The position numbers were made by a program, and so were the translations under genes. The notes under the pieces were generated by a model. It had not been told where the DNA came from and made no database searches. It saw only the letters and a program-made list of their open reading frames with translations. DNA of 37,534 bases, taken from Companilactobacillus kedongensis. GTDB taxonomy: Bacteria; Bacillota; Bacilli; Lactobacillales; Lactobacillaceae. Shown piece after piece: positions 1 through 37,534 of this stretch; within the stretch, counting starts at the first letter, position 1, and the number at the start of each line of letters is the position of its first letter. The stretch lies in the NCBI RefSeq assembly GCF_003946625.1, contig NZ_RHOR01000020.1, positions 1-37,534 on the forward strand, given 5' to 3'.

Positions 1-972
1 GGCGATGCAGCCTTCAGCTTCCCTGTTGTCTTAGGACACGAGGGTTCTGGTATCGTTGAAAAAGTTGGTAAGAATGTTGACAACTTCAAAGTCGGCGATC
101 ACATTATTATGTCATTCTACTCATGTGGCGAATGTGACAATTGTTTAAAGGGTAAACCTACACAATGTCGTAAATATGCTGCTTCTAACTTATCTGGTAC
201 TCGTCCAGATGGAAGTGACCATTTCACAGAAGACGGTCATCATGTTTCTGACATGTTCAACCAATCTTCATTTACTACACACACAGTTATCAATAAGAGA
301 AACGCTGTCAAAGTTCCTAAGGAACTTGACCTTAGAAAACTTGGACCTTTGGGCTGTGGCTATGTAACTGGTAGTGGTACTGTCTTCAATACCCTTCAAC
401 CAAAACCTGGTGATACTATTGCCGTCTTTGGTACAGGTGCTGTTGGTCTTGCTGCCATGATGGCTGGTAAGATTTCTGGATGTACACACGTTATCGCCGT
501 TGATATTGTTCCTTCACGTCTTGAATTGGCAAAAGAGATGGGTGCAACAGATATCGTTGACTCATCTAAAGAAGATGCTGTTGAAGCAATCAAGAAGATC
601 ACAGGTGTTGGTGTTGACTGGGCTGTTGATACAACTGGTGTAACTAAAGTTATGACAGATTCTATCGCTGCTTTGACACAAGGTGGTACTACAGCTACAA
701 TCGCTGTTACACCGCACAACATTGATATCAGTACATGGAATGACCTATGTGTTGACGACAAGAAGATCGTCGGAGTAAACATGGGAGATTCAATTCCTCA
801 AGTTGATATTCCTCGTTTGATCGAATTTTATAAATTAGGTGTCTTCCCATTTGATTTGACAGAGAAGTTCTATGACTTCGACCAAATCAATGAAGCTGAC
901 GCAGATTCAGTAAGTGGTAAGACAATCAAACCTATCTTGATCATTGATAAAGATTACAAACCAGGTGAATAA
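1..972 (+). CDS. Zinc-dependent alcohol dehydrogenase (MDR family), 5' end missing
   Basis: Partial gene: the reading frame is open from base 1 and the start lies upstream of the window, so the ATG at 109 is internal. About 323 codons remain. The visible part carries the GHE zinc-ligand motif (codons 12-14) and four structural-zinc cysteines at codons 42, 45, 48 and 56 (C-x2-C-x2-C-x7-C). A Rossmann dinucleotide motif (FGTGAVGLAA) begins near codon 140. The family oxidises alcohols or reduces aldehydes with NAD(P) in the cytosol. The sequence style resembles the aryl/benzyl-alcohol dehydrogenase branch, but the substrate cannot be read from this fragment. It converges on the threonine dehydratase gene and ends just before a shared terminator. 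Confidence 0.9.
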   Translation, partial: GDAAFSFPVVLGHEGSGIVEKVGKNVDNFKVGDHIIMSFYSCGECDNCLKGKPTQCRKYAASNLSGTRPDGSDHFTEDGHHVSDMFNQSSFTTHTVINKRNAVKVPKELDLRKLGPLGCGYVTGSGTVFNTLQPKPGDTIAVFGTGAVGLAAMMAGKISGCTHVIAVDIVPSRLELAKEMGATDIVDSSKEDAVEAIKKITGVGVDWAVDTTGVTKVMTDSIAALTQGGTTATIAVTPHNIDISTWNDLCVDDKKIVGVNMGDSIPQVDIPRLIEFYKLGVFPFDLTEKFYDFDQINEADADSVSGKTIKPILIIDKDYKPGE

Positions 973-985
973 TTTCACCCTATGT

Positions 986-1022
986 AAAAAGGCTAACATC
1001 CGTTTGGATGTTAGCCTTTTTT
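986..1022. terminator. Bidirectional intrinsic terminator
   Basis: A perfect 11-bp stem (991-1001 with 1006-1016, loop GTTT) is flanked by A5 on the left and T6 on the right. It can therefore terminate both the alcohol dehydrogenase on plus and the ald-ilvA unit on minus. Confidence 0.93.
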
Positions 1023-1030
1023 ATCCTATT

Positions 1031-2059
1031 TTATCCAATTCCACCATCTGCTTTTACAGGTGTGAAGAAATGATCAATAATATTTGAAACACGTGCTAAG
1101 TCAACGTTACCACCAGATACCATAGCAACAGTCTTCTTACCTTTTAGCCATCTATCATCGATCTTATGTGATTCCAATGCGGCAACAGGTAATGCTCCTG
1201 CCCCTTCAGCGACCACTTTAGTTCTTTGAAGTAGATCCTTCATTGCTGTAGCGATCTCTTCTTCATTGACAAGAACGATTTCATCAACTAATTCACTGAC
1301 AATTGGGAAAGTAATATCACCTGGAGTAGTAACATCTGTTCCATCAGCCAATGTAAAATCATCGTGATGTGAAGTGATATGCCCTGCTTTATATGATGAG
1401 TACATGCCATGTACGTTTTCAGATTGTACACCGACAATATGTATCGAAGGATTAAATGATTTCAAAGCGACAGCCATACCAGAAATCAATCCACCTCCGC
1501 CAACAGGAATGATAACCGTATCCACATCCCACAGATCATCAAGGATCTCTAATCCGATCGTCCCTTGACCAGCAATAACGTACTTGTCATTAAATGGATC
1601 AACGATCGTCTTGCCTTCCTTTTCAGCTCTCTCGTACATCCATGCGTGTGCGTCATCAAATGTTGCACCGTGGATATCGACTTCAGCACCATATCCACGT
1701 GTGGCATCACGCTTCATTTGTGGAGCTTCATCAGGCATAACAACAGTCGTATCAATTCCCATCAGATGTCCTGTTAAAGCGACACCTTGAGCATGATTAC
1801 CAGCTGATGCAGCAATAACTCCACGAGCTTTTTCTTCATCAGTTAGATGATTGATCTTGTTATTAGCTCCTCTAAACTTAAAAGACCCAGTTAATTGCAT
1901 ATTTTCAAGTTTTAGAAAAATGTCACCACCGACAATATTTCTGCTTAGAAACATTGATTGGACCAGCGGAGTTTTACGGGCATATTTGCCAACAATTGCC
2001 TTTGCTTCTTGAATATCTCTAATACTTACTGTGTTATCAATATCTATCCCTTTGAGCAT
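1031..2059 (-). CDS. ilvA: Threonine dehydratase (threonine ammonia-lyase), short catabolic-type
   Basis: PLP enzyme that deaminates L-threonine to 2-oxobutanoate and ammonia in the cytosol. The PLP-binding lysine is in SFKFRGA (K61 with this start) and the phosphate-binding glycine loop GGGGLISG is at 187-194. At 342 aa it has no C-terminal ACT-like regulatory domain, so it resembles the catabolic TdcB form rather than long, isoleucine-inhibited IlvA. An in-frame GTG lies at 2068, but the Shine-Dalgarno GAGGTG sits 6-7 nt before the ATG at 2059, so I place the start there. It follows ald after 13 nt, and the pair is probably co-transcribed. ald-ilvA pairs also occur in staphylococci (established knowledge). 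Together they would supply oxoacids and ammonia from alanine and threonine. Confidence 0.93.
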   Translation of the reverse strand: MLKGIDIDNTVSIRDIQEAKAIVGKYARKTPLVQSMFLSRNIVGGDIFLKLENMQLTGSFKFRGANNKINHLTDEEKARGVIAASAGNHAQGVALTGHLMGIDTTVVMPDEAPQMKRDATRGYGAEVDIHGATFDDAHAWMYERAEKEGKTIVDPFNDKYVIAGQGTIGLEILDDLWDVDTVIIPVGGGGLISGMAVALKSFNPSIHIVGVQSENVHGMYSSYKAGHITSHHDDFTLADGTDVTTPGDITFPIVSELVDEIVLVNEEEIATAMKDLLQRTKVVAEGAGALPVAALESHKIDDRWLKGKKTVAMVSGGNVDLARVSNIIDHFFTPVKADGGIG

Positions 2060-2072
2060 TTCACTCACCTCA

Positions 2073-3191
2073 TTATTCTACTGAATCAGATAACTCTGAA
2101 TATGGTAAATCTAATGAATCTGCTAAACCTTTATTTGTAACTTTTCCTTCGTAGATGTTTACACCTGAAGCTAGTGCGGCATCAGTCTTGATTGCTTGGT
2201 CGATACCTTTGTCAGCAATTTCTAGTAAGTAATCAATATTACCAGCTGCTAAAGCCATAGTTGCTGTACGTGGTACGGCACCCGGTTGATTAGGAACAGC
2301 ATAGTGAACAATTCCATCTTTAACAAAGATTGGATCATCGATCGTTGTTGGTTTGTCGATTGTTTCAACGGTTCCACCTTGATCAATAGCAACGTCAACA
2401 ACGACACTACCCGGTTTCATTGATTTGATCATATATTCTTTGACCAACTTAGGTGGTTTTGAGCCTGGAATAAGAATTGTTGAAATGAAGATATCAGCAT
2501 CTTGAATTTCTTTAGCCAAGTTTTCTTCATTTGATTTAACAACACGAAGGTCTTGTCCTTTAAATTCTGCTTCCAAATCTTTAATACGATCGTCGTTTAA
2601 CTCAATGATAACGACTGAGCAGCCCATACCTAAAGCTAATTGAGCGGCATTTGTAGCGGCATTACCACCACCAAAGATAACTACACGTCCAGGATGGATT
2701 CCCGGTACATTGATCCCTGGTAATAAAATACCTTGGCCTTGATGTTGTGCTTCAAGATAATAAGCACCCATAATAACTGAACGACGTCCGGCAATGGCAC
2801 TCATTGGTGCTAATAGTTCAAGCTTGCCATCTTTAACAATCGTCTCACCACCGATAGCAGTAGTTCCAGCTTTGATCATTGCTTCTACAGTTGGTTTTGA
2901 AGATGCTAAATGTTGGAAGCCCCAAATAACTTGACCCTTTTTGAAGTATTGATATTCTTCTGCGTCTGGTTCTTTGACCTTAATGATCAAATCAGCATCC
3001 CAGCCATCTTTATGACTTACTAATTTACCACCAGCTTCAACGTATTCATCGTTAGTAAAACCAGCACCAATACCAGCGTCATTCTCAACAAGTACTTCAT
3101 TTCCGGCATCAACCATTTTACGGACATTCTCGGGAGTTGCGGCTACACGGCCCTCTCCTTCTTTTTGTTCCTTGATAACAGCTATTTGCAT
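2073..3191 (-). CDS. ald: Alanine dehydrogenase
   Basis: Catalyses the reversible NAD-dependent oxidative deamination of L-alanine to pyruvate and ammonia. At 372 aa it has the family's usual length. Visible family residues include R15 (GEGR), the lysine of KVKEP near 73, and the catalytic histidine H94 in GFQHLA. The Rossmann segment near 172-185 reads GGGNAATNAA, where the third glycine of the usual GxGxxG is an alanine. Strong Shine-Dalgarno GGAGG, 7 nt before ATG. First gene of an ald-ilvA unit, and the enzyme acts at the pyruvate node. No riboswitch was recognised in the roughly 340-bp leader region. Confidence 0.95.
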   Translation of the reverse strand: MQIAVIKEQKEGEGRVAATPENVRKMVDAGNEVLVENDAGIGAGFTNDEYVEAGGKLVSHKDGWDADLIIKVKEPDAEEYQYFKKGQVIWGFQHLASSKPTVEAMIKAGTTAIGGETIVKDGKLELLAPMSAIAGRRSVIMGAYYLEAQHQGQGILLPGINVPGIHPGRVVIFGGGNAATNAAQLALGMGCSVVIIELNDDRIKDLEAEFKGQDLRVVKSNEENLAKEIQDADIFISTILIPGSKPPKLVKEYMIKSMKPGSVVVDVAIDQGGTVETIDKPTTIDDPIFVKDGIVHYAVPNQPGAVPRTATMALAAGNIDYLLEIADKGIDQAIKTDAALASGVNIYEGKVTNKGLADSLDLPYSELSDSVE

Positions 3192-3534
3192 CTTTATGCC
3201 TCCTATGTGAAATTATTAACAACTAAATCTTATCGTTAAAACACCGATATAACAACTACATTCAGTGTTTTCTTACATTTACATTAGCAAAATATTGTGA
3301 AACATTTATCTACCAGTCGATTGCTTGTGGTAACAAATTTCAGGATTTTTTTATTTTCATTTTCTAGTTTCATAGATTCTTATAATTTGTACCAGTTTGA
3401 CTATACAACCATGTTGCTGTGGTTAAACACTATCAAAACAAGATTTCAATTAACTGTTCATTCTCAAAATACAATCATATTCTTACAATGATATGATAAG
3501 CTTATTAGTACACTTGTATATTCTAATAGAACAT
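3192..3534. other. AT-rich intergenic region upstream of ald, no gene seen
   Basis: This stretch presumably holds the ald promoter on the minus strand. I found no convincing -35/-10 pair, no riboswitch fold and no believable gene. A 64-codon open frame on plus (3297-3491) has no ribosome binding site and no recognisable protein character. Confidence 0.5.
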
Positions 3535-3585
3535 AAAAGGAGCCGTTCCTAACTTCAATTATGAAGTTAGAGACAGCCCCTTTGT
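3535..3585. terminator. Long hairpin, likely bidirectional terminator
   Basis: A perfect 9-bp stem (3549-3557 with 3562-3570, loop ATTA) is extended by an imperfect lower stem whose ends are AAAGG and CCTTT. A-rich and T-rich flanks allow termination both ways. It would stop minus-strand transcripts from the 3801-6061 unit before they reach ald. Confidence 0.7.
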
Positions 3586-3607
3586 TTAATACCATTTTTA
3601 TGAATCT

Positions 3608-3789
3608 AGTCGGAAGAGATGGAAAATATTTACTGGCAGTGACAGTGGCGTTAGGACGAGTGATTTTCTCGTTCTTACACCACCGGGCGAGTTTAAAGAC
3701 TTGCGAAGCGAGGCTTCAAACCGAGGTTCCAGACCAAGGCTGGAACCGTTCCGCACAGACAGAAAAATATTTTCCATCTCTGGAGACGA
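3608..3789 (+). ncRNA. Dispersed structured RNA-like element, copy A
   Basis: About 182 nt, starting AGTCGGA and ending GGAGACGA. Four nested helices can be drawn. P1 is a long closing stem: AGAGATGG and AAATATTT near the 5' end pair with AAATATTT and CCATCTCT near the 3' end, and a GGA/GGA internal loop separates this from an outer GTC/GAC clamp. P2 is 3650-3660 with 3668-3678. P3 is 3691-3704 with 3708-3721. P4 is 3725-3732 with 3740-3747, loop ACCAAGG. Copies B and C share this architecture with different stem sequences. G-T pairs in P2 and P3 favour the plus strand as the RNA strand. It lies antisense in the 3' region of the 3801-5561 gene. I cannot match it to a named RNA family. Confidence 0.72.
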
Positions 3790-3800
3790 AATATTACTTA

Positions 3801-5561
3801 CTACAGATTTTTATTAGTTATACCCTTATCAACAATGACAGTTTTCCCATCTAAATAACCAGAAAAACTAATCTCATCACCATTTTGAATAAACATATTA
3901 CGTGGATAATTCTTGATCGAAGCATAGAAAACATTCTTATTGTCATTCAGCAAGAAGGCGACTTCACTATTATTTACTTTGACCACACGGTTGACTGTTC
4001 CACTGAAATTCTGTTTCTTTCCAGAATGTGATGAACTAGCCGTATCAGTATTGGAATTAAACAAATTACGATACTTTTGAAGAGCAGATTTGGCGTCAGT
4101 TCCAACTGCAACAGTATCTTGAGTTCCATTACCATTAGCTAAAAGATAAACGTAAGACATGAAAGCCCCATTATCATCAATCATTGAAACAACCCAAGTA
4201 GGCTTCCCGTCAATTCGATACAACAGTGGCATATTAGCTTTCCACTGTGTCTGCTTCATACGATTCTCGGCCAAACTGTCAGCTCGGTTAGGCGTCATAG
4301 CATCAGCTTCTTCACGATAATAATAAGTCTTACCTGTTTTAGCATTGACATACATGTAACCTAACACTGAAGTTTGCTTACTGTTGTTACTTGTCATTGA
4401 GGTGAAGTAATAGATGTCATTCTTATAAGCAATCGGTGTAAAGACATCATCACGTCCCTCTGTTCCGACTTTTTCAACAGACTTCATAACTCCTAGTCTT
4501 GAACCACCGAATCCATGAGCATTCCACCAACCATTTCTTTCAGCGGCATACGAATAGATTTTGTCACTGGCAATATTAGGATCAAAGGTAACATCGATCC
4601 ATTTAGGTTCGTCACCTTGTTTATAAACTTTTACCTTACCAGTAACTGAATCCAAAACAGCCACATAGATCTTACGATAATTCTTTCGTGTTGAAAGTCC
4701 ATATTGTTTATATAACGTTTGAACATAATATGGATGGCCGGACTCATTGATTTCAAGTTGTGGTGCACTTCCTGAAAGAACTAATCCTCTTCCTGTGATC
4801 GATGCATATATTTTACGCGATGCGTCATGACCAAAATAGGCTGATGGAGTATATCTCATACTTTTCTTAACGAATTTCGGTTTAGAATTCTTTGACGTAG
4901 CGTCAACTATGAAATACCCCGGAACTTTCTTGTAATGATTATATCTGAAAAATGATCCATCAAAATCTAGTGGTGCAATATAAACTAATTTACCGTGATA
5001 AAACTGTACTCGGGCGTGATTCAATGAGTAGACATTAGAATCTGGCACATTTGATAATGAGTTCTGCATTTGATTACGGACAGTTTTGTACGAGTTAACA
5101 ACTGGTACTTCTTTACTCTTTGAATTGATCAAAGGCATTGGTGCATTTTTAGTAGTTGTATTTTCGGTTACATCAGTTATCTTTGCGACCGACTTAGTAG
5201 TTGCATATCCGGATGCAATGATCACTAAAATAACAATTCCCAAGGCGACCAGTGAACCAACCATCGTTAATAGAAAATTGCTCTCTATCTTCTTTAATTC
5301 ACGTTTAGATATTGCTAAAACGGCGCCATGTAATCCTGACGCTATGGCCAAAACTACTAGATTAGCTTGTAAGATCATCTTCCAAGTTTGGTCTGGTCCT
5401 GTAAAGTAAACCATAAATAATCCTATTAAAAATATTGCCACTTGAATGAAAATATGCGTCTGAATCCCCAGTTTATGCGGATTTCTTAATAACGCTATTA
5501 CGAATGGCACAAAAGAAAATGCCGTAAATTCAAGTGTTAGTAACAGAAAAAGTCCTAACAT
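3801..5561 (-). CDS. Membrane protein with large extracellular domain and OB-like tail, unknown function
   Basis: 586 aa; I do not recognise the family. Four hydrophobic segments occupy roughly residues 1-25, 35-55, 65-85 and 100-122. A long hydrophilic region, probably extracytoplasmic, follows (about 125-505). It is rich in Tyr and Lys and has several segments like YVNAKTGKTYYYREEAD that suggest a repeated beta-rich fold. A Ser-rich linker near 510 precedes about 70 residues with an alternating beta pattern and GDEISFSGYLDGK, reminiscent of an OB fold; this is inference. Its ATG overlaps the stop of the upstream gene by one base (TAATG), so the two are translationally coupled. No catalytic motif was seen. 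Confidence 0.8.
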   Translation of the reverse strand: MLGLFLLLTLEFTAFSFVPFVIALLRNPHKLGIQTHIFIQVAIFLIGLFMVYFTGPDQTWKMILQANLVVLAIASGLHGAVLAISKRELKKIESNFLLTMVGSLVALGIVILVIIASGYATTKSVAKITDVTENTTTKNAPMPLINSKSKEVPVVNSYKTVRNQMQNSLSNVPDSNVYSLNHARVQFYHGKLVYIAPLDFDGSFFRYNHYKKVPGYFIVDATSKNSKPKFVKKSMRYTPSAYFGHDASRKIYASITGRGLVLSGSAPQLEINESGHPYYVQTLYKQYGLSTRKNYRKIYVAVLDSVTGKVKVYKQGDEPKWIDVTFDPNIASDKIYSYAAERNGWWNAHGFGGSRLGVMKSVEKVGTEGRDDVFTPIAYKNDIYYFTSMTSNNSKQTSVLGYMYVNAKTGKTYYYREEADAMTPNRADSLAENRMKQTQWKANMPLLYRIDGKPTWVVSMIDDNGAFMSYVYLLANGNGTQDTVAVGTDAKSALQKYRNLFNSNTDTASSSHSGKKQNFSGTVNRVVKVNNSEVAFLLNDNKNVFYASIKNYPRNMFIQNGDEISFSGYLDGKTVIVDKGITNKNL

Positions 5562-6061
5562 TAGTTGTTCCCTCCATACTCTTTATAGTAACTTTCAAAT
5601 AATTGAGATACTTTTTTCTTATCAGCATCTGTCGCCTGTTGAACATTGATTATAAAGTCCCCACCAAAGCTTTTATTCAATTTTTGTAATATTTTATTAA
5701 CAGAATTTTTATCTTTTACACTGATAAAAATCATCGAAACATCTAAATAGTCATCAAAACTATAGCTTTTTATATTGTCCCAACTGATCCATTTACGTCC
5801 TGCAAACAGCGTAGAACAATCATATACACCTTTAGGACCGATCTTCATAATACAAGGTGAAAAACTTTTAAAAATTAAAAAAGGCCAAACAGATCCAAAA
5901 AATATAATTGCAAACCACCAAATAATAGAAAACTCCGGTTCATCCTGAAGAAAAAAGACACTACCTCCAACTAAAAATCCTTCCCCCAACGTTGCTAAAA
6001 GTATAAATGAAATTCTCGAACCATTTATTTTATAGACCTCATTCACTTTAAATTCCCCCAT
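5561..6061 (-). CDS. Small membrane protein with two TM segments, unknown function
   Basis: 166 aa with two hydrophobic segments near residues 15-37 and 45-65, then a soluble domain of about 90 residues. The layout resembles bacterial PH-like/YcxB-type small membrane proteins, but I cannot assign a family. An upstream in-frame ATG at 6109 lies inside the oleate hydratase terminator hairpin, so I place the start at the ATG at 6061 (MGEFKVNEV). The ribosome binding site there is weak. A TATACT sequence just upstream, after the terminator T-run, could be a -10 element. The stop overlaps the start of the next gene by one base, so the two are probably made together. Confidence 0.72.
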   Translation of the reverse strand: MGEFKVNEVYKINGSRISFILLATLGEGFLVGGSVFFLQDEPEFSIIWWFAIIFFGSVWPFLIFKSFSPCIMKIGPKGVYDCSTLFAGRKWISWDNIKSYSFDDYLDVSMIFISVKDKNSVNKILQKLNKSFGGDFIINVQQATDADKKKVSQLFESYYKEYGGNN

Positions 6062-6088
6062 GATAATTTCAATATGGTCTAAGTATAG

Positions 6089-6125
6089 CAAAAAAGAAGC
6101 TGAATCCATTAGGATCCAACTTCTT
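6089..6125 (-). terminator. Intrinsic terminator of oleate hydratase
   Basis: Read on minus, AAGAAGTTGGATCC pairs with GGATTCAGCTTCTT around a TAAT loop (6112-6125 with 6094-6107, one G-T pair) and runs into a T stretch. The upstream candidate start of the next gene falls inside it. Confidence 0.88.
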
Positions 6126-6142
6126 TATCTATTAATTAAGTT

Positions 6143-7819
6143 TTATCTAAACATTGTCTTAGTTGCTCTAGCCATAACTTTGGGATCTTTCTCATAATGA
6201 TGCATCTTCGTCATTTCTGATAATGGGATGCCTAAGAATGTATAGACGGCTCTTTGAGCAGCACGGAATGAATATTGTTCTGTAAAGACCATATCAAATG
6301 GCATTTCACAGAATTGGCTGATAAAGGCCAAGTTCTTACTATGCTTTGGCACAACGTCAGGTCTGTCACCGACAGCTCTCTGGTTGAACAATGCACTGGC
6401 ATATGGCAAGTGAACTGGGATCACATTGACAATACTGTCCATGACTTCCTGTTTATGGTTTCTAATATTGTCTTTTGATGGATCAACAGCTGCTAAATGA
6501 CCCAAGAATTCTTCAAGCATTTCTTCACCAGTCATCTCAATGATTGGTTTTTGTACATAGTCACCATTTCTTCTTGGATACATAAAGTAACCCCAGAAAA
6601 CTGATTCATTAGGCTTTTGAGCTTTGAAATGTGGCTGATGATGTACAACGATCGACATCAATGGTGTACTTTCGATCCAAGTGTTCAAAGCATTACCTGG
6701 TTCTTGTTCAGTAATACGGCAAATTTCATTTAATAAGTAATGATTGTTTGTTGTAACAGTAAAGCTCATCCACTCACTTTGTGTACGATCATTAAAGAAT
6801 TTATCAGGATTACCTAGTGAATAAAATTTTTCGGCGGCTTTTTTCCAAAGAGCGGCACTTGGAGCATATTCCATATTTTCTTTAACCGGTGTATTGAAAT
6901 CCCCCATTGATGAACTATCGGTAACTGAGCCATTAGTATCAAAGACTAAATCATTCTCATAAACTGTAATTTCACCGGTTTCATTATCGTTGTCAACTTG
7001 TTCATATTTAATACCAGTAACAACAATGTCATCTTGCAATGGAGTGTCCTTAAATTCAAGATCAACTACTTTACGATTGTTGATAAAAGTTACTCCTCTA
7101 TCCTCAAGATACTTGCGCATTGGCAAAATGATACTTTCATACTGATTATATGGTGTTCTAGTAACACCTTCCAAAGTGTTGATACGACTGAATTCAAGAA
7201 TCATTCGATTCATATAACGACGTAATTCCATAGCTGAACTAGCGCGTTTAAAAGCAAATGTTGTCTGCCACATTGACCAAAAATTAGTCGTAAAGAAGTG
7301 TGGACTGCTAGCAAAGTATTCAGCAATGCTGACGTTATTTAATTTTTCTTCATCTTTTTCCGGAGAAAGCATTAATTTTGAAAGCAAGAAACGATCTTTG
7401 TTGTTAAATTGCATGTGTCTGTAATCATTCTTGTCGCCATGGATTCTTGGTCCATTGTGGTCGATCAAACGTCCAACATCATGTGTTGGATGGGCATGAT
7501 CAAAGTTTAGAATATCATCAGTTACGGTTTGTCCAGGATTATCCAGTGAAGGAACTGATCTTAAAAGATCCCAAAGGTTTTCGTATGTCTCTTCATTGAG
7601 CATCCGTCCACCTTTAGCTAGGAAACCTTTATTATTCGAAAGTGCTTGATTACTATACTCATTCTCATAGGCCTCAACGGTGTCACCATCATTTGCACCA
7701 TGCTTTTCAAGACCCATCATGGTAATTTGTTCACCTTTGAATCCACCATCACGGATCAAATAAATTCCAGCAGCAAGATTACCAATTCCGGTACCGATCA
7801 TATAAGCTTTTCGTGTCAT
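6143..7819 (-). CDS. ohyA: Oleate hydratase (myosin-cross-reactive antigen family)
   Basis: FAD-dependent enzyme that adds water to the cis-9 double bond of unsaturated fatty acids, giving 10-hydroxy fatty acids. It is common in lactobacilli, where it detoxifies host or food fatty acids. At 558 aa it is in the family range. The N-terminal dinucleotide motif reads IGTGIGNLAAGIYLIRDGG. Family-typical stretches include NDGDTVEAYENEY and the C-terminal QFCEMPFDMVFTEQYSFR. An in-frame ATG at 7834 precedes GGAGGG. That sequence is itself a good Shine-Dalgarno 8 nt before the ATG at 7819, so the protein starts MTRKAYMIG. It is monocistronic, with its own terminator. Confidence 0.95.
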   Translation of the reverse strand: MTRKAYMIGTGIGNLAAGIYLIRDGGFKGEQITMMGLEKHGANDGDTVEAYENEYSNQALSNNKGFLAKGGRMLNEETYENLWDLLRSVPSLDNPGQTVTDDILNFDHAHPTHDVGRLIDHNGPRIHGDKNDYRHMQFNNKDRFLLSKLMLSPEKDEEKLNNVSIAEYFASSPHFFTTNFWSMWQTTFAFKRASSAMELRRYMNRMILEFSRINTLEGVTRTPYNQYESIILPMRKYLEDRGVTFINNRKVVDLEFKDTPLQDDIVVTGIKYEQVDNDNETGEITVYENDLVFDTNGSVTDSSSMGDFNTPVKENMEYAPSAALWKKAAEKFYSLGNPDKFFNDRTQSEWMSFTVTTNNHYLLNEICRITEQEPGNALNTWIESTPLMSIVVHHQPHFKAQKPNESVFWGYFMYPRRNGDYVQKPIIEMTGEEMLEEFLGHLAAVDPSKDNIRNHKQEVMDSIVNVIPVHLPYASALFNQRAVGDRPDVVPKHSKNLAFISQFCEMPFDMVFTEQYSFRAAQRAVYTFLGIPLSEMTKMHHYEKDPKVMARATKTMFR

Positions 7820-7940
7820 AATATTGCCCTCCATTCTAATACTCGACTTAAATATATTCCATTTATAGAGTCAATGTAAAGGTTTACACTCACTAAATTT
7901 TAAAACATAAAAGTCCTAAAATTTAATTCTGAAATTTGAC

Positions 7941-7972
7941 AAAAAAAGAGACACTTGCATCTGCAAGGTCTC
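7941..7972 (-). terminator. Intrinsic terminator after ackA
   Basis: A stem with GAGAC/GTCTC at its base and TTGCA/TGCAA at its top (7948-7972) is followed on minus by T7. It closes the comG-methyltransferase-ackA transcription unit. Confidence 0.88.
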
Positions 7973-7981
7973 CTACTTTAA

Positions 7982-9169
7982 TTATTTTGTTAATCTAACA
8001 ACATCACGAACGATCATCAATTCCTCATCCGTTGGAATTGCTAAGACTGTAACACTTGAATCATCTGTACTGATCTTACGCAAACCTTTTCCATTTTCGT
8101 TAGCATTTTTATCGATCTTAATACCCATGTAAGCAAATTTTTCTGAGATAATTTGACGAATCCATGGATTAGCAAAGCCCATTCCGGCTGTAAAGATAAT
8201 TACATCTGTACCACCAAGTAAAGCCATGTATGAACCAACATACTTAACGATACGATTTACAAAGATATCGATTGCTAATTTTGAACGTTTGTTTTCATCT
8301 TTAGTAGCGATCAAATCACGCATATCTGGTGAAACGCCTGAAATACCAAGGAGTCCAGACTTTTCATTTAAGATATTGATCATATCTTGTGGATCAGTGA
8401 TTTTTAATTTTTGCATCAAGTAAGCCATCAATGATGGGTCAATATCACCTGAACGTGTACTCATCGTGATACCAGCTAAAGGTGTGAATCCCATTGATGT
8501 ATCAACAGATTTTCCACCGTCAATAGCATCGATCGAAGCACCGCTACCCAAGTGAAGTGAGATCATCTTCAAATCTTTTAGTGGTTTGTCCAAGAATTTA
8601 GCTGCGGCACCAGAAACATATCTGTGACTTGTACCATGTGCACCAAATTTACGTACACCATATTTTTCATAGTATTCATAAGGAACACTGTATAGGTAAT
8701 TTACTGGATCCATTGATTGATGGAATGAAGTATCAAATACGGCTACTTGAGGAACATCTGGTAAAATTTTCTCAAATGCTTCCATACCAGCAGCTTGGCC
8801 AGGATTATGTAATGGTGCAAATTCTGCCAATTTTTTGATTTGTTCGATAACTTCTGGAGTTACTACTGTAGAATCTTTAAAGACAGAACCACCAGCAACA
8901 ACACGGTGACCAACACCAGTGATCTCACTGTAATCAGAAATGATATTCATTTCGATAAGTTTCTTTAACATCTTGTTAACAGCAGTTATATGATCAGGAA
9001 TATCGCCAGTTTCACTAAATTTCTCGCCATTGTACTTTACTTCAAAGACAGAGTCTGACAAACCTAGACGGTCAACCATACCTTTAGCAACAACAGTTTC
9101 TTCTGGTAAATCATACAGCTTCCACTTCAGGGTTGAACTTCCTGAGTTAACTGCAATTATTTTGGACAT
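7982..9169 (-). CDS. ackA: Acetate kinase
   Basis: Interconverts acetyl phosphate plus ADP with acetate plus ATP, the substrate-level phosphorylation step of heterofermentative and pyruvate metabolism. At 395 aa it has full length. The sequence shows the N-terminal phosphate motif NSGSSTLKWKLYDL, LHNPGQAAG, FDTSFHQSMDP with the catalytic Asp, HGTSHRYVS, HLGSGAS and the substrate-binding STRSGDIDPSL. It sits 10 bp after the YtxK-like methyltransferase at the tail of the comG cluster. This order is conserved in several Firmicutes, so it is probably partly co-transcribed. The partner enzyme Pta is encoded at 34048-35016. Confidence 0.97.
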   Translation of the reverse strand: MSKIIAVNSGSSTLKWKLYDLPEETVVAKGMVDRLGLSDSVFEVKYNGEKFSETGDIPDHITAVNKMLKKLIEMNIISDYSEITGVGHRVVAGGSVFKDSTVVTPEVIEQIKKLAEFAPLHNPGQAAGMEAFEKILPDVPQVAVFDTSFHQSMDPVNYLYSVPYEYYEKYGVRKFGAHGTSHRYVSGAAAKFLDKPLKDLKMISLHLGSGASIDAIDGGKSVDTSMGFTPLAGITMSTRSGDIDPSLMAYLMQKLKITDPQDMINILNEKSGLLGISGVSPDMRDLIATKDENKRSKLAIDIFVNRIVKYVGSYMALLGGTDVIIFTAGMGFANPWIRQIISEKFAYMGIKIDKNANENGKGLRKISTDDSSVTVLAIPTDEELMIVRDVVRLTK

Positions 9170-9179
9170 ATCTTTTCAC

Positions 9180-10181
9180 CTAACCTTTAAAAGTTTTTTT
9201 GGCCCAATCCTGAACTTGATTTTTAAAGCCTTCAAATAGCTTCGGATCATTTGTATTCGGAATAGTACCCATTAAAACCTTAGCAGATTGTTGAGCTTTT
9301 GTACCATGTTTTTGTAAGATTACTACAGCTTTTTGTGCTTCCTTTGAAGCAAACAAATTACCCGGCAAGTCTAGAACCGCCTGTAAATAGACGTTTGAGA
9401 CCATCCATTGTGATAATTTTTTGGCTTGGTCTGTTTGGAAAATTTGTGAAGGAACGATAAAGATTCCGATACCGTTTTCATTTAAATTGTTCATTGTCTG
9501 TTCAATAAGTAGATGATGAGCATATGAATGGCCCTTATCGGCTCTAGTTTCAAATTTGGAGGCGTTTTCATCTATTGGGTAATATCCAACTGGAAGATCG
9601 GCAATCGCCATGTCAACGTCCGTAAACTCCCATTCAGCGATTCCATCTTGATGATAAGCTGATAGATTCAGATTCATGACCTCAGTAAAGGCTTTAGCCA
9701 ATCCTAAAGAAATATCATCATTGTCTATTCCAGCCAAATTGATCTTAAAGTCACCGGCCATCTTTAATTGATTTACAAATTCAATCAATAAATTACCTGT
9801 CCCGATCGTAGGATCAACTAGATTGAAGTCTTTCTTATTCTGAGCACTCAGAATTTCATAAGCAATCAGACTAGTGATCAATCCAATAGTATCTGGAGTT
9901 ACTAATTTATTAACTTCAGTTTTATCTAATTTTTGAGAACTAATAATATTGACCGTGATAGCTTGTTTTAGTTCAGCTCTCGATATATCAATTTCTTTTA
10001 GTTCGTCATAAATTACTTTTAACTTGTCCACAGTATCTTGATCTGGGGCACCATTTTCTACGTAAACCTCACCATTAGCTAAATCAGTTAGTGCCTCAGC
10101 TAATGCGTCAGTATAGCTTGTCTTTAGCGCCTTTTGTAACAAAGTAACAGCTTGACTTAATTTATCGTAATAAGTTTGCAT
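9180..10181 (-). CDS. Class I SAM-dependent methyltransferase, YtxK-like
   Basis: 333 aa and related to N6-adenine methylases, but lying in the comG-ackA context typical of YtxK. It is probably not part of a restriction system. Residues up to about 100 form a helical N-terminal domain. SAM motif I is VDPTIGTGNLLIEF. The usual NPPY catalytic motif is replaced by ADLPVGYYP, so methylation of DNA adenine is uncertain. A longer open frame begins at 10244, but the Shine-Dalgarno CTGGAG lies just before the ATG at 10181 (MQTYYDKL), which I take as the start. It is followed 10 bp later by ackA. Confidence 0.88.
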   Translation of the reverse strand: MQTYYDKLSQAVTLLQKALKTSYTDALAEALTDLANGEVYVENGAPDQDTVDKLKVIYDELKEIDISRAELKQAITVNIISSQKLDKTEVNKLVTPDTIGLITSLIAYEILSAQNKKDFNLVDPTIGTGNLLIEFVNQLKMAGDFKINLAGIDNDDISLGLAKAFTEVMNLNLSAYHQDGIAEWEFTDVDMAIADLPVGYYPIDENASKFETRADKGHSYAHHLLIEQTMNNLNENGIGIFIVPSQIFQTDQAKKLSQWMVSNVYLQAVLDLPGNLFASKEAQKAVVILQKHGTKAQQSAKVLMGTIPNTNDPKLFEGFKNQVQDWAKKTFKG

Positions 10182-10220
10182 TTTTATCTCCAGTTCTTTT
10201 AAAAATAACATTAATATTCT

Positions 10221-10237
10221 AATGTTGCGGCAACATT
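10221..10237. repeat. Perfect 8-bp inverted repeat between comGG and the methyltransferase gene
   Basis: AATGTTGC, one G, then GCAACATT, lying at the comGG stop codon. The absence of a directly adjacent T-run argues against a strong terminator. It could be an RNA processing or stabilising hairpin, or an attenuator, separating late com genes from the housekeeping genes downstream. Function is inference. Confidence 0.5.
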
Positions 10238-10458
10238 TATTCAACCATGTTATATTCCGAGAACCTTATTGTATCTGTTTTATCAACCTTTTGCACAATC
10301 TTTTGTTTATAAAAATTATCTAGCCGCTGATAATTATGAATCTGATTTTTAAAATAGGCATTACCGAAGCCGATAGTCATAATAGAAACACCCAAAACTA
10401 ACAAGGTTGTTAATAGAACTGAAGCCGGACTATTTCTAGTTAAGATTTTGTTGATCAT
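10237..10458 (-). CDS. comGG: ComGG-like minor pseudopilin
   Basis: 73 aa with one hydrophobic helix near residues 12-32, then a short Lys/Gln-rich tail. It has little sequence identity to named proteins. The ComGG call rests on position as last gene of the comG operon, size and topology. The ATG lies inside the end of comGF (23-bp overlap). It would be a minor subunit of the competence pseudopilus. Confidence 0.7.
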   Translation of the reverse strand: MINKILTRNSPASVLLTTLLVLGVSIMTIGFGNAYFKNQIHNYQRLDNFYKQKIVQKVDKTDTIRFSEYNMVE

Positions 10459-10873
10459 TAGTTAAATACATCTCCGAAACTCGATTTTTCTTGTCTGTCA
10501 TCCTGATAATTATCAAATCTTTTTTAACTTTGAACGTACAGTTATTTAGATTCATCACTAATGGAACGTGTCCACCTTGTTCTGTTCTGGTTCGTAGCAT
10601 ATCTTTATAAAATTCCAAGACATGAGAAGATCCAGAACCATCACTACTATAGAAACTCACTCTGGTTGGTTTCGATGTCTTTATTTTTTCGTCTCCAAAA
10701 TTTTCTTGAATATATTCATTAGTCATATGCCAACGAACTTGTTCAGCATTCAAATTATCCGGAACGTTTTTGATAATTTTCAAAGTTTGTTGCAAAACTC
10801 CCAATACCATAATGGTAACCAACAATGCTATTAAGGTTTCCGCTAATACCATGCCAGAGCGTCTACCATTCAA
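10436..10873 (-). CDS. comGF: ComGF competence pseudopilin
   Basis: 145 aa with a type IV pilin-like N-terminus (GMVLAETLIALLVTIMV): a prepilin-type G-M/F-x4-E arrangement with E following the hydrophobic start. The soluble part resembles ComGF. The start is TTG at 10873, with a Shine-Dalgarno GAGGTG about 7 nt upstream. The next ATG is inside the prepilin motif, so TTG is the likely start. It overlaps comGE and comGG and is part of the envelope-spanning DNA-uptake pseudopilus. Confidence 0.8.
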   Translation of the reverse strand: MNGRRSGMVLAETLIALLVTIMVLGVLQQTLKIIKNVPDNLNAEQVRWHMTNEYIQENFGDEKIKTSKPTRVSFYSSDGSGSSHVLEFYKDMLRTRTEQGGHVPLVMNLNNCTFKVKKDLIIIRMTDKKNRVSEMYLTNDQQNLN

Positions 10874-11141
10874 CTTTAAACACCTCTTTATTAGATTGGA
10901 CTTTCAAGGAGTTTTCATTCTTATCAAAGAAATATTTTTGATTTTTCACAGTCTGTTCAGAAACTGTTTGATTGCTATTAAGGTTTATCAGCATCAATTT
11001 GTGAGCATTGATTCTCTGTTCCCAAAGACTTATTTGCTTATATTCTTCTCCTAGACAAATTGTTAAGGTAGTTGCGACTAACAATGTAATAAACAAAGAA
11101 ACAACTGATTCTGCAAGAACAAAACCATCACGTTTTATCAA
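10863..11141 (-). CDS. comGE: ComGE-like minor pseudopilin
   Basis: 92 aa with the prepilin-like N-terminus RDGFVLAESVVSLFITLL and a short C-terminal region. Annotated as ComGE by order and size. The start codon is TTG at 11141, with GGGGTG 6 nt upstream inside the end of comGD, so translation is coupled. Minor subunit of the competence pseudopilus. Confidence 0.72.
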   Translation of the reverse strand: MIKRDGFVLAESVVSLFITLLVATTLTICLGEEYKQISLWEQRINAHKLMLINLNSNQTVSEQTVKNQKYFFDKNENSLKVQSNKEVFKVEW

Positions 11142-11574
11142 TTATTTCACCCCAATTCATCTGAACCACATAAACATAATTTATATTCGTCAAATCTGAA
11201 TGGAATCTGATCGTTTGAGGTTTTATCAAGCCGTTTCTTCTGATCTGAATGGTTGAGTTGCTTTGAATATAATTTACGGTATCAGGAAACTTCACTAAAA
11301 CCTTATATGAATCAGTATCATTTGATTTGAAAAGAGCTGAATGTTCTTCTTTTTTAAGAGCAACATTGTAGTCTCGTTTAGTCAAAAATGCTTCATCCAA
11401 AGTATTTTTAAAGACATTCTTGAACTGCTGCATAGATTGCTTTTCGTCTACCCTGGCTTGGTAATTCTTAACACCTAAGCTGGTAGCGAAGATTATTGAA
11501 CAAAAAATCGCTAAAGCTATGACTGATTCGACTAGTGTAAAACCAAGTCTATGGATTCTTAACAACTTCGCCAT
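11128..11574 (-). CDS. comGD: ComGD-like minor pseudopilin
   Basis: 148 aa with a clear class III prepilin signal: RLGFTLVESVIALAIF, cleaved by ComC after Gly with Glu at +5. It overlaps comGC by 26 bp. The ATG at 11574 has its AAAGG directly adjacent, which is too close. A TTG three codons further in (11565) has better spacing to GGATGG and may be the true start. Minor subunit of the DNA-uptake pseudopilus, with substrate-binding role unknown. Confidence 0.82.
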   Translation of the reverse strand: MAKLLRIHRLGFTLVESVIALAIFCSIIFATSLGVKNYQARVDEKQSMQQFKNVFKNTLDEAFLTKRDYNVALKKEEHSALFKSNDTDSYKVLVKFPDTVNYIQSNSTIQIRRNGLIKPQTIRFHSDLTNINYVYVVQMNWGEIIDKT

Positions 11575-11836
11575 CCTTTATGCTAAATTTCTCAGCTCTT
11601 TCTGCCTGCCTACCTTTCAATTTCAAATCTTTAAGATCAGTAACTTTCGTATCTGCAATATCAACCTGTGCCTGCAATGTAGTTCTAAATGCCTCATCCG
11701 TTTTATCCACTGCATTAGATTTCTGATTAGCAAGATTCGGTACGATCAATAACAACAATAGTGAAATTATAAACAGCACGATTACCATTTCAATTAGTGT
11801 AAAAGCTTCTCTAGTTTTCTTCTTCAATTTATTCAT
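11549..11836 (-). CDS. comGC: ComGC major competence pseudopilin
   Basis: 95 aa with the classical prepilin N-terminus (REAFTLIEMVIVLFIISLLLL; cleavage before F, Glu at +5) and the short helical body typical of ComGC. It is the main subunit of the pseudopilus that carries DNA across the wall to ComEA/ComEC. Its ATG overlaps the comGB stop by one base (TAATG), indicating coupled translation. Confidence 0.92.
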   Translation of the reverse strand: MNKLKKKTREAFTLIEMVIVLFIISLLLLLIVPNLANQKSNAVDKTDEAFRTTLQAQVDIADTKVTDLKDLKLKGRQAERAEKFSIKDGEVVKNP

Positions 11837-12849
11837 TAAGACATCCCTTTCATCATTCCATAAACTGGAAGTAAGACCATTAAATAGGTCGCAATTATTA
11901 TTAGAGCAATGATTCCAAACATGAGCGGTTGAACCAGATTCAATATTCTCTTCAAAGATTTTTGAGTTTCTTCAAATTTCAACTCTGACATGAGTATTAA
12001 ATCTTGAGCTAGTTCCTTTTTCCCGCCGCCTAATTTCATGACGGCCTTTAGTTCACTTGGTAAAAAAGCTTCACTATCGATCAATTTATTTAATGAACTG
12101 CCTTGTCGCAGATCATACTGAACTTTTCTGGATAATACTTCTTGCAATGATCCCCTAGTAAAACCACCATTGATCGAACAAATTTCTTTCAAATTCAATC
12201 CACTAGAAACTTGTAATCCTAATCCCTGCAAAACAATAAACTGATAAAAATTCAAATATACTTTTCCGACTATTGGCAATTTAATCAATCGCTTTGCACA
12301 CTGATATTCAGATATTCTCTTCAAATAACTGCAATAAATTATTATTCCTACGATTCCAAATATTACTGATCCAAAAAATATTTTCAAAAATAAATCAATA
12401 TACTTAGTTTCTGTACTCATACCTAACTGAGGAACAATAAACAGCTTCATTCCTAACAACATGACGAATAAGAATCCCAATATAAAGCAAGGATAGGCCA
12501 TTAACTCTTTCAACTTGCTTTTTTGCTTAGCCTTCGTCTGTAACAGAATTCCACTCTGAATTAAGATTTTCTGCAAACTGCCGTTAGTTTGGGCAATGAT
12601 CAGTTGATTATAAATTGCCGCTGGTAAATTCAAATGACGCAATGAGTAAGAAATCATCTCCCCATTTTGAAGATCTTTGTATATATAGGAAAAAACTTTT
12701 TGTTTGGATCGTAATAAACTCAAACAATTGATCGACTGTTTTAAGGAGAAGCCATTGTCTATCAATTTTCCTAACAGTAATAGATATTCCGCTTGCTGAT
12801 GATCACTGATTTTTTTATCCGTAAAGATATTCTTGATATACTTCTGCAT
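11836..12849 (-). CDS. comGB: ComGB, polytopic type II secretion-like inner membrane protein
   Basis: GspF/PilC family platform protein of the competence machine. With the chosen ATG it is about 337 aa. It has an N-terminal T2SF domain, hydrophobic segments near residues 120-150 and 155-180, a second T2SF domain, and a C-terminal helix (FGIIALIIIATYLMVLLPVYG). An open frame begins at 12900, overlapping comGA by 86 bp. The ATG at 12849 (MQKYIKNIF) has a weak GTGG 8 nt upstream and leaves a 35-bp overlap, so I prefer it. Confidence 0.85.
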   Translation of the reverse strand: MQKYIKNIFTDKKISDHQQAEYLLLLGKLIDNGFSLKQSINCLSLLRSKQKVFSYIYKDLQNGEMISYSLRHLNLPAAIYNQLIIAQTNGSLQKILIQSGILLQTKAKQKSKLKELMAYPCFILGFLFVMLLGMKLFIVPQLGMSTETKYIDLFLKIFFGSVIFGIVGIIIYCSYLKRISEYQCAKRLIKLPIVGKVYLNFYQFIVLQGLGLQVSSGLNLKEICSINGGFTRGSLQEVLSRKVQYDLRQGSSLNKLIDSEAFLPSELKAVMKLGGGKKELAQDLILMSELKFEETQKSLKRILNLVQPLMFGIIALIIIATYLMVLLPVYGMMKGMS

Positions 12850-13783
12850 TGATATATCCACTCTGATAGGCATGTTTGATCTGTCGACTCCAGTTATCAT
12901 CGATTTTGCGTTCCCTTAAAAATAAACTGATTTCTGATTCATTCAATGTATCGGTAAATAATTGAATATCATTTATTGTCGGTACTAATCTCTGATAGGA
13001 AATTAAATTAATAGCATTCAATATTTCGTCGTCATCTACTCCAAATTGTTTTAATCGTTGAATAACTGAGAATTTAGATTTCCCATGAATAGTAGTCATG
13101 ACCGTATAGCCACAAAGAGCCGCTTGAATAGCCTGTTTGGCGGTAATGGAATCACGAATTTCACCAATTATCAGAACTTCCGGTCGATGTCTTAAACTTG
13201 TCTTGATCAATTCTTCATAGGTCAATTCTGCCTGCTCATTAACTTGCAACTGCAAAAAGTCTTCCTCAACTATCTCAACAGGATCTTCGATGCTCATAAC
13301 TTTTTTATCAACACTCAAATGTTTACAAAGTGCATACATCAACGACGTTTTCCCAGAACCCATTGGCCCAGAAAAAATCATCATCCCTTTTCGTTTGGCG
13401 ATTGGATACAATTGTTCGATCAAACTCTCATTCAACTGATAATTAAAATTCTGTGGATAAATCAGTCTGACCACTAAGGATTCTCGATCCAAAAAATCAC
13501 CCACAGATGAAATTCTTATATGGATCTTCTGTTGTTGATATAAAAAACTAAACGAACCCTTTTGTGAACGACGACGTTCAGAAATATCTAAACCACCGTT
13601 AAATTTTAAGTAATTCATCACCATCAAAGTTTCATCGATCGTCAATTCTGTCATTAGCGACTTACTTAAATTACTCCGAGTTTCAATCGCATAACGATCC
13701 TTATGTGGAAAAAAGTAAATATCAGTCACCTTATTACCACATGCTTCCGTCAATAAACCATGAACTATACTTTCTGCTGTCAT
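12815..13783 (-). CDS. comGA: ComGA competence ATPase
   Basis: GspE/PilB-type traffic ATPase that powers pseudopilus assembly from the cytosolic face of the membrane. At 322 aa it is normal for ComGA. It shows Walker A GPMGSGKTSLMY, an Asp-box-like SIEDPVEIVE, Walker B LIIGEIRDS and the His-box TTIHGKS. Strong AGGAGG, 6 nt before ATG. First gene of comGA-GG; the operon is complete here, so the DNA-uptake pseudopilus could be built if the other com loci are intact. Confidence 0.96.
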   Translation of the reverse strand: MTAESIVHGLLTEACGNKVTDIYFFPHKDRYAIETRSNLSKSLMTELTIDETLMVMNYLKFNGGLDISERRRSQKGSFSFLYQQQKIHIRISSVGDFLDRESLVVRLIYPQNFNYQLNESLIEQLYPIAKRKGMMIFSGPMGSGKTSLMYALCKHLSVDKKVMSIEDPVEIVEEDFLQLQVNEQAELTYEELIKTSLRHRPEVLIIGEIRDSITAKQAIQAALCGYTVMTTIHGKSKFSVIQRLKQFGVDDDEILNAINLISYQRLVPTINDIQLFTDTLNESEISLFLRERKIDDNWSRQIKHAYQSGYINAEVYQEYLYG

Positions 13784-13803
13784 CTCTAACCTCCTTTCTA
13801 AAA

Positions 13804-13811
13804 ATTACGTA
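13804..13811 (-). promoter_or_regulatory. Possible ComX/sigmaH-type -10 box of the comG operon
   Basis: TACGTAAT lies between the upstream terminator and the comGA Shine-Dalgarno. It matches the streptococcal/lactobacillar competence box TACGAATA at five of eight positions and has a T-rich stretch upstream. Weak evidence; recorded because no standard promoter is visible in the 66-bp gap. Confidence 0.25.
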
Positions 13812-13844
13812 AAAAAAAATCACCAACAAAAATGTTAGTGATTT
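13811..13844 (-). terminator. Intrinsic terminator between the SirTM-like genes and comGA
   Basis: A 12-bp stem (13833-13844 with 13817-13828, one G-T pair) with an A4/T4 loop, followed on minus by a T-run. It separates the sirtuin pair from the comG operon. Confidence 0.88.
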
Positions 13845-13849
13845 AAATG

Positions 13850-14707
13850 CTATTTACTTACTTGCAAATTTTTAACAATATCGGCAAAAACTGTATTAAT
13901 ATCTTCATGAATAACCAATGACTTATCCTCTATTTTAGGATGGGTCATAGCATCCTTAGGATTTATATTAACGTATGAAGCTTTTGGTAAATTATATGTC
14001 AAATTCCAAAATGGTTGTTGAATAAACATGGGTGTCATACGTCCGACACCTAATTCCAATAGCAATAGTTTCTTCTCCTGATTGTCCTTAATAAAGGTAT
14101 TTATTTTGTCATATTCTGCTTTATATCTATCACCTTCAAGGAAGATCTGTGAACGTACCCAAGGCTCTAAAATAGCACCATTGACTTTACTTCTAGGGAT
14201 CAATTCAGTTGGTATCTGCATATTGTTAATATTATTTTTTATTTTTTTCATATATGGAATACTATCGTATAAATTCTGGTCAGTTAATGTATTGGAACTT
14301 TGAAAAAATCCCCAATCACCCTGAATAGCACTGATTTTATCATCATCAAAATAACGATTAAACATTTCATCTGCATTAGTAGTCATAATATGAAATTTTT
14401 TACCTGATAGTATCTTTTTTAAATTATCATAAACAGGCTTGGTAGCCGGTGTATTAAACATTATTGAGCACAACTTGGCTAAAAAGGCCCAGCGAGTTTC
14501 TTGATCAGGATATCTGGTATAAAATCCATTAAACATACCATTAAATCCATACTTTTCTACAAAATCTCCCATTTGCTCTAAAACATTCTCATCATTTCGA
14601 TACCAAAAATCTAATCCCGCAGCGACCGACATACCCGAGCCAGCGCCAACAAGAATAGCATCAGCATCAGTAATTTTTTCAAGTAGTTGTTCTTCATCAA
14701 AATCCAT
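13850..14707 (-). CDS. SirTM-like sirtuin (class M type), zinc cysteines lost
   Basis: 285 aa. The NAD-binding GAGSGMS is at 21-27. TTNAD is at 109-113 and IQG follows with Q129 where deacetylase sirtuins carry the catalytic His. A C-terminal LELGVGRMTPMFIQQPFW matches the SirTM layout. SirTMs described from pathogens are protein ADP-ribosyltransferases in which the corresponding Asn, Asp and Gln matter (established knowledge). Here N111, D113 and Q129 are kept, but the two Cys pairs of the zinc finger are absent, which is unusual. No macrodomain, GcvH-L or lipoate ligase gene is adjacent, unlike the classical SirTM operon. The gene starts one base after the stop of its paralogue, with GGGAG as ribosome binding site. 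ADP-ribosyl transfer is inferred. Confidence 0.82.
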   Translation of the reverse strand: MDFDEEQLLEKITDADAILVGAGSGMSVAAGLDFWYRNDENVLEQMGDFVEKYGFNGMFNGFYTRYPDQETRWAFLAKLCSIMFNTPATKPVYDNLKKILSGKKFHIMTTNADEMFNRYFDDDKISAIQGDWGFFQSSNTLTDQNLYDSIPYMKKIKNNINNMQIPTELIPRSKVNGAILEPWVRSQIFLEGDRYKAEYDKINTFIKDNQEKKLLLLELGVGRMTPMFIQQPFWNLTYNLPKASYVNINPKDAMTHPKIEDKSLVIHEDINTVFADIVKNLQVSK

Positions 14708-14708
14708 T

Positions 14709-15554
14709 CTAAAGTTCTCCCATTGTAGTTGCTATTTTATTAATTGCTTCTGTTAAGTCGCCATCAATTCCAAATGATTTCGACTTAATATCATCAGGAA
14801 TATTTAATTCACCTTTATTAATTGAGACATATGTCATTTCAGGCAATTGCTCAACTAAACTCATCATTGGACCTTTGATCATCTGATTACGTGGACCAAT
14901 ACCCATTTCTAAAACCAGCATTTTTTTATTAGCGTTTTCGTTAATAAAATCAGTCAAATGATTTCGGATACTTGTGTTGGGAATAAAACTAGGTTCACTA
15001 GAAATATTTAATCGCATAGGTGACCCATCATTCTCACATTTAGGTAGAAGATCCTCATTGGAAACTCCTGCAATATCATCTTTTTCAAAAGCTTTAGCTA
15101 ATTCGATCGTTGAAAAGAATTTTGGATTCTTCTCTGTCATGCAATGCATTTGTGCAAAGTTACCTTCCAATTCAAAAATCTTATTAGGATCAAAACCAGC
15201 TAGGTGAAAATGATGTTCCGTATTTGAAGTAATGATAAAATAGTTTTTTTGATTAAGAATCCGTTTTAAACCACTCATCAATGGACTTCCAGAATATTGA
15301 ATGACATATTTTTCTATCATTCGACTGTTGAATTTCCATTCATCAACCAAATCTGCGTATAAAGAGGTCATACCTTGAAAAATATTCTGTATACCGTACT
15401 TAGCTTGAAAATCTCCAAAGTTTCCCTTAAAGCTTTCATCATTTGCAAATAAATTTAATCCCTCAGAAATTGAAAAACCATTGGCAGCCGTGACAATTAC
15501 AGCATCTGCCTGATTTATCTTTTCTGATATACGTTTTATATCTTCATCATTCAA
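14709..15554 (-). CDS. Second SirTM-like sirtuin paralogue, degenerate active site
   Basis: 281 aa, collinear with its downstream neighbour: TAANGFSIS at 22-30 instead of GAGSGMS, TSNTE at 109-113, LEG at 129-131 and LVLEMGIGPRNQMI near the C-terminus. The glycine loop is altered, the Asp of TTNAD is Glu (E113) and the Gln/His position is E130, so catalysis is doubtful. Only two potential zinc cysteines remain (C138 and C173, one per usual pair). The two proteins may act as an active/regulatory pair, or this one may bind NAD or ADP-ribose without catalysis; both are inference. First gene of a two-gene unit transcribed from a promoter divergent from the Rrf2-type regulator. Confidence 0.8.
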   Translation of the reverse strand: MNDEDIKRISEKINQADAVIVTAANGFSISEGLNLFANDESFKGNFGDFQAKYGIQNIFQGMTSLYADLVDEWKFNSRMIEKYVIQYSGSPLMSGLKRILNQKNYFIITSNTEHHFHLAGFDPNKIFELEGNFAQMHCMTEKNPKFFSTIELAKAFEKDDIAGVSNEDLLPKCENDGSPMRLNISSEPSFIPNTSIRNHLTDFINENANKKMLVLEMGIGPRNQMIKGPMMSLVEQLPEMTYVSINKGELNIPDDIKSKSFGIDGDLTEAINKIATTMGEL

Positions 15555-15567
15555 CTTATTTCATTCC

Positions 15568-15581
15568 TTTGCTGTTATTTT
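15568..15581. promoter_or_regulatory. Left arm of 14-bp inverted repeat (candidate operator)
   Basis: TTTGCTGTTATTTT, the exact reverse complement of 15651-15664. It lies in the 5' leader of the sirtuin unit, just ahead of its ribosome binding site. It could bind the divergently encoded Rrf2-type regulator (inference). Confidence 0.55.
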
Positions 15582-15607
15582 AAAATTAACATCAGTGCAT
15601 ATTCACG

Positions 15608-15636
15608 ATATTAACAAGTTTGTTCCATATTGTCAA
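15608..15636 (-). promoter_or_regulatory. Promoter of the SirTM-like gene pair
   Basis: On minus, TTGACA (15631-15636) is separated by 17 nt from TAATAT (15608-15613), pointing to a start of transcription near 15600. The consensus -35 makes this a confident sigmaA-type call. Confidence 0.7.
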
Positions 15637-15646
15637 TGGCTGTGAA

Positions 15647-15675
15647 TTGAAAAATAACAGCAAATAAATTATAAT
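15647..15675 (+). promoter_or_regulatory. Promoter of the Rrf2-type regulator with operator arm in the spacer
   Basis: TTGAAA (15647-15652), 17 nt, TATAAT (15670-15675). The right arm of the inverted repeat (AAAATAACAGCAAA, 15651-15664) fills most of the spacer. A protein bound there would block the promoter, consistent with autoregulation (inference). Confidence 0.75.
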
Positions 15676-15707
15676 TGAATTTATTAGATAAATTGGAGGT
15701 ATGTTTT

Positions 15708-16169
15708 ATGAAGAAATCCGTCAAATTGAGTGATAGCGTCCATGCACTAGTCCTAATATCGACTGATCCATTTCATAATTTGACCAGCGCTCGTTTAGCC
15801 GAAAGTATCAAGACAAATCCTTCATTTGTCCGCCAAATCATGAGTAAACTTAAACAGGCTGGTATTATCGAGAGTGTCACCGGTCATCCTCAACCCAAAC
15901 TGGCGATTGATCCTAAAAGTATTTCACTATTGGACATCTACCGTGCTGTCGAGGGCGATGCACCATTATTACAACTGGATACCAATATAAATCCCGAATG
16001 TGGACCTGGAGTTAATATTCAGCTGTCACTAAAAGATTATTACAATGTGATCCAGCAAAACATTGAAAAACAAATGGCAGCTATCGATCTCCAAAGTATA
16101 ATCGATAATTACGAAAAAAGATTAGAAAACCCCAAGTCAGATTATTTACAATTGATTGCTGATAAATAA
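15708..16169 (+). CDS. Rrf2-family transcriptional regulator
   Basis: 153 aa with an N-terminal winged-helix domain (LTSARLAESIKTNPSFVRQI is the recognition region) and the Rrf2-typical PQPKLAIDPKSISLLDIYRAVEGD stretch in two parts. Only one cysteine (C98, in NPECGPG) is present in the region where Fe-S members have three, so it is probably not an IscR/NsrR-like cluster sensor and is nearer to YwnA-type members. The ATG at 15708 has GGAGG 8 nt upstream; an in-frame ATG at 15675 has no ribosome binding site. It is divergent from the sirtuin pair, with matched inverted-repeat arms at both promoters, so it is likely their regulator and its own. Confidence 0.88.
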   Translation: MKKSVKLSDSVHALVLISTDPFHNLTSARLAESIKTNPSFVRQIMSKLKQAGIIESVTGHPQPKLAIDPKSISLLDIYRAVEGDAPLLQLDTNINPECGPGVNIQLSLKDYYNVIQQNIEKQMAAIDLQSIIDNYEKRLENPKSDYLQLIADK

Positions 16170-16176
16170 TAAAGAT

Positions 16177-16219
16177 GACAATTCAATTCCTCAATTTGGA
16201 ATTAAATTGTCTTTTTTTT
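16177..16219 (+). terminator. Intrinsic terminator of the Rrf2-type gene
   Basis: GACAATT and ATTCC pair with GGAAT and AATTGTC across a short loop (16177-16211), followed by T8. Confidence 0.88.
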
Positions 16220-16221
16220 GT

Positions 16222-16255
16222 AAAAAAAAGACCATAGACAAAATTGTCTATGGTC
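16222..16255 (-). terminator. Intrinsic terminator of the yebC-family gene
   Basis: A perfect 11-bp stem (16230-16240 with 16245-16255) is followed on minus by T8. It is back-to-back with the plus-strand terminator. Confidence 0.92.
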
Positions 16256-16268
16256 GAAAGTTTATTTA

Positions 16269-17003
16269 TTATTCGTCGTCATCATCTGCAGCGGCTGTAT
16301 AAACTTCTGAAACATCATCGTCGTCTTCTAGTTGATCGATCATGTGTTCAAATTGTTCTTGTTTGTCTTCTGGTACAGGTGTTGTATTTTGAGGGATCAT
16401 TGTTAATTCTGAGTTAGCAATTTCATAACCCTTTTCAATCAAACCATCACGTACACCGGCAAACTCTTTAGCATCTGTATAGATCTCAAAAGCGTCATCT
16501 GATGTTTGTAAATCATCAGCACCAAGATCCATGATGTCTAATAAGACTTCATCTTCATCTTGAGTATTCTTTGTACGATCCAAAACAAGGTATCCTTTAC
16601 GGTCAAACATATAAGCAACTGAACCGCTTGAACCCAAGCTACCTCCGTTACGAGTAAACGCAACACGTACTGAAGAAGCTGTTCTGTTCTTATTATCTGT
16701 CAATGCTTCAACCAAAACTGCAACTCCACCTGGAGCGTAGCCTTCATATGTTACTTCGTCGTAGTGTTCTTCACTACCACCTTCGGCTTTATCTAAGGCA
16801 CGTTTGATGTTGTCCTTAGGCATGTTAGCTGCACGAGCTTTATCTACTATTAAACGAAGAGCAGCATTACTGTCTGGATCGGCACCACCCGCTTTTGCCG
16901 CCATGAATAATTCACGTGATAATTTTTGGAAAATCTTTCCACGCTTAGAATCTTGGGCATTTTTTCTACCCTGGATGTTATGCCATTTTGAATGTCCTGA
17001 CAT
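16269..17003 (-). CDS. yebC: YebC/PmpR (TACO1) family protein
   Basis: 244 aa, the standard length. The sequence opens [20 protein letters not shown] and contains the family's [17 protein letters not shown] and [20 protein letters not shown]. Members were described as transcriptional regulators, and more recently as factors that relieve ribosome stalling on proline-rich stretches (established knowledge). The neighbouring surface protein has a long Pro-Glu-Thr region, an amusing coincidence at most. Very acidic C-terminus. It has its own terminator downstream. Confidence 0.95.
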
Positions 17004-17099
17004 TTCTGCTTCCTTCTTCCACTTTTATTGTAAACCAGGTAACATAATATCAAAATATGCCCGTCATTTCAATATTAACCGGTAATTAATAAAGTGAAA

Positions 17100-20000
17100 T
17101 CAGCGATTATTTTTACGACGTTTAATGTCAATTCCTACTAATGACAACAATCCTAGTAAAATACCACTGATTGTAGCCATCAGACCACTTTTATTTCCAG
17201 TTTGAGGGAATCTGCCTTTAGTTGCTTCAGAATTTGTTTGAAGACTCTTATTAGCAGAAACCGTTGCATTGGATGTAGCAAGTAAGCTCTTTGTTACTGG
17301 ACTCTGCCCTGTAGCACCCTTAGAACTGAGATATGTTACTGAATTTTTACCACTATATTCACTGCCGCTATTAACGACTGGAGTTTCTGGTACAACTGGA
17401 GTAGTTGGTTTAGGTGATCCTGGATTTGTTGGAGTTTCAGGGTTAGTTGGTACTTCTGGAGTAGTTGGTGTTCCTGGTTCTTCTGGATTTGTCGGTGTTT
17501 CAGGGTTAGTTGGTGCTTCTGGTTCTTCCGGATTTTCAGGTTCCTCTGGATTTGTTGGTTTCTCTGGTTCTTCTGGACCATTCTCATTACCTTGATCTCC
17601 AGAATCTCCTGGTTCAGTTGGACCTGTGCTACCGCCAGAATTATTGTCTTCTGTTCCGCCAGTTACATGCAGAGTAACATTTTTAGTCATACCGTCAGCT
17701 GTACTCAAAGTTACAGTATAATCGCCATTCTTAGTTAAATCGGCACCATTTAAGTTCAATGAAATATCACTCAGTGGAAGTGGACCATTCAAATCATAAG
17801 CAAAGGCTTTAAAGTCATCTAATGTTGGAGCAGGATCACCAACCTTCATTGTGTAATCTTCACCATTGATACCAGTGATCGTAAATGTTCCTGGTACTAC
17901 TGTGATCGTGTAATTTGGATTTGCATCTTCATTTGGTGTAACAGTTATTGGATAAGTACCCACGGTCTCACCTGGATCACGAGAGACTGTATATTCAGCA
18001 TCAGTTACTCCATTAGAAACTTGTCCTGTTAAAGCAGGATCGGTTTCACCAGAAGTTTTGGCAGCATTTACAGCAGTAATAGTTATTGGAAGTTTTTCGA
18101 TCACATAACTAGATGTGTTGGTCCCTGGTTCCCAATCGTACAAATCACTATCTGGTAATGCATTAATTGCAGCTAAACCTTGAGATGTTAATTGAACTTG
18201 GTAAGTTCCGGCATCAATTGCTGGTGTAACAAATTCTACGTCGCCTGGTTTAGTTGTATAAGTAGTCCCATTTGAAAGTGTTACTTCATAACTGCCGGTT
18301 TCTGCCGGTGTACTACCACTATAAACACTGGTGTTACTGCCGCTTATTGCATATGTCCCAGCATTCTTTTGAACACTAACGTCGACAGTCGTACTGTACT
18401 CACCATAGCTATATGTAACTTTATAAGTCCCCGGTGTCTTTGTATCGACTGATGAAACGGTCTGTCCAGCTGGATCTTCAATTGAAACTGTCATGCTGGA
18501 TAATGGAACGACAGTACCATCTTCAAGTGTACATCCCACAAAGTTATCTTCTGGAGACCAATTAGATCCGAGGATAACCATTGAATCAATTGCTTTAATA
18601 GCAGGGTTATTTAAGACAACATTATATTGACCGTTATATTCTGGTCCGATGCTCCAATTAAATGCGAAATTCTCTGTTCCGGTAGGTATATTAAAGACAC
18701 CATTTGAATATGTAACGCCACTAGTCAATCCAAAAATTCCTAAGTACTGTTCATTAAATCCATCAGCGTTGATGTTAAAGAAGTCTGAGATCTTATCATG
18801 TGTTGGATCGGTAAAAATAGTATCAACTTGATAGCCACCGATACCTGATCCGAACGAACCAGAAATACTTACGTTAGGCGCGTCAATATTAACGATTCGA
18901 TTATATTTGAAGACTTCGTTTCCTAAAGAAAGATTACTGCCTGAATAACTTAATCCCGTCAATTGATCACTTAAGAATGCTTGATCACCAACCGAAGTTA
19001 CACTAGCAGGAACGGTCAAATCTCCTGAAACCTTATCATATTCAAAGGCTCCAGCACCAATAGTTTGAAGGTCGGCCGAATTAGTAAGATCAAGAGTCGT
19101 TAAATTATTGTCGTAAACAAAGGCTTGATAACCTATCGAGGTCAAAGTTTTATCAAAGGTTACACTTTTAAGATCAGTATTAGAGGCAAAGGCCTGATCC
19201 GAAATAGTTTGTAAACTATCTGGCAATGTCAAAGTTATTAAGTCCGGATTATAAGCAAAGGCCTCCTTACCAATTGAAGTAACCGAATTTGGCAAAACAA
19301 GAGAGGTTATCGGATCAGATACAAAAGCATCATCGCCGATCGTTTGTAAAGTTGTATTTTTAGAGAAATCAACTGTTGATAATTTACTATTGTAGGCAAA
19401 GGCAGATTGACCGATACTCTCTAAGCCATCATTTAAGATAACGTTAGCCAAACTTTCATTGCTATAAAACGCCTCCTTACCAATAGTTGTTAGACCATCA
19501 TTTAAGGTTACTGATGTCAAATTGTTATTAAATTGGAAAGCATTATTACCGATTGCGGTTACTTTATAGGTCACACCGTTGAGAGTAATTGTTGGAGGTA
19601 AATTGATTGAAGTAATTGTTGAACTTCCAGTAGCCAATCCTGTTACTGTTGCAGTCCCTGATGTAGAATCCGTTGACCAAGTAAAACTATCCGAAGGTGT
19701 GTATTCAGAGGCACTAGTGGCCGGTGCTGTCGTTGTAGGTGTATTGGTTGTTGCAGTTGTTGTTGGTGCTGTGACCGTCGGTGTTGTTGTCGTTGGAGCA
19801 GTTGTTGGTGCTGTTGGCGTAGTAGTGGTCGTTACTGGAGTTGTTGGTGACAGATCTCCACTAGCAGTTACTCCTCCGCTACTAGTGCCAGTAGTAGACG
19901 TACTTGTACTTGGTAACGTAGAAGTACTAGTTGTAGTTCCTGTTGAAGTGGTTGTTGTCGGAACAGTCGTTGTACCCGTTGTCGGCGTCCCTGTGGCAGT

Positions 20001-20255
20001 AGCTATGTCCGTACTAGTCGACAAGGTCGTCGTTGGAGTAGACGTTGTCGTTGGGGCAGTTGTTGTACCCGTTGTTGGAGTAGCTGTTGTGGACCCAGTT
20101 TCTGGTGTAGTTGCCGTACTTGTACTTGTTTCAGCAGCTTGAGCTAGTACTTGATGTGTCAATGAAGTACCAACGCCCAAAGTAATTGCAGCACTTGCAG
20201 CAATCACAATTTCTTTACCATCTTTAATTAATACATTTTTTTTCATTTTCATCAT
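17100..20255 (-). CDS. Sortase-anchored BspA-type leucine-rich-repeat surface protein
   Basis: About 1050 aa. N-terminal signal region with a KxYKxGKxW-like lead (KKNVLIKDGKEIVIAAS), probably cleaved after VLAQA. A low-complexity Thr/Ser/Pro stretch of about 150 residues follows. Next come ten BspA-type units with an IGxxAF core (such as IGKEAF and IGDDAF), Ig-like beta domains, an MBG-like domain (ITAVNAAKTSGETDP), a Pro-Glu-Asn-Thr wall-spanning region, and the anchor FPQTG, hydrophobic helix, KRRKNNR. The anchor is a variant of LPxTG. The open frame extends to a TTG at 20282. I prefer the ATG at 20255, which follows GTGGG, but other ATGs nearby are possible. Likely role: adhesion or cell-cell contact (family knowledge). 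Confidence 0.88.
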   Translation of the reverse strand: MMKMKKNVLIKDGKEIVIAASAAITLGVGTSLTHQVLAQAAETSTSTATTPETGSTTATPTTGTTTAPTTTSTPTTTLSTSTDIATATGTPTTGTTTVPTTTTSTGTTTSTSTLPSTSTSTTGTSSGGVTASGDLSPTTPVTTTTTPTAPTTAPTTTTPTVTAPTTTATTNTPTTTAPATSASEYTPSDSFTWSTDSTSGTATVTGLATGSSTITSINLPPTITLNGVTYKVTAIGNNAFQFNNNLTSVTLNDGLTTIGKEAFYSNESLANVILNDGLESIGQSAFAYNSKLSTVDFSKNTTLQTIGDDAFVSDPITSLVLPNSVTSIGKEAFAYNPDLITLTLPDSLQTISDQAFASNTDLKSVTFDKTLTSIGYQAFVYDNNLTTLDLTNSADLQTIGAGAFEYDKVSGDLTVPASVTSVGDQAFLSDQLTGLSYSGSNLSLGNEVFKYNRIVNIDAPNVSISGSFGSGIGGYQVDTIFTDPTHDKISDFFNINADGFNEQYLGIFGLTSGVTYSNGVFNIPTGTENFAFNWSIGPEYNGQYNVVLNNPAIKAIDSMVILGSNWSPEDNFVGCTLEDGTVVPLSSMTVSIEDPAGQTVSSVDTKTPGTYKVTYSYGEYSTTVDVSVQKNAGTYAISGSNTSVYSGSTPAETGSYEVTLSNGTTYTTKPGDVEFVTPAIDAGTYQVQLTSQGLAAINALPDSDLYDWEPGTNTSSYVIEKLPITITAVNAAKTSGETDPALTGQVSNGVTDAEYTVSRDPGETVGTYPITVTPNEDANPNYTITVVPGTFTITGINGEDYTMKVGDPAPTLDDFKAFAYDLNGPLPLSDISLNLNGADLTKNGDYTVTLSTADGMTKNVTLHVTGGTEDNNSGGSTGPTEPGDSGDQGNENGPEEPEKPTNPEEPENPEEPEAPTNPETPTNPEEPGTPTTPEVPTNPETPTNPGSPKPTTPVVPETPVVNSGSEYSGKNSVTYLSSKGATGQSPVTKSLLATSNATVSANKSLQTNSEATKGRFPQTGNKSGLMATISGILLGLLSLVGIDIKRRKNNR
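17360..17590. repeat. Imperfect short tandem repeats encoding the Pro-Glu-Thr-Asn wall-spanning region
   Basis: Units coding for variations of TNPETP, EEPE and APTNPE recur. For example, near-identical copies of GTTTCAGGGTTAGTTGGT appear near 17433 and 17496. Such repeats can change in number by slippage and so vary stalk length. Confidence 0.65.
19690..20130. repeat. Low-complexity Thr/Ser/Pro-coding tract
   Basis: Degenerate ACN-rich codons on minus give runs of Thr with Pro, Ser, Ala and Gly. The skewed composition also creates a long valine-rich frame on plus that is not a gene. The tract is likely a glycosylatable stalk (inference). Confidence 0.7.
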
Positions 20256-20293
20256 GAACATCCCACACTTCTGTTTAAACAAATTTTGATTAT

Positions 20294-20321
20294 ATTATAT
20301 AAAGTTTTAAGTTTAAGACAA
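20294..20321 (-). promoter_or_regulatory. Promoter of the BspA-type surface protein
   Basis: On minus, TTGTCT (20316-20321), 16 nt, TATAAT (20294-20299). The -35 abuts the upstream terminator, so the gene is an independent unit. Confidence 0.6.
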
Positions 20322-20323
20322 AC

Positions 20324-20349
20324 AAAAAGACCTCATCTGAGATCTTTTT
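20324..20349. terminator. Intrinsic terminator after the vanZ-like gene
   Basis: AAAAAGA-CTC pairs with GAG-TCTTTTT around ATCT, with one mismatch. It functions on minus for the permease-VanZ unit. Confidence 0.75.
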
Positions 20350-20492
20350 TAAGTGAACCTAATTCATGATAAAAGAACAACGCTCTTTTCTAGCGCTTTA
20401 TTTATATTTTTATAAAATGTAGGATATTAAAACTCCAGCAAACATAGCAATATTTACCTAAAGTTTTTTCGATTTAAATAACGTGCAGAAAA
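20350..20492. other. Short AT-rich gap, no gene seen
   Basis: It contains a possible weak hairpin (AAAGAGC near 20383 with GCTCTTT) and nothing else recognisable. Confidence 0.4.
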
Positions 20493-21011
20493 TCAAGCCT
20501 TCTTGTGTTTAGTCAAAATATAAATAACCAAAAACAATATCAGTCCTGCTAACAAAGCTCCCATACTATCTAAAATAACATCATAAATAGATGGAGTCCT
20601 GCCACCGGTCAGTCCTTGATGAAATTCATCAAAAGCCGCCAATCCAGTGGCAACCATCCAAGGAACAAATACGCTCAGTACCTTGTGAGTCTGAAAGTAA
20701 TTATATAAAGCCAAACTCAAAAATAATCCTAAAATAAAATACGTTCCAAAGTGTGCTCCCTTGCGAATGAAAAACTCCACAAAGTGAAAATAACCATCAT
20801 TTTGAATCGACTGGATCTTACCGCCATAGTTGAAGCTTATTCCACTCAACAAATGATAAAACGGCTTATTATTGGAACCCAAATGACGCTCCAAGAAAGG
20901 AACCGATGTCTGCTGTTTGTAGGTCATCGATGAACTATAAAATAGTATCAATTCGACAACAACAATCGCCCACCAATACCATTTTTCATGCTTTTTAATT
21001 CTATTAATCAC
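20493..21011 (-). CDS. VanZ-family membrane protein
   Basis: 172 aa with four to five hydrophobic segments and the VanZ signature DEFHQGLTGGRTPSIYDVILDS in the second half. VanZ-like proteins are integral membrane proteins. In enterococci VanZ gives low-level teicoplanin resistance, but most homologues have an unknown, cell-envelope-related role. The start is GTG at 21011, with TTGGAG 7 nt upstream, inside the end of the permease gene (8-bp overlap). The two are therefore co-transcribed and probably coupled. Confidence 0.9.
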   Translation of the reverse strand: MINRIKKHEKWYWWAIVVVELILFYSSSMTYKQQTSVPFLERHLGSNNKPFYHLLSGISFNYGGKIQSIQNDGYFHFVEFFIRKGAHFGTYFILGLFLSLALYNYFQTHKVLSVFVPWMVATGLAAFDEFHQGLTGGRTPSIYDVILDSMGALLAGLILFLVIYILTKHKKA

Positions 21012-22605
21012 TGTTTTTCTCCAATTTTACTTTAGAATTCAATTTTCTAGCATCATCAAAATAATCAGTATGATAAGAAGAATGAATTGCCCAATAATAA
21101 ATAGCGGTGGAAAAAGCTAATATCAAAACAAAATCCAATGGATATTTGATCAAATCTATTCCGCCAAAGTTAACGCTACCTAACCAAGATATCAATGATA
21201 ATCCCGTCAAGTGAACGATAAACCACAAACTGGCATACATTTTAGGTTTGAATTCATTGAACCCTCTTTTGAAATCATAAAAGATATAAATTGGTAAACC
21301 GACAATAATAATGACGATCACTTCAACCGTAGTTGGGAACATTGACCAATAAATTGCTAAACTGATCAAATCAAATACGACTGGAGCCAAGATATTCATC
21401 CCTTTAATTTTTGATGGACGCTTAAAGTCCGGACCCATTCTACGTAAGCTGCCAGCGACAACTGGCCCCGTCAATAACGATATTAACGTTGAAGCAGCAA
21501 CGACTCGAGACAGTAATGACCAATTTTTAAATAACGTTATCAGTATCATACTGACAACTAAATTAACCAGCAATGCTATTCTTGGCGAACCAAATTTATT
21601 ATCACTTTTGCCCAATATCTTAGGCAAATGTCTATTCTTAGGCATCGACGACAAAGATTTACTAGCAGAGGCTGAAAAGGCAATTCCACTTCCTAATGGT
21701 GAAATAAAAGCTGTGAAATATATCAAAGTTGATAACCAATAGATATTTAACAGAATTGCTAAATCGGCATATGGTGAATTGAAATTCAGACTCGACCAAC
21801 CTTTAGCCATGATGCTCTGTGGTAGTGAACCGACAAAAACTATTTGTAAAGAAATATAAATCAATGCACTTATCAATAATGAAAGAATGATACCTCGACG
21901 GATATTTCTCTCTGGTTTTACAATATCATTTCCTAAATTAATAACTGTCTGAAATGCTACATATGAATAAATTATTCCAGCACTACCGATCGCCACAAAA
22001 ATTGAGGCCGTGCCATTAGGCATAAACTGCTGCATATTATGTCCCATATTATTTAAATCAAAATGTGCTGTGATCAAGACGATCATCGTGATAACTGGAA
22101 CTACTAATTTAAAAACTGCTATCAAGTTATTAAATTTAGCCATGATCGATACGGACCAATAATTTATAAACGTAAAGACAAATAATAATCCAGTTGCCAT
22201 AAGCATTCCACTCGATGATAATTGACCGTTATCCATGAAGCCATGTGTAAAACTAGCCCATTTCCATGGCCATGTACTCATATATTGTGTTGAGGCAACC
22301 GCCTCTATTGGCAAAATTGCTAGTAATGACAGCCAATTTGCCCACGAAGCAATGTGTCCCAGAAATGATCCATGCGTATACATCGTAAAGCGGCTCATTG
22401 CACCATCTTCAGGAAACATCGTTCCAATTTCAACATAGACCATTGCGATCATTGCTACCAATACAGCCCCGATGATCCAACTTATTATAGCTGCAGGGCC
22501 AGCGATTTTTGCCGCCTGACTCGATCCAAACATCCAACCAGAGCCGATTATTGCGCTTAAACCAAACATCGTCGTTGAAAATAAATTTAATTTTTTATCA
22601 TTCAT
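21004..22605 (-). CDS. APC-superfamily amino acid permease
   Basis: 533 aa with about 12-14 hydrophobic segments. The N-terminal transport motif SAIIGSGWMFGSSQAAKIAGPAA covers TM1, where the backbone binds the amino acid carboxyl group. It belongs to the amino acid/polyamine/organocation secondary transporters; the substrate cannot be told from sequence. ATG with GGTGGG upstream. First gene of a two-gene unit with the VanZ-like gene, and transcription is insulated from glmS by a terminator. Confidence 0.9.
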   Translation of the reverse strand: MNDKKLNLFSTTMFGLSAIIGSGWMFGSSQAAKIAGPAAIISWIIGAVLVAMIAMVYVEIGTMFPEDGAMSRFTMYTHGSFLGHIASWANWLSLLAILPIEAVASTQYMSTWPWKWASFTHGFMDNGQLSSSGMLMATGLLFVFTFINYWSVSIMAKFNNLIAVFKLVVPVITMIVLITAHFDLNNMGHNMQQFMPNGTASIFVAIGSAGIIYSYVAFQTVINLGNDIVKPERNIRRGIILSLLISALIYISLQIVFVGSLPQSIMAKGWSSLNFNSPYADLAILLNIYWLSTLIYFTAFISPLGSGIAFSASASKSLSSMPKNRHLPKILGKSDNKFGSPRIALLVNLVVSMILITLFKNWSLLSRVVAASTLISLLTGPVVAGSLRRMGPDFKRPSKIKGMNILAPVVFDLISLAIYWSMFPTTVEVIVIIIVGLPIYIFYDFKRGFNEFKPKMYASLWFIVHLTGLSLISWLGSVNFGGIDLIKYPLDFVLILAFSTAIYYWAIHSSYHTDYFDDARKLNSKVKLEKNSD

Positions 22606-22625
22606 CCAAACCCACCAATTCGATT

Positions 22626-22653
22626 AAAAAAAAGCCTCTAAAATTAGAGACTT
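22626..22653 (-). terminator. Intrinsic terminator of glmS
   Basis: A 10-bp stem (22632-22641 with 22644-22653, one mismatch) is followed on minus by T8. Confidence 0.88.
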
Positions 22654-22674
22654 TTCTTTATTTAATAATTTATA

Positions 22675-24486
22675 TTACTCTACAGTAACACTCTTAGCAA
22701 GATTTCTTGGTTGGTCAACGTTGTTACCACGGGCCAAACTTGCGTAATATGCGATAAGTTGTGCAGGTACAACACTGACGATTGGTGAGATCATTTCGTC
22801 AATTTCTGGAACTACGACTTGATCACCTTTTTCAGCAAATTTCTTGCTTGCAATAACCAATACATGAGCACCACGAGCAGCAACTTCTTGAATATTACCA
22901 CGTGTATGTGAAGCGCCAATACCATCATTGATGTAAGCAAATACTGGTGTATCCTTTTCGATCAATGAGATAGTACCGTGTTTCAATTCACCTGCAGCAA
23001 ATCCTTCAGAATGAATATATGAAATTTCCTTCAACTTCAAAGCAGCTTCAAGTGAGAGTGCATAATCAATCCCACGTCCGATATAGAAAGCATCTTTCTT
23101 GTCTGTTAAGTAGTCAGCAGCAATTTCTTTGAATTTATCTTTTTCGTCAACAATTGTTTGGATAGCATTAGCGGCAAGTGCTAATTGTTCTTGAAGGTCA
23201 AGGTCTTGAGCAGCTTTAACACCCTTGAATTCACCAATAGCTTTAGCAAGCACAGCTTCAACGGCGATGTTAGCTGTATAAGCCTTTGTTGAAGCAACGG
23301 CAATTTCTGGTCCAGCGAGAAGTTCCATTGTATATGTAGCTTCACGTGAAAGTGTTGAGTTGGCAACATTTGTCATTGTCAAACTGTGGAAGCCGAGTTC
23401 ATTAACTTTTACAAGCACTTGTCTACTATCAGCAGTTTCACCACTTTGTGATAAGAAGATAAAGAATGGTTTCTTAGAAAGTTTTGGCATATGGTAACCA
23501 AATTCACTAGCTAGTTCAACATCAACTGGAACATCAGCTAAGTTTTCAAAAATATCCTTACCAACTAAGGCAGCGTGATAACTTGTACCGGCAGCAACGA
23601 TATATAGACGATCCGCACCAGCAACATCTTTAAGCATAGTTTGATCTACATTGATCTTCTTGCCATCAAAGTAGTTTGATGAGATCTTTCTCATAACGGC
23701 TGGTTGTTCATCGATTTCTTTCAACATGAAAGTATCGTACGTACCCTTTGAAATATCACTAGCATCAAGTTTTACAGTATATGGATCTCTTTGAACGGCT
23801 TTACCGTCAAGAGTACTGATCTCAACACTATTCTTTTTCAAGATAACAACTTCACCATCATGGATCTCAACAAATTTATGTGTACTTTCCAACATGGCCA
23901 TAGCATCTGAACAGATAACATTGAAACCATCACCCAAACCAATAAGTAAAGGACTCTTGTTCTTAGCTACAAAGATACGATCAGGGTTTTCCTTATCAAC
24001 TAAAGCAAAGGCATATGAACCTTCGATCAATGACAGAGCTTTTCTGAAAGCAGCTTCAGTATCCATATTTTCTTTAACTGCAAAATAGTCGATCAATTGA
24101 ACAGCTACTTCAGTATCAGTTTGACTCTTAAATGTTACATCACTTAAGTATTTTTCTTTTAGTTCAGTATAGTTTGTTAGCACACCATTATGTACCAAGT
24201 AGAAACGATTGTCTGCTGAAAAATGAGGATGAGCATTAGCTACTGTTGGTTCACCATGAGTTGCCCAACGAGTATGTCCAATTCCGATAAGTCCTTGTAC
24301 ATCATCTGAAACTTCATTTTCAAGGTCACTGATCTTGCCAACTTCTTTTACAAGATAGTCTTTGCCGTTTTCATTATTTACGTAGATACCGGCTGAATCA
24401 TATCCACGATATTCAAGTTTTTCAAGTCCGCTTAATAAAATTTTAGTTGTGTTTTCATTACCTACAACTCCAACAATTCCACACAT
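22675..24486 (-). CDS. glmS: Glutamine-fructose-6-phosphate aminotransferase
   Basis: Makes glucosamine-6-phosphate from fructose-6-phosphate and glutamine, the committed step to UDP-GlcNAc for peptidoglycan. 603 aa. The N-terminal glutaminase domain begins with Cys2 (MCGIVGVVG) and shows GHTRWATHG and the HNG motif. Two SIS domains follow (AAGTSYHAALVG, FLSQSGETADS, STKAYTANI). The C-terminus ends DQPRNLAKSVTVE, as is typical. Ribosome binding site GAGAGG. It has its own promoter and no recognisable glmS ribozyme in the leader. GlmM, the next enzyme of the pathway, is encoded 823 bp upstream on the same strand. Confidence 0.97.
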   Translation of the reverse strand: MCGIVGVVGNENTTKILLSGLEKLEYRGYDSAGIYVNNENGKDYLVKEVGKISDLENEVSDDVQGLIGIGHTRWATHGEPTVANAHPHFSADNRFYLVHNGVLTNYTELKEKYLSDVTFKSQTDTEVAVQLIDYFAVKENMDTEAAFRKALSLIEGSYAFALVDKENPDRIFVAKNKSPLLIGLGDGFNVICSDAMAMLESTHKFVEIHDGEVVILKKNSVEISTLDGKAVQRDPYTVKLDASDISKGTYDTFMLKEIDEQPAVMRKISSNYFDGKKINVDQTMLKDVAGADRLYIVAAGTSYHAALVGKDIFENLADVPVDVELASEFGYHMPKLSKKPFFIFLSQSGETADSRQVLVKVNELGFHSLTMTNVANSTLSREATYTMELLAGPEIAVASTKAYTANIAVEAVLAKAIGEFKGVKAAQDLDLQEQLALAANAIQTIVDEKDKFKEIAADYLTDKKDAFYIGRGIDYALSLEAALKLKEISYIHSEGFAAGELKHGTISLIEKDTPVFAYINDGIGASHTRGNIQEVAARGAHVLVIASKKFAEKGDQVVVPEIDEMISPIVSVVPAQLIAYYASLARGNNVDQPRNLAKSVTVE

Positions 24487-24575
24487 TGTATAAAACCTCT
24501 CTAAATCGGTATAGTTTTTATTTTTAAAATTGGTCTAGCCTTTTAATCAAGGCGACCTTTTAGATAACAAAGCCT

Positions 24576-24604
24576 AGAATACTAATTTAGATGGATTATG
24601 TCAA
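24576..24604 (-). promoter_or_regulatory. glmS promoter with overlapping inverted repeat
   Basis: On minus, TTGACA (24599-24604), 17 nt, TATTCT (24576-24581). An inverted repeat (TCTAGCCTTT at 24534-24543 with AAAGCCTAGA at 24569-24578, one mismatch) overlaps the -10 and the expected start site near 24569, so a repressor could bind here (inference). Confidence 0.65.
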
Positions 24605-24771
24605 CTATTTTTCGATAATTTGTAAGGTTTTTTAATAAATGGTATATGTATCGTACATTAAAATTGGTATTGGTATAAACCGATTACATTTTTCGTATGT
24701 GATTTTATTTACTTGTTGATTTTTGATTGTAATTGTGAGACTCGCTTTCAGAGATTCTTGGAGTTGGATTG

Positions 24772-24942
24772 CCGCCTCCGGAAGAGAAAAAACTAACCTG
24801 CTGTGGGGAACGTTCTCAGCCAAGGTTTGAGAACTCGATTTTGAGCTTTGTCGCAAATCTCAAAATCGTCCATTCTGTAAGTACGGCTACGCCGTTCTAA
24901 CAGAATCTCCACTGCTGGTCAATTTTCTCTCTTCCTACGGCT
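24772..24942 (-). ncRNA. Dispersed structured RNA-like element, copy C
   Basis: Read on minus it begins AGCCGTAGGAAGAG and ends CTCTTCCGGAGGC. The outer clamp is GCC/GGC (GTC/GAC in A and B). The internal loop is GTA/GGA, and P1 has GGAAGAG with CTCTTCC. P2 has GTTAG/CTTAC with the same central T-T mismatch, topped by ACGGC/GCCGT. P3 uses GATTTTGAG with CTCAAAATC (24859-24867 with 24837-24845). P4 uses GTTCTCA with TGAGAAC (24828-24834 with 24812-24818). It is oriented like glmS, about 290 bp before its start codon, and upstream of the glmS promoter. Confidence 0.7.
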
Positions 24943-25087
24943 ATATTATATTTTTATTTTTAGATCATATATATGTTTTAATCCAATAGCATTCAAATAG
25001 TATCTATAATTAAAATCAAAAATATGTAAGTTAAATATTCAACGGTTATTAATAACTGACTTGCTAAATGTCATAATTCAGAGATCC
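24943..25087. other. AT-rich spacer between structured elements C and B
   Basis: 145 bp that separates the 5' ends of two oppositely oriented copies. If the elements are transcribed on their own, their promoters would be expected here or inside the elements. I see no strong -35/-10 pair. Confidence 0.35.
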
Positions 25088-25262
25088 AGTCGGAGGTCGC
25101 AAGAAATTTTCCTGCAGTGACAGTGGCGTTAGAGTGGCGATCTTCCGCTCTTACCCCACGAACGATTCTGAGATTTGCGTAAGCAAAGCTCAAAATCGAG
25201 ACCTCAGACCTTGGCTGAGGTCGGTTCCACAGCAGGAAAAGTTTCTTGCGACCGGAGACGAC
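25088..25262 (+). ncRNA. Dispersed structured RNA-like element, copy B
   Basis: 175 nt starting AGTCGGA and ending GGAGACGA. Clamp GTC/GAC, internal loop GGA/GGA. P1 is GGTCGCAAGAAA with TTTCTTGCGACC, continued by CCTGC/GCAGG. P2 is 25128-25137 with 25145-25154, including a T-G pair and the conserved T-T mismatch. P3 is 25164-25178 with 25183-25197, with C/A and A/G mismatches at the same places as in copy A. P4 is 25200-25207 with 25215-25222, loop ACCTTGG. It lies antisense, immediately downstream of the glmM terminator. Confidence 0.75.
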
Positions 25263-25263
25263 A

Positions 25264-25296
25264 TAAAAAAAAGAGCACTCATATAAATGAGTACTC
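25264..25296 (-). terminator. Intrinsic terminator of the cdaA-cdaR-glmM unit
   Basis: A 10-bp stem (25273-25282 with 25287-25296, one mismatch), loop ATAA, then T8 on minus. Confidence 0.9.
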
Positions 25297-25309
25297 TCAA
25301 TACAATTTT

Positions 25310-26662
25310 CTAGCTCAATTCGTTCTTTACAACATCAACGATTTGATCACAATAATTATTAACTTTTTCTTCAGTTGAAGCTTCACACATAACTCTCAAC
25401 AAAGCTTGTGTTCCACTAGGACGAACCAATACTCTTCCGTCTCCGTCCATTTCATCTTCGACAGTCTTAATAGCGTCCAAGATTGGTTGATGAGTCTTCC
25501 AAGCATTCTTATCTTTAACTGGTACATTAACTAACTTCTGTGGATAAACTTTCACTGGGGCAGCTAATTCTGACAAACTCTTGCCAGTTTCTTTCATAAC
25601 ATGCAACAAGTGGATTCCTGTTAACATCCCATCACCAGTATTCATGTACTCATACAAGACAACATGTCCTGACTGTTCACCACCGATGTTGTATCCATTC
25701 TCACGGATCTCTTCTACCACGTGACGGTCACCAACGGCTGTTTGGACATACTTCATCTCATTGGCTTCAATTGCCTTGTAGAGGCCTAAATTGCTCATTA
25801 CAGTAGTTACAATAGTGTCTTTCTTTAAACGGCCACCGTCATGTAAATATTTACCTAAGATGAACATGATTCTATCACCATCAATGATATTACCTTCCTC
25901 ATCAACAGCAATACAACGGTCTCCATCACCATCAAAAGCTAATCCAGCAACTGCATCTGATTCTTTAACTTTTTCAGCCAAAGCTTCAGGATGTGTCGAA
26001 CCAACACCTTTATTGATATTGATACCATCTGGATGAGAAGCCATAATGTCAAAATCAACATCTAAATCAGCAAATAATGTACTTGCCAAACGACTTGTTG
26101 AACCATTTGCGGTATCCAAAACGATCTTCATGTCGCTTAAATCATCTGACAATGTTTGCTTCAAGAACTGAAGATACTTTTGAGCACCTTCTGGATAATC
26201 AGAAACGCTACCTAAGCCTTCAGCTGATGGTCTTGGCAAAGTATCTTCTTTAGCATCCAATAATTCTTCGATTTCATCTTCAACATCATCAGCTAATTTA
26301 TAACCATCTGAACCAAAGAACTTAATTCCATTATCTTCAGCTGGATTATGTGAAGCTGAGATCATAATACCTGCGTCGGCTGAAACAGCTCTTACAAGAT
26401 AAGCTACGGCTGGAGTTGTGATCACGTCCAAATTCAAGACTTCGATACCTACAGAAAGTAATCCCGAAATTAAACTCTCTTGTAGCATTTGTCCTGAAAT
26501 ACGTGTATCTCTTGCTACTAAAACACGTGGATGTCCATCTTCATTCTCAGAATGTTGTGTTAGAACATATCCTCCACATCTTCCCAATTTAAAAGCTAGT
26601 TCTGGACTTAGCTCTTTATTAGCAATTCCTCTAACTCCATCTGTACCAAAATATTTTGTCAT
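25310..26662 (-). CDS. glmM: Phosphoglucosamine mutase
   Basis: Converts glucosamine-6-phosphate to glucosamine-1-phosphate on the way to UDP-GlcNAc. At 450 aa it has the family length. It opens [12 protein letters not shown], with the phosphoserine loop [17 protein letters not shown] near residue 100, the metal-binding DGDGDRC near 240, a sugar-binding GGEQSGHV and the phosphate-binding [12 protein letters not shown] near the C-terminus. An in-frame TTG at 26677 exists, but GGGGG lies 8 nt before the ATG at 26662. It is last in cdaA-cdaR-glmM. In B. subtilis and lactococci GlmM binds and inhibits the diadenylate cyclase CdaA (established knowledge). Confidence 0.97.
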
Positions 26663-26680
26663 TATTGTTACCCCCAACGT

Positions 26681-27754
26681 TTAATTTCCATCGTTGTTAT
26701 CATTATTATTTGTTGTTGAACTATTGTCATCATCGTTACTTGATGTATCTGTATTCGTACTTGTGTTAGTACTTGTACTGCTGCTAGATCCCGTTGAAGA
26801 GCTCTTAACAGTTATCTGAACATTGATATTATCCGGATCAGTCGAAACAACCTTATCTCCTAAAGCATCGGCCAAATTGATCGTCTTTTTAGTATCACTA
26901 TTCACATCAGATATATCTATCGGAACATCGATCGAATCACTAATAGCATTTAGTTGATCTTGCGAACCATAAATCTTAATTGATTTGGTATCCGAATCGA
27001 AAGTGTAGCTATTATTCGAATTACTTCCCTTTTGTTTCAAATTTATTGAAACCGTCTTACTAGGGATACTAATTGGAATTTTAACATGAACCGTCTGTGG
27101 ATCCAAAGTCACACTTAAAGTTTTACCATTTTTATCCAACGCTTGCACTAAAACTTCTTGATCAAAGGTAGATTTTATCCCCTTTGGCAAAACAGCTTCT
27201 ACTACAACTCGATCGATCCGTTTAACTTCAGCGGAAGCACCTGTTGCAGTAACTGTTGTTGGTGAGATCGAGGCTGCCCCAGCTTGATAGCCGTCAGCTA
27301 AAGAGTTCTTATTGTATTCGGCATCAACCGTAAATGACTTAGTCTTACGCTTTTGAATATTGACTGTGACATATTTAGGTTTCACCGAATAGGTCAACTC
27401 ATTATTCAAGCCACTGACTTTTACCTGAACTCGATGCTGACCAGTTGAATATTCTTTTAGATTTAAATATACATTAAAGTTCTGAGTATTCTTAGTAGCT
27501 GTTACTAAAGCCGATGGCCCCTCGATCGTTATCTTTACACTTTCAGGATAACCAGTAATGTAATAGTCATTGGTATTAGCCTGAATCTGCAAAGGAACAG
27601 TCATTGTAGCTTTAGTATTAGCCGTAGACGTACTAGATTGATTAGAATCCCTGGTTGAGCCTACTCCAGGACTGCTAACAGCAACGAATAGCCAAATAGC
27701 ACAGCAAAGTGAAATAAAGGCATAAAAGTAATTACTATTTATTATCTTTTTCAT
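26681..27754 (-). CDS. cdaR: CdaR (YbbR-domain) regulator of diadenylate cyclase
   Basis: About 357 aa with the chosen start. One N-terminal membrane helix (YFYAFISLCCAIWLFVAV) is followed by extracellular YbbR repeats, roughly three to four, and a C-terminal tail of about 45 residues made almost only of Ser, Thr, Asn and Asp. CdaR modulates CdaA at the membrane (established for B. subtilis and Listeria). An open frame begins at 27814, but GGAAGGGG precedes the ATG at 27754 (MKKIINSN), leaving a 20-bp overlap with cdaA. The acidic low-complexity tail may interact with the wall (inference). Confidence 0.93.
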   Translation of the reverse strand: MKKIINSNYFYAFISLCCAIWLFVAVSSPGVGSTRDSNQSSTSTANTKATMTVPLQIQANTNDYYITGYPESVKITIEGPSALVTATKNTQNFNVYLNLKEYSTGQHRVQVKVSGLNNELTYSVKPKYVTVNIQKRKTKSFTVDAEYNKNSLADGYQAGAASISPTTVTATGASAEVKRIDRVVVEAVLPKGIKSTFDQEVLVQALDKNGKTLSVTLDPQTVHVKIPISIPSKTVSINLKQKGSNSNNSYTFDSDTKSIKIYGSQDQLNAISDSIDVPIDISDVNSDTKKTINLADALGDKVVSTDPDNINVQITVKSSSTGSSSSTSTNTSTNTDTSSNDDDNSSTTNNNDNNDGN

Positions 27755-28592
27755 TTTGCTTGCCCCTTCCTCGACGGATTGAGAAAACGTCAAATAATGA
27801 ACGACTACTGTCATTACTTGAATCTGCTAATTGTGCATGGAGATATTTCAGATATTCTTCACGAGTTAGATCTAACATCATATGACCATTTCTCGTAATC
27901 ATAACTCCACCAGTTTCCTCAGATACAACAATCGTTATAGCGTCAGTAACTTCACTGATACCAACAGCCGCACGGTGTCTAGTTCCCAGCTCTTTAGGAA
28001 TTGTATTACTCTCTGAAAGTGGCAAATAAGCGGCCGCAACAGAGATTCGATTCTTCCTGACGATCACCGCCCCATCATGAAGCGGCGTATTAGGGATGAA
28101 AATATTGATCAATAACGCTCCGGTAACTTCAGCATCCAGATCAATACCGGTTTCAACGTACTCTTCCAAACCAGTATTCATTTCCAAAGTGATCAAAGCA
28201 CCAATTCTTCTCTTACTCATATATTGAATCGCCTGATCAAGACTTTCGATCAGGTGATTTTTGGTTTTACCTTCTTCATTGCTGGTAGAGCTAAATAGCG
28301 GCAATCGTCCTAAATGCTCTAGTCCACGTCTGATTTCAGGCTGGAAGATTATCACGATAACAATGATCCCCCAATTTATCAGTTGGTCCATCAAAAATGA
28401 GACAGTGTGCAAATTCAGCACCCAGCTGATAAGTTTGATCAGAAAAATCACGATGATACCTTTTAACAGTTGAACCGCCTTGGTACCTCGGATCATCGAA
28501 AGCACTTTATATAAAACATACCAGACTACCAAAATATCAACTAGATTGGCTAAGTTCTGCCATGTAAAAATATTGCTTGGTATAAAATTCAT
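27735..28592 (-). CDS. cdaA: Diadenylate cyclase CdaA
   Basis: Membrane enzyme that condenses two ATP to c-di-AMP, which controls potassium and osmolyte homeostasis and wall integrity. 285 aa. Three N-terminal hydrophobic segments lie within about residues 10-85, and the DAC domain carries PLHDGAVIV (DGA motif) and GTRHRAAVG (RHR motif). Ribosome binding site AAGGGG. First gene of cdaA-cdaR-glmM, a unit conserved in Firmicutes that ties c-di-AMP synthesis to peptidoglycan precursor supply. The upstream antiporter is a plausible physiological partner, since c-di-AMP regulates several cation transporters. Confidence 0.97.
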   Translation of the reverse strand: MNFIPSNIFTWQNLANLVDILVVWYVLYKVLSMIRGTKAVQLLKGIIVIFLIKLISWVLNLHTVSFLMDQLINWGIIVIVIIFQPEIRRGLEHLGRLPLFSSTSNEEGKTKNHLIESLDQAIQYMSKRRIGALITLEMNTGLEEYVETGIDLDAEVTGALLINIFIPNTPLHDGAVIVRKNRISVAAAYLPLSESNTIPKELGTRHRAAVGISEVTDAITIVVSEETGGVMITRNGHMMLDLTREEYLKYLHAQLADSSNDSSRSLFDVFSIRRGRGKQNEKDNK

Positions 28593-28619
28593 TATTTTTA
28601 CCCCTTATTAGCTGAACTA

Positions 28620-28628
28620 ATTATAGCA
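28620..28628 (-). promoter_or_regulatory. Extended -10 promoter element before cdaA
   Basis: On minus, TGCTATAAT (TG-N plus consensus -10) lies about 30 nt before the cdaA start; no clear -35. It gives cdaA its own promoter although the antiporter gene ends only 65 bp upstream. Confidence 0.55.
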
Positions 28629-28657
28629 AACAATAAAAATTATAAAACTTGTAATTT

Positions 28658-30787
28658 CTATTGAGTATCAACATTAATTACTTCTTCACTGTAATTAATG
28701 TTCTGACGTAATTCTTTAGCAGTAGCCTTGCTGATCCTACCACGTTCGAGCAAGTCTTGAACAAAAGCTCTTTGGTAGCTTAAAGCCTTTATTTCCAGAC
28801 TGGCTCTTTCACTATTAAATTCAGGAGTACGGTGCTTGTTCTTACCCTGCAATAAATCTAATCGTTCTTCATAATGACGTTGGAAAACGTAAATCAAATT
28901 ATCTGCAATATCGTCATGATCTGAAAGATCCAATTCATACAGTTTATCGAGTGCCTTTTGCGCACCAGCAATTGATATCTTTAAGCCATCTCGATTAAAT
29001 TGAATAACTTCTTCATGCTTTTTAAACGGTAGATGAATTATTCGTTTCAATCCCAAGACGGTTCTTCTAAAGTAAGCAATAAAGAATTCGATCGTAGGGT
29101 TGTAACGATGCTTAACGATTTCTTTTTTATACTTAGTAATCTTTTTAACCGCAATATCATAAGCATCCTGAGAAATTTCATTATTCGCATATAATTCTTC
29201 AATAGCTTCTAATTCACAATTAAAACAGATATCCCAAAGCTCAGCATCCTTCTTACCTTTGACACGTTTTTTACTGATTTGGGCAGGATTATTAGCCTGA
29301 ACATTCAAATTATGGATATTGTATAAATATTCCGCAATAATTGTTGAATAAATTACGTCATTATCCTTAATATTTTCGTCTTTTAATTTTTTAATGGTTT
29401 TTTCTAGGATGACTTTATTAGCCTGATATTGATTCATCTGAATCTTTACAGGTTCATTTACTTCATCATCATCTTCGTCGTCTTCATCATCATCGTCATC
29501 GTTTAGGCTGTTACCACGATACGTAACAGGCTCAGAATTCTTCGTTAAGATTGGGATCAAGAAAGTAGCCCCCAACAAACTGAAGATAATTACTGTACTG
29601 GCGATAAATAATAATAGTGTTCGTGAAGGAAAGGCCGCCCCACCTTTGATAGTCATTGGAATGGACAAAACGGCAACCATGGTAACGGCACCACGGACAC
29701 CAGAAATTCCTGACATCAAGCAATAGTCAAAACGTTCTTTTGAAAAGATGACTGTTTTTCCATCGCTCGGAGCCAAAGTAGTATATAAATAACTCCAGAT
29801 AAATCTGATAACGACCAACATGATCCAAATGATAAATGACAATCCAATTGCCATAAAGGTACTGATATTATCGTTATGAACCAGTTCTTCCATCGCAAAT
29901 GGAATCTCAATACCCAACAGTACAAAAACGATACCGTTTAAGATATAAATAACCATATCCCAGGTCCTTGAGGTAACTAATCGTATCTCTGGCGAAAAAT
30001 CATTGACTCTTCTATTTGAAGAAATGTTCATGATACCAGCAACAACGACCGCTACAACACCAGATACATGTAAAACATCTTCAGCAATGTAATAAATCAC
30101 GAAAGGAATCGTTATTTGAATAATCGTGTGCAAGATCGAATCATCAACACCCTGATTGATCAAATACAGTCTTAGGCCATTAAAAATCCAAATAGCTATA
30201 GCACCAAAGAAGGCACCAACAAAAGCAATATACAAGAAGTCAATCGTTGCACTCCTTAGAGAAAAGACCCCTGTAACCGTTGCAGCAACACCATATTTAA
30301 AACAGATCAAACCAGAAGCGTCGTTTATTAAACTTTCACCACTAAGTAGATGCATCAACTTATCGGGAATTCTAGCTTTTTTCGCGATAGATTGCACCGC
30401 GATCGGATCAGTTGGTGATAGAACGGCAACCAATGTAAATGCCGTTGCCCATGGTAAAGAAGGAATAAGCATCTTTACGATCACCCCACCAACCACAGTA
30501 GAGATGACTACCAGAAAAATAGCATTCCCGATAATCGGCCCCTTCAATTTCCAAAGTTCTCGTTTTGGGAAACGATTCCCATCATTAAATAGAATTGGCG
30601 CAATAAAGGCCAACATAAACCACTCAGTATCAACGGAAATTTTGACATGCATAAATAATGCCGCAATTATCCCCGCTGAAATTTGAATCAAACTTGGTGG
30701 AACTGATACAAAGTAATGGCTGATAATATTAGCCACAATTAGTAACGAAACGATCAAAATAACTGATTCGAGTACCGCCACAGACAT
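28658..30787 (-). CDS. CPA1-family Na+/H+ antiporter with long cytosolic tail
   Basis: 709 aa. About 12 hydrophobic segments fill the first 415 residues. They contain SPTDPIA and GESLINDASGL with the Asp pair that binds the ion in CPA1 exchangers, and GVRGAVTMVAVLSIP. A tail of about 290 residues follows. It opens with a strongly acidic run (NDDDDDEDDEDDDEVNE) and then predicted coiled or helical Lys/Glu-rich segments. The tail may be regulatory (inference). The family exports sodium, and sometimes potassium, in exchange for protons. It starts 12 bp after murB, so the two are probably co-transcribed. Confidence 0.93.
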   Translation of the reverse strand: MSVAVLESVILIVSLLIVANIISHYFVSVPPSLIQISAGIIAALFMHVKISVDTEWFMLAFIAPILFNDGNRFPKRELWKLKGPIIGNAIFLVVISTVVGGVIVKMLIPSLPWATAFTLVAVLSPTDPIAVQSIAKKARIPDKLMHLLSGESLINDASGLICFKYGVAATVTGVFSLRSATIDFLYIAFVGAFFGAIAIWIFNGLRLYLINQGVDDSILHTIIQITIPFVIYYIAEDVLHVSGVVAVVVAGIMNISSNRRVNDFSPEIRLVTSRTWDMVIYILNGIVFVLLGIEIPFAMEELVHNDNISTFMAIGLSFIIWIMLVVIRFIWSYLYTTLAPSDGKTVIFSKERFDYCLMSGISGVRGAVTMVAVLSIPMTIKGGAAFPSRTLLLFIASTVIIFSLLGATFLIPILTKNSEPVTYRGNSLNDDDDDEDDEDDDEVNEPVKIQMNQYQANKVILEKTIKKLKDENIKDNDVIYSTIIAEYLYNIHNLNVQANNPAQISKKRVKGKKDAELWDICFNCELEAIEELYANNEISQDAYDIAVKKITKYKKEIVKHRYNPTIEFFIAYFRRTVLGLKRIIHLPFKKHEEVIQFNRDGLKISIAGAQKALDKLYELDLSDHDDIADNLIYVFQRHYEERLDLLQGKNKHRTPEFNSERASLEIKALSYQRAFVQDLLERGRISKATAKELRQNINYSEEVINVDTQ

Positions 30788-30799
30788 CGCCTACCTTTT

Positions 30800-31702
30800 T
30801 TATAATTTAGTATCTTCACCGATAATCCTAACTTCTGTTTGAAGTTCAATATCGAATTTTTCTTTAATAGTTCTTTGAATCAAATGAATTAAATTCATGT
30901 AATCAGTAGCTGTCGCATGATTGATATTAACGATAAATCCGGCATGCTTCATTGAAACCTGGGCGCCACCGATAATTTTTCCCTGTAATCCAGCTTTAAT
31001 GATCAACGGACCAGTAAAGTGTCCTGTGGGACGTTTGAAAACACTACCGCAAGATGGATATTCCAAAGGCTGTTTTGAACGACGTAACGCATTTAGCCGA
31101 TCCATTTCATCTTGAATTTTATTTTTATCACCAGAATTTAGTTGGAAAGTTCCACTGATAACAATTCCGCCATTTTCCTGAATAACACTGTGACGATAAG
31201 CAAAATCCATCTCTTCATGGTTAAAGTTTTTAATTTGTCCATCAGGCAAAAGAACTTCAGCCGAAGAAAAGACATCCTTAATCTCTCCACCATAAGCACC
31301 GGCGTTCATGAAAACAGCACCGCCAACACTACCAGGAATCCCTGCAGCAAATTCTAGTCCTGTTAATCCAGCTTTTTGAGCGGCAATCGTCGTATTAATG
31401 ATCGTAGCTCCTGCTTCAGCCGTAACTTCATTATCATGAACAGAAATTTCATGGAAATTAGGTAAGATAATCACGATACCGCGAATTCCACCATCTTTGA
31501 TGATCAAATTACTTGCATTACCGATAATGGTTATCTTAATATCATTTTCACGCGCTGTATTAACAATTTCGACAAGTTCACCGCGGTTTTTTGGAAAAGC
31601 CAAGACATCGGCATTCCCACCCGTTTTAGTAAAAGTATACTTGCTTAATGGCTCATCTTTTTTAAATTCAATATTAGGTAATTTTTCAACTGGAAAATTC
31701 AA
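30800..31702 (-). CDS. murB: UDP-N-acetylenolpyruvoylglucosamine reductase
   Basis: FAD- and NADPH-dependent step from UDP-GlcNAc-enolpyruvate to UDP-MurNAc in the cytosol. 300 aa. FAD-binding features are [15 protein letters not shown] and [21 protein letters not shown]. The catalytic serine lies in SCGSVFKRP (type II MurB), and the C-terminal QTEVRIIGE holds the conserved Glu. The start is TTG at 31702, with AAGGATG upstream; nearby ATGs are out of frame. It precedes the antiporter gene by 12 bp. Confidence 0.96.
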
Positions 31703-31789
31703 TATTCATCATCCTTTTAATGTTACATAAACTACTCTTAATTTTATCACACACTACAATTCTTAACGAACTAACTAGCACTATGACAA

Positions 31790-31798
31790 TGTTATAAT
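31790..31798 (+). promoter_or_regulatory. Extended -10 promoter element of the exonuclease genes
   Basis: TGTTATAAT lies about 18 nt before the GTG start of the exodeoxyribonuclease III gene; no good -35. The short 113-bp gap also serves the divergent murB. Confidence 0.5.
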
Positions 31799-31815
31799 TA
31801 TTTCGAGGTGATACT

Positions 31816-32574
31816 GTGAAACTTATATCGTGGAATGTAAATGGCCTACGTGCCGTTGTTAAGAAGGATTTCTTAGAAACTTTTAAAAATTTAGATGCTG
31901 ATATATTTAGTATTCAAGAAACTAAATTACATCAAGACCAAATTGATTTAGACCTACCCGGATATCATCAGTACTTTTATGATGCCATAAGAAAGGGATA
32001 TTCTGGGACAGCTGTCTTCACTAAAGAAGAACCGATCAAGGTCACTCGAGGACTAGGGATTGACGAATTAGATACTGAAGGTCGTACTTTGACATTGGAA
32101 TTTCCTAAATTTTATTTGATCGATAGCTATTCACCTAACTCACAACAAGAATTAAAACGACTCAATTTTAAATTAGCTTATAACGATGCCCTGCATGACT
32201 ACATGAAAAAATTATCCGAAGAGAAACCTGTTATCTTATGTGGTGATTTAAATGTTGCTCACAAGGAAATCGATCTTAAAAACGATAAGACAAATCATCA
32301 TAATCCTGGATTTTCAGATGAAGAGCGTCAAAAGTTCACTGAATTACTCGATGACGGATTTATCGACAGCTTCCGTTATTTGCATCCCGATGAAGTGAAA
32401 TATTCTTGGTGGAGTTATCGTTTCAACGCACGTATGAACAACGCAGGTTGGCGTATTGATTATTTTGTTATTTCCGAAAATGGCAAAAATTTGATCAATA
32501 AAGCCGAAATTTTAAATGATATCTACGGATCAGACCACTGTCCGATCGAATTAGATTTAAATTTGGAGGATTAG
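31816..32574 (+). CDS. exoA: Exodeoxyribonuclease III / AP endonuclease
   Basis: Base-excision repair enzyme that cuts at abasic sites and has 3' exonuclease activity. 252 aa with the full motif set: NVNGLRA (N8), IQETKL with the metal-binding Glu, YSPN, GDLNVAHKEIDL, WWSYR and the catalytic SDHCPIELDL. The start is GTG, with GAGGTG a few bases upstream. A uracil-DNA glycosylase, which would create its abasic substrate, is encoded 3 kb away at 35016. It is followed one base later by a DnaQ-like exonuclease. Confidence 0.96.
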   Translation: MKLISWNVNGLRAVVKKDFLETFKNLDADIFSIQETKLHQDQIDLDLPGYHQYFYDAIRKGYSGTAVFTKEEPIKVTRGLGIDELDTEGRTLTLEFPKFYLIDSYSPNSQQELKRLNFKLAYNDALHDYMKKLSEEKPVILCGDLNVAHKEIDLKNDKTNHHNPGFSDEERQKFTELLDDGFIDSFRYLHPDEVKYSWWSYRFNARMNNAGWRIDYFVISENGKNLINKAEILNDIYGSDHCPIELDLNLED

Positions 32575-32575
32575 C

Positions 32576-33109
32576 ATGAATTTTGTCGCAATGGACTTTG
32601 AAACTGCCAATGGGCACCGTACAAGTGCCTGTTCACTAGCACTTGTATTAGTCCGTAACAGTCAAATCGTGGATAGTTTTTATACACTAATAAATCCACA
32701 AGAAAATTTCAGTCCTAGAAATATTCAGATCCATCACATCAGACCACAGGATGTACAAGATGCACCCACTTTTGATAAAGTTTGGCCGCATATCCAACCA
32801 TTATTTGATACATCTCACTTGGTGGCTGCTCATAATGCCAGTTTTGATAATAGTGTATTAAAAAACACTTTGACGAATTATGGAATTTTCCCGCCAAAGT
32901 ATTTAACAATTGATACTGTAAAAACCAGTCGTAAATTTTATCCAGAAATGCCTAATCATAAATTAGACACTGTCTCAAGAAATCTGCAAATTGATCTAGA
33001 ACATCATCACAATGCTTTAGATGATAGTATTGCTTGTGCCAAGATCCTTTTAAAGACTGAACAAGAATTTGGTACAGAACAAATAAAAAGAATGGCTAAG
33101 TTAACCTAA
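32576..33109 (+). CDS. DnaQ-like 3'-5' exonuclease (DEDDh family)
   Basis: 177 aa, a stand-alone exonuclease domain. ExoI motif AMDFETANG carries the D/E pair, ExoII is HNASFDNSVL and ExoIII is HHNALDDSIACAKILL, giving the DEDDh set. Such proteins proofread or process DNA or RNA 3' ends; the exact role of this subfamily is unknown. The ATG follows the upstream stop by one base (TAGCATG), and the Shine-Dalgarno GGAGG is inside exoA, so translation is coupled. Its last codons form a terminator hairpin with the convergent GNAT gene. Confidence 0.92.
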   Translation: MNFVAMDFETANGHRTSACSLALVLVRNSQIVDSFYTLINPQENFSPRNIQIHHIRPQDVQDAPTFDKVWPHIQPLFDTSHLVAAHNASFDNSVLKNTLTNYGIFPPKYLTIDTVKTSRKFYPEMPNHKLDTVSRNLQIDLEHHHNALDDSIACAKILLKTEQEFGTEQIKRMAKLT

Positions 33110-33120
33110 GCCATTCTTTT
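33086..33120. terminator. Bidirectional terminator built from the overlapping ends of two convergent genes
   Basis: A perfect 12-bp stem: 33086-33097 (AAAAGAATGGCT) pairs with 33109-33120, with an 11-nt loop containing both stop codons. The stem encodes Lys-Arg-Met-Ala at or near the end of both proteins. Confidence 0.8.
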
Positions 33121-33570
33121 CATAATTAAAGTTTTATCTTTTTCTAACTCTGTCGTGAATCCAAACTTTTCATAAAGGTGGATCGCAACAGGGTTATTTT
33201 TGTATACTTCTAAACTAATTTTTTCAATTGGTGCATGTCTCGCCCAATCGATTGCTTCTTCGGTCAAATATGATGCGATGTTATTGTTCCAAAAATCTTT
33301 TTCGACCACAACACCGTACTCTGATTCAACATCTGAAACTTTTTCTAATCGGCAAAATCCAACAATCGAGTCATCGAAGACTGCTACAAAAATTTCATCA
33401 AAATCTGATTCTGAAATAACACTCAATGAATCTGCTTCATCAGAAACACTGACATTTTCTATGTCTTCATATTCAATAAAATCACTTTGTTTACCCGCAC
33501 GCTTTAAAAACTCCAATAGAAGTTTCGCATCGTTGGGAACAGCTTCTCTGATTATTAATTGATCACTCAT
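33106..33570 (-). CDS. GNAT-family N-acetyltransferase
   Basis: 154 aa GNAT fold with acetyl-CoA binding region (VVVEKDFWNNNIASYLTEEA, in place of the usual V-x-P-xx-RxxG) and a C-terminal VAIHLYEKFGF motif typical of the family. The substrate is unknown. Its ATG overlaps the tsaE stop by four bases (ATGA), placing it last in ung-pta-tsaE-GNAT. Many Firmicutes have the RimI-type acetyltransferase next to tsaE/tsaB. This protein could be such a neighbour, but it does not look like canonical RimI. Confidence 0.88.
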   Translation of the reverse strand: MSDQLIIREAVPNDAKLLLEFLKRAGKQSDFIEYEDIENVSVSDEADSLSVISESDFDEIFVAVFDDSIVGFCRLEKVSDVESEYGVVVEKDFWNNNIASYLTEEAIDWARHAPIEKISLEVYKNNPVAIHLYEKFGFTTELEKDKTLIMKRMA

Positions 33571-34028
33571 ACCAAATCTCCAAAATCACGATTCTCATAT
33601 TTTTGTCCATGAAGCTTTATTTCGATCTGACGATCTTCGTCAGATAGTCGAGTAATATTGATCGACATATGTTCTTCAGGTACTTCATCTTTGATGAATT
33701 GTGGCCACTCCACAATTGTAATTCCATCGCCGTTGAAATATTCATCAAAGCCTAAATCCTCATCTGGACTACTTTCAAGTCGATAAGCGTCCATATGATA
33801 TAGCGGGATTCTACCATCTTGATATTCTCGAATCAAAGTAAAAGTCGGACTTTTAACATTTTTCTTGATATCTAATCCTCGGGCCAATCCACGCGTCAAA
33901 GTTGTTTTACCTACACCTAGGTCTCCGTTCATTAAAATAACATCGCCAACTTTTAAATATTTACTCAGCTTTTGTCCTAAAGCCTCTGTTTCTTCATAAG
34001 AATGTGTTTCTAATTGATATTTGATCAT
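33567..34028 (-). CDS. tsaE: tRNA threonylcarbamoyladenosine biosynthesis ATPase TsaE
   Basis: 153 aa P-loop ATPase with Walker A GDLGVGKTTL and the family's SPTFTLIREY and HMDAYRLE. It works with TsaB and TsaD to form the t6A37 modification of ANN-reading tRNAs. Ribosome binding site GAGG before ATG. It lies 19 bp after pta and overlaps the GNAT gene. Confidence 0.95.
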   Translation of the reverse strand: MIKYQLETHSYEETEALGQKLSKYLKVGDVILMNGDLGVGKTTLTRGLARGLDIKKNVKSPTFTLIREYQDGRIPLYHMDAYRLESSPDEDLGFDEYFNGDGITIVEWPQFIKDEVPEEHMSINITRLSDEDRQIEIKLHGQKYENRDFGDLV

Positions 34029-34047
34029 GTTCTACCTCAATATTTTT

Positions 34048-35016
34048 TTATAAGGCAAGTGCTGCTGTTAAAATAGCCGTCTTATAAACGTCTTCTTCGT
34101 TGCATCCACGAGAAAGGTCAGAAATTGGTTTGTTCAAGCCTTGCAAGATAGGTCCAATAGCTTCAAAGCCACCGAATCTTTGAGCAATCTTGTAGCCAAT
34201 ATTACCTGATTGTAGTTCTGGGAAGATGAAGACATTTGCGTGACCGGCAACTTTTGAGTCTGGAGCCTTTTGAGCACCAACACTTGGTACGAATGAAGCA
34301 TCAAATTGTAATTCACCATCTAACTCGATTTCTGGAGCTAGTTTATGAGCAATTTCTGTAGCTTCGGCAACTTTAGTAACTTCGTCACTCTTAGCACTAC
34401 CCTTAGTTGAAAAACTAAGCATAGCAACTTTAGGATCAATGTCAAATAATTTAGCTGTCTTAGCAGTTTGAACAGCAATTTCAGCTAATTCTTGTGCATT
34501 AGGATTGATGTTGATGGCACAGTCACCAAACATATATCTTTCGTCACCCTTTTGCATAATGAATGAACCACTGATACGTGATGATCCTGGAGCTGTCTTA
34601 ACGATTTGTAATGCAGGACGAACTGTATCACCAGTTGAGTGAACAGAACCTGAAACCATACCGTCAGCTTTGCCCATGTAGACTAGCATTGTTCCGAAGT
34701 AGTTATTGTCTTTAAGCATTTTTTCAGCTTGTTCTTTAGTATTCTTACCTTTACGACGTTCAACAAATGATTCAACCATAGCATCAAAATCAGCATATGT
34801 TTCTGGGTCGATAATAGTAATATCTTTAAGATCAGCAGAATATTCACTAGCTACTTTTGCAATTTCGTCTTTATTACCAATAAGAATTGGTTTTAAAACG
34901 CTTTCATTGTGGAGACGCAAAGCAGCACGTAAAATTCTAGGTTCATTTCCCTCAGGGAAGACAATTGTAAAGTTTTTCCCATCAATTTTGTTCTTAAGAC
35001 TATCAAATAAATCCAT
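34048..35016 (-). CDS. pta: Phosphate acetyltransferase
   Basis: Interconverts acetyl-CoA and acetyl phosphate, supplying the substrate for acetate kinase (ackA at 7982-9169). 322 aa, the short form without the N-terminal DRTGG domain. It has FPEGNEPRILRAA at the start, DGMVSGSVHSTGDTVRPALQ (substrate loop) and the C-terminal ANVFIFPELQSGNIGYK and GPILQGLNKPISDLSRG. The strong GGAGGAG ribosome binding site lies in the end of ung, and the ATG overlaps the ung stop by one base. Confidence 0.96.
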   Translation of the reverse strand: MDLFDSLKNKIDGKNFTIVFPEGNEPRILRAALRLHNESVLKPILIGNKDEIAKVASEYSADLKDITIIDPETYADFDAMVESFVERRKGKNTKEQAEKMLKDNNYFGTMLVYMGKADGMVSGSVHSTGDTVRPALQIVKTAPGSSRISGSFIMQKGDERYMFGDCAININPNAQELAEIAVQTAKTAKLFDIDPKVAMLSFSTKGSAKSDEVTKVAEATEIAHKLAPEIELDGELQFDASFVPSVGAQKAPDSKVAGHANVFIFPELQSGNIGYKIAQRFGGFEAIGPILQGLNKPISDLSRGCNEEDVYKTAILTAALAL

Positions 35017-35711
35017 TATTTCTCCTCCATTTCATTGACAACCTCTGGTAATTGCCAATTGATTACCCTTACATTATAGTGTAAAAGCGCTTCATTTGCT
35101 TTAGAAAATGGACGAGAACCAAAAAAACCGTAATTTGCGGAGAAAGGACTAGGGTGTGTTGAGGAGATAATTGTATTCTTTTCTTGGTCGATCAAAGGGA
35201 TTTTACTCTTTGCAGAATTGCCCCAAAGTATGAAGACAACTCCGCCACGTTCTGACAATGCATGAATAGCAAAGTCAGTTAATTGTTCCCAGCCCTTGTT
35301 CTTGTGAGAATTGGCCTGACCGCGTCTAACGGTCAAAACAGAGTTCAACAATAAAACTCCCTGCTCTGCCCAAGATTTCAAATATCCATGATTAACCGGT
35401 TTAAACCCTAGATCACTATCAAGTTCTTTATAAATATTACGTAATGATGGTGGAATAGTAACTCCAGGGGCCACCGCAAAACTGCAACCAATAGCCTGAT
35501 TAGGCTCATGGTATGGGTCTTGTCCTAAGATGACTACCTTCGTATCAGAAAATGAAGTCCACTTAAACGCCTGATAAATGTTATTCATATTAGGATAAAT
35601 CGTTTGTGTGTTATACTCGTTTTTCAAAAAGTCATGTAGTTCATGATAATATGGTTTTTCAAATTCGCCTTCTAAGACGTCTTGCCAATCATTATTAATA
35701 AAATTTCTCAA
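35016..35711 (-). CDS. ung: Uracil-DNA glycosylase
   Basis: Removes uracil from DNA, the first step of base excision repair. 231 aa. Water-activating motif [14 protein letters not shown] and the DNA-intercalating HPSPFSA loop are present, along with [11 protein letters not shown] and FILWGNSAK. The start codon is TTG at 35711, preceded by CGGGTG. First gene of ung-pta-tsaE-GNAT; ung-pta-tsaE linkage is seen in lactobacilli (from memory). It is divergent from the HAD phosphatase gene. Confidence 0.96.
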
Positions 35712-35792
35712 CTTTGCACCCGCTATCTAAATAATATATTTTTACAAAATATGGTAATATGCACATAGCACAATAATTTTGGAGGGAATCAT

Positions 35793-36668
35793 ATGATTAA
35801 ACTAATTGCATCGGATATGGACGGAACTTTGCTAAATGACAAGATGGAAGTTTCCGATCGTAATCTTCAAGCCATAAAAGATGCACAAGAAAGCGGCATC
35901 GAATTTCTCATTGCTACCGGTAGAGGAATCGGTGAAGCTAAGCCCTTTCTAAGAGGAAAGGTTACTCCAGGTTACATCACATTAAATGGTGCTGAAGTAT
36001 TCGATAACAAAGAAAATTTAGTTTCTAGTAACCCCATATCCATTGATTCTAAAATCAAGATCGTAAATATTCTACGCACTCATAACATCTACTTTGAATT
36101 GATCACCAACAAAGGTATCTTTTCCGAAAATCTCGACCTCCGTATATCTAGTTTAGCCGACTTACTGTTAAAATTAAATCCCGGAACTACCAGAGAAGAT
36201 GCTTTAAAACAAACTAAAGAAAAAGTCAAAGGTGTACCAATGACTTACGTTGACAGTTTTGAAGACATTTTGGCAGACTCAAGTTACGAGATCATGAAGA
36301 TGATTGCCTACGATCCCGGCGAAGCAAAAGTTCTGGGACCTGTAATGGACAAGATTAACAACCTTTCTGATGTCGTCGTTACCTCATCAGCCCCTAATGA
36401 TATCGAAATCAATAGTGTCGATGCTCAAAAGGGAATGGCACTTTTAGAATATGCTGAAAAAAGAGGCATTAAACAGTCAGAAACAATGGCAATCGGTGAT
36501 AATTTGAATGATGCTTCAATGATCAAATCCGCTGGAATCGGAGTAGCCATGAAAAACGCCATACCAACTATCACTGATATGGCTGATGAATATACAGATA
36601 CAAATGTCAATGATGGAGTAGCGCAAGCAATTGAAAAAGTAATTGCTGATAACAAAAAAAATATATAG
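35793..36668 (+). CDS. Cof-type HAD-superfamily phosphatase
   Basis: 291 aa, subclass IIB HAD hydrolase. Motif I SDMDGTLL has the nucleophile and acid Asp residues, and motif II is the Thr of LIATGRG. The type IIB cap domain spans about residues 85-190. The Lys of AQKGMAL is motif III and GDNLNDASMI is motif IV. Members remove phosphate from sugar phosphates or flavin precursors; the substrate is not predictable. GGAGG 7 nt before ATG. It is followed after 10 bp by a small unknown gene, likely co-transcribed. Confidence 0.94.
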   Translation: MIKLIASDMDGTLLNDKMEVSDRNLQAIKDAQESGIEFLIATGRGIGEAKPFLRGKVTPGYITLNGAEVFDNKENLVSSNPISIDSKIKIVNILRTHNIYFELITNKGIFSENLDLRISSLADLLLKLNPGTTREDALKQTKEKVKGVPMTYVDSFEDILADSSYEIMKMIAYDPGEAKVLGPVMDKINNLSDVVVTSSAPNDIEINSVDAQKGMALLEYAEKRGIKQSETMAIGDNLNDASMIKSAGIGVAMKNAIPTITDMADEYTDTNVNDGVAQAIEKVIADNKKNI

Positions 36669-36678
36669 GACAAATCTA

Positions 36679-37242
36679 ATGAATTTATTTATTCGCAAAG
36701 CAGATTTAGTTGACGGCAACGTCTTAGTAATTGCAAATCAGAATAAAGAGACTATCTTTATTGCTTCGCGCGATAAAGATAATCCCCTATTGATCCAACT
36801 GTTCAATCGTTTGAATACCAAGATCGGTGAGATAAAATTAAAAAACAACTTCTTAAAAATTTATGGAATTGAAATTAATGGTGAAGAAGTTGCTACTATT
36901 AATGCGGTCCCCGTGATTGATATGAAATACGTTCACATTGGAAAAATCAATTGGAACATCACCGGCAACATAATAATGTCAAACTACCACATAACTAAAG
37001 GAAACAAAGAAATAATGCAAGTTCAACCAACAATATTAAGTTTAGGACACCCTGGATTAGAGTTGGATATTAACGAGATCGATCACGCACCAGTCTGCAC
37101 ATTGATTGCTATATTCTTAGATAAATATGTCAGGATACCTAATTTTAAACCTGACAAAACACTAAATTTAGGGTTTAAATCAAAAGTTAACTTCAATAAT
37201 TTTAAAAAGTTAGAGTTTAGATGTAAAAATGGTAAATTTTAA
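36679..37242 (+). CDS. Unknown protein, possibly tubby/LURP1-like fold
   Basis: 187 aa without signal peptide or membrane segment. The sequence is beta-rich, with a motif order (conversion of a default N-terminal strand, NKETIFIASR, KLKNNFLKIYG, then a late hydrophobic helix CTLIAIFLDKYV) that recalls LURP-one/tubby C-terminal-like proteins. This is tentative and I do not assign a function. A longer open frame starts at 36643 inside the HAD gene. The ATG at 36679, with AGGA upstream, follows the HAD stop by 10 bp and is preferred. No terminator of its own is visible; structured element D lies 20 bp downstream. Confidence 0.7.
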   Translation: MNLFIRKADLVDGNVLVIANQNKETIFIASRDKDNPLLIQLFNRLNTKIGEIKLKNNFLKIYGIEINGEEVATINAVPVIDMKYVHIGKINWNITGNIIMSNYHITKGNKEIMQVQPTILSLGHPGLELDINEIDHAPVCTLIAIFLDKYVRIPNFKPDKTLNLGFKSKVNFNNFKKLEFRCKNGKF

Positions 37243-37261
37243 GTTTAGTTTATTCGTACCT

Positions 37262-37290
37262 GTCTCCAGAAATGGGAATATTCACCTGCT
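37262..37290 (-). ncRNA. Structured element copy D, 3' fragment interrupted by a group II intron
   Basis: Read on minus: AGCAGG, 17 nt, GGAGAC. Copies B and C show the same order with exactly 17 nt between GCAGG and GGAG(A/G)C. The 17-nt arm differs in sequence, as expected for the covarying P1 stem. The rest of the copy should be on the far side of the intron, outside the window. Confidence 0.6.
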
Positions 37291-37291
37291 A

Positions 37292-37534
37292 ATCGAGTAG
37301 GAGGTAAATTAATTACCGACCTCTCACACCACCGTACGTACGGTTCCGTATACGGCGGTTCATTAATTTAAGCATTCTTAATAGTCTGGAGTTTCTTGGA
37401 CATATTCATTAGTCCTAGAGACTCCAGCTTTTTATTTTTCAAAGCAATCATAAGTATCTTGCCATGCGCAGTGCGCCAATATCCCTTACGGGTATTGGCA
37501 CACATGAATGCCTGGCTCTTATTTATTCCTAGTT
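37292..37534 (-). mobile_element. Group II intron, 3' end (continues beyond the window)
   Basis: After the intron-encoded protein's stop, a domain V hairpin (37328-37359) shows a CGC catalytic triad position and the typical TACGTACGGT 3' strand. Domain VI (37293-37326) follows, with a bulged A seven bases before the intron end CTACTCGAT. The 3' splice site is at about 37292. This is a ribozyme retroelement that splices from RNA and inserts by target-primed reverse transcription. Confidence 0.85.
37368..37534 (-). CDS. ltrA: Group II intron reverse transcriptase/maturase, C-terminus only
   Basis: Partial: 54 codons and a stop, with the N-terminus beyond the window edge. The translated tail reads SQAFMCANTRKGYWRTAHGK, then ILMIALKNKKLESLGL. 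The NTRKGYWRT box and the following helix are typical of the extreme C-terminus of group II intron-encoded reverse transcriptases. It assists splicing and mobility of its host intron. The stop precedes domain V by nine bases, as expected for an open reading frame in domain IV. Confidence 0.88.
   Translation of the reverse strand, partial: LGINKSQAFMCANTRKGYWRTAHGKILMIALKNKKLESLGLMNMSKKLQTIKNA

Follow-up and report, generated by a model that had tools for sequence, protein, structure and literature searches.

The EFAR repeats of Enterococcus faecalis, also in the Lactobacillales, are reportedly folded intergenic sequences of ~170 nt that occur in longer modular forms as well and integrate at stem-loops. 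The element described here, a folding sequence of ~175 nt from Companilactobacillus kedongensis, is like EFAR in order, size, fold and intergenic site when the two are compared by description. Integron attC sites keep their fold over their sequence, have a folded strand opposite to the gene and often lie just past a stop codon. Unlike attC, again compared by description, the element is dispersed and not organised in cassette arrays, and its core has three hairpins. The hairpins of REP, BIME and REPIN sequences are much shorter than the cores of the element.

According to the accessible part of PMC2817692, the REP, BIME and REPIN sequences with their RAYT transposases resemble the element as high-copy intergenic palindromes in alternating orientations, and the inverted pairs of palindromes by which REP/REPIN sequences are defined are found here too. 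Unlike RAYT-linked REP, the element occurs in genomes (G000, G002 and G009) that have no match to a Y1 transposase. EFAR is perhaps the Efa-1 family, described as folded and 163 nt long in the available portion of PMC2267715. YPAL/RU-2 of Yersinia (~168 bp) has internal inverted repeats and targets sites in or beside dyad symmetry; in a comparison by description, neither paired cores nor compensatory evolution is reported in the sections of PMC2229807 at hand. BOX, RUP and SPRITE of Streptococcus pneumoniae are clustered, non-autonomous intergenic repeats with stable folds, for which, likewise compared by description, the excerpted text of PMC10969869 describes no facing pairs of large cores. 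The element itself is not described in the literature searched, which covered few subscription journals and was judged mainly from listings. Our analysis points to a so far undescribed family of mobile elements, small in size and folded at their ends.

Copies in the window and distribution of the element

The window is the whole stretch of DNA that was analysed, 37,534 nt of contig NZ_RHOR01000020.1. Covariance model R1 places three copies in it, each within 2 bases of the ends given by the initial annotation (Table 1), which had spoken of four copies.

Table 1. Features of the element and its surroundings in the window
Feature	Position	Strand	Evidence or remark
Terminator-like hairpin, 5' side of solo copy	3534..3584		
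Solo core	3608..3788	+	CM R1 160.8 bits; fold z -8.9
Head-to-head pair: minus core, 145-nt spacer, plus core	24773..25260		Between glmM terminator and glmS upstream region
Core, minus end of pair	24773..24942	-	CM R1 138.8 bits; fold z -9.4
AT-rich spacer separating both 5' ends	24943..25087		Hairpins weak only
Core, plus end of pair	25088..25260	+	CM R1 144.5 bits; fold z -8.2
5' clamp GTC and 5' half of GGA/GGA internal loop	25089..25094	+	Sequence; 3' halves at 25257-25259 (clamp) and 25254-25256 (loop)
Hairpin P2, conserved U-U mismatch (GTTA..TTAC)	25123..25159	+	
Hairpin P3, conserved A-G mismatch	25163..25198	+	
Hairpin P4, AGACC..GGCT loop kept	25200..25222	+	
Intrinsic terminator-like site of glmM, just outside plus end of pair	25271..25298	-	

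The solo core lies 12 nt past the stop codon of a minus-strand gene (3801-5561); the 400 nt on its 5' side contain neither a partner nor a fragment. The other two copies form a head-to-head pair, an arrangement that the initial annotation did not state, beside genes named glmM and glmS by NCBIfam. We read this pair as one unit; the glmM-glmS interval of genomes G017 and G020 contains no counterpart of it.

At least 150 copies are scattered in the C. kedongensis genome among the matches listed in the covariance-model search, and at least 145 matches were found in genome G303; both counts were made among the best 150 scored candidates at most. A search of 60 genomes gave matches in 29, C. kedongensis included. 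Beyond the genus, the model detects relatives in four more genera of its family and, as weak matches, in three more families of the order. Depending on the species, copy number ranges from zero detected copies to 150 or more, and in ten Companilactobacillus genomes a search whose filters miss weak hits gave no match. The phage search gave no match, and the plasmid search one partial match, in Limosilactobacillus reuteri. The initial annotation could not name the family, and comparison with Rfam names none either: no Rfam 15 family reaches its curated threshold at the window cores or in 20 other loci, and a relaxed search gives nothing below E 1 on cores except one overlap with the adjacent terminator. 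RF00029 (group II intron) is absent from the window cores.

Conservation of the fold and of its strand

Each window copy folds far better than its own shuffles (z in Table 1). The stems change on both sides together, as first noticed in the window: among 23 C. kedongensis copies, 36 of 58 base pairs are double-changed, and 95.3% of cells pair, compared with 83.4% in column shuffles and 34-41% when partners are slid by 1-3 columns. The pattern holds in a larger alignment, made from 42 copies in other genera (eight genomes), where 52 of 58 pairs are double-changed and 92.1% of cells are paired (62.6% shuffled, 37-42% slid); 19 of these copies come from one genome, G199, are related and are thus not independent. 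It should be noted that alignments A3-A8 were fitted to model R1 and lean to its structure, while A2 was not fitted.

The mismatches said to be conserved in place are largely so. The U-U of P2 is present in 22 of the 23 copies and the A-G of P3 in 21, whereas the C/A also assigned to P3 occurs in only three, with U-A in 19. In the GGA/GGA loop, all 23 copies have the two outer G-A pairs, but the middle pair varies. Unpaired motifs are conserved among copies as well.

G-U pairs had been taken to fix the orientation, and the counts bear this out. On the assigned strand of 66 C. kedongensis copies, drawn mainly from contigs picked for holding matches, we count 136 G-U against 65 A-C pairs; 41 copies have more G-U and 12 more A-C. 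The 23-copy alignment without model fitting gives 59 against 24. Unpaired columns (C>T 29/314, G>A 85/822, A>G 40/910, T>C 11/314) reveal no mutation bias matching the G-U excess. The strong covariation, the excess of G-U over A-C on this strand and the fixed U-U, A-G and G-A pairs support selection on a folded single strand.

The initial annotation went further, preferring an RNA structure to a miniature transposon (MITE). Selection on a folded single strand stands; the contrast with a transposon is wrong, because copy number differs so widely between species, because in C. huachuanensis the single core of one subfamily sits inside a putative MITE with other ends and terminal repeats, and because whole pairs are duplicated in G199. 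The alternative is a false choice, since the repeat both keeps its pairing and moves. Folded single-stranded DNA would leave the identical covariation trace, and strong covariation with wobble pairs alone does not prove an RNA gene.

Head-to-head pairs as candidate mobile units

Neighbouring copies in C. kedongensis are head to head in 45 of 45 cases below 300 nt and in both cases at 300-1000 nt. For neighbours closer than 600 nt the same holds in C. huachuanensis (24/30), G002 and G045 together (26/29), the sample from other genera (16/18) and G303 (23/24, from 142 of at least 145 matches).

Of 20 loci fetched from genome G199, which belongs to another genus, 15 align with a reference locus over 682-710 nt at 80-89% identity, making 16 with the reference itself; in seven of the 16 the cores lie 222-224 nt apart and the spacers are 78-87% identical. 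Loci L348 and L364 share another pair (651 nt at 92%). Since the 16 loci share the whole pair and its spacer, the pair moves in this genome as a single unit, whose two folded ends differ from each other. We also compared 30 loci of G017 and G020 with the C. kedongensis genome, nine of them closely. In three empty-site comparisons the spacer is, by eye, absent from the empty sequence; a fourth (L273 against C35:34968-35175 of C. kedongensis) was set aside because L273 is a solo copy and a possible fragment is present at the C. kedongensis site.

For C. kedongensis itself we infer that pairs are units too. Partners there resemble each other (0.628) to the same degree as random copies do (0.629) and are best matches in 0 of 21 cases, and the spacers (23 readable of 47 pairs) share short matches only, the longest of 46 nt; both observations count against movement as a unit in this genome. 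Some spacers measure only 35-45 nt, for 22 of the 66 sampled copies no partner lies closer than 400 nt, and the outer ends of 17 pairs show no repeat longer than 5 bases. Three facing-core pairs with larger gaps hold ORFs that look unrelated to each other by eye, and no gene-carrying version was found among them: in G017 C1 the 4.2 kb between facing cores holds housekeeping-like ORFs, and in C18 and C22 the ORFs look unrelated (all by eye).

In our reading, which we consider probable, a small mobile element that is non-autonomous has the ~175-nt core as its folded end, and its ends are recognised in the form of a folded single strand. The unit would span ~400-700 bp, with two cores head to head around an AT-rich spacer (reverse complement of core, spacer, core), and each core, on its plus strand, forms a closing stem with the GGA/GGA loop and three hairpins. 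An enzyme encoded elsewhere and acting in trans may recognise each end as a folded strand, as hairpin or cruciform DNA or as RNA. Recognition by fold would lead selection to keep the fold and the unpaired motifs while the stems turn over.

Neither a Y1 transposase (PF01797, E 1e-10; present in 23 of 60 genomes) nor a reverse transcriptase (RVT_1, E 1e-8) is found in the copy-rich genomes G000, G002 and G009, and both were rejected as the present mobiliser. We tentatively extend the proposal to an undescribed class of mobile elements across the Lactobacillales, whose ends might be large folded-strand modules recognised by shape, not by sequence, and whose mover might be neither of these enzymes. 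If the fold is indeed what is recognised in this mobile repeat, its copies, a hundred or more per genome and strongly covarying, would form a natural library from which to learn the signals used by the recogniser, and could lead to the mobilising enzyme.

Insertion sites and alternative explanations

Insertions are intergenic. Simple ORF calls place the C. kedongensis copies mostly just past stop codons: 42 of 55 have an opposite-strand gene on the 3' side, 31 of these with its stop codon within 20 nt. About half lie beside a hairpin, with strong hairpins on the 5' side of 30 of 57 copies and on the 3' side of one (shuffles, 0). At some sites two or three species each have a copy. These features would suit an element useful to the host, a folded insert between stop codon and terminator that acts as an insulator of convergent genes or helps to shape the 3' ends of mRNAs, and a function of this kind could explain the retention of copies close to gene ends. 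As the general explanation we think it quite unlikely. The favoured strand has the opposite orientation to the neighbouring mRNA, and among the best-scoring 20 copies of each genome a same-strand gene follows in 16 of 20 (G002) and 10 of 20 (G045), with 5'-side hairpins at only 2 of 40. A 3'-UTR rule thus fits C. kedongensis and not G002, and the terminator hairpin fails as a universal landing site in G002 and G045. In eight shared-site comparisons the copy of the other species ranks first in two and is the reciprocal best match in none; we therefore reject locus-by-locus vertical descent and make no claim that orthologous copies have undergone compensatory change. The Companilactobacillus genomes without a detected match also argue against a host role.

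A pair of structured RNA genes, with diverging promoters in the spacer and cores transcribed outward as a non-coding RNA that acts in trans or is itself mobile, would account for the fixed non-Watson-Crick pairs, and the head-to-head layout suits diverging transcription. With RNA parameters, the plus-strand fold is the more stable one in 45/66 C. kedongensis, 118/136 C. huachuanensis, 28/42 other-genera and 62/68 G002/G045 copies. The window spacer has one weak promoter-like match (25049-25077, +, 9/12) aimed at the plus core and ending 11 nt before it, but such matches in the spacer region are at chance. Just upstream of cores (3-14 nt) they are at or below chance in four sets: 5 of 57 in C. 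kedongensis (resampling mean 2.8; 32 of 200 resamples reached the observed count), 1 of 40 and 0 of 63 in C. huachuanensis, and 2 of 40 in G002/G045. Base counts of the 57 C. kedongensis 5' flanks reveal no positioned -10 or -35, the shortest spacers speak against the arrangement, and the lack of an RVT_1 match in G000, G002 and G009 against its reverse-transcribed form, so we regard RNA genes as unlikely. A further possibility, an ordinary MITE in which template switching preserves the complementarity of the palindromes with no selection on the fold, is very improbable. It would agree with the 27 C. huachuanensis candidates of 250-380 bp with terminal repeats, 12 of which have 5-7 bp duplications by eye, and with the 123 double versus 14 single changes among 460 pairs at shared sites. 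Template switching should nevertheless erase the fixed U-U, A-G and G-A mismatches and yields no one-strand G-U excess, and the unpaired motifs are kept as well.

Fold and selected strand of the core

The window corresponds to contig C13 of the 2.27-Mb C. kedongensis draft genome. A covariance model of the core (R1) located all three copies reported in the initial annotation, at most 2 bases from the positions reported there, and each copy folds far better than shuffled sequences. In an alignment of 23 own-genome cores built by sequence alone, both sides are changed in 36 of 58 pairs, with all controls well below this level, which bears out the proposed compensatory stem changes. In the GGA/GGA internal loop, the two outer G-A pairs are invariant in 23/23 copies, and the conserved U-U mismatch (T-T) expected in P2 is present in 22/23. 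Of the two P3 mismatches described as conserved, A-G is found in 21/23 copies and C/A is not retained. Outside Companilactobacillus, 42 copies drawn from eight genomes likewise show double changes in 52 of 58 pairs, although 19 of these are related copies from one genome (G199) and fitting the alignment to R1 biases the level upward; slid controls of this alignment do not show the same excess.

The plus strand is the strand under selection. G-U cells outnumber A-C cells by 136 to 65 in 66 own copies and by 59 to 24 in the 23-copy alignment, the columns having been picked by plus-strand folding, which leans slightly toward G-U. Unpaired sites, where a mutation bias would likewise be expected, show none. 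In terms of RNA folding energy, the plus strand is the more stable one in 45/66, 118/136, 28/42 and 62/68 copies in four sets.

Abundance and head-to-head pairs

The core is a high-copy repeat, with at least 150 non-overlapping R1 matches in its own genome and 66 distinct copies in a 425-kb sample consisting chiefly of contigs chosen for containing matches. R1 matches occur in 29 of 60 genomes searched (own counted), ten Companilactobacillus genomes among the 60 giving none under filters that lose weak matches. At E 1e-5, 12 of 295 genomes of the order match: Companilactobacillus (two), four other Lactobacillaceae genera, and four genomes that belong to three further families. When a larger candidate set was scored, genomes G303 and G036 gave 145 and 28 matches.

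All 47 own-genome neighbours at most 1 kb apart are arranged minus-then-plus, that is, head to head. Within 600 nt, the same holds for 24/30 neighbours in C. huachuanensis, 26/29 in genomes G002 and G045, 16/18 in a sample of other genera and 23/24 in G303, which partly overlaps that sample.

Rfam comparison of the cores gave no family at or above its threshold. The nearest kinds, compared by description only, are folded interspersed repeats, EFAR among them. YPAL (PMC2229807), BOX/SPRITE (PMC10969869) and REP/BIME (PMC2817692) are further such repeats. On these descriptions, size, one-strand covariation and facing pairs appear to distinguish the core from this group of repeats.

Probable movement of cores and pairs

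In G199, the pair of cores is a unit. Among 20 loci, fetched because of matches, 16 (reference counted) have 682–710 nt in common with the reference, the 15 others at 80–89% identity. Seven of these loci, examined core by core, have 222–224 nt between cores and spacers that are 78–87% identical. A different pair is common to two other loci over 651 nt; its third copy has kept the left outer end and mostly lost the left core. Three empty-site comparisons around Companilactobacillus, judged by eye, show the spacer to be absent from the older sequence.

Partners within own-genome pairs are no more similar than random copies, and the 23 readable spacers have only short matches in common; unit movement in this genome is thus inferred from other species. 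Here, 22 of 66 copies are without a partner inside 400 nt, and the 17 pairs checked for outer repeats have none longer than five bases. The AGTTGG subfamily of C. huachuanensis lies inside a candidate MITE that has separate terminal repeats, and a single core therefore appears to travel with other ends in that species. In G045, the most similar cores (91–95%) have mostly unrelated flanks, with the exception of one core type with a common short 3′ extension.

Fold, strand, facing pairs and duplication of the unit in G199 are demonstrated. We consider it probable that the family is a non-autonomous mobile element whose two folded ends would be recognised as a folded single strand and mobilised by a putative enzyme acting in trans. 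Y1 transposase and reverse transcriptase (RVT_1) gave no matches in G000 (own genome), G002 and G009; assembly gaps are an unlikely cause, since G002 is one contig. A rival reading of the cores as RNA genes transcribed outward seems unlikely: the window spacer has one weak promoter-like site directed at the plus core, but in none of four sets do such sites occur beside cores more often than by chance.

Genomic surroundings

The window pair is flanked by the terminator of glmM on one side and the region upstream of glmS on the other. In the own genome, 42/55 core copies have their 3′ end towards the stop codon of a gene on the opposite strand (at most 20 nt away in 31 copies), and 30/57 have strong hairpins on their 5′ side that resemble bidirectional terminators. 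Both rules fail in G002 and G045, and we therefore read them not as the mechanism but as effects of landing or survival of insertions in the own lineage.

Coordinates of cores and other features
Feature	Location	Strand	Remarks
Core, solo	window 3608-3788	+	
Core, paired	window 24773-24942	-	
Core, paired	window 25088-25260	+	
Group II intron domain V match	window 37292-37360	-	RF00029, 50.2 bits; near contig end
Further repeat: terminator-like hairpin between long outer inverted arms	locus L273 near 1720-1960; own C23:152611-152807		adjoins core or takes its place
Different folded-looking repeat	loci L135, L133 and L126 (genomes G005, G009 and G015)		directly behind glmM stop codon; begins AGAGTGGAA or AGAGAGCGGAAC
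C. huachuanensis candidate MITE	loci L147-L226		about 320 bp; ~16-bp terminal repeats (ACTRAAGGTTGAAAGG); core carried inside

Given the RVT_1 result in the own genome, assembly may have truncated the group II intron, or the intron may lack its protein. In the glmM-glmS intergenic region, boxes like CTATACCA and TAGACCAAT, which resemble GntR/NagR operators, recur upstream of glmS in most Companilactobacillus species compared.
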